Assembly: GCA_963971425.1 (NCBI GenBank) | Contig: OZ020520.1 | Location: forward strand, 12,151,807-12,215,806 | DNA: 64,000 nt | Direction of reading: 5' to 3' | DNA from: Bryoerythrophyllum caledonicum | Taxonomy: Eukaryota > Streptophyta > Bryopsida > Pottiales > Pottiaceae | Part shown: positions 1-64,000 of the stretch, piece by piece | How positions within the stretch are numbered: position 1 is the stretch's first letter | Layout: the number at the start of each line of letters is the position of its first letter | The notes under the pieces: model-generated | Seen by the model: the letters and a program-made list of their open reading frames with translations, nothing else | Database searches by the model: none | What the model was told of the DNA's origin: nothing | Translations under genes and position numbers: made by a program

Positions 1-905
1 GTGCAATGAATGCACCACCTCAACACCAGGCCACCCACCACCTTTACGTGCCTCCCCATAGGAACCAGCTGCAAGTAGGAAATAACCTCCTACCACAAGG
101 TTATGTGTCCCCTAGTCAAGGCTCTGGAGGACCGCAAAGACCGCGTTTTGAAATACACTATGTATGTGGTAAGAGGCATGCACCCGGGAAGTGTTGGGTG
201 GAGAGTAGGGTAGTATGCACCAGTTGTGGTGGTAACCACCCAACCGATGTGTGCCAGAAGCCCGATAAGGTGATTCCAATGAGCTTCCCACAAGGAAACT
301 ATCCACAACAAGCTCAAGATCACATGAGAGGAGCACGTGACCCGGTCTCGAATAATACCCTTAGACCACCTACACTTTACTATGATTTTAGCAATAACCG
401 TCAAAACCAAAGCCCTCTAATGGGGTTAAACACAAGAGACGGGTATATTTTCCTTAGCCAAGGTCAGCCCCAAGGGGAACAACAAAACCAAGGGCTACAA
501 AACGTGCCGTACACGGCGGTTTTGAGTGAGGTGGTGACCAAATAATCTTCCACACTCACGGAGCTACACGTGGTTTTCCATGAGGTGAATTCGACTAGCG
601 AGGTGAAGTCTAGTGAATTACTTGCCTTAGCGGTCCTCATGCGGTCAAAGCGAAATGAATCCAAGTACATGAGTCCCCCTCCTCCCATTCCTGAGGATAC
701 TGATAGCTCCAAGGAAGATTCCCCTCATTTTTTGGACCTGAAGGAGACCACCAAGGGCGCCGTAGAGACCACCAAGGGCGTCGTAGAGACCACCAAAAGG
801 GCTAACTCTATGTCTCCATCCGGGGAAGCTATGGCATGGAAATCCTCATCTCATGCCAATAAAAATTCTTTCCAACAAAAGAAAGAGAAGAGAAAAATCT
901 TATGA
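1..905 (+). pseudogene. LTR-retrotransposon gag/pol fragment with two zinc knuckles
   Basis: One reading frame runs from position 6 to 905, broken by a single TAA at 543-545. The N-terminal part is Gln/Pro/Asn-rich. At about residues 50-85 come two knuckle-like motifs with the same spacing (C or H-x2-C-x3-H-x4-C), ending in GKC and DVC; the first has His in place of its first Cys. This is the nucleic-acid-binding end of a retroelement Gag. The part after the stop is acidic and contains three tandem ETTKG-like repeats (about 745-800). No protease, RT or integrase follows and no LTR was found, so this is a truncated relic that also runs off the left edge. Ty3-type is more likely than copia, but this was not decided. 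Confidence 0.6.
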
Positions 906-1289
906 GATTAAAGTATAGGAAGAATTAGAGTATGAGATATTTCATGTTCTGTAGTTTGCACCGATGAAATGCATGAGTGGTATAGTTAGTTCCCTTTACA
1001 ACAAATAATGTGCTTGGGTTGTTATAAAGGAAGCTGACTGTTATAATGTAAACAAACAATGTTGTTGTGGGTGAAAGTCCACTAAGGTGGTATATTTATA
1101 ATGTCACAAATGGTTTTGGAAAGAGTTACGAACCTTCAATTGCTGCATAGTGCGAATGTGGAACCGATCTTGGAATTCTATTGATGGAATGTAATAATTG
1201 CCTTGATTTAAAGTATAGAAACTCCAAAAATGTTGAGTTTTGACTTACAATTTGGCCAATATAGGTATATCTTTCATCAATATATACTT
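906..1289. other. Non-coding stretch, short repeat-like pieces only
   Basis: No gene is recognised. The part at 985-1060 (tttacaacaaa, gttataaaggaagctgactg) resembles short sequences at about 8740-8790, 9000-9040, 10650-10710 and 11730-11770 inside introns of the GH28 gene. This suggests a small dispersed repeat family. Confidence 0.3.
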
Positions 1290-1690
1290 CTCACAAGTAT
1301 ATGACATTTACCAAATATTCTTATTTTGAGAGTTCTAGAAAGTTAAATACTTCAAAAATTTTGGGACACATTCATGCCACAATGTGTTCATATAATATAA
1401 TTGAAAATGCTAGATTGGAAACTTATTTTCACTTTTATTGCTAAAAAACAAGATATTTTTTCAGGGCTCCTCAAATAGGGATCAATGTTGATTTTTGCTC
1501 TGATTTCTTATCCAATCGGATACTTCATGCATAGATCCATCTTGAAACATACTTTTTTCTTAAGAAAAACCTTTTTTTTCCAATAATTTAGGCAAAATCA
1601 AGTTTTTTTTGCCCAAAAAAGTATAGTTATAGGTATATTTTTTTGCCCAAAAGTGAGTAACCCTAACTGACTTCTACCCTTGTAACATGA
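1290..1690 (+). repeat. Dispersed repeat family R1, copy A (partial)
   Basis: This block matches 49205-50050 in the same orientation and 44480-45320 in reverse. Shared landmarks are a cluster around tacttcaaaaa, a piece around ttgaaaatgctaga, and the end tttttgcccaaaagt. No coding potential is seen. The family is probably a non-autonomous element or a fragment of a larger transposon; its ends are not resolved. Confidence 0.55.
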
Positions 1691-1699
1691 GCTGATTGT

Positions 1700-1930
1700 T
1701 ACAATGAAATGATTTTTTATTACAAACAGGGTTGTAGTGTAGGATGCTTATTGTATTGGCAATACATGCTCCAGGACCTTAAAACTCTCCCATGGTGCTC
1801 CAAGTTCTCGAAGAGTTGACTAGTAGTTTCACCTTTGCCAAGCCAAGTCACCCTTTCCATGTGGTTTTAGTTACTAAAATATTAGATCATAAAGTAGGAG
1901 GTGACATGAAATCATCCCTTTCATCTTACA
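1700..1930 (+). repeat. Dispersed repeat also present in GH28 intron 2
   Basis: This block (landmarks aaactctcccatgg, gaagagttgactagtagtt, taggaggtgacatg) is recognisably similar to 9110-9350 inside intron 2 of the GH28 gene. The ORF drawn through it at 1792-2298 is open by chance and is not called a gene. Confidence 0.5.
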
Positions 1931-2092
1931 AGAAAACTTCATTGTTACTTTTGTGGACTAGAGCACCTAAGACAATAATTATTGGTTTTGATTTTAAATG
2001 GCATATGTCCCTGTTTAGTGCACCTAGGATAAAGGAATGGAAATTACCATCATCCTTCAAAGAAGTTATAGCTAAGTATAGTAGCCTAGGGC

Positions 2093-2297
2093 GAATTGAC
2101 CCCCTTGTTGGGAGCCTCTCGACAAAAGGAGGCCAAATTGCCCCAACGTCGTTCATCCCATCCTTGGTGCCCACTCTTCCTAGCCCCCCAACCCCAACCC
2201 GCTCCCCGTCCAGGCCCGTAATTGGGCACTCAATCCAACTAGCCCTTCCGGACCGCCCTTCTCCGCCATGCAACCCTCTGCCGTGGAGAACCAATTA
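2093..2297 (+). repeat. GC-rich dispersed repeat R2, copy 1
   Basis: The segment begins cctagggcgaattgac and ends near ccgtggagaaccaatt. Its reverse complement recurs at about 4408-5008, where it is interrupted. GC content is well above the flanks. No protein family is recognised in any frame. It may be a short non-autonomous element. Confidence 0.55.
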
Positions 2298-2340
2298 ATT
2301 GCATGTTCCTGAAACTGTTGCCTTCTTATGTGAGCTCATG

Positions 2341-3293
2341 TTAACCCCTAAGGTACCAAGGCAGTTTTACACCAAAAACACTTCAAAATTAATGGATTCT
2401 AGTGCAATGAATAAAGAAGGTAACAAAAACTTCGATTTTTAGTTCTGACCGTAAGATCTCAATAAAGGCTTATTAAGTAATACATGTACAAAATTTCATA
2501 AACTTTGACCGCACGGATTGAAAGATTATAGTGTTTGAAGTCAAGCAAATGGTTCATTTTCTTCCCTGCATTTAGTGGATCAGCAGACTTTGACTTCACT
2601 TGGTGTCAAAAAAATTCACTACACAAGGTCTAAATATATTACCATCTTGTTAAGCATGATGTTAGCTCCTTACACACCAATTTTTAGAGGTAGAGACAGG
2701 GTGTAGCATATTCAAAACAAGTGTGCAAGGAGTGGAGGCTCGAAATTTGTTAATTCACACTTTAATTTTTTTTGAACTTAATATGTTTTTGATTGATAAT
2801 CCGAATGGTTAATAAGAAGGTTTACATTACATATTGTTGTGGAAAAAATAAAAAGTGAAAAATATAAAGATCTCTAGGTTTTATGTGGAAAAGAAGAAGT
2901 ATTTTTGGTACCTTGCCCGACAATGAGTGACAATGTGTGAAAATGTTTGACTTGGGTTGGTATGCTATTTTTCACTAAAGACAAGAACTTTTTTTTGACA
3001 ATATGAAGGGAAATAATATACCTTGCGAGTACTGAAAATCTCACTTTCAATAGAGTGTCCTATCAAAAGTTTTTGGAGGTGCCCGAGGTGCCCGCCCTCC
3101 CCATTTGAAATTAAAAACCCTATAACTTTTTCATCAAATGTCCAATTTAGGAAAAAATTGTTTTCCCACTAAGGTCTTGGTAATGCCCTTCTATGGTAAG
3201 AATTTCAAAGATGAATGTTTGAAATTGACAGCATAGGAACCTGACCGAATTTTCAAAAAGCCCGTTTTGGACACTTGGTCCTTTAGGGGTTAA
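2341..3293. mobile_element. piggyBac-type MITE, copy 1 (TTAA target)
   Basis: A 953-bp block starts TTAACCCCTAAGG and ends CCTTTAGGGGTTAA. That gives inverted ends of the form CCCCTAA(A)GG flanked by TTAA, the layout typical of piggyBac-superfamily non-autonomous elements. A closely similar copy lies at 47403-48379. There is no ORF, so it would need a transposase in trans. Confidence 0.75.
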
Positions 3294-4407
3294 CACTCAC
3301 TTTTCAAGTACAAGCATGTCAACCAATGTGAGACTCCGTTCCCTACTGCTTTATAATCAACCTGTTTGTCACAAATGGTACCATCTGGATGTTTGTCTAG
3401 TCACAATTCGAGTGAAGAATTCAGTCTAATTGCTCATGGCAAAAAAAAATGCCGATCTGCGTTTGGTTTGATTTCGATCTGGACCTACCTTGTTGCACTA
3501 TGGAAACTTAGGTTTTCATCCCGCTTGAATCAGGATGGTACGTGAATAGCTGTCGAACATGCATGGCCAGAGTTGCATCTTGAAAGGAATGTGCCAAATG
3601 GCTGTTATCTTGCACGAGGGAGGGTTTATTCCATGTCCCTTGCGCTTCACATACGGTTTGGATTTAGCTTACCCTCACACTGTCCTAATGAAATGTCTTT
3701 CCTTATGTAAGCTCCTCCTCACTTTTTCAGTAACAGCATGAGAATTGATCAATATTTGCCATGGATTTTGTAGAGTGTGGGTCTCGTCCCTGCTTCTATA
3801 TTCAACGTCAAAGATGTGATATCGTTACTGGAGTAAGAATAGAAAAAGCTCACGTGGATGTGTTTGTCGGCTATATTTCTAGAACTCAACTTACTTATGC
3901 TAATGTGCGTATGATTCTGTCTTGCGCAGTGGATGTTTGTCTGATTTCATTCAATGTCACTGAGAGTCTCAAAGATGTGATATTATTACGGGTTTATTAG
4001 GGATTGGTGTATCAAAAAGCTCATACGGATGTCTGTCTGCATTATTCTAGCCTATGACCTAATCAGCTACTTGCTCATGCTTAAAACTGAATGTTGAGGT
4101 GCGTTAGGTTCACGTCTTGCACAATGTGACTTGTGTGTTGATTCAAGTGCGGGGCCAGGAGTAAAGGCAGGGCGTGAGCTTGGTGCCGGCATACAAACGT
4201 CACATTTGCCTGAGAGACTCGGTAGTTGTTGAATTAATTGAATCGTTTACATTGTAAGGTAAACCCGCTGCCGCCATCGCCACCACCACCATCAACATAC
4301 AGTTAACGCTAATGGAGCAACCCACTTATCTCATTTCAATACAAGTTCTACCATATCATCTCAACAGGAAAAAAAGACAAAGTAGGAATTAAAAAGAACT
4401 TTACTTT
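3294..4407. other. No recognised gene
   Basis: Mixed-composition DNA. Two short open frames (3559-3741 and 3761-4000) have no recognisable domain. The segments 3800-3850 and 3960-4020 share related words (aaagatgtgatat, aaaaagctca), suggesting an old local duplication. Near 4270-4300 there is a short ccgccatcgccaccacc tract. Confidence 0.3.
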
Positions 4408-5008
4408 CTTTGGTTCTCCATAGTAGAAGGATTGCACGGTAGAGAAGGGTGGTCCAGAAGGACTAGCCGAACTGAGAGCATCACCACTACGCGGCCTGGA
4501 AACCGGGGAGTATGGCGGTCAAAGGAATTGTAACACCGGGCCCGGAGTGATTCAGTCGGTGCAATCATGCACCGCAGAACTGAAAAAAATTCTGAAACCC
4601 TGTAGACCACCACCCATGCCTCACCGAGGAATGCCACATCCCCACATGGAAGATCGTTATTGGAAGTCGCGCCCGGTGAAGTTTTCGAGGAGGCCACCAT
4701 TTGATGCAAGTATCCCGTTGCTTTTAAAAATTCCGCCAAAATATTTCCAAGTCTGAAGTACCCCGGGCCCACGGTGGAGGGGCCTGCCACCCGGACCCCA
4801 AACCGGGCAGGCCTGCCGAGATGGAGCCGTGTGGTGGAGCTGCTCTGAGTGCCTTATTACGGGCATGGACGAGGAGCCGGTTGGGGTTGGGGTTAGGGGG
4901 GCTTGGAAGTGTGGGACACCAAGTATGGGATGAAGGACGTTGGGGCGGGTTGCCCTCTCTTCATCAGGAGGCTCCCAACAAGGGGTCAATTCGCCCTGGG
5001 CAAGTATC
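4408..5008 (-). repeat. Dispersed repeat R2, copy 2, interrupted
   Basis: Reverse-complement copy of 2093-2297. The outer parts match (ggttctccatagtagaag at the left, ggggtcaattcgccct at the right). Roughly 370 bp at about 4478-4845 has no counterpart in copy 1, so this copy has either taken an insertion or kept sequence that copy 1 lost. Confidence 0.5.
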
Positions 5009-7531
5009 GCTTTGACAGGACATCCCCACGCTGGGACTTACCAGCCGTGGGGGAGTGATGAAGAGAGCTCGGATGAATGGCAATCTCATTTTGGTTTTTT
5101 ATGGGCCGATTCCGCTTTCGCGACCGCTCTCCGGTCATTCCCGCTGCGCGCTGACCCACTCCGCTCCCACATTTTTTTGCTCCACTCTGCATCACGCGGC
5201 GCATGCATAGCATTGATTTGTAGTTTTACGCTCTGCATTACGCCGGGTATCATCAAGTCAAGATTCGTTAATTTTTCAGGTTTGTTTCCGGTGGAAGAGT
5301 ACAAGTTGATTGCCATCGTCATGTCTGTGTGCTCGCAAGCTCTTCATCTCCTATTTTTCTGTCCTTTTCTAGTTCTGGAGAGTATGTGCATCTCCTAATT
5401 ATTTCTTTCTTGTCTCGATTCCAGTGCACATGGAAGAGTACGAGTACACGGTGATGAGCATTGGTGAGTGCCGCGATGGTTGCAACGCCCATAGCTAGTC
5501 GCGCGTAACTGGGAGGGTGTGTGCGTTGAGTCTGGCAATGTGAAGTATAATTCTTCCAAGCTTGCATACAGAAACCCTAACTCTACAGGTATTTTCTCAC
5601 CTTACGTATGTCGTCATTCTCTGGCACTTTGATGTTGTGGTTATTTTTTGAAAATCATGTGCTTTTCCACGTTTTGTCTGCAGAACGCACACGGTTGGTG
5701 CAGTGGAGGACCTGGTGTGAAGAGGATAGGCGATGCTCGGGTTCTTGTCACTGGTGATCAGAAAGCTGGTCCGCCACGCCCTGTCTTCCACTGAATGCTT
5801 GTCGTAGCAGCTCCCAAGTGGTAATTTTGTAACGAAGCGAATTGGACAGGTTTATGAGCCGTGGACTTTGCAGAAACCTTTTCTGCAACGTGTGTGATGC
5901 TCAGTGAACAAGTTGTTTTGTGTACAGACTATTATATAGCTGCAAACAACTGAGTAGTTACTATTGAGATTTGAAAATGTAGTTGCGTATGAATCTTGTT
6001 GGAACATCATCGCCAGCTGCGAGGATTATTTTTGCAGAAGTAGTATGTTAGGGATTATGGAATAATCTGGACTATGTTGTTCCAGCGTGTACAATCTTTT
6101 GATCGAAATGATTCTCAAAAATGAGACCTATTTGCATACACTTTGTATTGATGTTTACTGTTTGGACTTCGTGAAGTCCTGTATTTTGCGGTCAGCTAGT
6201 GCCAGCTTGGTGATATTGCCCTCGAATCGCTCCGCTTGAACCCCTTCGCTCTCCATTGCAGGCTCCCCTATCGCCCCGCTCTACCGCTCTCTACTTGTCC
6301 TGCTTGGCTCAGCATCGCCCGCTCGTCCCGCTCAGCTCCAACTTCCACTTTACTTTCAGGATGATGTGAGCTCGTTGAAGCCGTCATCCTGTGCACAATG
6401 TATCAATGCATTTTGAAGGTTTGTATACGTTCTTATTATGCTAGGTATCGAATCTGAGTGATAACGGTGTGCTAACCAGGTTGGGTCCAAGGTTTGGTTT
6501 ATTTGATTTGTAGTGTCTACGACCTCTTCAGACATGTAAAAGAAGCCAAAGCTGCGGTCTTGGCTTTCCTCTTCAATAGTCTCCGCATCATGCTTTAGAC
6601 CATGTGAAAAAAGCCAAAGCTGTGAACTTAGCTTTAAGGTAGAGGTTAGTTTGCACTTTGCTATTGAAAAACGTGAATGACATGATGCCAACTCCTGCAA
6701 TCCTCAAAGAATCGGCATGCAAATATTCAGCTTATAAACATGGTCATTCTTTCTCAAATTAGCGCTCTCACGTGGATGATAAGTCAAACTTAAGTTGGGG
6801 TTTCAAAGGGCAGCCAACTTACAGCAACCATGATCTAATGTCCACAACCTTTCATTCAACGTCATTTTTCTCAAAAGAACAGCCTCTGGAACTTAGCGTA
6901 TGAAGACTCAGCGTATGAGCTCTTTGTTCAAGCATGGACCACCCACTCTTGCATTTACGAGTCACGAAGAGCCACAAAGGAGAGCTTGCAACGCAAAAGC
7001 CTGGTCCAGAGAGGAGCGGATCAGCGCAGAGCGAAAATGCCGGGGCAGCAGTCGGGCGAAGGCGGATACAGTCTCGGAGCGGAGCAGGAAGGCGTGAAGG
7101 CGCCATCGACACGCGAACTGTGCGGGTCGGGTTTCTGAACTATGCTGCAGCGGGCCGGTACGTGGCCGGGCGGGGAGCTGCCCGAGAAGCGGGCTGGCAC
7201 AGAAGAACTGCCCGTGGATCTTGAACGAAAACGGTGTTCATGCAGCATTCATCCTCCTCCAGTGGGGATATCCTGTCCACGCCGGCAAGTATAGCGCCGT
7301 TTCGTAAGAACTTAGCTGACGTGAAAAGGAGGAAGTAAGGGCTGCATGCGCTATTTAGGTCCTTGACGGTTATGCAGGTGCGTGCTGTGTGAGCCCTAAA
7401 CTCCGGCATTCATACTTTCTGCATCGACTACAAGCTGCTTGTGTGCCACATGTTTGATGGGAAGATGTCGTTGTTGCTTCTTGAACTCTGTCCCAGGAAG
7501 TTGGTGCTAACTACTTATATGAAGTGGCTAC
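5009..7531. other. Upstream region of the GH28 gene; no gene called
   Basis: No protein domain is recognised. There are isolated splice-like edges: ttccag before 5426, a GTGAG donor near 5463, ttttgtctgcag near 5684. A small spliced or non-coding transcript at 5.2-5.9 kb is therefore possible but unsupported. Three GC-rich patches (5090-5180, 6220-6340, 6970-7230) share gctccgctc-like words and look like decayed copies of one element. The last 200 bp would hold the promoter and 5' UTR of the GH28 gene. Confidence 0.3.
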
Positions 7532-10500
7532 ATGGGATGTAGCCGTTTGCAGTTCAAAACGATCAGAAGCAGGCTCTTGTCAGTTAGCTCCATGACGAGC
7601 ACACAGCTTTGTCACTTCCTCATCCTCTTGAGTTGCCTGAGCTTGTTTGAAAGCCCGTTTGGTATGGTGGGGTCTTCTCCCATGGATTATCATGACAGCA
7701 TCTTTGGACATCATGGTGTAAGTTTTAGCATCTGACCTTCCAGCTTGCAGATTTGCCTTGCGGAGTGCAATTTAAACATGAGTTTAGGTTTCTTTCTTGT
7801 GTCATTTTTGTATTCTAACCCATGCTCTAGTGTGTAACCCATGCTCTAATGTGTAGATGCTGAAGACCTAGTTAGATTTATTATGAGGAGAGAGAAATTT
7901 ACTTTATTACTGAAAGGGAGATCACAGCACAGTTGGTTGGCAACCACAAGTATTGCCTTATTCTGTTATTTGTGAAGTGAGGCCAGGAGTTTTAACCCCT
8001 TTTTCATTTTTAATAAACTGAATGTAACCCAAGATAGCTCTAATTTTCCTTACTCAACTCCAAGAAGAAAGAGGTGACTAAAATTCATGTTACAATGTGA
8101 CCTCTCTTTCCTTCCCAAAGCCGGTCAAAACTATATGTAACTTGAGTTTACATACCACAAAGCTCTTCCGATGATTGATTTGAAAAAAATTAGTTGAGAG
8201 ACCACGAAGCTCAATAGCTTGTAAGAGAGAACAAATACTAGCATTATAAAAAAACAAAAACAGAAACCAAAAAGAGGGGTATCTAATTCAAGCGTGGGGT
8301 GACTGCTTCACAAATATCTTCACTGGCGTTTCTCCGATTTGTAGTTTCTTTGCGTTGGCATGCAGTCAAAAGAGAGCTGCGCTTCCATTGTTGAGACTTG
8401 GAACCCCCGGCGTGAACACTGCGTGTCCATTACGGATTTCGGCGCAGTGGGGGATGGCAAGGCGCTGAACACACACGCGTTTGAGAAGGCCATGATGCAC
8501 CTCCACCGGTCCGCTCACCGAGGAGGTGCCAGGCTGCGCATTCCGGCAGGGCGCTGGCTCACGGGAAGCGTCACCTTGATCAGTCACCTCACGCTGTACT
8601 TGGACTCCGGAGCTGTCATCCTTGGATCTCAGGTCAGCAATTTCATACAGTTTCCTCAAAGTCCTTCCTGAAAGAGGAAAGAGAAGAGAAAGACAGGGCA
8701 AGATTTAAATATGGAAAGAAATAAAGCACACAGTCAGCTTCCTTTACAACATCATTAGTTAGAAAAGCCCAAATGTTATTGTAAAGGGAGTTATCTAATT
8801 TAGTGGTAGTCACCTTGATCACTCACCTCGCACTTTACTTGGAGCCTGGATCTGCAATCCTTGGATCTCAAGTTAAGAATTTGATAGAGTTAATTTCTTC
8901 AAAGTCCTTTCAGAAAGAGGAAACATAAGAGAAAGGCAGGGCAAGATTTGAATATGGAAATAAATAGTGCATGAAGAATCTTATACAACCTGCTTCCTTT
9001 ACAACAAAATTTGTTAGAAAAGTCCAGATATTGTTGTATATGGAGCTATTTAATCTAGTGGTAGATACGAGGGATGGACTTGACAGATGATGGTAAATTT
9101 TGGTAAGATGAACGGGGTTGTTGTAGTGGGAGCTGACTACTCTCTTTTTATGCATTAGTAACATGCATGGGTAATAATGGTTTTTGGGCCCTACCCATTG
9201 CAAGCTAAAGCTCTCCCATAGATCCCAAGTTTATGAAGAGTTCACCAGTAGTTCCCCTACACCTTTTCTAAGCCAAATCACCTTTTCCATGGGGTTCTGG
9301 TTACTGATATAAGATCGTAAAGTGGGAAGTGACATGTAGGGTAACCCTCTTTCACTTTGAGGGAAACTCCAATAGCAGAGTTATTTGTTTAAAGTAAGGC
9401 AAACATTCCTTATTTCTCATTTTTAATTATAAAAACAGCCCTAAGTAGCTTCTAGTATTTCTTTAATCAAATCAAAGAAGAATATGGCAATTAAGATGTA
9501 TGGTACATCATGACCTTTAGTTCTTTACTTGTGTTAATACTTCTTCTAACTTGAGTTTAAAGACCGCCAAATGAAGAATTGGAGTTGAGAGACTAGTAAG
9601 CTCTTTTCCCTTTTCTTCTCCCTTTTCTAGTTTGTCCCTTCATTGTAATTGTATTTTATACTCAAGTACAACTGGTATTTAATGTCATGGTTGTGCTTTT
9701 GTAGGACTTCAACGACTATCCTATCATTCAAGGGTTGCCCTCATATGGTCGAGGTCGTGAGCTTCCTGGTCCAAGATACAGCAGTTTGATCAATGGTAAT
9801 GATCTTGAGGATGTTATCATTACAGGTAATTGATGCTTTCCAATTGTATTGGTTGTTAAAGAAAAAGCAAAATGAAATTCCTCATGCTCTCTATCTTTCC
9901 ATATCTAAATCTCACATTGCCTTTTTCATTACTTTCCTCTCCAAAAAGTACTTTTTGGAAAACTCTATCTTTCAACCATGGAATGTCTGAGCCTGTAGCT
10001 GTGTAATTAAACTGTATTTTTGTTTGAAAAAACCAGATTCTTTTTGGCATATTTTCATACTTCTGTCTCCTACATTGTCGGGAAATTATCTAAATTAGTA
10101 AATTACTGATTTTGAATTCTCACTCAAGTTTTTGATATTTTATTGGTGTGATTACAGGTGATAATGGAGTAATCGATGGACAAGGAGTGGCATGGTGGAA
10201 TGCATTTCAAAACAAAATATTGAAACACACTCGAGGCCACCTGTTGGAGCTTATTGGGGGACGCAACATCTTGATTTCAAATCTAACTTTCCAGAACTCG
10301 CCATTCTGGACCATTCACCCAGTCTACTGCAAGTAAAATAATCCCTTACCAAGATGTGAGAGATATGAGAGATATACATAAAGTGGCTTGGAGTTTGGTT
10401 TATGTTTGATGGTCTTGTTCATGTTAGGAGTATACAATATTCTATACATTATGTGTATGATATACAGTACATTTGTCACACGTGTGGTTCTCACCAATCA

Positions 10501-12916
10501 ACCCCTAACATTTAGCCCTTCAAGGATGAGATGGCTATGGACGATGGAGAATCTACGAGTGTAATAGATGATATTCTACATGATCCATTACTCTTGTAGG
10601 TTCAACCATCATTCATAGCCACCTCGTTCTTAAAGGGTTGAAGATACAGTCAACTCCCTTTACATTAGTCTTGTTGGTTATGTCTGCTATATATAGAGGC
10701 TGCTATAATGGGCCGTTGTTCTAATGGACAGGATTGGTGAAGGTTGTAATGTGGGAGTATTGGATGAATGGAAATGACTTTTTGATGGGAGTGATGACAA
10801 GTTGGAAGTGCCTAGGAAGCAAGGCCTAGGGAAGGAGTTTGATGATGAATGAGGTTGTAATAGCAAATGGTTGTTATAATGAGCAGAAATTTTTCTCTTG
10901 ACCCAAGCCGCCTCATATAATGAGATTATTGTGATATCATATGGTTTTCCAAAGGGAGTTGATTGTATCTCTATCATCTTGAAGAATGTTTTCTACAATA
11001 TCTTTAGAGTTGTTTGTAAAGGTTCAATAAGATACCCTTGCTCCTTATTTTTATATTACTATTTGTTCAATCATAATAGTCATTATATTGGATTTTTTTT
11101 TATGGTCTCTCATTTAGAATTGATATCAAGTGTATTAGAGCTTCATGGTCTCTAAGTTCAAGTTAATGATAGTTTGAGCCACCTTTGAGAAGGAAAAAAT
11201 GAGAGGTCATATTGTACTATAAATCTTAGCCCTCTACTTTCTCTCTGAGTTGATTCTAAAAATTGAAAGCTATTTAGAACTAATTTTAATAATCAATTAA
11301 TGAAAATCAAATATGTCCAAACTCACGGTAACTTTGCCTCACTTCACAAATGTCTCTAATGTGTTTCATTTGATTTTTCAGAAACGTGGTGGTTAAACAT
11401 ATCACTATTTTGAATCCAGTAGACGGTGCTCCAAACACGGATGGTATTGATCCAGGTAAGAAGCTTGGTGAAGATTACTCATAATCAACCCTTCGTGCAA
11501 ATGCGTCTGAGTCTATTCCAATCAAACATAGAGATGTTTTTATGTAAAAAGGGTCAATTGTGGATGTTCGTAGCATAGTGCAACAAAATTGTGAAGATGA
11601 TGTTTGTATTACTAATTAAAAACTGTATTACTAGAACTTCATCTATTAAGGTAGTTTGTGACTCCACAATCAGTCCTCTACAACACCCATGTCTGTCAAA
11701 ACATCATCTGTTGCGACATCTGTGTTTGTAGATTGTAGAGGGAGCTGGCTGTTGTAAAAGGGAGGTGACTGGCTGTACATAATTGCAATCAAATTCATCC
11801 ACATTTTCATTTCCAAGATGTATGCTTGTTATGCAGACTCAAGTCAATATGTTTGCATAGAGGACTGCTACCTTCAGACTGGCGATGATTCCATTTCCAT
11901 CAAAAGTGGGTGGGATGAATATGGGATGTCCTTTGGGATCCCCAGCAAACATATTTGGGTTAAACGCATAGTTTCGTTTCCACATTCTGCAGGAATTTCT
12001 TTTGGCAGTGAGATGTCTGGCGGCATTTCTCATGTTCACGTAAGATTTGCAGGAACTTCCTGAGGAACTGTTACCAAAAGTAACTTCGAATAAGATGTAA
12101 CTCCTTCTCTTTCATCAGATTCAGCTGTAAATAGTTTTTAAAATCACCGCTAAATAGTTCATGATCAGCATAAAGGAGATACAAGGCAGTTGATATTCAT
12201 CAGAAAAACCTCTTAACTAAAACCTCTTTCAAACTTTAGAGACCATGAAATTATTTCATGAAACTTAATAGACCACCAAATTCTTCAATATCTTAAACGA
12301 ACAGTAGTGAAAATTATCAAACAATCATTAAAAAATCAGGAGGGGGCTAAGCCATAGTTAAACTTTGGGTGACTTTACAACTGAGTCTGACATTGCTTCA
12401 ACTAAGGATCTTATCTGAAACATGCTCTTCCATGTTAACTTGTTTCCTGAATTTGTTTAGAATTTCTTTTGAAAACACCATGTACAACAGACGACGATTT
12501 CTCTGATCTTGCAGGTTGATGACATGGTCATCTCTGGTGGCAGATGGGGTGTGCGGCTGAAAACTGCCATTGGCCGCGGTGCATACATCAAACACATCAA
12601 GGTCAACAACGTAGTCATGTACTCGGTCCTTACGGCACTTGCTATCATGGGTGACTATGGAGGCCACCCCGATGAGAATTGGAACCGGACGGCATACCCA
12701 GTGATAGAGAGCATTCATGCGAACCATATCGTAGGTCAAAACATCACACAAGCAGGTCTTCTGTTGGGGCTCGCCCAGTCGCCATGGCAGCAAATTCATC
12801 TCCATAGTGTTGCCTTGGAAGTAGTCTCACCAACAAACAAGGCTTGGAACTGCTCCTGGGCGTCTGGATCGTCTTTCTTTGTCTTACCCCTCCCTTGTGT
12901 TGAACTTACAAGGTGA
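7532..12916 (+). CDS. GH28 family protein (probable polygalacturonase), 7 exons
   Basis: Exons: 7532-7717, 8366-8632, 9705-9825, 10158-10332, 11382-11455, 11837-12039, 12515-12916. All junctions are GT-AG, phases are compatible, and the product is about 475 residues, normal for plant GH28. The N-terminus is hydrophobic (signal peptide); the second Met at 7592 gives a better one, with basic residues before it. Next come the family opening ITDFGAVGDGK, the NTDGID motif (exon 5/6), TGDDSISIKSG, SAGISFGSEMSGG and RLKTAIGRGAYIK, and a Cys-containing C-terminal tail. It should act in the cell wall or apoplast on pectic galacturonan. The motif variants (GDDS rather than GDDC, SAGISFGSE rather than GHG) are those I recall from the plant clade annotated as probable polygalacturonases. 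No lesion was found, so it is probably functional. Substrate specificity is inferred only. Confidence 0.93.
8570..9050 (+). repeat. Tandem duplication of GH28 exon-2 end plus intron start
   Basis: The 8570-8800 block (last 21 codons of exon 2 and the start of intron 2) recurs at 8809-9050. The duplicated exon part (8809-8871) is still open, reads as a diverged but family-like version of the same strand (LITHLALYLEPGSAILGSQ), and is followed by GTTAAG, a possible donor. The intron halves also match (gaaagaggaaa, aggcagggcaagattt). It could be a relic or a cryptic alternative exon. Confidence 0.8.
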
Positions 12917-14100
12917 AGGAGTTGAGTCCATTTTCAACTAACTTAGAAATCTTGTGACATGTCAAGAACTCAGACCTCTTATAAAGCCAATACTTCAGCA
13001 TCAAAGTCCCAGGATTAGCAGTCTGGAAAGTTACTTGTCGTCATAGCAGAACATAAGGCCCCCAGTCAAAGCGCAAGGATAACTTGAATCATCACTGATA
13101 TCACCAAACAGAGACCATACTGACCTTAAAAATATTCAGCACTCGCCCGAACAGATTCAAACCAGATATTCATATCTGGTCGAAAACTGTTCAGTAGCTG
13201 CTCCTTCCCAATACAATCTGCTCCTTCTCAAAGACAATGGATACACTAGTGACTAGACACTAGAGGATACACTGCTAATACACCGTTCCCATCTGATCGA
13301 CCAGTCCACCATGTTTCACAACTTGGTCTGAGTTGCGAACGCCAAGAAAAAAAAAATCAGTTCCGCTATTATTAAATAAAGGATACCACCTGATAGATCT
13401 TGACGATACTCAATCTACAGCATGAGCTCCTCTCACTACACGTTAGTCATATGTGGTATTTATTGTGCTGCCGTAGCAGCTGTACGATGTAGGAGCAACA
13501 CAGCCACAAAAATAACCTAACCTTGAATGTCTTTACAAAGGTGCTAGTATGGTGATTTGATAATACAAGCCTAAAATTTAACGATGCAATAAAAAATAAA
13601 ATGGGCAAATCAAACCACATGATGTGCTTGCTGCACTGTCCATTTTCTCACACAGTTGCTGGAAACCCTGCACAGAAGCGCCCGTAAAAGATAAATAAAC
13701 CCAACCGAAATCATCCTATGCACTACAGCAGTTAGAATACACGGCAGAAGTTGAGAAAAAGGCAACATAAGATCATATCGACAAGTCTAGACAAGGGGTT
13801 GTGAAATCTTATGATGTGGGCATGACCTACAGGATACGAAGGCCGCCCCTCTCATTGATCAGTGTCTGTGCAGGTCACACGGCTCTTGGTCGATCCACAA
13901 ACTCTCTGCTCGCCATATTTAGGTGTCAGAAATATAGATGTTAACTATAAGGAATTAACAGACGTTGCAAGTATCATCCCACCCTTACTGTCCTATGCAA
14001 ACAAGGACGAGTCATTCAATGCAGCCACTCATAGATTACACATTCCCTGGCTGGCAAAAAGAAGCTCTAGAGATCAAAATCACGGGGTCAAACGGCGCAC
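12917..14100. other. Convergent 3' region of GH28 and small membrane-protein genes
   Basis: No coding region is recognised. The left part should contain the GH28 3' UTR and the right part the 3' UTR of the minus-strand gene ending at 14101. An attaaataaagg stretch lies near 13371-13382. The ORFs at 13862-14192 are incidental. Confidence 0.4.
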
Positions 14101-15188
14101 CTACGTCTGCTTGGAGTAACCCGAGGATGAAGGCATCCGTTTCGTTCGAAACATCATGTAACCCACAGGAAGTATCACTCCCAACATCATAATCACTGCT
14201 CCTACAATGTACCGCGCAGGCTCTGGTGGCGCAACCTCCAAAAGGTGCCGAACCTGGTTCACATGTAAGACATCAGTTTATCCTCCTCAGGTTTTATACA
14301 TTATAGAACAGAACAGATTTCTAACCCAATGCTACAACTTATCACGTACAAAACATATCACTTGGGAAGAACATTAGATTGAAATTTAATGTTCTTCGAT
14401 AACAATCATTTCGAATGTTCTCTCCACATGTTCAACCATTGTACGCAATGATAAGCCGGTATGAATGACAATCGACTTTCCAGTAGAATACACAGTCTAG
14501 TCACCTAGCAAAAGGCTCAGACACGCACAAACCATAAATCTCAGCATTAGGATCTTCATAGAAGTTCTCAGCATCGAGAAATTTTGGTCATCACCGCCCT
14601 GCAAAGCTGACATCTATAATATAGGCCTACAGCTCAAAAACTAATCCAGAGCAGAATCCGGATCCAATTACACTTCTACAACCCTAATACTCAGAACGTC
14701 ACTCTTTAAAACAAAACCCTGACCCTTTCTAATCTGAGATATGCCAACATTCCCCCCAGAAAGTCTCAATCATTCATTAAACAGACTAGTAACTTATATC
14801 GATACCATACCACAAAACCTAACCAGAAACAGGGTAACAAACCGACATATGTGCACGAAAATAATAATCCTTCTATATATCAAATTTTCATACTTATACA
14901 CCATTCGCTATTACGTATAATACTCTAAATAAAATAATCCGTCCTTTTTTCCTTCCAGCAACATCCTGGCATCTTAACAAAACACTTGCAGGTTCAAAGA
15001 TCTAGGGTTTAGGTCCCGAGCAGGCTAAGTGAGCGCAAGTATGGGATTGAGGCGATCCAAAGGGCGTCATCTCAATATCAGGGGGCAGCAAAAAGAAGCA
15101 AAAGCGAATGTGATAACTTCCCTGGACCGAAAAGACTCGACAAAGAGCGGAAAGTGATGCGGTTTTAGGCTATAAGACATACCGGCAT
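14101..15188 (-). CDS. Small single-pass membrane protein, 52 aa, 2 exons
   Basis: Exon 1 ends at 15183, with ATG CCG as its last six bases (15188-15183) followed by a GTATGT donor. The intron is 15182-14254, with acceptor AACCAG. Exon 2 is 14253-14101, ending TAG. The product starts MPVRHLLEVAPPEPARYIVG, then has one hydrophobic segment (about residues 17-36, GAVIMMLGVILPVGYMMF) and a short basic tail, TKRMPSSSGYSKQT. From memory this resembles a short conserved plant membrane protein with a PARY...GYMMFR...SYSKQT pattern, but I cannot name it. The reading frame opens only after splicing, which supports a real gene: the start is absent from any contiguous ORF. Exon 1 upstream (to about 15320) would be 5' UTR. 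The membrane compartment is unknown. Confidence 0.68.
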
Positions 15189-15327
15189 AGCTGAAAAACG
15201 ATAGTGCGGCGATGGAGAGCGCGAGTACGGTTGCGAGGCGCGTCTGGACGGAGCAACACGGGCGTAGACGCAACGATGGTGGAGAGAGTGCTTGGAGTGA
15301 GCCTTGTCTAGGGTTTCATCGGCTCAT

Positions 15328-15432
15328 TTGGCTCCTTGGATGAAAACCATTGGCTTTGGCTCCTTCGATGAATGCTGATACGGATTTTGGATGAATGTTG
15401 ATCTGGCTCCTTGGATGACTGCTGATCTGGTT
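15328..15432. repeat. Imperfect minisatellite, unit about 26 bp
   Basis: Three to four degenerate copies of a unit like ggctccttggatgaatgctg. Similar words recur at 47300-47355. It lies just upstream of the small minus-strand gene. Confidence 0.5.
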
Positions 15433-15589
15433 GAAATGGACGGAGGTGTTGGGAAGGCGATGGAGGAGCCGAGAGATGGCGCAGATTGTTTTCTGTGTTT
15501 TTTCACTTCGTATGAGTGATTTCTGAAAGCATTTTTACATCGTTTTAACCCTTGAACGCCTATGATTTGAAACATCACAAGTCACCATA

Positions 15590-18500
15590 AACTCGGCCGC
15601 TTACGCCGACGACCTTGCCGCTATTGCTGGTAAACTCAAAGCACTACAAATCCGACTCAATAAAATAGACAAATCCTACGATTGGTCCGGAATGAATGAT
15701 GGCACCCAAAAATGTGCCGCCACGGGATGTTCAAAGAAATCTAAAATGAACCCCACTGCATTTAAAGCACTTCTGCAAGGTGCCAACATCAAATACCGTA
15801 ATCAATCCATCCCTATACTACATCAAAACCAAGCATACGTGTATCTAGGCACAAATCTTGTCCCCTCACTACAGTGGAAGATACAAATTCACATTACTAC
15901 AACAAAACTTACAAACAATGCAAGGAACTAATAACATGCCCGGTCACTAGGAAACAAAAAATAAAAATGGTAGACACCGTACATAGACCCAGAGTAGCAT
16001 ACAATTTCTACACAGTCCCATACTCCATGCCTTCTATCAAAAACTAAACAAAAAAAACCATAGCCATACAAAAATCCATTTGTGGCCTCCCTAAATGTAT
16101 GCCAATGTCATAACCCACCTCCCACAAAATTTGATTGGGCTATACATTCAAAGACACATATATCACCACCAACTACAACATCCAACCTATAAACAACCCG
16201 TCCAATTCACCCCCCCCAATTGATTGCATCCACTCCTTCCTCCGCCCCCTCCAAAATATGAACCCATCCACATATCCCATAAATCTTGTTATTAACCATC
16301 AACATAGAAAACATATTGACTCAAGCAAAATTATAAAGAAGGATACCAAATATTTAAGCCAATGGCAACACAATAACAATACCTAAAACAAATGGATACC
16401 CCAACGGAACCTCTGCCCATGGCATGACGAAAACACCTCTATCCATAACTCCATACAATTAACACAATATTATCAAAACACCCAAAACAAATTCTACTTA
16501 GAAAACGTTCAAGCACACCATCTGCAAGAGCAGTTTGTGACTCAAGATCCGTTACTTTACCCATAATCATTCCCCTCCTCAATATACACACAACCGAATG
16601 CAACCCCAAGAAAGACATTCTCACATCAAGCAACATAATTAAAACTAATGAAAACCACGCACATATATACGAAAAGAATGAGAGGCATCTAATCACTATT
16701 TTTGTCACTAGATTCTAATGGCTATGGAACCAATACCATAACAAATTATAAACTCCCACAATCATAGAACCAACAATCCAACCATTCAAAACTGAAATAG
16801 TTTGGGTGTACCAAAGATATAAATTCCGCATCCCAAAAAATGACCCTCTTAAACTTGCACAATACACATTACCCACGCCTATCATAGACTTACTAATTTC
16901 ATCTTCAACATCCAACACTCGTACAATTCACCCCTCGTCACATGCTCCATCCAACATACTAAGTTCTATTCACCTTTCGGAAGAGACAAAATCTTTGGCT
17001 CATTAGGAAACGCCTTTGACCACATATGGATTAGAAATTGCATTGTGCATCCCCACAATATAGAAGAAACACAACAAACAATACATCGGACAAGACTTGC
17101 CACCAAAAAATACCCAAAGTACACCTCTACTCTTATTATCACACCAGATAATAACTGGTGCCAAAACTTTAATCCACACTCACGCCCCTTCCCAGATTCT
17201 TACATCATTGCGTTATTTGAGGCACACTCGGTACCATACAAAGAACCCACTATCCCACCCAAATAAAAATCCAATTCTAGGCTTGAGTCATCCACCATAC
17301 AAATACAATGCATACACCACCAAAATAATAATATTGGAACCATGGAACAACTTGCCACACTCACCTCTATGGCAAATAACCTCAACATTTGCCGATTTTA
17401 CACAAACATAGTCCCACCTAGACCTTCCCAAACCCCAGTGAATCGCAACAAAAAACGGTATTAACTTAAATACGCAAACACAACACAAACCCGCCTCAAT
17501 ACACCACCTCCCCCTTCCATAAAGTTAGAGCACATATCAATATAGAAGGAAATATACAAGCACTTAAACTAGCCAAAGAAGGACTATGTAAATTCCATAG
17601 AAATGCCAAACACCCACATGAACAGGCCCACGCTACCACATACTACCTCCAAAGAGAGAGTTGGTCTTCTATGGTAGACACTTTGGACAAAGACCCCATT
17701 AGGTTTTTGAATAAATATCTTAAAAAACAAGAATTAATTAATAACCTCGATCTAACCTCAAAAAAATTCCCTAATACAGACAAATGGACCGATAATAACA
17801 ACATTGATAATGAGCTCTCTACAAACTTTTGGAAAAATCCCACAACTATAGATTCACAAAAAACATGCCTTATCAGATTTAGTACTGGACAATATATGAG
17901 AAATGCCCACAAATAATTCTTCTTCAATATCCATTTAAAACGATTTTCATTCATAACATGCCCCAAATGCACCTCCACAGACCTAGACTTGTGGCTATAT
18001 ATACTCTTCAAATGCCAAAACCATCACATACACTCCCTACTCATCAAAAGGCACAATAAAGCGATATGGGAAACTCAAAAACTAATCATATCCTCAACTA
18101 AATTACAGTGCTTAATACGCCGGAACCTTCAACAACAAACCACAAGAAAACACGGTTCCTCCATGGCTACTTCCATGTACATATGAAACCCAAAGATGTC
18201 ATTGTATTGCTAGATTTAAACGAGATATACTATGCATCAAAGGACTACTATATAAAGTCCCTCCAATGGACCACATAAATACAAACCTTACTATCCAATT
18301 TATCAAATTCAAATATTGTAATGACATATTTTTTCCAAAAGCAATTGAAAACAATATCAATAAATACCAACCACTTATTAATGACATTGGAACTCTTTGA
18401 TGGAAAGTTGACCCCCTTTTTGTCATTGCCGCTGAAGCTAGAGCTACTAAATTTATCTTTTCTATGAAAAGTCTCGAAGAAACATTTAATATCCCTATGA

Positions 18501-18590
18501 ATCCAATTAAATTACATTCACAAAAACCAACACTATTGCTATCCAACATGCAATGTCCATACTTCTATCAAACAAAAACTCAAAAATAAC
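15590..18590 (+). mobile_element. LINE relic 1 (reverse-transcriptase to 3' end)
   Basis: The fragment opens inside an RT domain: AYADDLAAIAG, with the catalytic YADD at 15602-15613, then YLGTNL near 15845. Later frames show CPKC at about 17959 followed by His-rich KCQNHHIHSLLIKRHN (to about 18055), a C-terminal zinc-binding-like region. A further open frame at 18200-18560 includes FIAAEARATKF-like text. The coding strand is A-rich. Many stops and frameshifts are present and the 5' half is missing, so it is dead. Confidence 0.7.
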
Positions 18591-18599
18591 CAACCTCTC

Positions 18600-19100
18600 T
18601 CAAAATTATATGATATCCCTTAAAACGTCCCAGAACACACATTTCGTCTTTACAAATAACCTCTTGGAACTAAGCGCTATGACTTGGTTGGTCTGCGGCT
18701 CCTGGTTACTAGTCACTGGTTACTAGTTCGGGTAACTTAGTGTCTACCCTTAAGAGGGAGGAGTAGTTCCATACTTCTAAACCTATGTCCGGTAGACATG
18801 GATTAAGTGGTGGAGCAAATAGACACGCAATTCATTCCAACCCCCTTTTGATGACCGGAGTTCTTCTTCTTCTAACGGAATGTGAAGACAATAAAAATCC
18901 AAATCTCTCAAGAAAGTCATTGAAGAAAAGGAAAAAGAGCTCGTAGACAAGACTGGTTATGAAACTTGTTGTGAATGACACATTTATATCAAATGGCTTT
19001 TGGCATATTGGCAAGAAGACCTACACTTAGTGTCAAGAGAATCCAAATTGGTCTAGGCACGTACAGACAAGCTCTACATTTTTGCAAAATTTTAGGATCT
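18600..19100. other. Unassigned spacer between two LINE relics
   Basis: Contains a local duplication (ctggttactagt twice within 18707-18730) and no recognisable coding sequence. It may be the untranslated leader of LINE 2 or an LTR remnant. Confidence 0.25.
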
Positions 19101-21176
19101 AAGAGGTAGAATGGTATCCGACCAATGTTGAAACATATTTTAGATCATGCGGGAGTATTTCTACAAATTATGTTTGGAAATATAAATCCAAGGCTCCAAT
19201 TTCATTTTATACATCCTTATTAAAGTTGACAGTTACTCAAGACATATTAATACAAAAATGGAAAGATTCTATTGAAGATAGTAGGGAACTTAGCGAAAGC
19301 GAGAACGGTTGTGCGCACTTCAAAAGTTAAAAGCAAAAAGTAATGAAATTACTAGAGAACAACAAAGAAAAGGCAAGAGAATATATTAGCAATAATTTGA
19401 TGAAATTAAAAAAGCAGAGGAATTACTTCAGAGCAACTAGAGTAATCTGGAAGCATGGAATCAAGTGAATAGAGCCCAAGCCTCATTTGACGAGATAAGG
19501 ATGGATAAATTGGATCAGAAGATTTTTTCTTTGGGGGAAAGTTGGGCTCGAATGGGTGATAAGTGCTTAGCTGAGTTTTTTAAATTTCCTAAAGACATTA
19601 ACCAGAAGATCAATATCAAAGAGTTTATCAAGGATGGACAATCTCTACGTTCTCTAGAAACTATTGTTGAGTACGTTCAAAGGTACTATGAGATGTTATA
19701 CACAAATGATTCTTAGGTGGAGGAAAATTTGGATGCAAGGGAATATTATCTTAATAGTGTCACCAAGTATAGTTTCTTCAATCAAAGTGAAATTCTTACA
19801 GTGCCATTGACTCTAAAGGAAGTCATTAAAGCCGCATTAGATTTGAAAAAGTAGAGAACTCCGAGGCATGATCTAGAGTGGTTCTATGATGTATGGGATG
19901 AATCGGAAATAGATTTGGTCCGTTTATTATAGAAAATATATGGTAGAAAAAAGATGCATCAAGAATTTAATAGAGGATTACATTTTTTGGTTCCAAAAGG
20001 TGGTACGAGGACATCATCAACTAATTATTGACCATTATGAGTTTTGACATCCACTTAAAAATGAATAGCAAAGGCTATTGCAAATAGAGTTCAACCTTTT
20101 CTCTTCAAATGGATAAAACCAACACAAACCAGGTTCGTGAAGGGACATATGTATACTTGATAACGTTTTCATATGCTTTGAAGTAATGGAATGGGTGCAC
20201 AAGAGCAATTAGGATTTGGTGGTTTTGATGCTCAATTTCCACAAGGCCTATGATTGTGTAAATTGGACATTCTTGAAGGAAACAATGAGAAAAACTTGGT
20301 TTCTCTCAAACATAGTTGGATTACGCAACAACATTCTATGAGGGGCCAGGCATCATCGGTGATTTTGAATGGTCAAAAGGGCGAGCAACTTGGTGGTAAA
20401 AGTGACGTAAGGCAGGGATGCCCATTTGCACCATATTAATACTTTTTGTCTATGATGTGTTATCTTACATGATTAATGACCTAGAGTACGGTATTGAGGA
20501 ATTAATACTTCTTGATGGCACGTCCATATGAGAAATGCTATTTGCAAAAAATACATCATTACATCTCAAAGGGACTCCAAAGAACTTGGATAAAGCGCAT
20601 AGACTTCTCGAGAAATTATGTGAAGCATCAGGTGCCAAAATCACTTGGAATAAGTCTTACGCAATATTGGCGTCTAATACAATAAAACACTAGGATTGGG
20701 GAATCACATTAGGCCTTTTTTGGCTACGAGAAGGTGCAGCTATGTGTTATCTAGGTTTTCAAGTGGGATTCAAGATTTCACGAGTGAAGGACCAAAAAGC
20801 CTTATTGCAAATTTGTGAAAAGCTTAGTTTATAGAGTCCAAAATCGCTTTTAATGGAAGCTGGAATATTGATATCAAAACAAGGTATTCTTTCATCAATT
20901 TGCTATGTGGCACCATGCGCCAATATTTTGCAAGGTTTCATTTGAAATATTGTACAAAATATCGTTTAAAATATTGTATAGAGAGGCAATCCTCATCATA
21001 ATATGATAGCTGGGGTAGCGTGGTCGTTAGCAATTTTACCAATTTCTCAAGGCAGTATTAAAATCTTTGATCCTTCATTGCAAGCAACTACTTTATTAGC
21101 AGAAATGATAACTCAAGGCTTGACATTGAGGGTAGAACCATGGAAAATTTTAATCAAACATAGAATGGATATTTAA
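19100..21176 (+). mobile_element. LINE relic 2, 5' part, interrupted at 21176
   Basis: Fragments of a LINE ORF2 appear in order: linker ending QRYYEMLYTNDS (about 19710); RT opening NRGLHFLVPKGG (about 19975); IAKAIANRVQPF; LNFHKAYDCVNW, where the usual first Asp of DFEKAYDRVNW is Asn; RQGCPFAPY (about 20410); and a thumb/connection-like end VEPWKILIKHRMD (about 21135-21170). Several stops and frameshifts make it inactive. It stops abruptly at TTAA (21173-21176), where the 22-kb insert begins, and resumes at 43319. Confidence 0.75.
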
Positions 21177-21191
21177 CTAAATATGGACAAA
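21177..21191 (+). repeat. Left terminal inverted repeat of the 22-kb element
   Basis: CTAAATATGGACAAA, exactly the reverse complement of 43304-43318. It is preceded by TTAA (21173-21176). Confidence 0.85.
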
Positions 21192-21940
21192 ACAAAGTCC
21201 AGAAATAAAAACGAGTCAAAAACAAGTCACTGAGAAAAAACTCAGTCGGCGGGCAGCAGAGGCCAAAAGTAATAAAGCAAGAAAAACTCAATCGACAAAT
21301 CCGATGTCCCAAAATAACATATATCAGTTGCAAAAAAGAGTCGTTTATTGATCAGAACAAATTACAGAGTCGGCTGGCAGCCAACCAAAAAGTGAACATC
21401 TCGAGAACAAATAAATACAACTTCCTAGAAGAAACCATCCGATAATAAACTTGAACGGAAACTAATGACACGAACATGAACCCTCAAAATCAAATTATAC
21501 AACACAAATGTTCACTTTCATGAACTTTACAAAATGCATCCTTCAAATCACGGACAAAAACTAATTTGAAGACCATCGGCTGGCAGCCGAAGGAGAAGAC
21601 CTAGTACCATTCGATTTCGTCCCATCTGACAATTGTGCGCCCACACTCACGCGCCTTTGAAACCGCCTAATGAGACTGACCAGGTCGATGTGCTTGCTCC
21701 AAATATTTAGGCACGCTTGAAAATCTGTAGAGCGGATGGATGAAGGGAAGGATGTCGGTCACCACGTTAGGAATAACATGGTCATTGTCTCGAAGGCTCA
21801 AATGACCCTGAAACGGCCAGGGAATATAACAAATGTTGTCGGGGTTTTTCTTGAGAGACCTTGGGTTCACATCCACGAATAGAACTTGATGAGGCAGGCA
21901 GACAGAACGCGAATGATTCTTCTGAGAAAGAATAGACATC

Positions 21941-23510
21941 CACTACAAGAAAACCAGCCCAATGTGACTAGGTTTTATGACTACAGTTGGGCATAAACCA
22001 AAATATGACTAGCACTGTTTCTAGTCATTTTGACTTAGTCGCTTCGGACAATCTGACTGGGGGTCATATCGGACACTTCTTCTCCCCAATACTACGTTCC
22101 CACAGTGTTTTGGGACCTCAAAATGGGACCTGCAGTGGGACTTGGGTCCATATGACTCTATATAGTCATATATGTATGACTACACGTAGTCATCCATATG
22201 TAAATAGTGACTGAATGAATGACTATTTCTAGTGAGGTATAAGTCAACATAATACTGGTTTTATCACTACGTATAGTAGTGAGATGGTGACTAAATAGAG
22301 TCATTCATTGAGTTGGGAGAACGTGACTCTTTGGAGTCACATCTATTTGGCAACCCCTAGTCACAAATACTCAAATAGCTTCCAAATGGTATGACTAAAT
22401 GTAGTGAGGTATCAGTTAATACATGATTGGTTTTATCACTGCGCATAGTAATGAGATCTTGCACGCATTGAGTCATACATTGAGCCATACATTGAGTCAT
22501 ACATTGAGTCATACATTGAGTCATACATTGCACGCATTGAGTCATACTCTAAAGGAAGAAGCATCTCTAAATAAGAGAGAATATGACACTTGTTCGCAAA
22601 GAATATGGGATAAATGTGATTACATGTTTCAAATGTATGCTCTCATATATTATTACCTTGATTTTTTCAAAATTAACACTTATAGAGGTGCAATTAGCAA
22701 AGAAGAAAGTAGAGCATGTTATAACACTTAACACATAACACTCACTAGTCTTACCAATTGTGTTTTTGTAGGGAAGTCAACTTTTTTTAACATTCATGAA
22801 ATTATAACGTTTATAGGGATAACACTGCTTCCTTGATCCGTTATGGTTTAGAATGTGATAGATTTATGAGTTTTGAATGAGTCCCAGGTCCTTAAGGGCT
22901 TACTTGATGTTGTTGTTTTTCACCAAGGCTGCAGGTGACGGTATCCATTTCCAGAGGCAAAGGCAGATTGCAAAGGCAGGCTTTTTGGCCAATCACAACC
23001 TGAAGGAAGCTTTTGATTAACAGAACATCATTCTCAATGAGAGGTACCCTTTAGAATAGAATTTCAACACTAGTGCTGTAGAGAAGTTTCCTCTTGCAAG
23101 ATTTTGAATGTTAGCATTTGAGATTTTTGCTTCTGATGTAAATCATCTGATTGACATATATGACTACTACTAGTCAGGTTATTTACTACATGACTGGGTG
23201 TAGTCACCCAAACCAACTCTCTTACTACAATAAGTCATACATAAACCAATTACCCTTACCATATGACTACATTACTATGACTACACATAGTAAGCACTCA
23301 GAGCATGACTCTGGGAACCGGGCAGGAGAACATATGTCCCGTTCCCGTAGCCGTTCCCACCCAGGTCCTCAAAAATATGACTACATATATGACTAGTGCA
23401 TGACTGGACCCTCTTAGGACTGATTTTAGACTAAACCAATGACTGAGGTGACTACTCAGTCATATGCGCTTAGTCACATCCAGTCACATTGGGCTGGTTT
23501 TCTTGTAGTG
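21941..23510. mobile_element. Non-autonomous CACTA (En/Spm-type) transposon
   Basis: A 1570-bp element with 29-bp perfect terminal inverted repeats starting CACTACAAGAAAACC, and a 3-bp target duplication ATC (21938-21940 and 23511-23513). The interior is full of TGACTA/TAGTCA words, often as inverted pairs (for example near 22170-22200 and 23155-23290), the subterminal-repeat style to which CACTA transposases bind. No transposase ORF is present, so it depends on an autonomous partner. It is inserted in FCP1-like copy 1 inside the 22-kb element. Confidence 0.93.
22450..22545. repeat. 12-bp tandem repeat inside CACTA element
   Basis: About seven units of attgagtcatac with minor variants (gccatac, gcacgc). 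The gagtca core matches the subterminal-type words of the element. Confidence 0.85.
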
Positions 23511-24147
23511 ATCGTTTTGTAACTCCAAGGAAAATTTATGCTCTGCGCTAAGTCACGTCTGCTATAGACAAATGACAGCCTATCCATAACACCAACCGGA
23601 AGAATATGCCGCAAGACAAGTTGTAACTCCTCCATCGGCATCGTTGACCAAAGCGCGACGTTAAAGCAAGGGAGCAACATATCAAAAAGTTTCTTCAGGC
23701 CCGGCCGGCGAACTATATTCTCACGAGTGCAAGAACCACAAGTTGGCACACGCGGTTTTATAAAGCAAAGGAGCCCATTGACACAGAGGACAACACACTT
23801 TCGATACGGTGAAGGGGTTCCATATAAGCATTTGAAATAAAATGATGACCCCTGGAAAATAAAAAAGAAGACAATCGTCATGATGCCGAATATTAAGGAA
23901 GGATGAAAACACTGTATCGTCGGTTGCCAGCCGACGGGGCATAACAACGCACATGACCATCATCAGAGATGAAGCACATACATGTGATGAAGGCAATACA
24001 TACACACATGAAAGCTGGAATTAGAAAATATATCATAAAATCACAAAAATTAAGAAATTACAAGGAAAGGAGGATGAGTTTCTGATTTTCAGTAGCAATA
24101 AAGAGGAATAGAAACTCGAAAAAGCCCATTCGAGAATAGATGGATAC

Positions 24148-25345
24148 TTAGTTCGAGTAGGTTATTAACAGCTTCGATTCCACTTCATCGGGACAGTATG
24201 GAGCGTCGAAACCCAAGGCTTGGGGATAGATGACTTTCCTGTACTTTTGATGCTGAAACGACCCAGGGTAAAGTCGAGAAGTTCCAAATTCCCAATTTGC
24301 ATGGCAGTACCCCTGAACATTGACTCGAGACTTCAAAAGTCCCGAGAGAAAGGGAACTAACGCACTCAATAGATAAGGCTGCATCCCGGGAACTGAGATC
24401 TCCGGAATATTATACTTAAATAGAGAAGGATGAACAACATTATAGGGGCTATTGAGGATATTCTGGAGAGGAAAGGGATCAACGAGAAGCGTGTTCCGCT
24501 CATTTGCATCAGGCCCGATTAAATAGCGTCTATCAGAAAACATTCGGGCTAACCTCTTCAGCAGCGGCGCAGCTGAAGTCGAGGGATTCTTGGCCGTAGA
24601 GGAATCACAGTAGGTAGTGCCCAACACTTTTGTGTTCTTTCGCAAGTCAGGGAAAACTTCGAACAAGTGATCCATGTGTCGATGGATCGCTCTGGAATTA
24701 TCGGTTGACCAAAAGGCCAACGAAAAGGACGACTGGCAGAAAGCAAGGAACTCTCGAAGCCCAGGCCTAGATTTCTGATAAAAGCTCTTCCTCTTAGCAT
24801 TGCCACGACAAACAAAACTTTCGGCGAAGAGTAGCCCCCTTAGTTCAAGGACGAGGTAGTAGCTTGAAGGACCCACCTGAATGTTCGTGTGAACCAAATC
24901 GGAGCTGAGGTCGGTAGTTGGAACTGAAGCAGACGAAGGTGTCGGCTGGGAGCCGACGACATTGACACCGATAGGACAAGCACCATCCGAAATTAAATCG
25001 TCGGTGTCTACCACCTCGATGTGACAGCGGGTGAAGCCAGAAGCGACAGCGACATTCCCGGGACGCATCGGTGATACGATCTCAACTACGACAGCAAGTT
25101 TGATTACAACTGTAGGCTCCCCGACACGCTGAAGTGAACATTGGCCAGAATCGACATGAAATCCAAGACCGCTAGCGGCAACAAGTTATTTTTGATGCTC
25201 TGGTCTCTCGTAATCTCCCAACAGTGAGTGAAAGCCGCTGAAGCGCGGGGAGATATCCGTCAAGTCAACGTCTCATGGATCAGTCGCAACTGCAAATTGG
25301 TGCGAAATATCCCTAGGAACTCCGACTTCAAGGAATAAATTTTGC
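24148..25345 (-). pseudogene. FCP1-like HAD-fold gene, copy 2
   Basis: The longest open part is 25068-24148 (306 codons). In-frame sequence continues upstream to about 25345 with two stops, so the N-terminal region is damaged. Motifs: YYLVLELRGLLF (nucleophile Asp replaced by Glu, second Asp by Arg), RPGLREFLAFC, FSLAFWST and NTLLVDPFPLQNILNSPYN, the FCP1-type late acidic motif. A palindrome copy (24941-24960) lies in frame in the N-terminal linker and encodes VGSQPT. It sits between copies 1 and 3 on the same strand and is probably a catalytically dead paralogue. Confidence 0.65.
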
Positions 25346-25515
25346 ATCTGAAGTCAATAAAACAGACATGCATAGATTTAGTGAGGCACCAATCACAAAT
25401 AATTGTTCAAAAAACAAAAGAGCTTTATTACCAAAAAATTGTATTTACAGCAAGTCAAGAAAGGTCTGACAAAATGAACATTCGAGGGCGTCGGCTGCCA
25501 GCCGACGCTACAATC

Positions 25516-26175
25516 CTAAGAGGAAGAAATACTAAGACGCATCGAGCTGGGATAAGCTTCGACGTATTCCGCCCACTTTGGATCATCGGGCCAGAGTCTA
25601 GGATATCCGGTCGAATCGATTTTCTCACGAACATACTCAGGAACAGGCAATCCCGAAGAAACCAAATCGGAAAGGAACTGAACAACAGTAGGAAGAACGG
25701 CATTCTTCACGGTCTCCTTCGAAGTCAGATCGAACGTCAGGGGATGCATGACATTGAGGGGACTGTTCCGGACATTAGCAAAACGACAGCAGTCGAGAAG
25801 AAGAGTGTTTAGGCTATTCGCTCCAGTGCCTAACAGGCCGGACGGATGCAAAAACACAGTAGAAAGCCTTCGAATATATAGAGTCCGACTGTTGAACATG
25901 TCGCCGCTGTGTCGTAGAAACTGTTGTCAAAATGATGTCTAATTTCTCTAAGGATGCTACACTGTCCCTCGAGAGCTATCATTTGTAACTTCATAAAGGA
26001 GCTGGATTGGTCACTCCAAACTGCCACAGTGAAGTTGGAAACACAGAACTTGAGAAACTCTTTCAGCATCGGTCGAAAGATGGTATGCCATTTCCTGTCG
26101 GCTCCAACACCTTGCGCCATTAAGAGACCGTTCAAGGATAAGACAAGGAAGTACTTATTGACCTTCTCAGATGGT
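25516..26175 (-). pseudogene. FCP1-like HAD-fold gene, copy 3, frameshifted
   Basis: Starts around KYFLVLSLNGLLMAQ (about 26160-26110), continues with FRPMLKEFLKFC and FTVAVWSDQ, then shifts frame near 25900. It resumes as LYIRRLSTVFLH, ANSLNTLLLDCCRFANV and RNSPLNVMHP. The catalytic Asp is Ser. The frame ends at 25516 and a palindrome copy (25489-25507) follows within 10 bp. A broken member of the tandem family. Confidence 0.65.
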
Positions 26176-26439
26176 CCGGCGCGGAGCGATTAAGACCATT
26201 CACTTGCGTCGCCAACTCCAGAGTCAACCTGAAGAAATGAATGGATGACGATGTATGAATTAAGAACCCATCAAGTGCATAGGAACTTGAGTTAATTAAA
26301 ATCGATGTTTATTAGGGGTAAACATTCACACAAAGATAATATCTATGTGCGAACAAAAAATAAAATTCCATAGGCATGAGGAATGTCATGAAAAGAAATG
26401 TAATGAATTTAAGCGTCGGCTGGCAGCGGACGGATTGAT

Positions 26440-27420
26440 CTAACGTCTACTTGAAAGTGACCTTGGACGCTTCTCGCTTGGAAAGGACCAAACAAACTGC
26501 TCCCATTCGGGTTCTCCAGGAAGCAACCGAAGGTTCCCCGGGACGGCTACCAGCCGAGTCTTATAAGGATCGACAGGCTTAGGTTCAAGAAAGATCACCC
26601 TGCGGCCGAAAGGCACATCAGAGACGACGGCAACATCAGGCAAGACCGCGTCTACACTCGCTGAGAGCCCATCACTCAACTCCGGATTCACAACTTGAGG
26701 ACGAGGACGATGATGCTTGTCACTTTGAAAGGGCAAGGCAAACTTCTTCACCAGGATAAGGTGGTCCACAGTTGAGGTGTACAAGGGTACAGTCCATCCT
26801 ACTTCCTTCATCGCACTCAGAAAAGAAGTTATCACCGAGAGGGCTTGCCTACTCTCTTTGGCAGTCTCAGTTGAAGTGAGAGTGTAGGGTATGGGATGAA
26901 TGGCGTTATATGGAGAATTCTTGACGTTCGAGTACGGATGAACGTTAATCAGGAGGGTGTTGGCGCTATTGGCTCCTTTCCCTATCAAATCCCCATAACT
27001 AAGAAATAACGTTGATAGCCTCTTGAGGTAGAATTTCTTGCCATCGATAGAATACCGAGCTACGTCGCAAAGGGTATTATCGAAGACATGTTTGATTCTT
27101 TGAAGAATGAATTTGAACTGATCTTGCAAGTCGTTAAGAAGAGTCCCCACTCTAGCCGGACTTTCGGAACTCCAAATCACGACAGTAAAATTATCAACAC
27201 AGTACTTGAGAAATTCTTGGGTGTGAGGCCGGAACTTTGTAACACAGTGAGCGCCATGCGTGAGAACCAAACCATTCAATTCAAGTACAAGAAAGTAATC
27301 TTTAAGGGGTGTCAAACCCACCTCAACCATGTGCTCAAACGCTTCGGATTCTCGATCGGCATCAACCTGCTCCACTGCACCAGAAGCAGCAAGTATAGGA
27401 GTACTAGTGCCCTGATCAGT
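26440..27420 (-). CDS. FCP1-like HAD-fold protein, copy 4 (most intact)
   Basis: An uninterrupted frame to the stop at 26440, more than 310 codons. The true start is uncertain, since upstream in-frame sequence reaches about 27440 and may join another exon. Motifs: DYFLVLELNGLVLTHG (Asp to Glu, Asp to Asn), FRPHTQEFLKYC, FTVVIWSSESP, FYLKRLSTLFLSYGDLIG, NTLLINVHPYSNVKNSPYN, then a C-terminal extension rich in Pro and Asp. The late acidic Asp is also gone (LLIN rather than LLVD), so enzyme activity is very unlikely. A palindrome lies just after the stop (26414) and another upstream (27460). It follows the ParB-like gene on the same strand. Confidence 0.65.
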   Translation of the reverse strand, partial: TDQGTSTPILAASGAVEQVDADRESEAFEHMVEVGLTPLKDYFLVLELNGLVLTHGAHCVTKFRPHTQEFLKYCVDNFTVVIWSSESPARVGTLLNDLQDQFKFILQRIKHVFDNTLCDVARYSIDGKKFYLKRLSTLFLSYGDLIGKGANSANTLLINVHPYSNVKNSPYNAIHPIPYTLTSTETAKESRQALSVITSFLSAMKEVGWTVPLYTSTVDHLILVKKFALPFQSDKHHRPRPQVVNPELSDGLSASVDAVLPDVAVVSDVPFGRRVIFLEPKPVDPYKTRLVAVPGNLRLLPGEPEWEQFVWSFPSEKRPRSLSSRR

Positions 27421-28563
27421 TGATTTAAAGAAAGACCATTAAAGGACATTAGATCCCTAGTCGGCTGCCAGCCAACGAACCGAATCAGAAGATTAGACAA
27501 GGTCAGAGAATAATTCAGAAAATCAAACATAAAATTAGCAGTGTATCCCAGCACAGAATCATGATGGGTTTCTAAATATTTCAGAAAATTAGTTGCACGC
27601 TAGGTCACTAAATTCTGAACCTACAGTAAGCTAACTATAAAACTAACTTCTAGATGGATTGCCTGCGCGATCCACAACAGGAGACAGGGACTCGTTTGGG
27701 AGATCTTCGCCATCGGGGGTCATTGGGGTGTCCGGTCTGGAAGAAGAATTGCTTCTTGAACCATGCTTTGCAGCAGAACCCTTTGTCTTTGCCGATGGTG
27801 ACGTCGCCCGCTTCTTCCCTGAAGTTTTGTTGGTAGTCTTTGCCTTCTTTGCTTTAGGGCTTCCAAGAGGAACGTCAGTACGCGTTGAAATTACGGGAAC
27901 TTCATTCTTAGGTCCCGGCGGGACAACTCGAGAATCTCGAGTAATCGATCTTCGGGCAGCAGGGTCCTTTGCGAGATTTGGAGGATGGACAGTCTTTGCA
28001 TTAGTACCCGCTACAGATGAGACGCCAGTCCGGACAACTGTTTTGACTTGCGGTTGCTCGGCCAAATTGATGACCACAGACCCGGAAGGCATCGCCTCTT
28101 CCACTATTGTAGGCAACACAACCGGCATGGATGACTGAGGTCCTTGGACGATATGGGTAATCAGATGGTCAAGACTGGTCTTCTCTTCATTTATCCGGAC
28201 TTCACGATCAGAAGTCTGGTCGTCCGATAAATCATACACATCCAATGAATTCCGTGACATGGATGCTTGGGTAGATTGAACCACAAACTCATCCACAACC
28301 TTCCGAGCAACACGAGAAAATTCATCGTCATCCACAACCTTTGGTGGTGGCGCAGAAGTCTCTCCAAGCTGGGTAACAACAAATGTCGAATCCGACGGCT
28401 GAGGCCAGGTGATTCGATTAGGAACACCAGACGGCTGCGGGAGAAACGACATGTTCTTAACGCGCTCCTTCGCGATAGCAATGTCAGCTTCCTCGCGCAC
28501 AAACTCAATCACAGTTGCTTTCGCCCGCTGAGAAAAAATACGAGAAGATAAGTCAGAAACCCG

Positions 28564-28672
28564 CTGCAAAAAACTGTCGGCTGCCAGCCGACGAGATGCA
28601 ATGACAAGAATTGGTAAATGCAGGACAAAAAAAAGAGCAAGCACGACAAGGGTTAAGGAAACCAACCAAGAC
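28564..28672 (-). other. 109-bp intron containing one palindrome
   Basis: Donor GTCTTG after NVTAL, acceptor TTTTTTGCAG before RVSDL; phase 0. The palindrome is at 28576-28593, only a few bases from the acceptor. Confidence 0.7.
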
Positions 28673-29962
28673 CAAGGCTGTGACATTTCCACCACCCCAG
28701 GCATTGAAGACAGTCAGGTTTGATTCCTTCACCGCTAAGGTGGGACTCAATATTGCGGTGAGCAAACCCATGCATGGATTGCACACATCTCCACACCAGC
28801 TCTCGGTCGAGGGCGAAGCAGCATCGTCATAGACAGGATTAAGAGGCTTCGTCAATCCCGTCACCTTCTTGAACTGGCTGAATCTTTCACGCTCATGACT
28901 CGGTTTGTTGTAGAGGATTCCGACATTAGCCAGAGGTATGTTGTGCATGGCTGACACCTTGAACTTCCGGCTACTATCAGGGAGGTAGCGAATTATGTGG
29001 ACGGCACATAGTCGTGTCGAATTGCAACATTCCGACTCAATTTGGAAACTGGAGTTGTCGTCGGTAATAAGAATTGTAGGAGCAAAAATCTCAGACTGTT
29101 CATCATCACTCACTCGCAGTACCCTCTGCACAACTGCTTTGAGCCCGTCTCTGCCTATAAAGATCGATTCCCCGGCTTCGTCGAATCCAAATACAACGAA
29201 CATCTCGTGAGCTCCCTTCTCGAGTTGCACGTCTCTTTTGTTGCCGATCTTCTTCACCAGTTCGACAAGCCCCTTCGCAACACGAACATCAAAGTGAATA
29301 GCAAACTCATCAACCAGATCCTCATCACAAAGAACGGCGTACTTATTTACTGCCGACTAGAACTCGGGCGGGGCCTCGTTGGTTGTTGGAGTAATCCCGT
29401 TGTTCCTCCCCTTCAAGAATGCTAAGCCAACATCAGACTGCTCCAATTCGCGTTGGATGTTATCAAGGGTTTCATCGTTGATACCCTTTTCAGCGGCAAG
29501 CAACGTAAACTGCTCATACGCCCAAGGGACATATGCGGACTCTCCAGGCTTCTTCAGTGGATAATCGCCGTACTTCAGCATCAATTTGTTCTTGATGATG
29601 TAGTTCATCTTTACATCCTTTACCCACGACTTCATCGACACACCAATAGCCCCCTTCTCCTTTCCTGCGTTCACCTTAATATACACCTTATCCAGAATCG
29701 CCTCCGCCAGCTTCATGGAGTCCTCATCACGCAGCTTGACGAGGTACGAAAGGTCCGTGTGCGTGATGTCCCGCTGCGGCATTCGTGGAATCTGAAGAGG
29801 AGGTTGACCATTCTCCCCAATTAATTGACCCATCTGCCAAGCGGTGAAAATCACTTGCCACTTGTTGTAGAGATCATCAGGAACGAAAACAAGGGGTAGC
29901 TTCTGGGTCTCCACGTCTTTAGCCTTACTCATAATCACAGTGAGGTGATTCTTGCAAAAATC

Positions 29963-30091
29963 CTGCAACAATCACGATGAATAGAGTCAGGTTCCAACAC
30001 ATGTAAGGCCGTCGGCTGCGAGCCGACGGTCAGATACACTGAAGCCACACAACAAGATGAGCATGAACAAACAAGTGAGCACTAAAAGTAC
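29963..30091 (-). other. 129-bp intron containing one palindrome
   Basis: GT donor after CTGGAAG, acceptor TGTTGCAG. Splicing is phase 0 and joins HAAWK to DFCKN. The palindrome is at 30009-30029. Confidence 0.75.
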
Positions 30092-31411
30092 CTTCCAGGC
30101 AGCATGGTCTTGAAGCTTGTCAATGCGACCAAGCTCAATCCACCTCTCCCTCATTCTACGAAGCTGGGGAACGTAGGTCTCTTCCGCTTTCTTCTCGGCA
30201 ATATCAACGTTCAAGAGGTTCGAAATTTTCACCAGGTCGTCTTGAGTATTCAACCGGAGTACGATAATGTCCCACTCCATGAAATACTTAGCTCTCGACG
30301 ATTCGGGGTCCTCCATCTCTCCGAGCTCCTTACACACAGAGTATGTGTGCTGCCCACCAATGATGAACCAATGACAATTTGGTTCTTCATACCACTTGTA
30401 CGTCTGACCGCCGAAATGAACTTGGTCCTCCATCATTTTTGGCACGCTCCTGCGAAGAAGTTCCATACTCTTTAACTCCTTCCCATCTTGAGCAGAACCT
30501 GGTGGAGCAGGTAGAGGAACGCACTATAGTGGCGGTTTTGCCCGCCAAGGACCAACAACTTTGTAGATGATTCAAAGCTGGTCGAGGCGCCTTTCGACGA
30601 GTTCACGGTAGACCATTCCATGGGGCGTAAGGTGGATCTTTGACGAATGAATCTTTACTGGCAGAACCTGCTGCCCAAACGGATAACAATGCCCTAATCC
30701 TTTCTCAACCGTGTTGTACATCTCTTCGACCTCCTTATTGATGGTATTGGATGAGAGGTTGTTCAGACATACCAGCGCTTCGGCCACCGTCTTCACCTTC
30801 GCAGTTTTCTTAGACGCCCGCTTCTTTGGAGCCGGATCAGGTGCCACAGCAACAATAGTCAGCGCAGAACTGCTAGCCTTTTTTGAGGCCCTAGGCTTCT
30901 TTGCAGCTTTACGTCTGCCATTCCCCTCAGATCCGCCATTGAGTGCCACTCTCTAGTCCTTCGCCTGCATAAAGCATTCCACCAATTCCGCGCGGCTCTC
31001 TGGATGCAAGTCGGTAAATTGCATGCCCACCTCCTGTGCTGACATGCAGAGCTCATGTGAGCAGAGGGCCCAACGAATTCGAACAGCATAGGACTTCAGG
31101 TCGTCGTCGGCAACTCGAACCTTCACCATTAGTAGGAGTCGAATACAGTCGTCGTCCTCAGGATCTTCCATAATATCCATCACGGCGACAAGGTTTCCAC
31201 CAAGAAAACTCTTGGCCAAGTGCTTCCCGTTGATTCCCATTTCAGTCACCTCCCCTAGCCTCCAAGTAATGCCCCATTCGGTCAATTCAGGACGAGCCTC
31301 AAATGTGGCATTCGGTACCTGATTATCGAGCCAGACTGCCTCGTCCTCACTAATAGAAGGCCCAAACAGCCACTTCAGCTTACTCAACCTGCGCAACAAA
31401 ATAGCGAGCAT

Positions 31412-33119
31412 TGCTCGTGAGCCACATCCGAGTAGAACGTCGTCGGCTGGCAGCCGACACTAAAGATTACCATTGGAACAGAGCACAATTGCTACAATAT
31501 ATAGCATTACTTCATTCAATGGAACTAAGAATTAAAAAATCCAAAATATATACAGCTTGCCGTCGGCTGGCAACCGACGGTGAAAGAGAATTATACCTAT
31601 CGACTGACGTCATTTTGTCGGCTGCTGGAAAAAACCCGTCGGCTGGTCACTTTGACTCTAGCGCTCGAGCTCCTCCGCCTCGTTCCGCCTGCTCGGTGCT
31701 CCTCCACTGCTTTCTTCAACTTCCGAAAACACTACATCGGTTGGCCGCGGACGGATTCAGTCCTAAACAAGGAAAAGTCTTACAACCTATTCCTGAAGCT
31801 ACTTAACTAAACCAGGAAGAGTAGATTGCAAATAAACCGGTTTGGTGGAAGCCTGACCTTTCATACGTCGTCGAATCTGAACGCCGCGACCGTTCGATCA
31901 ACTTTCGTCCTTAATCGAAAGGCCATGAAAACGTCTCGGTAGTCTGATTGTTTGATAGTCTCGGTAGCCTAACAGTTTTCATCCAACTGGCTGGATTTAC
32001 AGTTGGCATTTTTAATTTCATTTAAATTTATTTTTTAATTTTCCAATACTCAGATTACTTGTCATTTTTGATCTGATGTAACTTTCTTTTTAATATTCTA
32101 ATATAGATTTTCTTAAATGTCTCTTTTATATATTCTTTGATTTTTTGAAATTTCTTTTTAGTTTGGCTTTCGGATTCAACTCATTCTTCCTCGTCATTTT
32201 TATTTTGTTTTTGATTCTCTGATAAAATCTTTTCGAATTTTGCAAGGAAGTTTCGTGTTGAAATTTCACATTCGATTCCGTTCGAATTTGAATTTGAAGT
32301 CCAAGAATGTATGCGCGCGAATTTCTAGGCGCGAATCCACGAAGGTGTTTCTGGCGCGAAATTTCAAAATCGACTTTCGCGCACATGTTCAGCTGAGAGA
32401 GGGATATCAACGCATCTACTCCGTATCCTCTGTCATTACTCGTCTGCTTCTCTTTATTGCACCTGCTCTCACACGCTTTCATGTAGTATAGTTATTGTCT
32501 CAGCCTAGATCGTCCGCTTTGCACTTTTCTGCACTAATTGTATTTAGCATTCAAGCATTCTACCTGTTGCGCGTTGACTAGCACTTTCTGGAAGTAGGCG
32601 TTCATTTATGGTGTAGGCGATCATGTCTCGTTCAATTCTGTTCAATGCTTTCTCCGGTTAGAGCTCAGATTCCATCTTCAGTAAAATCAGTGTATTATCC
32701 TGCAGCTTTCCAGATTTTGAGTAGCAATTTGATACTGTGTAAGTCGACCTTGTTGCCTCACCTTAACGCTGATTCTGCGTTGATCACCTGACTACCTGAA
32801 GTCTTGATACACTAAACACTGGAAACCGAATGTGTGTACAAAAGTGCTCCTTCCCAGTTTGTATCTGCATTCCAAGAAATCACGCACATGCTCTTTCCAA
32901 ATCACAAATTCCCAAGTCTCATGCAAAAGCACTGAAATCCTTTGGAAGTTCACTCGAAACTCGAAACCCTAATCTTGAATTCTAATCCAAAAACCTAATG
33001 CATCAGTTTTGACTTTGTGACGCATGCATTCACACACTTCCTATTTGTGAGCCATTCTCGAGCTGGATCCATAGGTTGATATCTTCGACAAATTTTGTCG
33101 GCTCCCAGCCGACGAAGCC
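31412..33119. promoter_or_regulatory. Divergent promoter region with four E2F-like sites
   Basis: The spacer between the leftward ParB-like gene and the rightward DUF7869-type gene. At 31441-31754 palindrome copies alternate with possible 5' exon pieces of the leftward gene. From about 31900 there is no coding signal; the DNA is T-rich. At 32313-32382 four GCGCGAA/TTCGCGC words cluster: 32313-32322, 32329-32336, 32353-32361 (GGCGCGAAA, the plant E2F consensus) and 32375-32382 (TTTCGCGC). This suggests S-phase expression. A palindrome at 33097 precedes the first recognised rightward exon. Confidence 0.5.
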
Positions 33120-34925
33120 CAGTTGGCATTCTGGATCATGGACTGCGGACCCATTTTATCGTTTATGAAGAACGGAAAATCAAGTCGATGGAAGCCACGC
33201 AAAGGTGTTCAAGTTGCCTTAACTCACTCAGGTCTCTATTATGCTGGATGCACAGTTGTTCAAAAAATCATTCTGAGGGATCCATGGATTATTCGTGTCA
33301 AGGTAATCGATGTTTCCGATTCGATGGAAATGCCCATTCCGTTCCCAATTGATAGACTATCCATGCTTCGCCAATGCTCTGGCCGGTCAATCGATTGGGA
33401 TGCGGCTGACCTTCGTCCATTCGCTATCATTGACAAACTCATTGAGGATCTACCGGAATCCATATTGCAACCCGTTGAGGAAATCAAACTAGTTCTGTCG
33501 TTTCTGAACCTTCGTGACGGAATGAAGGTTGCCCTCCTTGTTGATGTCATGGGTCACAACTGTTGTGCAGGCGTTGGAGTTATCGACGAGTGCTCACCAA
33601 AGGGATCGTGGGAAGGGTTCCTAATTCCTCAAAGCTTCTTTCTGGTTGTCCGAATCTAGACAGTAAATGTTAAGTTCCTCACTTATACCGCATACTGCGA
33701 GCTCCCTGAGGTGAACACGCTTGGTGACACGGTGGGTAACCTTGTTCTCTGGAGTGGCTATCGAGTTCGCCCCATGCGTGTCGGTGACGACACTGGATAC
33801 TCCTCATCTGATGAATATTCAGTGAGTGAGATGTGAGGCGCTTCGGATGACGACGATCGCAGGGACAAGATCTATGATGATAGCACTTTTCAAGTGTCCA
33901 AAGGATTCAATGCGGATTCAGGAAGCGACTCCGAAGCATGTCGAGAGCGATATGAGGACGTTCCGTCGGCTGGCAGCCGACGTTCAACTGATCAACCACC
34001 GATTGAAGCAACCTTCCCTTCAGGGGTCAATTGTGATCAATTTCAGTATCCGGATCGACCACAATGGAGGAACAAGTACTGCCATTTGCTCGACAATAAT
34101 CTCGCTTTAGTTGGGCAAGCGATGATTCAAGTTTGTCTGCCGCATGAAGCATGTGATGCGGACGTTTTGGGTGACACTGACGTTGGCGTACTCTTTGTTT
34201 CTGAGCATGAGGATCTTCAAATGACGACGCGGCGCTAGAAGATTTTGCGCATGCGCCTTGAAGGTGGTCCACTGCTGTCAGAGTGCCTCATCTACTGCTC
34301 TGAGCACAATCAAGCCACATGTAAAGATGACGGGCTTGAGGGGGTGGCCAAGGATCCATATAGAGGTATGAAACGGAAGCTTAAGCAGAAGTGCGATGTT
34401 TCTGTTACCAAGTTTCGACGCCTCCAGTCCAAAGATTCTTGTCAGCTTGTTAGTTCGAAAAAGTGTTGTTCGAGACGATGCTGTCAGATTTTTCTTTGGG
34501 CGGACACTTGTAAAATCCGCCAGCAGTTCTACTCCTCAAGCTTTGAGCAACGACGTGAAACTGCGTACGCTGTTCAGGGCCAGCTCTACGATGTTCCTGG
34601 CTTCCGGAAACCCTTCATAACTCTGCATGGTGTCGACGTTTGCGAAGTTGCGTGGTTTCGCATTCATGGTGTCTCCAAGTCTGCATACTACAAGTATAAA
34701 TCGGATTCATTGAACGGATGCGTAAATGGTGGTCATGGAAATGCGGGAATTCTGCGCCCCAGGTCTCAGACTGTTCAGGCTCGTGGGACCATTTCCAGAA
34801 TCATTAACGATAATGCAGACCACATGCCAAATGAGTTTCGAGTCATCGGCAACAAGAAGGTTGCATCTCTAATGGTTCTTCCTGCTGCGATGGACTGGAA
34901 TCATCTCCGTGACATGTCCAACCTG

Positions 34926-35066
34926 GTATGGTTTAACATTATTACTACTTGCACATTTGACTTGCTCATATAACCCATTGTGTCGGCTGGCAGCCGATGC
35001 ATGTCTATTTTTGCATCTCATTAATTCTACCTCATTACTCTTGATCGCTATCTCTTTCGATTCCAG
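34926..35066 (+). other. 141-bp intron containing one palindrome
   Basis: Donor GTATGG, acceptor GATTCCAG; phase 0, so the reading frame continues. The palindrome is at 34981-34998. Confidence 0.8.
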
Positions 35067-36184
35067 GTGAACTCTGAATGTTGTGTCAAGCTGATTTCGC
35101 AATCTACTGTTAGTCGATTGAAACGGAAGTTTTTTTGGAACGTTGAAGTGAAGGCCGTGGGTAGCAACTTTTCGAGATATACTGAGTGTGACTATCTGGT
35201 TGAGTTTCTAGCCAAATATCCTCGCGGGTCCGACGAATGGCAAGCACTTCATGATGATCGGGCGAGGCATCTCAACTACCAAAGTGTTTGCCGTAATGTG
35301 TAGTCTGGATGGACATCTCAGTCCATTAATTACCCGTCTGAGTTTCTCTGCATTATTCACGACAAAATGGACACTTCAAAGACGGTCATTCCAAGAATGC
35401 AGCGGATTACGAAGGCGACCGCACGTCTTGGACAGATTCCTATTTCATGTACTGGCATGCTTACTCACGGTCACGGCGACGGTGCGTATGCGCATTACTC
35501 GACGTCCTTATGGCCTGGGAACTCCAATTTCACAATTTCGTCCATTTGTTGTGTTCTTCGGGCATTGGAGCGCCGACCTGTGCGTGAGTCAAAGCAGTTT
35601 TTTACATGTCCACCTCAGAATTCGTTCTTTGAATCTTTTCTCCGTGGTAATTCTAGATGTAGTTCGTCGATTCCAGAAGCTAGGGGCGATCCCCTTCCAG
35701 TTTCTTCGCTCGCTCAACCGGAAGTTAAGCTTCCTCGGAAGCTGTATCTCCAACTTGATAACTCTGCAAAGGATAACAAGAACAGGTTCGTCATGGCCTT
35801 CTGTTCGCTTCTCACAGCCAGACGAATTTTTAAGGAAGTGACTGTGGGATTCTTGATTGTCGGCCACACTCATGAGGACATTGAGGCGCATTTTAGTTAC
35901 CTTTCAAAATTCATCAAACGGAAAAACATTTACTGCTTAGCTGACCTCATGAAATCTTTCATGGACTCTGAGAAGACAGTAGCCCTTTATTCCTGAACTT
36001 GTTCAAGAGGTTGCTGATTTCAAAAGTTACATTGCTGATTACCATCACGAAGGCAAGAATAAGCTTGTTGGCCTTGGTGAGATGCACCTTTTCAAATTTT
36101 ACGTTGAAGAGGAAGGTGAAGATGCGGGATGGCCGGTCATGAGATACAAGAGAAGTGCGACGGATTCATCATGGCTCCCTCCGG

Positions 36185-36361
36185 GTGAGGCTCATTTGTT
36201 TTTGTCATCGTTCTGTTTGCATTCATTTTCTGCTGATTTTCTTGTTACTTATTTGTCGGCTGCCAGCCGAAGGATTTTACCTTTGTGCTTCTTTTGTCCT
36301 TCATTCCTTCCATTTCATTGCTCTCTTGTTTTTGTCTAACTTTTTTGTATATTGCATTTAG
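36185..36361 (+). other. 177-bp intron containing one palindrome
   Basis: Donor GTGAGG, acceptor GCATTTAG. Splicing joins WLPP to DKPVKMW in phase 1. The palindrome is at 36255-36272. Confidence 0.8.
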
Positions 36362-37902
36362 ATAAGCCTGTGAAGATGTGGAGGGCGGATCAATTTGGGA
36401 ATCCTAACCTTCCGATTGGTGATCCAAAACCAGTACCTTTCAAGCCGCTTTGGGATGACGTTCATGTCAACGAATCAAAGCAAAACAAGGAGAAGGAGGT
36501 TGCAAGAGCCACTGGAAACAGCGAGAAGCAGTCCTTCATCAAGAACAATATTGCAAAGTATATTGAGTTCTGGAGGACGGGCATGGTGTTATAGTTTGCA
36601 GTGTCAGTATCCCTCCGGAATGCACTTAATCGTCACTAAATGCTTCCAAAGTAAACCACTCCGGTTTCGTTCCCACAGAGATCTATTTATCCTTTCAAAT
36701 GTCTAAAATCACAAGTCTATTTATCACCTAAGTAGATAATCTTTTTAAGTTATAGTTCCGGATCCTTCCGGATCTCGCAATCTACGTAAACATTCCGGAA
36801 CTAGCTTCCGGAAGGGGTCTTTTCCTTTTCGACGTTTCCGGAATTGAATTCCAGAAGACCGGAGGGTAGTTTGATTTACCTCTGTTCCTCCTCAGAGCGG
36901 CTTCCGGAAGGTTTAAGCGAGTGACCGGAAGACCACTGATCCTATTTTGTGTAAGTGGCCGGATTCCCCACTGCCTGGTGACTTTAAGTGGCTAGACACC
37001 CACTGCCCCGGTGTTTAAAGTGACCGGACAATCACTCTTTCCTTACTCTACTAACCGGCAATATGGTGTTGTTTCCTAGACGTAACTCTCACAACATTCG
37101 GAAGGCCTTCCGGATGCGGTCACACAAAGGTACATCCGGATAACAACAACGTTCCCGTAGCACTTTTGTAGCTCCGTGGAAGTTAGGGATATGGTTGTGC
37201 TTGGGAGGACTCCTTCTAATCTCACATAGCAGGTTCTTCCGATCGTGGGGGTAAACTCCGGTTTTGGACCGGAGTCCGGGTTCACACGGACTATTCCGTG
37301 CCCTAGAGAATACCAGGAACACCTCTGCAATATATCTCTTCCCCTCCTGGTTCTTCCGGACTTCTGAAGGTAACCAGGAACACCTCTGCAATCTCCTCCA
37401 GTTAGTCCGGACACTCCCCTGCTGAAGATCTAAACCGATTCACTCCTTAGGACCACCAAACATCCCTTGCCTCCAAGAACCTGATACAAACACTGACTAC
37501 GGTAACGGACCTTGCACCTTGCAAAAAAAACAATTTCCGTCACACACCCTGGGTAGCAAATCTAGAGATAGCTCCGGAATATATTCAATCATAAGGAAAA
37601 TGATACAAAACAAGATGCTGAGTTAAGAAAACTCATTAAACTAAGTACTAGTGAATCAACCTGATCCGGGTGTTATCTAATTTACGAAAAATCCGGAAAA
37701 TCCTATCTAAAATCCCTAAAGGTCCGGGTTCAAATCCTGAGATCCGAAAATTATGGATCTCAGATCCGATTTATCCGCCGGGAATGCCTTCTGAGTTTCC
37801 GGTTGACAAATAAGTCGGTAGCCGGGTGCAATCTGGAGCCCCATCGTTAATCGCTACGACAAGTCTGATAACCGGAGTTAAGTAATCTAATAGTAAAACC
37901 AA

Positions 37903-39936
37903 CTACGGAGTCTTCTTGTGTCGTTCGCTCCGGCGTACCGGAGATGCTCCCATGGTCTGCCTCCGGCTACCTACCCTGTCCGAAGAGGGTTCCGGTACCG
38001 ATCCGGTTCCGGAAGCTGGGGTTTCAGCCTCCGGTTGGTCGGTCGGAATTGCTGCCTGCGTGGCCTTCTCCGCTCTGCCGATAGGAGTTCCTTGCGTACT
38101 CTTGGGGCTGGTGGCCGCCTCCGGATAGCCTCGCGACAGGGGTGAAGTAGTCTTCCGGCGCCCGGAGGTAGGTGGCGAAAGATGGACCCGGAAGCCGGGA
38201 GAAGCTCCCTGGAATAGTGATGAAGGAAGGGGGGATTTCCGAGCCGTCTCCGGACTGTTGGGAGGAGCCCTACTCTGCGGTCCGGGAAGAGCTGATTCCG
38301 GTGTTGCCACTGGCTCCTCCAAAGGTTCCTTACCCTTTCCGGAGGGTTCCGGCACCTGCGGTGAAGGTCCGGTCGCCTCCGGGGAAGAAGTAAGGTCGAT
38401 GGTAGGGTTGGGCGCTGCCGGTTTCTCCGAAATAACAGTACTGGTTGCGTTATTCGCCAGTACTTGCATTTGTCCCCAGGCCTTCTCCATCTTCCGGCCG
38501 TGGTCGAGAAGGAACCGGATGATCTGACCCCGGTTCGGCTCCACTCCTTTCTCCAGGTATTCTGTGAAAAGGAGGCTCCGGTTGACGGTGTCGACCGGAA
38601 AACTGAGCGCTGATCGGACCTCGCTCATGGCTTGTGCTGAAGCGATGGCTTTGTCTTCTGCCGCCTTCCGGAGTTCTTGGGCTTCCTCCAGCGCTGCGTC
38701 TGCCTTTGCCAAGTCCTGCTGCATTTTCGTCCGGGCTTGTAAAAGGACTCGGTGCTGTGCTTCCATCTGCTCCCGCCGGAAATCGCTCTCTCCAAGCGTC
38801 TTTAAGCGAGGAAGGATCTCCTCCGAGTCCTCCACCCGGAGCTCCCCCATGATGCTATAAATCAGGGCGGTGCTGTCATTGAGGTGTTGGTTGATCCGGG
38901 TGGCTCTCCACGCGACATGTTGGAGGAGCTCCATGATGTCCTCCTTGTTCCTCCCGGTGAGTGTTGGAAGGTCCGGAGTCGGGCATCGACCGGGTCTCTT
39001 TGAAGGTCCTGCTCCGTCATCATCTTCATTCTCCTCCCCCGGAGTCGGGTCTAGACGGGTGGTCGGGGAACGCGCAGGTGGGGATTCCGGTTGCATGGAG
39101 CGACTCCTCTTCCGTGTCTGAGGGGTTGGTGCCGGAGCTGTCTCCGTATCGTCATCCTCCTCCCCCTTGTCATCCGCCTCGACCCCTCCGTACCTTTGAA
39201 TCGTAAGCAGCGCCTCGTACTCGTCATGCTCATCCGGTTTGAGTAACTCGTGCCGGTGGTAGAGGTGAGTAAGGTACGCTGGCAGCGGTGACCCTGCCTT
39301 CCGGTTCCGGTGGAGATTTTTGACCAGCCGCTCCACCAAGTCTTGCATGAGAGAGGCCCAATCGACCTTGATCTTCTCTCGCATGGCTCCCAAAAATGTC
39401 GCTGCCCACTTCAGCACTAAACGCTTGGGTTTCTCCGGGTGAAAGATAGGGTTTAGAAACCCTATCACAATCCGGGCTTTTGGGTCAGTCAGGTCGTCGA
39501 TGGAATAACCCTCCTTCGGATCAGCCGGCCCCCTGAACTCTTTCTCCGTGAGCTCATCCTTGCGCTCCGCCACCTTGACGTCCCCATCGGCGAAAGCATA
39601 CGTCCGCTTCCAGTCCGCCCGGGTCCACTTCTCCGGGTGAGCTCGTATACTCCCGTCGTACTGATTATCGGGAGTGCCGACCAACTCTGTCACGATATTC
39701 TCGTCTTTCGTCCCCCACGCTGCAGCTATCAAACCGGAGCACCCCATGACGTCGAGGAAGTGAAACAGCGTATGAAGATCTCGGTCCGCTGCTGGGTATT
39801 CCGGTATCACTCTCACGATGGGTGGTCCTCCGGTGGCGGTGCTCTTCACCTTCTCCGGTTTCCCGGCCCGGTCACCCGCCATGCTGCTCTTCCGGTCGCG
39901 ATATTCTCCGGCCGGACCTGCACGCACTGACCTCAC
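37903..39936 (-). CDS. 677-codon ORF of the TCCGGA-rich element
   Basis: Intact and uninterrupted, unlike the genes around it. The start may be the first Met (39936) or MAGDRAGK at 39882. Regions: an N-terminal globular part of about 240 residues (HTLFHFLDVMGCSGLI, FLNPIFHPEKPKRLVLKW, VDWASLMQDLVERLV, SPLPAYLTHLYHRHEL); an acidic low-complexity stretch with EEDDDTE; a helical coiled-coil-like region at about residues 330-480 (Glu/Ala/Gln-rich); and a long Pro/Ser/Thr tail. The layout recalls plant transposon-associated proteins with an N-terminal helical domain and coiled coil, but no family is claimed. It could be a Gag-like or accessory transposition protein. No RT, integrase or DDE motif is seen. 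Confidence 0.6.
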   Translation of the reverse strand: MRSVRAGPAGEYRDRKSSMAGDRAGKPEKVKSTATGGPPIVRVIPEYPAADRDLHTLFHFLDVMGCSGLIAAAWGTKDENIVTELVGTPDNQYDGSIRAHPEKWTRADWKRTYAFADGDVKVAERKDELTEKEFRGPADPKEGYSIDDLTDPKARIVIGFLNPIFHPEKPKRLVLKWAATFLGAMREKIKVDWASLMQDLVERLVKNLHRNRKAGSPLPAYLTHLYHRHELLKPDEHDEYEALLTIQRYGGVEADDKGEEDDDTETAPAPTPQTRKRSRSMQPESPPARSPTTRLDPTPGEENEDDDGAGPSKRPGRCPTPDLPTLTGRNKEDIMELLQHVAWRATRINQHLNDSTALIYSIMGELRVEDSEEILPRLKTLGESDFRREQMEAQHRVLLQARTKMQQDLAKADAALEEAQELRKAAEDKAIASAQAMSEVRSALSFPVDTVNRSLLFTEYLEKGVEPNRGQIIRFLLDHGRKMEKAWGQMQVLANNATSTVISEKPAAPNPTIDLTSSPEATGPSPQVPEPSGKGKEPLEEPVATPESALPGPQSRAPPNSPETARKSPLPSSLFQGASPGFRVHLSPPTSGRRKTTSPLSRGYPEAATSPKSTQGTPIGRAEKATQAAIPTDQPEAETPASGTGSVPEPSSDRVGSRRQTMGASPVRRSERHKKTP

Positions 39937-40200
39937 AAGAGCCCTCTTCTACTGCCGGTTGCTAAAGGAGCACCCGGCTACGAAGCAGAAATAAAGAATC
40001 GCAAATAGTGCGAGGAGAGGGAAGGAGGAGAAGAGGAAGATAACTGATTTGAGAAGTTCCGGCGGTTACCTTTTTATAACGGCCCTAAGGTACGGGATTC
40101 TTCAATGGTAGTGACGTCACTATCTAAGTGAATTTAACGGCTCTTACGTCACCATCATCATGATAATAGTTTTAGTGACGGTTATCCCCTGATTTCCCCC
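39937..40200 (-). promoter_or_regulatory. Promoter of the 677-codon ORF
   Basis: On the minus strand, TATAAAAA (40071-40078) lies about 135 bp upstream of the first Met, and TGACGTCA (40112-40119) about 34 bp further out; a second ACGTCA-type core lies near 40146. TGACGTCA is a binding site for bZIP/TGA factors in plants. This TATA-plus-bZIP arrangement suggests a genuine, possibly inducible, promoter. Confidence 0.5.
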
Positions 40201-41608
40201 CCGGAACCTAGTTCTTTTTCCGGGTAGTTCAGTTCACACCCGGGTTCAGTCGTGACCGGAAAACCGGATATGGCACTGAATAAGAGCTTTTAAGAACTTA
40301 ACTAGTCCGTCCCTTATGCTATTTTCTAGTTTTGGTTTTCTTCCACATTTTTTTCTTTTTAATACTCTTTTACTACTAATATTTATTTTTTTAGCCGGAT
40401 TCTACGGTTAATTTCCGGAAACCGGTGGGACTACTTCCCACACATGGCTTGAGACAAACGATATGCCGCGGATATGGAGCCTTTCATTGATTATTGGGAG
40501 CGTCTCTTACAACTAATATCTGGTCCTCTCCCTCCAAACCCCAACTGTCTGCAAGAAGGATTCTGGCCGAAATCGGACTGGATGCGTGATCATGCTCGCG
40601 TAGCATCACAGCCGGATGCAATTATTTCGGGCTTGGATGTCACACCAGAAGATGAGCCTGACGCTTACCCTTTCTGCGGCCCCGAGATGAGCCGTCCGAA
40701 ATTATCCTTCAATCCATTTCGTGATGTTCTCCTTGGTGATTTTGTACTCTGCCGACCTTGCACTGGGCATTACCTTCCTGTGTGGATGGGCCGGGTACTG
40801 GAGTGCGTCAACCACAGTCCTAGGGATCCCTATGGAAACTTTAAGGTTGAATGGTGGGTTCCACTCACGACCAAGAAAGATTCTAAGAAGATCATCGGGA
40901 AGGAGTGTTGGAATAGGCGGTGGGAGCGTGAGCAAAGGGATCCAGATGTTCAGAACTGCAGTATCGTTCTCTTCTCGCATCGCTACCCGTCTCATAATAA
41001 GCGTGGGCCTCCAAAGACCCACCGTATCCCACCTGAAGCGGCGAGCGCTGCAATGGCTTGTTTGGAGGCTGGTGGCATCTGTGTTCATGGCAGTAGCGAA
41101 TGATTGCATTTTCTTGGTCGGCTGCCAGCCGACGGGTTGATAATCTCTGCAATGTAATTCGTTCATCATATATTAATTTGAATGCTGCTTGGAACAATTG
41201 TATCTGCCGGTCTTTCGGCCATTGATACATTTTCCAAGTAACTCATATGTCATGATCTCAGTCTGAGTAGTTGGTGTTATTCTTGTCAGCTGCCACCTGA
41301 CAGCCTCTGTATTTTGCATATGCAGTTCGATCCATTTTTTGTGGTCAAAGTCTTCGTGCGTGTGAAGGAAAGACTGAAATCTGTGGCACGTGTGTTGCTC
41401 GGTATCATAATGACGAGTAGATGGGTAGTTGTACATGAGTAATTATTGTTGGTGCGCAATTTGCGGCAAGTGAATTATAAATTCACGGATTCACTGTATG
41501 TGAAGTATCTCATTGTGTTCAGTTGTTTTTGTGTATCTTGGTTTATATTTGCCACAGGTTGGAGTGATTTCTTCTTTTCTTAGTCTGATTTTGTTTCCAG
41601 CCGACGAC

Positions 41609-42043
41609 ATGGTTGAGACTCGTAGTATGGCGCTTGTCAGGAGAGCGAGAGAGGAAAGGGAGGAGAGGGAGGCAAATGAGGCCAGAGTTGCCAGGGAGGG
41701 AGAGTCTCAGAATAGTATTGTGTCTGTAAACTCTGTGGATAGCACTGTTCCGTCGAGTGACGTTCATGAGGAGAATTGGAACGAGGAAGATGACGAAGAG
41801 GAGTCCAACTACGATGTCGATTCAGACGACGATGGCGGTCAGCATGTCGTTGCACAGTTGGGATGCTCTGATGAAGATGACCTCCACTGCAATGGATCGG
41901 ACGAGGTAGACTTGTGGGCTACCGGAAACTTTGACAGTGATTCGTTTTCAAGCTTTTCGGGTAATCCATTTGAAACTGGATGCGACACCGGTTCGGACGT
42001 GGACTCTGATGTGTACGCTCCTGCATGGCGCAAGAACTGGTAG
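41609..42043 (+). CDS. Acidic protein or C-terminal exon of the DUF7869-type gene
   Basis: An open frame beginning MVETRSMALVRRAREERE, basic and helical for about 35 residues, then strongly acidic (EENWNEEDDEEE, DVDSDDDGG) and ending APAWRKNW. It is preceded by a ttttgtttccag acceptor and, further upstream, a palindrome at 41117. It may therefore be a later exon of the rightward gene rather than a separate gene. No fold is recognised. The acidic composition would fit an activation or histone-binding tail. Confidence 0.45.
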   Translation: MVETRSMALVRRAREEREEREANEARVAREGESQNSIVSVNSVDSTVPSSDVHEENWNEEDDEEESNYDVDSDDDGGQHVVAQLGCSDEDDLHCNGSDEVDLWATGNFDSDSFSSFSGNPFETGCDTGSDVDSDVYAPAWRKNW

Positions 42044-42949
42044 ATGTGAAGTGTAGTTCAGCTTGTAAATATTCCCCTGCAGTTGCTTTTCTCTAATCGA
42101 TTTTCCAGACTGCTGCCATCTAAGGGGCACCTCCAAATGTAACATTCATTTTGACTAAAATATCGTGCTCTATTCGGATCTTATCCTTGATGTACTTCAT
42201 TTTAGTCAAGCTTGTTTTTACCTTTCTGTTTTGATGTTGTGCTTTGTAGAATGCTGTGTGTAATAGAATTTTGTTATCAATGTATTCTCTTGATGGTCGT
42301 TTATGGATGTTCAATATTTTACGTGCTGCCAATTGGCAGTCATCTTTTTATGAAACCCACGTCTTCTTCTTTGTTTTTGTCTTCAGATTGATCACCTGTA
42401 TTACTTTACCCACTTTGCCGGACTTAATTGATGGATGTTTTTTTCACAACATTCTATTGGCAGGATTTCATTCTTTTTCATTGAAGTTCTTCTTGTCGGT
42501 TGTCAGCCGACAACCTTTTCTCATTTCAAGTTTGGAGATCATCTGTTTGCCCTTCTTACTCGGGCCTTTACTCTCTTAGTGTTTCCCTAATTTTTCAGGA
42601 GATCATTCTGCCATCTGCTACTATTTTTACGAGCTGCCTGCCGGGAGCCTTCTTTGTTTGTAGTCCACTAAAGTCTCTGTTGTCCGTCGGCTGCCGGCCG
42701 ACGTCTGGACTCGTAGGACAAACCACGTTCTTCGTTTTCATGTTGACCACCTCTCATTGCTTCATATTTTTGGTTTAATTTCCAAATAATCACCTTATTT
42801 TTCATCCCATTTTTTGAATTAATTGTTTGATCATTGGAGTTTTTTTACTCACCTTTTTTAATCATGAGATTTCTTCTACAAAAATATTCGGTGATTCTAA
42901 TTCCTCCTCTTTCTTTGTCGGCTCGCCCCTGACCTTTAATTATGTCTTC
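42044..42949. other. Right flank of the 22-kb element, no clear gene
   Basis: T-rich DNA with palindromes at 42494-42511 and 42684-42703 and a degenerate copy at 42917. Possible 3' UTR, or small exons of a further gene. Acceptor-like ttttgtcttcag near 42387 is not followed by a recognisable domain. Confidence 0.35.
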
Positions 42950-43085
42950 GAGAATCCTTAGGGCATATGGAGATTTTTTAGGGTTCAAGGGGAATATTTA
43001 GGGTCTGGGAGAATATTTAGGGTCTAGGAGAGTATTTAGGGTCTACGGAGAATCTGTAGGTTTTTGGAGAATCTTTAGATTTTGT
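42950..43085. repeat. Subterminal tandem repeat, unit about 22-25 bp
   Basis: Four to five imperfect copies built on gagaatatttagggtct, ending 230 bp inside the right end of the 22-kb element. Subterminal repeats are common in DNA transposons. Confidence 0.75.
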
Positions 43086-43303
43086 GGATTGACAACCAAC
43101 GCTTAAAGTTAAGGATTCTAGTGGTTTTGAAGAGACTTTATTATGATATGAGACAGTTATTATAGTTTTATGTGGGACAATGTTTGGTGGCACGCAATTT
43201 TGAATGTATATGTTTAGGATTTAGCCCATATTTTCTTGTTTTTTTGTATGATATAGGAAATGAAATCCAAGTCTAAGTTTTTTTTTGGTCCATAATTGAT
43301 CGA

Positions 43304-43318
43304 TTTGTCCATATTTAG
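43304..43318 (-). repeat. Right terminal inverted repeat of the 22-kb element
   Basis: Reverse complement of 21177-21191. It is followed by TTAA (43319-43322), after which LINE 2 sequence resumes. A related word, tttggtccataa, lies 20 bp further inside. Confidence 0.85.
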
Positions 43319-43684
43319 TTAAATATCCGTTATAGGTTGCACTCATTACAACTTCTTAAGGGAGGCACATGGAGTCAAGATGTAAACTGGCTTTTCAGTG
43401 CTATGAGGATTGCTATGCAAGGTTCTACATTGTTCCTAGGAATCTAGAAAGCATGGTTACTAGTTTAAAAAGGAATTGTGAAACAAAATCTTTCTACCAT
43501 ATCAGAAACTCTATGTCAATTTTGGTGCCTCAATGAACATTTAACCATCAAGAGGGGGACAATGTGGGATACCAAGTATACAAGCATGTTTCATAAATGG
43601 TCAAACAAGGTAATTTGGAGAATCAAAGATATTTGGTCTGAGGATACACAAGAATTTTTTCGCAAGAGGAACTTTAAAATATGA

Positions 43685-44109
43685 CTAACGTCAAAATACC
43701 TTAAACCGACACTTTAGTGATTCTGTGTTTCAAAAGTTGAGATTTAATTGCAAAAAAAATATGCTTGGGTAGAGAAATAAGGTTCTGATTTGTGAGAGAA
43801 AAAAAATTTGAAAACAACGTTGTAGATTGTGAGAAAAAAGAAAGAAAGTGGGTTTCCTCCAATCAACCCTAAAGCGACCAGGTTTAGTGACAAAACCAAA
43901 CCTTAAAAGCACATTAAACCGTCACCTCTATCCCACCAAACCGCCAGCTCCATCCAGCTCCATCCTTGCATTCATTGGTGGGCTTGGAATAGACTTGGAA
44001 TATTTCTGACAGAAATTATGACCAAAAACGAGAGGAAGAAATCCGGTTCTGACGAGGTCTGCAGTGTCGCTTCAGGGTTGAGTGTCGGTTTAAGGTATTT
44101 TGACGTTAG
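43685..44109. mobile_element. 425-bp MITE with 29-bp perfect inverted repeats
   Basis: The inverted repeats (43685-43713 and 44081-44109) start CTAACGTCAAAATACC and match perfectly over 29 bp. The element interrupts LINE 2 coding sequence. No clear target duplication was found, so the superfamily is open. The short ORFs inside are incidental. Confidence 0.85.
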
Positions 44110-44479
44110 ATCTCATGATTTTTATGATATTAGAAAGGAGTTGGATTTTCTCCTCCTACCGGTTCAACAATTTGGATCATTGAAAATGGTTGTGTTTAGA
44201 ATCTTTCCTTCAATCCAAAAGAATGGAGATGGCAGAAAGTAGGAATTTGAGATGAAACTCAGTTCTATAAGTATACTACAAAAAAAGGATATAGGATTGT
44301 TTTTAATTCCATTTAACTCAAACATCATTTGAAAGAAAGATGATACAACTAGATTATCTACTTCTTTAGAGGAAATGTTTTTTTCAAGAACTACGGCATC
44401 CTTGGTTACCAAGAAAAGTAGCAACCATGATTTGGTTGACTTGCTAGAGGGGCTTGCCTCTTTGATTGAAGTCCATTAA

Positions 44480-45320
44480 GTCCACTAAAGTTAATAACTT
44501 TTGGGCAAAAAAGATATACTCCATAGTATATTTGTTTTGGAGCCCTTTTAAAAGTTGTTGTTAAATGTCAAACGTCCATTGAAAAAATTTGAAGAAGTCC
44601 TCGCCAATAAAATTTTAGGTGAACAAAAGATATCTTGGACAAGGTGTTGAATATTTGAACTTTATGTTGATTGAGCATGTGTTGTTTAGTAGGTGGTCCA
44701 ATTTAAAACCAAGACATAGTATATTGTATACTACAAAGGCTGAAAATATACTTCATTTACTGCAGAATATACATGTTCAATTAGGGCACAAAAAACTAGG
44801 TTTTGAAGAAAATGATGGAAAGTTAAAGTCTTTTTGGGATCAATTTAAGTCTCAAGATAGAGTTTTGTATGGTGTAGAAGGTTGGATAAGAATTTGGAGC
44901 AAAAACAAACATTAATCACTAATTTAGGAGTTGTTGAAAGATAACCTATTTTTTATCAATAAAAGTCAATGTAAGTTTCCAATCTAGAATTTTCAATCAT
45001 AATATATGTACACATTATGATGTGAATGTGTCCCAAATTTTTAAAGTATTAAACCTCGTGAGTCTCCCAAAAGAAGTATATTTGTCCAAAATGAGATATT
45101 TGTGACAAATATGTAGAAATGACAAAAATACTTCTCCTAATCAAACCTTAGAGCTAAAATTTCAAGAGTCTCTTAATGTTGACAAAGTCAAAAATTTCAT
45201 TCCATCATCACAAATCCAAAATCAAAGCAAGATAAGCACTGGGCACCAAGAGAATGCTCCTAACTACGGCCCCAAATTCTTCATCACAAGTTTTTCATAC
45301 TAGCTTAGTTGACTATCATC
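44480..45320 (-). repeat. Dispersed repeat family R1, copy C (reverse)
   Basis: Reverse-complement match to 49205-50050 (for example acttttgggcaaaa at the left end; tagttgactatcatcct near the right end). It lies inside the LINE 2 remnant, so it inserted there or was captured. The frames in it (44619-44915, 45254-45451) show no recognisable domain. Confidence 0.6.
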
Positions 45321-46387
45321 CTGTTGCGGATTGGAGGAGACAATTTGGAGGCAATGGTGGATGTATTCTCTGTCTTTTAAGAGCTAGGAAAACGCCGTTT
45401 CTTGCATTATATAGTTGTGATATAATTAAAGAGTTGTGGTCCAAATTATAAATACAAGGATCTACGTGTAAGTGTTGGGTTTATTGACGGTTACACTTCA
45501 TGGCCTATATGTTGACTGGACATGGAAGACCACGTGGTCAAGCTTCATCACATATTATCCCAACAAAAAAGCCTCTTGGAGGATAAATCTACTGCAGAGG
45601 ATACTAATTATTTAAAGATCGCTAATCATACTTTCTATTTTTAATATGGAGCATATGGTGTATTAAATGCGGATTTGAATTGGGTAATGGAAATTATCAT
45701 ATAGGTACAACATTATTCAAGGCTTGAGAACTTACGGTGCAGTCTAGTATGGGTGCTTGGCAAGAATTGACTTGTTTTGCTAAACAACCTAAATCAAGCA
45801 AACAACGTGCAAAGGAAGATCATTTTCTCAAAATATAGAGTCATGCTAGAATTTCTTACAAAAGGGAGCTGATAATAAACTTGATTGGAAAATCACACCT
45901 AATCTATATTTTTTACCAAGAGATTTGGCTATTATGTACATCAGATAGACTCTCACAGACCTCTGATGGATCTCATTGATGTTTTGGATACATATTCCTT
46001 GGATACGGAGTCTGCTTAGAATAATTCATGTTCAAATACCAAAGATGCGGACAAAAGAGACTTGGCTGACAATATTGACATCCAATAGATGGAAAATTTT
46101 ATTCCAACTACTTCCCTTAGCTTGGATCTGGATGAAGGAAAATTTAATCATATGATTAATTATTCTAGAAATTTTACAAAGTCGTTATCAACTAATGATA
46201 ATGATTCATCACCTTTGACACATATTGACATTGGAACAAGATATGAAGATGTGGTCAATTTGGCAGATACAAATATAGACTTTGGATTATCGTTGGATCT
46301 ACATGATACTACGGATTTACTATCACAGACGGAGTTTTGGTTACGAGATAGGTACACTAATAATGTTCATTAGTATTACGGCACCAA

Positions 46388-46990
46388 TAGTGTAATTACC
46401 CCTGTGACCTAACTTTCACTAAATGTCAATCTGTTTACATTTAGTGTTTAATGTCAAAAAAATCAGCCTAACAAATTTGCTCAGAACTTTTGCATCACGA
46501 CGAATTAGAAGATGTACTCTATACCGACGGAATCTTCTTGAAAAAACACACAAGATGGTCACCTCACTCGATAGAATTGGTGCAAAATTGATAAAGATAT
46601 GCCTCCTCAAACTTTTGGCCGAAACTCAAGAAATCTGCCCAAATATTCGCTATAACTTTTTATTTAAGACAAATTTGAAGATGGATAAGGTGCCATTGGA
46701 AGCGTCTTTTTAAATCAATTTAGATAGGCACCAAGAAATCTCAAATTGGACAAAAATTGCCCCCAAAATCATCATTTGAAAAAACCAACCTTTAAAAAAT
46801 CAGCCCAACATGGAAGGTTTGCTTTTGACATGTGGCGAGATTTGGGTGACTTGGAATGAATTGTTACATAACCAACTCTAAATGTCAATATGCTAAAATG
46901 TAACAAGGGCAAAAGTTAGAGAAATTGATAGTTAGTGCTTAAATTGACATTTAATGTTGTTACATTAGTAGGGTAATTGACATTTAGCGT
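46388..46990. mobile_element. Possible MITE with ACATTTAG-rich ends
   Basis: Both ends carry related words in opposite orientation (aattacccctgtgacc and aaatgtcaat at the left; the complement of aattaccctactaatg and aaatgtcaat at the right). The interior has no gene. The ends are imperfect, so this is tentative. Confidence 0.35.
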
Positions 46991-47402
46991 TTAAGTTCGT
47001 AAACAGTGTTGCGAACATTAATGAACATTATTATTGCAGTGCTAGGTTAGTTACTTATTTTGATAACATTCTTTTATGTATTGACTTTAGTTCCCTGATT
47101 AGTGGTTTTTCACGAGTTTTCCTTTAGGATTAGATCTGGTCATTCTTGTTGTATGGCTTTGATGAGGTTTCTCTAAGTTCTTAGAGCTCGGGAACCCCAT
47201 CTTTTCAAATCTATTTTTTCATAATTTTTTTGCTCCATCCTTTGTCGTGGGACATGGTGGCCTGAGGGCCTTTTTAAATAAAGCTTTCTTGATGGGGTTA
47301 AAATGAATGTTGATATGGCTCTTCGATGACTTGGTCTGGATCATTGGATGAATGCTCTGTCATGTCTTCCGCGCCATTTTTTCCACTTATTCCTTAAGTA
47401 AC

Positions 47403-48379
47403 TTAACCCCTAAGGGGTTTCCTGTCCGCGCCCCTAAGGTACCTAGACAGTTTTACACCAAAAACACTTCAAAATTGTTGGATTCTAGTCCAATGAATAA
47501 AGAAGGAAACAAAAACTTTGATTTGTAGTTCTGACCGTAGGATCTCCATAAAGGCTTATTAAGTAATACATGTATAAAATTTCATAAACTTTGACTGCAC
47601 GGATTGAAAGATTATAGTGTTTGAAGTCAAGCAAATGGTTCATTTTCTTCCCTGCGTTTAGTGGATCAGCAGACTTTGACTTCATTTGGTTTCAAAAAAT
47701 TTCACTACACAAGGTCTAAATCTATTACCATCTTGTTAAGCATGATGTTAGCTCCCTACACACCAATTTTTAGAGGTAGAGACGGGGTGTAGCATATTCA
47801 AAACAAGTGTGCATGGAGTGGAGGCTCGAAATTTGTTAATTCACACATTAATTTTTTTTGAACTTAATATGTTTTCGATTGATAATCCGAATGGTTAATA
47901 AGAAGGTTTACATTACATATTGTTGTGGAAAAAGTAAAAAGTGTAAAATATAAAGATACTTAGGTTTTATGTGGAAAAGAAAAAGCTTTTTTGGTACCTT
48001 GCCCGACAATGAGTGACAATGTGTGAAAATGTTTGACTTGGGTTGGTATGCTATTTTTCACTGAAGACAAGAATTTTTTTTGACACTATGAAGGGAAATA
48101 ATATACCTTGCGAGTACTGAAAATCTCACTTTCAATAGAGTGTCCTATCAAAAGTTTTTGGAGGTGCCCGAGGTGCCCGCCCTCCCCATTTAAAATTCAA
48201 TACCCTATAACTTTTTTTATCAAATGTTCAATTTAGGAAAAAATTGTTTTCCCACTAAGGTCTTGGTAATGCCTTTCTATAGTAAACATTTCAAAGATGA
48301 ATGTTAGAAATTGACACCATAGGAACGTGACCAAACTTTCAAAAAGCCCATTTTTGACACTTGGTCCTTTAGGGGTTAA
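47403..48379. mobile_element. piggyBac-type MITE, copy 2 (TTAA target)
   Basis: Closely similar along its length to 2341-3293, with scattered substitutions and small indels. It starts TTAACCCCTAAGG and ends CCTTTAGGGGTTAA. The left end has about 24 extra bases, including a second CCCCTAAGG, so the terminus is locally duplicated. No ORF. Confidence 0.75.
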
Positions 48380-49204
48380 GGTAAATTCCCCAATAACCGA
48401 CAAGTTAATCCTCTAACATTGAGGTTTTCACAAAGCACAGGAGAATCCACAAGTACACTAGACCATGCACAACATCTAGTAGATAATCCACAACAATAAC
48501 TATGTATAGGATATATTTCACGTTAATTCCACTTCATAGATCTCATTGTAGCTCTCCCAATGCTTTCATTAATGTTGTCAGGATTTTTTTTGTTTGAAGC
48601 GTATGAACTACTGCCAAGCAAATTCTCATAAAAAAAATGCATCTAAGTTACACATAAGGAGCTATATGCTGGAAAGCACCGGAATTGACCGAAAAACGAC
48701 CACCTTAGCACTAAAGGGTTAAGCAATGTGCATACATGGAGAGAAAAAATAATATTACATTTATTTTTCAGTAATAACCAATTAAATTACAATTTCAACT
48801 CATGTGATTTCATATTTTTTTCAATGGAATGTGAATCAGTTATGAATTTTCAAAGTATGTTGCCATGTTTAGTTGGTGGCTGCCAATAGGTATCCCATGT
48901 AAACACTAACCAAACGTAAGGGACCTTGACTAATAGCAATCCTCTATCTGGAATTGAATGGGTGGCAATGGGATGGGAGTGGGTTGGATATATTTCAATT
49001 TTACAGGTGTTGGCTAGGGCTTTTGATTAGTTACAAGAGGGTTAATTTATAGCTAAGTATAGCACTAGAAGATAGATACAGTAAGAACTTCATAGATGTT
49101 AAAGCTAGTTGAAGCTTAGCAAAAATCTTGGTAACTTTAGTCCGACCCGCACCTCCATCAACATCAATAGATTATGAATTGGTTGATTTGAACCTCTAGG
49201 GTGA
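48380..49204. other. No recognised gene
   Basis: AT-rich spacer. Another accttagcactaaagggttaa word (48704-48724) resembles the end of the TTAA MITE family and may be a lone end. Confidence 0.35.
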
Positions 49205-50050
49205 TAGTTGACTAGGCTAATATGAAAAATTTGTCTCAAAGGGTGTAGGGCCAAAGTCACGAGTGTTCTCTTGCTGCCTAGTGCCAACTTGGCTTTGATT
49301 TTGGATTTTGGATGATGGAATGTGATTGCTAATTTCTTCAACATTACGAGACTCTTGAATTTTTAGAATTCCACCTTCTGGTTTGATCAAGAGAAGAATA
49401 TTTGTCATTACTACATACTTGTCACAAGTATCTCAAATTAGACTTCTTTTGAAAGGTTCACAAGGTAAAATACTTCAAAAACTTTGGAACACATTCATAC
49501 CATAATATTTTTATACATTATGATTGAAAATTATAGAATGGAAAATTAAATTGACTTTTATTGGTAAAAGACAAATTATTTTGTCATGACTCCTAAATTA
49601 GGAATTTAGGTTGGTTTTTGCTCCAAATTCTTATCCAAACTTCTTCACCATACATAACTCTATCTTGATACATGGGATGTTCCCAAAAAAAACTTACTTT
49701 TCCATCATTTTCTATGAAAAAAAGTTTTTGGTGCCCTCATTCACAATGTGTACTGCGCAGTATATATGATATATTTTGAGCCTTTGTAGTATGCACTATA
49801 CTCTATATCGGTTTACAGTTGGGCCACCTAGAGAACAACATGTGTTCAATCAACACAAAGTCCAAAAAGTCAATACCTTGTCAAAGATATCTTTTGTTCA
49901 CATAACATTTCATTAGTCACAATTTCTTTAGATTTTTTCAATGGACGGTTGACATTCAACAACAATTTCACAAAGGACTCCAAAAAAAATATACTACAAA
50001 ATATGATTTTTTGCCCAAAAGTAAGGAACCATAGTGTACTTCTACCCCCT
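49205..50050 (+). repeat. Dispersed repeat family R1, copy B
   Basis: Matches copy A (1290-1690) directly and copy C (44480-45320) in reverse. The right end is tttttgcccaaaagtaagg. No coding potential is recognised. Confidence 0.6.
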
Positions 50051-50080
50051 ACTAAATTCTCTTCTAAATGAACTAGGTTA

Positions 50081-50133
50081 ATTAACCATATTCTACTAAG
50101 TTCATTAACCATATTCTACTAAGTTCATTAACC
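50081..50133. repeat. 23-bp tandem repeat, 2.3 copies
   Basis: Unit attaaccatattctactaag plus ttc, perfectly repeated at 50081-50103 and 50104-50126, with a partial third copy. Confidence 0.9.
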
Positions 50134-52990
50134 TCTATCAATTATGTAAATTTAGCAGAGTGTACTTGTGAAGTAATTTTCTATTGAGTTGTGTAAGGTG
50201 GAACCAGCTAAATAAGTTGTAGTTCCAATGTGGTCCCTAATTTTGTAATACCTTAATGGATTCCAGCTCCTTACAATCCGACGACCTTCTCAAGGTAAAA
50301 CCTCTCTCATTTGCGGGACTCACAAAACTCCACGCCCAAAATCCCTTCTGCACATATTCTGAAGCATCAAATTCAAATTTCAAAATAATCCATATCGATT
50401 ATCTAATCTACATTTGTCAGTTCAAATATCAATTGATCAACGATCATGTACATGATTCAATACTGAAGGAAGCCACAAACTTGGTGGGTTGTTTAATGCA
50501 TTGATGGAGGTTGTAAATTTTTGAGCAACAAACAACTCAAGTCATGAAACCCATCATGGGTCTTACGTCCAAAGAGCCCCTTTTGAGAGGGTCTTCCGGA
50601 GAGGGAGGCAACCTCCTCATTGAGCCACTGCCTTTGTCGGGTGCCTCCCTTTTTGGGAGGCCCTCGCAAAAGCTAGTCTTCTTATACATTATATATAATA
50701 TTATTCAATTTGTACGGTAAAGTCGGGCCCATGGCCGCGTGCTTACCAGACCCATGGCCGTTGATAGCAAGGCTGCTTCCGGATGAGCATATTCTACGGA
50801 TGGATGTGAGAAGGATGGATCGTGGATGCGGCGTAAGAGGCGTGCTCAGCGCACAAATTCCGGCAATACAGTTATACATTTGCAATGGCTTTTTTGTGAG
50901 GGCAAGGAATTTCTATATGTGGGCATGTTTTTGTCACCTAGCGATCCGGTGATTACCACTAAGGTAGAAGTAGCGATGGCAACTATATGGACGACAAAGG
51001 CGTGGTGCACAACATGGAACAATACTTAAACAAATTATCCGTCGAGTACGACAATATGTGGGAAACTAAACGTGCAGCGAGTGAATTTGGAGCAAATATT
51101 GTTGTATTAGCAAGGGTTTAGGATTTCTAACTTGCTTCTCTTCTTTTGCAAGTGTCAACCATGGGCAATTGAGCTCACAAGTGTCACTCATGAGCTTATC
51201 GTGGTTGGTGGTTAAGTCTGCCATTGTAACGGGTATTGCCACGGTTTTGGTGGCAACGTGGTGGTATCTTCCTGGTTCAGCTTTGGAAATTTTGTATATG
51301 CCCAAGAATTCTCTATAGATTTTGTATTATGGCAAATCTTAGTGTTCCCATGAGCTCAAGATGTGTGAGAATTTTGAAGTTGTCACAGCTTAGCTTGTGA
51401 TATCTGTAATACGTATGAGGATGTGGGATGATGTACTCATTCATATTTAAGATTTTTCTTATTGATTTCATGGTTGCACGAGCATATTTAGGGTCACAAT
51501 CTATAGAGGGCCGTGTTGCAGGTGGTTTTCTTGTATGTGCCCTGCATTTTGTACATTTGTGTTTTGTAAGTCTTTCATGGACACAACTTATTTGTTTGAA
51601 ACCCCAAGGTTGTTCATTTCTAACTTATAGTAGACCTTGAAAGATTGTGACATGGTCAAATTATGTTTATTAACTATTTGCTATACGCCAGATACAAATT
51701 TAGGAAGAAAAGAAGGAACACGCAAAGTTGGGATGTGGTTTGCCTTACAAATGTTCTCTACCTTGATTTGTAGGGGTAAACTTCCATCATGTTTGAGAGA
51801 GCTCATTTCAATTTTTATGTAGTGGCTCCAAGGTCTTCTTGATAGAGTATTAAAGAATAATTTTTGAAGAGTAGTGGAAGAGGCGGATTGGTCTCAAAAA
51901 CTATGGCACATATTGTATATTGATTGTGAGAAGTAGATTGATGTGTATGCTCACAAATTGATCATTTTGCCACAAATTGCTTGATTATGAAGAAATGAAG
52001 GCAACAACATTTCAAGACAATTGAGCTCAGATTGGCTTAGGTTGGATGCACAAAAGTACCTCAATGACTCCAATTTTTTAACAACTTTAAGTCACTGAGG
52101 ACCGCCTTTGTCTATCGGGAACGATGGATATCTACACTTGTACATTATAAATGTGCTCGGTAGATTTTTCCAGAGATTCCTTCCAGAAGATAAAAGATAG
52201 GGAATGAAAGGGTGAGTTTTCAACATGGAAAGATATAGAGGATGCAAAATTCCATACATGAAAACATTACACCAATGAAATGCACTAGTGTCATTGGTAA
52301 TCAATGTACTTGGACCGTATTTTATGGAAGCTAAAGCTCTGCATGGTATCTCAAATTTCCAAAGAATTGAAAGGTAGTTACTCCACAAATTTTCCAAGCA
52401 AAGTTATCCTCTCTATGTGGTTTTGGTTGTCAATAAAAGATTTTAAAGTAGAGGGGCAATATGAGGTCATCTCCTTTTTAAAGAAAAAAAACTCTATGTG
52501 GTATTTTTCTAATTTGGCATTTAACTTTTTAACGCCAAAGAGGCCCAATACGGACCTTTATATTATTGCTCAATAATTCATATGGCCTTGAAGGGTTTAT
52601 TTTTAGGTTTGGAATTCTTAGATTTGAAATCAAAAGAATTTGGAAGCCTTATAAAACATGATTCTTGAAGATTTTGAAAGTTCTGAAAATGTTTTATTTA
52701 TTGTTGAAATGGGCGAGGAATTATGGTATAAACATGAGCATTTTGAATATAGTTTATCTTCATCTTTTGAGTGTTTGTTACAAGTGGATGATAAGAGCTT
52801 AATTGCATGCGTATTGTCTTTGCAACGTTTAAAAGTTATTTAATTTATTTTGAATTTGGTCGCTTTGCAATGCTTTCATTTTTGTAGCTAGCCATTCTTT
52901 CATTTTTGAAGCTAGCCGTTCTCTCATTTTTAAAATTACAGCTTCTTTATACCCTAGATAAGAGAAGGATAATATGCAAAACATGAAAAA
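50134..52990. other. No recognised gene; scattered unexplained open frames
   Basis: A start-like short frame at 50256 (MDSSSLQSDDLLK followed by a GTAAAA donor) could be a first exon, but no partner exon is seen. At 50603-50649 an 8-bp stem (gggaggca/tgcctccc) sits in a GC-rich patch. A less AT-rich island at 50710-51060 has open frames with no known domain. The rest looks like decayed repeat DNA. Confidence 0.25.
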
Positions 52991-55309
52991 GAAAGAAGTC
53001 ACAATTATCAATAAAACTGTTGAATTTGAAGGAGCACGATATTTGCTACTACTACTATTATACCTTCATACAAATACAAAGGTTTTATATATGATGAACA
53101 TATTGTATCAATGTAAAAAAACAATACCATACAAAACTATGTTTGTCTTTTAGTTGTAAGAAAATTCTACTTGAAACCTTTCAAATAGTAAGCTTCAAGT
53201 GAGAACCTAACAAGGTATCTTCTCAAGATATCAAAAAACAAAAAAACAAAAAAAACAAAAAATGACAAAAAATGACAATTCTACATAACATCATAAATGG
53301 TATATTCTTTAATATGTATCATTGAATGAAACATATATCAATGAAAGAATATATGTTAAAGAATATCATTGAAATGACAAACAGAAATAATATATATATC
53401 AACATTAGAAATGATACATTCTGAAAATTTTAAAAATTCTACATAAAATGATATATCTCAACATCATAAACGATATATTCTCTCAATAACATCGTAAATC
53501 ATATATACTAGATTGGGAAATGAAAATATATATTTATTTTAAAGCAATGCAACCAATAAAAAAGATACAATGGTTTATGATAGATACTCTAATCATTTTT
53601 AATCTATAAGAACTAATTTTCATGTTTCAAATAAACTTTACAAAATTGCTTTTGCCATAACCACCAATGAATATCAGTGGCCCATAGACCATTGCTTGAT
53701 CTAATAAAGTAAACAACTATATACTTATAGTCATTCATTATAAAACTTTCAAAAATAAAACACATCATGAATTTATGCATTTGTTTTTACATACATACTT
53801 TTATCAAAATTGTGCAATTCAAAAACAACTTTAATTAAAACATTGTAATAAACTAATAAAGTGTTTTTATCTATAAATACATCAAATATTTTAATTTTTG
53901 TATATTTTTATAATATCAAAAGAATAATTTATAGCACACATTATTTTTTTTAATTATATATTTAATTCAATTTAGAACCCGTACAGATAGAATTGAATCA
54001 CACAAATCATTCAAAAATAGATAATGATTAGACTTATGTATTATAAAGCAACAATATTAAGGGAATATGAAACTGGCTTTGACTAAAAAAAACCAATTTA
54101 AAATGTTCTCATTTATAAAAATATATATTTATCAAATAAAAAGATAAATAAATGAAATACTTGAGTTAATTTAGTATATTTAAAACATAGACAATGTAAC
54201 TTATGTCTTAGTTATCATTGAATTCTTATTCTCTGTGATAAATTTGTACTTAAAACGCAGTTCTTTTACTTTAATAAAGCTTAAATTGTAAGAAAATAAG
54301 TATTTTAACACCAAGCATACACACATAAAGATGAAAAAAATTAGGGTTGTTATTGATTTTGACATTGCATATATGAGCTTAAAAAAATGAAATAAGTAAT
54401 GAATTGATGCATTGATTTTTTAACTCATAAAATATTACACGTAAGAAAATAGGCTACTTGAATAATCCCATCTTAATTTAGAATATTTTCCATTGTAATA
54501 TTAAAGGATTGAAAGCATGCATAATAATTTATCAAATAAATATATTCATTTCAAAATTTATATATGTTTTCCATTTCTTTTAAAATTGAAATTAAATATT
54601 TCTTTCAATAGATTAAATGTTTTCTTAGAATCAAATGATAAACTATAAATATTTATAATTCATAGACGCATTGTATGAATGGTTATTTTAAAATGCTTGA
54701 TTATCTTAATTTTAAGGAAAATTAGGTTACAAAATCAATAGTTTTGATGTTTCATCATACTTTTTTGGAATAATTTTCATCTTTAATATATTTATTTTAT
54801 TTTATTTTCAAATTTAATACCATATCTATATTTTTGTTTAAAAGATTACTCTAAGTTATCTTCAAAAATTAATTCTTCAATAGATGAAGTGCAATAAGGT
54901 AATAGGATTTAAAACCATTCTACAAATTGTACAATGGTTTTAAATCCTATTACATGTAAACTCAAAATCTTCAATTCTATTTGATCAAACACTAGTTGTT
55001 GTTGGAAATTTTAATACGTTATCATTTTAATAAATGTTACCTAATCATTCAAAGGAAACATTGTCAATCCAATAATTCATTACCAAAGACTATATAAAAT
55101 GTTACAAAGGTGATGTAAAAAAAACATCAACAATTAATTTACCTACAAAAATAACTACACAATGATTTTCATATGCAAGTTTTTTTTTCCAGAAGTATTC
55201 ATATTGCTATTATATATACAAACCTTATCTCACCAATGCAGATTTTGTTAAAATATTTCAACTCATGAGTTATTGTTATTATTCAAATTATTGTTAAGTT
55301 TCACAATTA
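52991..55309. other. Very AT-rich non-coding tract
   Basis: Dominated by A/T runs and short atatatt and atcattgaa repeats. No gene is seen. It holds the 55-bp palindrome at 54899-54953. The next exon of the TOM6-like gene, if there is one, should lie here but was not found. Confidence 0.5.
54899..54953. repeat. 55-bp near-perfect palindrome
   Basis: Arms of 21 bp (54899-54919 and 54933-54953) pair perfectly, starting GTAATAGGATTTAAAACC. After one C-C mismatch the inner tacaa-a-ttgta also pairs. The result is a 27-position hairpin with a one-base loop. It may be a fold-back element or a transcribed hairpin. Confidence 0.9.
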
Positions 55310-55537
55310 CTAAACATTCTTAATACAACCAACCCAATAATTAAATTGAAGCTTATACCTTTTTTCCCACATACTTATAAAATAAGGTGCAGATCGAACA
55401 GCTGCCATCCATAAAGCTAGAACAGCCAAATGCCTACGTAATTGTTTTAAGGCCTCATCATCATCACCATCATCATCTTCTGAGTCAAAAAATGAGCTAC
55501 TACTGGCAGACTTCCCACCCATACCAAAAAACTTCAT
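55310..55537 (-). CDS. TOM6: TOM6-like mitochondrial import receptor subunit (exon 1)
   Basis: The frame begins MKFFGMGGKSASSSSFF, followed by an acidic DSEDDDGDDDE stretch, then EALKQLRRHLAVLALWMA and VRSAPYF. The segment ALKQLR-x-H-x-A followed by a hydrophobic span and a R-x-x-PY motif is the pattern of plant TOM6, a short tail-anchored-like subunit of the outer-membrane TOM complex. The acidic insertion near the N-terminus is not in the versions I remember. A GTATGT donor follows the codon for the residue after PYF, at about 55373, so the last 20 codons of the open frame may be intron. Whether a final exon exists downstream is unresolved. Isolated in AT-rich DNA, it could be a real gene or a processed relic. 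Confidence 0.55.
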   Translation of the reverse strand: MKFFGMGGKSASSSSFFDSEDDDGDDDEALKQLRRHLAVLALWMAAVRSAPYFISMWEKRYKLQFNYWVGCIKNV

Positions 55538-55577
55538 TTTGGCTTATTTTTATTACCTCAATTTTGACAAAATTTTA

Positions 55578-57600
55578 GTAATTCCACTTCCCTTTGAATT
55601 TACATATGCACTTGTATCAACAATCATATACAAATATAATATAAAAAAATAAAAGTCCTTGTAATAAATAAAAGATAAATTATAAAGAAAGTGTCAAAAC
55701 AACAAAATTTAGAAATATAAATTTGACTAGCTAAGAGATGCATCCTTTGGATGTAGGATTATACTAACCAATAGGTGAACATTACAGAGTAAATTTATTC
55801 TATTTATAATTGCATAATCAATATTTTATGTGGGGGGATATTTTAGAATATTAAGAATATAATTACTATTAAAATTATATTATCATTTTTTAATATTGAT
55901 ATTAAAAGCTCTTAGTAGGTTATGTATGTTGACAATGTTAGAAAAGTAATTTCCATGATCACGAAGGAACCTTTTATTCTAAAGTATACAATGTAGAATA
56001 CCTAAAAAGAGCACTTTTCTAAGTACCACACAAGTACTACCCAAGTACCACCCAAGTACCTCACTGGTGTATGATTTAAATATCACTTGAAAATCACCTA
56101 GATAAAGTCCAAGAACTATACATTTTAAACTCCAATAGACTTAGGCTTGTGGAAGAGAAAGCAATTATTTAAATTGGTAATGTGAAGACCACCAACAACA
56201 AATACAACATTTTTACATTGTAAGAAATTGGCGAGGTCATGAGCTTCTCAATGATTCAACTAATGTGTTTGCAACACAAAAAATCTAGAGAAGATGGTCC
56301 CAAGCTGTCTAGTTTGACCACGTGTATGACCGTATATCCATCGTTTTTTTATTTGAAAATTTTCAAAAAAAAATGTTCTTTATTATTATGAATTTGTTAG
56401 TTTGATTGATTTAAAAAAAAATTAAAAATACAAATTAGTTGACTGGTTGATTTTTGTTGTTGGAAAGATTTTGAAGATTATTTGTGAAATGCTAGATTAA
56501 AAGATAATAATAGGGTTATTCGGAGGGTAGGTTAAGGGCTTTAAGAGGGTTTCTAAAATACGATCCAATAAGCAATTAAGAGGTTAGATGTTGTAGGTGC
56601 TTTGAATTTTCCAAGGTGCATACGTCACCAAGTGGATTATGTAGCTCGCTACATAACTGAATAACAGTGTAACGACAAGGAAGGCAATTTAAAAACCTAT
56701 GACCTTCGATAAAGACTCACTTGACATGCATCATTGAGACCTCAACCCTTTGCGATGAGAAGTCTCTTAATTCTAAATGTTTAAAAATTTTCAATTTCAA
56801 AATCCCTCATAACATACTAGAATAATTGGAGGCTGATCCTTTTGGTCAAACTTGTATTATTGGAAACTACACTAAAAATATCATTTAATGTATCCACACT
56901 ATATGATTTGAAAGTGCTATAGTATTTTATTTCTAACGAATATTTTTATCAAGAGCACAATTATCAATACTACTCAAAGAAGCAAATCATTGTAGGCATA
57001 GTTGGTAAAAATATTCATCAAGACTAAAAACTTATAGCATTTATAAATCAATTAGGATGGATATACTAAATGAGATTTTTACTATAATGGATGTACCGTG
57101 CTCTTCATACTGGATAAATGTAATCTAATCTGTAAACAATAATATTTTAGAAATAACTACAATGCACTATAGGACATGATAGTTATCTATAACGTCAAGC
57201 AAAGATACCAATACTTTGACCTAATCTCATTGTTGATCATTAAAATGAGCCCTACATAGCTCTAAATTTTTGTGATCAGCTCAAAGAGGAAAATGGCCAC
57301 TAAGATTTGTGATAAAACATGATCTCTACTCTCTAAAAGGTAGCTAAAGCCATTCATAACTTGAGTTCAAAAACCACTAAGCTTTAATAGTATGTAGTAT
57401 TATTAACCCTTAAACATCAATCAGGACTATTTATTCATGCATTTATTTTACTCTATAGAATACAAAAATATATGTAATGACACTATATAACGACTAGCAA
57501 GTCTAACCCAACAACCACTAGGCTCTACAATTATACCAGAGCTTGAAAACCAATGCCTTTACAAAATTCATTAGGCTTACAAGGGTAACTTGGAATAGGT
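55578..57600. other. AT-rich spacer, no recognised gene
   Basis: Would include the promoter of the TOM6-like gene (minus strand). Around 56020-56060 a short tandem of agtacca(c/a)ccca occurs (aagtaccacacaagtactacccaagtaccacccaag region). Nothing else is recognised. Confidence 0.35.
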
Positions 57601-57615
57601 CATAGAAGTCAATAA

Positions 57616-57880
57616 TCACCTGCGGATGCGTAGATCGTAGAGTAAGACATGGAAGAGATGGTGGTGACAGTTGTCGAAGTAGATTGTGAATGTTGCAGCA
57701 GCTAGCAATAAGAGATTCTTAGCCGTTTGCTGCAAAGGGGCACGCTCAAAGCTTGAAGCAGGCAACCCTATTGGTGACGATCGTCCCGTTAAACTCAACT
57801 CCCCTCCATAGTCTGGCAAGAAGTTGTACCTCTGTCTCACATTTGCCAACAATCGACCTCGGTTGCCAGATGTTATAGAA
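57616..57880 (-). CDS. Unidentified exon with one hydrophobic segment
   Basis: An open frame reading NRGRLLANVRQRYNFLPDYG, then ELSLTGRSSPIGLP, ASSFERAPLQQTAKNLLLLA and a hydrophobic stretch ending before DLRIRR. It is followed by a CGCAG|GTGATT donor. The balanced composition, in contrast to the AT-rich surroundings, and the good donor suggest a real exon, perhaps of a small membrane protein. The start and the other exons are not resolved, and I do not recognise the family. Confidence 0.35.
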
Positions 57881-58460
57881 AGATTACTGCTACACTCTTT
57901 TGTTCAATCAAAACCCAACGATATTCAAACAAAACCCTAATCTACTCAAATACATCCAAAAACCCTTAAATCATGTCATTTTTAGATCTTTGTTGGTACA
58001 TCTCAAAACCTCCAAAGCTTTTAGTTCTCTAACCCGAGTGAAAAAGAGAGAGAGAGTTGTGAAGCTCTCCCTATAAGTCTCCTCAAAACCCTAGCTTCAC
58101 TCATCCATTCAATGGATGAGAATTGACCAGGGTGGACATTCATCCACCTCGTCAGGTCGATCTTGTGGTAATCAACCAGTGGCCAAAAACAAAAACTACT
58201 ATCTAGTTCCATAAATCCCATTTCTCTGCTTAACACCATAGAACATCACACCCAACATACTTCCTCTTAGCCTCCAATAACAAGCTCACTCTTCCCAAAC
58301 TGCTTCCAACTTCCGGCTTCAGCTTCACAGCTCCAACTAAATCCCACTAGAACTTGGCTCAAGTGCATTTCAGCACTAGTATACAACAAGTCAACCCTTA
58401 AAAGTTGAACCCACAACCATGGATTCCTTGCGGTCGTAGGGAGTTGTTTAGGTTTGAGCT

Positions 58461-59300
58461 TTGTCTTTGTATTTGGTTGTGTTTACAAGGACATGTGAGG
58501 TCTTCAAACACCAGCGCCGAACACTTGCCATAGTCGATCTTCAAAATGGCGGTTGCTCGGAATGCGGCGCTTTGGGGCAAATTGCGGATCACATAGACCT
58601 GCCGTCGTTCATCTTTGCCAAGTTGTACTTGGATGCATTCTTCTACATGCGCCTAGTCTACAAGGAGTGGGACCGCTTGGTCTCCAACATATTTGTGTTG
58701 GAGCATTTCTATTTGGTGCAACCGCCTTACTTTGTCGTCAACACGTGCTCTTCTGCTCATCTGGTGCAGCGTCGTGATGTTGGCTAGATGTGGACGTGTC
58801 TCTGGCCCGTGAAGTGCAAGTTGTTGGGGTTGCTCATGGAAGACTGGGTCGATGGAACCGCTTCGTTGATTTGCACACAAGGATGGTGCATGCATTGCCG
58901 GATGTGGTGTGGCCGCCTGTAGAGGAGATGATAGAGTAAGAGAAATTGGTCATGGGGATGATAGTTGATGCCACTATGGAATCCTATGCATTATGCGTGG
59001 TTCTTAGCAATAAAGTGATTTGGATGAGGATTTATTACTCTAGAAGCGGGTTGTAGACGCAAGAGGATTCCATAGAAGAAAATCATTTGCCTAAAATTTA
59101 GCCAGGCCGCATTATTTTGGCGTTTTATAATGTCGGCTTGTTTATTAGGACTCCGGGCTTATTTAATCTACATTGGTATAATGTGTCTCATGATGAATGG
59201 AGTGTGGAGATGCTCCCCAAATATGAGCACGCTCAGATCCTGGCTAGATATGAGTATGTCACGGGATGTGGCGTCGAGGGCTTCTCCGTATCGTAGTTTT
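58461..59300 (+). pseudogene. F-box/kelch-type relic
   Basis: The first frame (58461-58787) has DLPSFIFAKLYLDAFFYMRL, then VYKEWDRLVSN, which fits an F-box helix pattern (LP...L...L...R.VCK.W). It is followed by an FVVNT-like stretch. Beyond the stop, other frames hold VVWPPVEEMIE, GMIVDATMESYALCVV, IYYSRSG and WYNVSHDEWSVEMLPKYEH, reminiscent of kelch-type repeats in plant F-box proteins. Several stops and frame changes make it a pseudogene. It would have been a substrate receptor of an SCF ubiquitin ligase. Confidence 0.5.
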
Positions 59301-61114
59301 AGCGTAGATTAGTTTGTTACTAATCTATGTGTGTTTAGAGACATATGGCGGCGCACTCCATTCATCCGTGGATGACTTTCATCCAATTAGGGTTGCGCGT
59401 GTGTGCGTATAGCGCCGCACTTGTCCTTGACTTGACGTCTTTGTCAAGTCAAGCTTTGTGAGTGAGAGTGGAGAGTAGTTTTTGAGAGTTGCTTGTAAGT
59501 GGCGGTTTAAGTCATTAGTAAAGTCTCATGCTTTCCATTTGTACTTCACACTCGTTGATTCACTTATTGTGGTGTGCATGACGCTTGACTACTCTTGTGA
59601 TATGCAACACATTCACTTGACAAAGACCTCCCATTTCTCTCTTATTCTCTTACCATTTTTGCATTTGAAGATTTTGTAGAAAATGGATAGAGTGGAGAAA
59701 GAATGGATTACAAAAGTGAAGCGTTGATTATTGATGCTAATTACGTTTTTAGTGTGTGAAATCCTTGGTTGGAGTTGGAGTGAGTTATCTCCGCTCTGGA
59801 GGTGCTGGAGCTTGTGGAAGGAAGCCCGATAATTCATCCAGTCCTCAACGCGTCATCCGTTTGGGGATCATTCACCCGCCGGATCATCCATTCGTGGGGC
59901 TCTGGCGCAAGGTACTGGGATTCGGGAGGAGTCAACGAGGGCTGCCGCGAAGTAAAGTCACGGGGCTGGAGCCAAGGAACTCTAGGAGCGTCGTGTGGGA
60001 ACACGCGGGGAGCGTTGGAAGTCAAGTCACCAGACAGTGGGAGTGCTGGAATTTGACGTGTCTCGGAAGCAGATCCGCGGGTCCCATCAAGCCTGAGGTC
60101 AACGGAGCCACAGTCCACAGACTGACAGTGACTTGGAGGAGAGCGAGAAGGGTTTGGAGCTCGAAACAACGGGGGTTAAAAAAGAACCCAGCTGGAGGGA
60201 ATCACAACGCGGCTGCACGCGGGATCCACATCATGCGACGAGGGCACTTAAATTTGGCATGAGCCTTCAATTGCGCCAGGTACCCAATTGCACGCCGCAG
60301 TACCCTAAACCATTGGTTTTTGAGCAGATTTTTAGAAGTCCCTGGAGTTGGATGTTAGAATTTTAGATTTTGCAATTTTTGGTATTTTGCGATTCCAACA
60401 ACGGATTTGGATTTGTGAAGAAATTCTAAGACTAGTGGTATAAAAAAATGTTTTGTGATCTATAAAAAAAAAAAAAAAAATAGTGCTAAATTTTGGGAGT
60501 AGATTTCAAAGGCATTGTTACTCGAATGTGAGTGACATTTATGCTTTTAATTAGGGTTTTCGCCATTTGATGTAATTTTAGTGTTAGTTTGGTGTTTGTC
60601 GTGATTATCCACCAATGTATGTGATTTCATTGGAGGGATAGTGTTTTTTAAACACCACGGTCAATCTCCGCTACTCCCTTAGTTTTAGACGTTAGGGGAG
60701 AACACTTTTTAGTGTTTCTCTTTGATTTGCAGATTTTGCGACTTTGAGGCATCCACTGCAGGCGTGTGCCAGTGGCGCTGTCTCTTTCATTTTCCTGCTT
60801 TTATGTTGTTGGGGGAGAGGATCCGGTTTTGATTTCTGGATTCTTGTGCGGTACCTCCCCCGTGTTGCGGGCTTGTTGCCGGTGTTTTCCGGTGGCCCCA
60901 TTTTCTGTTGTGCTAGCTTGTGATAGGGCACCATAGGGGTGAAGTTGGAGTAATGACCGGCAAGACCTTTCTATGTAGAGGGATGTGGTTGGACCTGTGT
61001 TAGCCGGAGGTGATGACCGGCAAAGCACATAGCTTGGTGATTTTGCAGGTGCAGGTTGTCCGTCCGTACCCTTACCCTTTAGATAGCACCCGTAGATAGT
61101 TACCCGGGGGATTT
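59301..61114. other. Upstream region of the gag-like locus; possible LTR/leader
   Basis: No gene is claimed. The open frames at 59756-60366 lie in a GC-richer patch and have no domain. A 17-base A run lies at 60464-60480. The block 60600-61110 is GT-rich and could hold an LTR and leader of the gag locus, but no paired LTR or primer-binding site was identified. Confidence 0.3.
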
Positions 61115-63134
61115 TTGTTTATGGTGAGTACGAGAAGTCAGTATGACCGTTCTCCCTCACGAGATTCTCCGGAGAGTGCACCGGCTTCAGACTTTGGGCC
61201 AGGGTCGGATACCGACGAGGCTTTTGAGCCTATTTCGGCATTGGATACCGACCGTAGGCTTCGAGTTTGGAGTGTGGGCACGTTTGACGACATGGAGGAC
61301 GATCACCGCCAGGTTGTGCGTGATCGTTTCTCAGGTCGGGCTGGGGGCATCGCCCTACCCGATTGGCGGCTCCGTTTCCAGACATGGATGAAGGAGAAGC
61401 GCCAGCCTTCACCGTCGTTCAACGACTGGTACGCATTTGAGCTTTTGCCCCAACATTTATAGCTGGAGGCGCTCTAGACCTATGGGAGGTGGTCAATACT
61501 GCATGCGGAGGAGTTGCGTCCCGTTGAGGACTACTGGCGCGACCGGGTGGAGTTGGTGACTGCGCTCAAAGAGAGCGCCATTGCTTGTGTCCCGGCCTTT
61601 ACCGATCAACTCAAGGAGGAGGGAAGCTCCTCTAGTGAGGATTCCAGACAGAAGGGCATTGCCCTTGTAGATGAGGCGTCCGGTATGGGGGCCATGTCGC
61701 GTTTGGTCGAGGCTACGCGGGCGGCATTGGTGGCTGTCGGTCCGTCACCAGTCTTTGACCCTCTGGCGCAGTTCATGGCACACTTGGAGGTAGAGTATGG
61801 GGGATTTTGGCGTGATCAGATGCAGCACATCCAAGATTTCCGCCGTGAAAAAGAGGACACGCCGCGCACCATGTATACCCGATTTGCGCGATTGGCGGCG
61901 GAGGCAGGTGATGTCTTCACGGAGCGCCAAGTTGTGAAGATTTTTATCTCCAAGTTGGACAAGAGGATGGTGGATTTGATCACCCTCGTCTTCTTTTTGA
62001 ATATCACGGCAACGCGAGTTTGGCTCAGGCGTTTGCTGAGGTCGAAGCGCTTGATAGAGCGTTGGGTGTGTCTGAGGCCACAGACTTGGTCACGTCATTG
62101 ATGGACGCACCCAAGTCCAAGAAGCTTGCTACTGCGACGAGTAGCTTGGCGGAGGCACAATCTGAAACAGTTGTGCATTGTTGGGCTTGTGGAGAACTCG
62201 TTCACACCAAAGGGGATCCGAACTGTTCCAAGAAGAAGGGGGCAGAGAAGGGGAAGGTGAAGCCCAAGACCAAGGCAGCCAAGTTTGGTGACAAGGTTGC
62301 GGGCAAGGGGAAGAAGCTCGTTAATTGTTCTCACTGTGGCAGGTCCGACCATAGCGATGAGAACAACTTTGTTCTCCACCCGGAGAAGCGGCCAGGGTCA
62401 TTACGGGAGAAAGACTTGGAGGCCCAAGTGGCGGAGTTGGAGAAGAAGTTGAGTGCAAATGCTTCTTTGGGACAAATGGTGAACGCACGGGCTCCGGTGA
62501 AGAGTCGTGGTTCGTCTTCAGCCATGGATGCCTATTTGTATGGCGCTTCCGGAGAGGTTGTGGCTGCACTTGCCACTCGTGCTCAGACCACTGCTCAGGC
62601 AGTGCCACCTTCATCCAGTGTACCGGATACCAGTGGTCGTCTACGCCACGTGGGGTTACCGGACCACATTGGTCACTCACGGCTACCACTGTCGATTGGC
62701 ATTGCCGATGCAGCTGCTACTGGTGTTGCTCCTCCTTTGACTACCGTACCACCAGTTTCTTCCACTCATGTGGATGCCGTACATTCCTTGGCGTACAAGG
62801 TGTTGCGGTTGCCGGTGTTTGCTGGCATAGACTTCTTGACACCGAATTTTCAACCATCCGGTGTATTCATTTGGCGGGTAGTATGTTGGAGGGCAAGGTG
62901 CCCCTGCCATCGTTGGAGGTATCGCAGGCAATGACGGCTCCATCCACCGATGAGAATTTGGTGGCAATGCGGGCCAAGTTGGCGGCGGAGGCTATTTCCG
63001 CGTTTGAGGCCAATGCCACTTCCACACTTATAGAACAGTCCTTCGGGGATCAGTCCTTGATCTCTGCAGTGGCTTATTTGTCTGACGTTGCGGCCCGGTC
63101 AGCACGGTGTCGTGTAGAGAGGGGAGCGCCTTGA
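61115..63134 (+). pseudogene. Retrotransposon gag locus, frameshifted
   Basis: Starts MVSTRSQYDRSPSRDSPESA and continues with an acidic N-terminus. A stop at 61460 is followed by a second frame (61514-61990) containing FWRDQMQHIQDFRREKED, TPRTMYTRFARLA and KIFISKLDKRMVDLI, a gag helical core. A frameshift near 61975 leads to LFEYHGNASLAQAFAEVEAL and two knuckles: CWACGELVHTKGDPNC, and CSHCGRSDHSDENN with its last Cys missing. The C-terminal part is Ala/Pro-rich, and a further frame ends at 63134. No protease, RT or integrase follows before the window ends. This is a Ty3-type or related gag; the breaks make it inactive. Confidence 0.6.
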
Positions 63135-64000
63135 GAATTCGCAAGGAATCTGGCTGCGACTGGAGATTGTTTGCTCGGGAATCCAATCGTATCTTCAAAT
63201 CTTCAGGTCTTCAATTATCCGGTCTTCTAAATCTTCAAGTCTTCAATCTGCTCCCCGTTGGCCTATCTTGTGATGGCTCTGACATGTTTAAAGGTAAAGG
63301 TAAGGTAATAAGAACCCACGGCTTCGGACGGGTAAAACGGGACGGCCAGACCACGAGCTGAACCGTCCGGAGATTGGCTCCTAAATTTCAAACCCACGGT
63401 GACCAGCAATCGTGCCTCACCAGTGGGAACAACATAAATACGACCGGGTGGGCCATTAACCCCACTTCGCCGCAACAAAGTTTACAAAATAGAATTGAAA
63501 ACAACTAGCCTCCAAAACCGGCTGGGAATAACAAAATAAAGACATCGAGCCACAAGCCACAACACACGAGTCTTCATGTCTTCTTATCTTTAAGTCTCCA
63601 AATCTTCTTGTCTTCAAATCTTGAAGTGTTCAAAAACACAAAGAAACTCAAAGAAGTGTTAAAAAACACAATGGAAAAACTTCCACCAAGGCTGTGACCT
63701 TCAAACAGGTGCCACAAATGGCTTAAATCTCCAAATGTTAAGTGCAATAGCTCTTTGGCAAGCTATTGCAACAAAATAACACTCTTCTAATTTTCAAGTC
63801 ATTCTAAATTACTGTCTAAAAGTTATGGACGTTCAAAGTTCTGCCCTTCAAGTAAAATTCAGTCCTCAATAACTTCGTCTTCAAAACTCTAAATCTCAAC
63901 TATAATAAGTTTTTGGAGAGCTATTGTAGTGATGCATACACCTTCCAAAATTCAAACCATTCTAAACTACTGTCCAAAAGTTATAGCTTGTTGAAACCTC
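63135..64000. repeat. CTTCAA-rich tract and a diverged tandem repeat
   Basis: At 63195-63250 and 63570-63640, cttcaagtcttca-type words repeat irregularly. At 63750-63830 and 63910-63990 a block with the core attctaaa(t/c)tactgtc(t/c)aaaag is repeated once. No gene is seen. Confidence 0.5.

Follow-up and report, generated by a model that had tools for sequence, protein, structure and literature searches.

A family of ~16.7-kb terminal-inverted-repeat transposons with a DUF7869 gene and a dispersed palindrome in the moss Bryoerythrophyllum caledonicum

The 64,000-nucleotide stretch of Bryoerythrophyllum caledonicum DNA analysed here (the window) contains a 22.2-kb insertion. We consider it rather probable that this insertion is a decayed copy of a family of ~16.7-kb transposons with terminal inverted repeats (TIRs), a DUF7869 transposase and a dispersed palindrome that would be a site for a protein of the element. 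A sequence-only reading had proposed one large multi-gene DNA transposon within a LINE, and this was borne out, as other copies share both ends and the LINE reading frame spans the junction. The borders and the insertions nested in the element are as follows.

21164..43331, no strand assigned: full extent of the element in this copy, 22,168 bp, or ~16.7 kb minus two nested insertions
21160..21163, plus strand: target site duplication ATAG, left
43332..43335, plus strand: target site duplication ATAG, right
21164..21191, plus strand: left TIR AATGGATATTTAACTAAATATGGACAAA, with AACGG in 17/20 other copies
43304..43331, minus strand: right TIR, AACGGATATTTAACTAAATATGGACAAA on the minus strand
42950..43078, plus strand: subterminal 19-bp tandem repeat, with ATATTTAG in two units
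19800..21163, plus strand: host LINE, left flank, decayed
43332..43690, plus strand: host LINE, right flank, decayed, limit set by eye
21941..23510, no strand assigned: nested CACTA-type insertion, foreign to the element, with a 29-bp perfect TIR and the 3-bp duplication ATC
36587..40442, no strand assigned: nested LTR-type unit, TG...CA, with the 5-bp duplication CATGG, splitting the DUF7869 gene

The inverted repeat at the element ends was confirmed and measures 35 bp at 91%, with a perfect inner 25 bp (by reading); ATATTTAG is common to the TIR and to two units of the subterminal tandem repeat. The sequence-only reading had taken TTAA as the target duplication and placed the ends accordingly. 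We found that 13 bp beyond the left end as first proposed are conserved in all 20 other copies fetched (the 20 that follow the window copy in the list, of 40 scored and 98 candidates), where the border AAYRGATATTTAA occurs as AACGG in 17, AATGG in two and AACAG in one. This conservation indicates that the element spans 21164-43331 and that TTAA lies inside the inverted repeat, so that the proposed ends were off by 13 bp on both sides. Both ends were available for 23 copies, and 21 of these show an exact 4-bp target duplication. These duplications are AT-rich and varying, with TTAA in one of the 21 and other words in 20. In the window the duplication is ATAG, and the host LINE is in frame if joined at ATAG and out of frame if joined at TTAA. 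A transposon specific for TTAA, like piggyBac or Kolobok, had been suggested by TTAA at both proposed ends with the inverted repeat inside, and the termini AA...TT fit the 5'-RR...YY-3' pattern given for Kolobok in the available text of PMC9587614. That possibility is nevertheless virtually negligible, being refuted by the copies through their conserved border and their duplications other than TTAA. Transposition by the TIR and a transposase would instead generate 4-bp AT-rich duplications that are not sequence-specific. As a separate observation, an 18-mer of the TIR matched 46 stretches in viral contigs, which we took as chance matches.

The LINE on both flanks, also claimed earlier, was retained on two grounds, the reading frame that crosses the junction and a sub-cut-off match of the frame-patched left piece to RVT_1 (E 5e-5, 23.5 bits, under the Pfam cut-off of 29.6); the plain reading frames of the LINE flank gave no Pfam match.

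The search for other copies sharing both ends, which the earlier reading had called for, was successful. We scored 40 left ends out of 98 candidates and 40 right ends, and 32 left ends could be paired. Fifteen of the 32 paired copies are 16.4-16.9 kb long, and we conclude that an intact member measures ~16.7 kb and that the family comprises dozens of copies with exact ends and duplications, the window copy being decayed and the others examined broken as well. The low TIR divergence among copies is biased by the search, which used that end to find them. The 22 kb given earlier is thus not the native size, since the CACTA-type and LTR-type units, of 1,570 and 3,856 bp, enlarged the window copy. 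The former is absent from 19 of the 20 other copies, in which 21940 aligns straight to 23511; the L058 alignment ends at 21816. The latter is missing in five of five copies and encodes a 681-aa ORF on the minus strand, and no LTR pair was found within 36587..40442. A 3.2-kb derivative on C7 is also flanked by a 4-bp duplication.

The element carries the following genes, several with inferred exons.

21604..23959, minus strand: FCP1/NIF-like gene D, interrupted by the CACTA-type unit; low limit mapped from copy L062
24148..25185, minus strand: FCP1/NIF-like gene A, LELRG instead of DxDxT; E 1.1e-5
25516..26189, minus strand: FCP1/NIF-like gene B, LSLNG; frameshifted in the window; E 1.2e-6 for 25830-26189
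26440..27438, minus strand: FCP1/NIF-like gene C, LELNG; uninterrupted frame in the window; E 1.4e-10
27646..31430, minus strand: large gene without family assignment; inferred exons 30092-31430, 28673-29962 and 27646-28527
33140..41103, plus strand: DUF7869 gene, likely transposase; inferred exons 33140-34925, 35067-36184 and 36362-36586, continuing to 40443-41103 past the nested unit
41609..42043, plus strand: acidic ORF, no family match

The DUF7869 gene matched Pfam PF25273 with an E value of 7.8e-38 (130.4 bits against a cut-off of 26). It has five in-frame stops and one frameshift in the window (by reading) and was found in all five second halves of copies fetched. A homologue search returned 74 matches, Riccia and one bacterial MAG among them. 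The closest relatives, from Physcomitrium patens (P0001) and Ceratodon purpureus (P0002, P0003), are 62-65% identical to the 541-residue query part and cover 94-100% of it, and some distant relatives belong to large clusters of 647 and 201 members at ~38% identity. Five acidic residues, D82, D85, D214, D254 and D256, are each retained by 50-54 of the 54-55 sequences aligned; they lie in HDKMD, QLDN and GHTHEDID with a DDD-like spacing. In DDE/D transposases three acidic residues cluster in an RNase H-like fold. Because of these residues, and because DUF7869 is the sole gene with relatives found in other mosses among those searched (DUF7869, FCP1-like and large gene), its protein is likely the transposase of the element, as judged at the sequence level. 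A Pfam scan of the ORFs revealed no named transposase domain, and the DUF7869 profile had no match in the PDB. Viral contigs yielded no DUF7869. In prokaryote genomes it turned up once, on a 4.3-kb contig from a cyanobacterial MAG (34% identity, no matching palindrome), which we regard as probable contamination. DUF7869 is named in no paper of the literature searched, a coverage mostly outside subscription journals.

The 4-bp duplications and the wide distribution of DUF7869, with its 74 matches, would also fit a divergent lineage within one of the cut-and-paste superfamilies already described that make 4-bp duplications, DUF7869 being the Pfam name of its transposase. We regard this as a serious possibility, albeit a somewhat doubtful one. 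The Sola superfamily makes 4-bp duplications, a property common to the moss element, and is what we take to be the lead candidate. The large size and the several genes recall a remnant of a virus or Polinton-like element; this is highly improbable, as the Pfam scans of the ORFs gave no viral hallmark and the element has inferred introns, a TIR and 4-bp duplications.

The cargo listed by the sequence-only reading was largely recovered: besides the DUF7869 gene, four FCP1/NIF-like genes (NIF domain, PF03031) and the acidic ORF are present. Gene D is a 261-aa open frame in copy L062 (PF03031, E 4.6e-8; window piece, E 0.11), gene C occurs in 19 of the 20 other copies, and gene A falls under the Pfam cut-off in copy L075 (E 0.0086), whereas the window gene A lies above it. 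FCP1/NIF phosphatases have the catalytic motif DxDx(T/V), which is missing from all four genes; LELNG, LELRG, LSLNG and LCVNG stand in its place. No homologue of the FCP1-like alignment was found among 7,553 candidates, and any role of these proteins in the element is speculative. The large gene has in-frame stops in the window, and its exons are open in other copies. Its earlier label, ParB-like, was dropped, because sequence-level searches of Pfam, NCBIfam, PHROGs and PDB sequences yielded nothing significant, a ParB/sulfiredoxin domain included; likewise, no homologue reached E 1e-3 among 7,997 candidates scored. The position of the acidic ORF is a 173-179 aa open frame in copies L057, L074 and L075.

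The earlier description, which stood as to the multi-gene transposon, left out the 17-bp palindrome GTCGGCTGSCAGCCGAC dispersed through the element, where we found 18 at two mismatches or fewer, with none in the rest of the window.

21369..21385: left subterminal
21575..21591: left subterminal
23919..23935: upstream of FCP1 D
24941..24957: close to the FCP1 A start; may be coding (in the open frame)
25490..25506: directly after the FCP1 B stop
26415..26431: directly after the FCP1 C stop
27460..27476: directly before FCP1 C
28576..28592: second inferred intron of the large gene (28528-28672)
30011..30027: first inferred intron of the large gene (29963-30091)
31442..31458: upstream of the large gene
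31562..31578: intergenic
33097..33113: directly upstream of the DUF7869 gene
33965..33981: within DUF7869 coding, poorly conserved stretch
34982..34998: first inferred DUF7869 intron (34926-35066)
36255..36271: second inferred DUF7869 intron (36185-36361)
41117..41133: directly after the DUF7869 stop
42495..42511: right end region
42686..42702: right end region

At three mismatches or fewer, 21 palindromes were observed against a mean of 0.03 and a largest value of 1 in 100 Markov controls. Genome-wide (437 Mb) there are 428 exact sites and none of the reversed pattern; of 50 sites listed among the 428, most fall within copies or copy-like clusters, and eight stand alone without a tie to a known copy. 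Neither nested insertion carries a palindrome. By the limits drawn, one of the 18 is in coding sequence, which makes up 63% of the element (p 6e-7 under uniform placing). All four inferred introns carry one, and others adjoin most genes and lie near both ends, with an average spacing of 0.7-0.9 kb; enrichment in introns over other noncoding DNA was not significant (p 0.07, two mismatches or fewer). The majority base is perfect at 8 of 12 sites (up to 21 copies). After insertion the palindromes decayed no slower than their surroundings (non-CpG 0.032 against 0.021), and no selection is therefore visible in dead copies.

Several modes of action are conceivable for the palindrome. As a single DNA strand the 19-mer folds well (-9 kcal/mol, z -4.5), which, with the noncoding scatter, would be compatible with RNA or single-stranded hairpins, or with tiny mobile units. 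We consider this rather improbable. The palindromes occur in introns as well as flanks, with both orientations about equal (centre base over 23 palindromes: 11 G, 11 C, 1 T), which suits double-stranded DNA, and their positions agree among the copies compared, so that no movement is seen. Alternatively, it could be transposition rather than anti-silencing that requires them, as subterminal and interior sites for the transposase, in the way known for TnpA of En/Spm. At four mismatches or fewer, the leftmost 430 bp of the element hold three and the rightmost 840 bp another three, yet the remaining ones are far from the ends, within introns or next to genes, and this role seems unlikely. We favour a putative double-stranded binding site for a protein encoded by the element, which would most likely serve in marking or de-silencing its own copies, following the VANC/VANDAL logic, or in assembling the ends. 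No DNA-binding domain was identified in the element genes, and the large gene is a speculative first candidate for the binder.

In the VANC (DUF1985) system a protein of the element binds the motif and clears methylation, and VANDAL/MULE elements make 9-11 bp duplications, in contrast to the 4 bp of the moss element; our Pfam scans revealed no VANC (DUF1985), MuDR-type or MULE transposase domain. According to the available text of PMC5735166 and PMC10398659, VANDAL21/VANC of Arabidopsis is marked by a family-enriched short motif that is mainly noncoding, including introns, and differs between related families. The moss element is similarly a plant multi-gene DNA transposon with a family-specific short motif concentrated in its noncoding DNA. 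The VANC21 motif YAGTATTAY is described in the same text (PMC5735166, PMC10398659) as non-palindromic and in dense arrays of one orientation, whereas the moss palindromes are single. Kolobok, as far as PMC9587614 was available, comprises TIR DNA transposons that end in RR...YY, duplicate TTAA and in some lineages have an accessory protein. The moss element likewise has a TIR, and its termini agree with this weak criterion, but its duplication varies, in a comparison of termini and target duplications. For piggyBac, the TTAA seen by eye near the ends lies inside the TIR rather than at the target. Helitrons, Polintons and Teratorn are also large and carry several genes (PMC6431247, available text); the ORFs scanned with Pfam showed none of the domains that characterise these elements, and the moss element is far smaller than Teratorn, given as 180 kb in the abstract of PMC10175614.

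Palindrome-like peptides, seen as peptides and not as DNA, occur in DUF7869 relatives of Physcomitrium and Ceratodon and in P0004; P0001 of P. patens and P0002/P0003 of C. purpureus were likewise examined as proteins. We tentatively raise the idea, improbable as it may be, that DUF7869 founds its own transposase superfamily, with a moss branch that independently evolved a second self-recognition, in which a palindrome array would be read by a non-VANC element protein and co-diverge with its reader across Physcomitrium, Ceratodon and B. caledonicum. No description of the moss element appeared in the titles and abstract starts searched on giant, moss, TTAA, Sola and bryophyte transposons, mostly outside subscription journals. 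The family offers material in its dozens of copies with exact ends and duplications and in a palindrome with hundreds of exact genomic sites, and it gives DUF7869, a widespread uncharacterised domain, a testable function. Should the palindrome serve in anti-silencing or self-marking, it would be a moss parallel to the VANC strategy of Arabidopsis.

The element occupies 21164-43331 of the window, and its ends differ from the TTAA-flanked 21177-43318 of the sequence-only reading. We searched the genome to which the window belongs (437 Mb, 894 contigs) with the left 324 bp of that proposal, which gave 98 candidates; the 40 that were scored, the window among them, match at 91-100% identity. For the first 20 listed matches besides the window, 10 kb was then taken per copy. 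AAYRGATATTTAA precedes the proposed start in all 20 of these copies (17 AACGG, 2 AATGG and 1 AACAG), and the flanks diverge between copies outward of this border. Conservation of the border in 20/20 copies, with divergent sequence outside it, places the start of the element at 21164, so that TTAA is internal rather than a flanking target site. The terminal inverted repeat reported earlier is real (35 bp at 91% identity, inner 25 bp perfect), and from it the right end is placed at 43331. ATAG lies on both flanks. Joined at ATAG, the LINE reads ...EPWKILIKHRLHSLQLLKGGTWSQDVNWLF..., unbroken across the junction, which supports the proposed insertion inside a LINE; the stops of this decayed host lie farther along, beyond the junction. 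Joined at TTAA, the LINE runs into a stop immediately.

A MITE-like 29-bp perfect inverted repeat with arms 367 bp apart (43685-44109) lies at the right LINE flank. Elsewhere in the window lie a snoR126 C/D-box snoRNA (14512-14599, minus strand; Rfam, 55.6 bits) and a fragment of Glycosyl hydrolase family 28 (12473-12916; E 1e-5).

Right ends were looked for in 13 copies, and 11 more pairs came from small pieces, two of them completed with left ends from the 10-kb sequences; no right end was found in the stretches taken for two copies, L078 and L085. Both ends are available for 23 copies, the window copy among them (four scored by eye from end sequences), and 21 of these show an exact 4-bp duplication: ATAG (window), GTTA, TTAC, TATT, TTAA, AATA, ATAG, GTAT, ATTA, CATT, ACAT, TAGT, GAAA, AAAT, GTAG, ACAC, ATAT, TTTT, TTTG, GGTT and TTTG. 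The exceptions are copy L060, with a 5-bp duplication (CACAA), and L110/L111, which lacks a target duplication. A TTAA-specific target was rejected, TTAA being the duplication in 1 of the 21 exact cases. Inverted repeats together with 4-bp duplications suggest that the element moved by cut-and-paste or a similar DNA mechanism.

Scoring of right ends gave 40 from 122 candidates, and 32 of the 40 left ends pair with a same-strand right end, so that further copies with both ends do exist. Fifteen of these 32 pairs measure 16,434-16,862 bp, one 3,173 bp, two 14.8 and 16.1 kb, and 14, the window copy included, exceed 20 kb, the longest of which may be mispaired. The 22 kb once taken as native size reflects enlargement of the window copy by two nested insertions.

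Main features inside the element
21941-23510, CACTA-type nested insertion, 29-bp perfect TIR, duplication ATC
33140-41103, DUF7869 gene with two inferred GT-AG introns
36587-40442, LTR-type nested unit (3,856 bp), TG...CA, duplication CATGG

The CACTA-type insertion is lacking in 19 of 20 other copies, where 21940 joins 23511 directly; the alignment of copy L058 stops at 21816, short of the site. The LTR-type unit is lacking in 5/5 second halves of copies (36586 joins 40443). It contains a 681-aa antisense ORF, no LTR pair was found for it, and it could represent a solo LTR derived from a large element; copy L061 contains related sequence (79-83% in aligned pieces). A 3.2-kb derivative (G000:C7:19140221-19143393, in the same genome) shares both ends with the family and is flanked by a 4-bp duplication (AAAT). 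Contig C1 makes up 15% of the genome but has 17 of the 40 scored left ends (binomial p 2e-5); it may represent a sex chromosome or one rich in TEs.

DUF7869 relatives comprise 74 proteins at E up to 1e-3, out of 5,229 candidates, the best matches being from Physcomitrium patens (63%) and Ceratodon purpureus (62-65%), which points to a moss as the probable host. The separately listed ORF at 40453-41103 is the last part of this gene, its product aligning with the C-terminal end of the proteins from Ceratodon. Given the wide family and the conserved acidic set, DUF7869 is likely the transposase. Apart from the nested unit, the window gene has five in-frame stops and one frameshift (by reading), and the gene is interrupted at least once in each of five other copies examined, the tblastn stop counts including read-through introns. 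A DUF7869-coding contig (L001) binned with a Synechococcales MAG is perhaps eukaryote contamination, and an Armatimonadota MAG protein (P0074) matches weakly.

Four FCP1/NIF-like genes (A-D) stand in tandem on the strand opposite to the DUF7869 gene. Their earlier assignment holds, with Pfam NIF above cut-off for window pieces of A, B and C; in other copies B, C and D pass the cut-off as well, but gene A of L075 does not. None of the four has a DxDxT motif. Between them and the DUF7869 gene lies a predicted three-exon gene of ~1,170 codons; exons that are interrupted in the window are open in copies L075, L072 and L067. It had been labelled ParB-like, a label that is not supported, as the libraries searched gave no significant match of any kind. 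The acidic gene is present as an acidic ORF downstream of the DUF7869 gene.

The element is also marked by a 17-bp palindrome, GTCGGCTGSCAGCCGAC, with 5 exact occurrences, 16 at up to one mismatch, 18 at two, 21 at three and 23 at four; up to four mismatches, it is absent from the remaining 41.9 kb of the window. A second-order Markov model of the element, sampled 100 times, averaged 0.03 occurrences at three mismatches. The genome as a whole contains 428 exact sites and no site for the reversed control. By-eye assignment of 50 listed sites put 26 within five copies with known or estimated ends and 16 in four clusters, as if further copies, leaving 8 isolated and unassigned. Coding sequence, by our own gene limits, holds 1 of 18 palindromes versus 63% of the element (p 6e-7, uniform placing); the palindrome at 24941, in an open frame adjoining FCP1 A, was counted outside these limits. 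Each of four inferred introns has one palindrome, an excess over other noncoding DNA that is not significant (p 0.07). Sites occupy the same positions across the copies compared, with a perfect majority base at 8/12.

In dead copies the palindromes evolve no more slowly than their surroundings, and decay is mainly by C-to-T and G-to-A changes, as would be expected of methylated DNA. The occurrence of the palindromes in introns, between genes, near ends and in both orientations, and their concentration in the family, are best read as pointing to a putative duplex site for a protein made by the element; alternatively, they might serve end assembly or act as hairpins. The nearest known logic is that of VANC21 of Arabidopsis, described as binding short motifs in its own family's noncoding DNA and lifting silencing (PMC5735166, PMC10398659), although we do not place the element in VANC21's group. 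Peptides that a palindrome of this kind would encode occur in the DUF7869 proteins P0001-P0004; four further matches to the pattern, found in more distant proteins, seem to be coincidental. In Ceratodon and Physcomitrium one or two residues of these peptides are changed, a hint that the palindrome differs from lineage to lineage.
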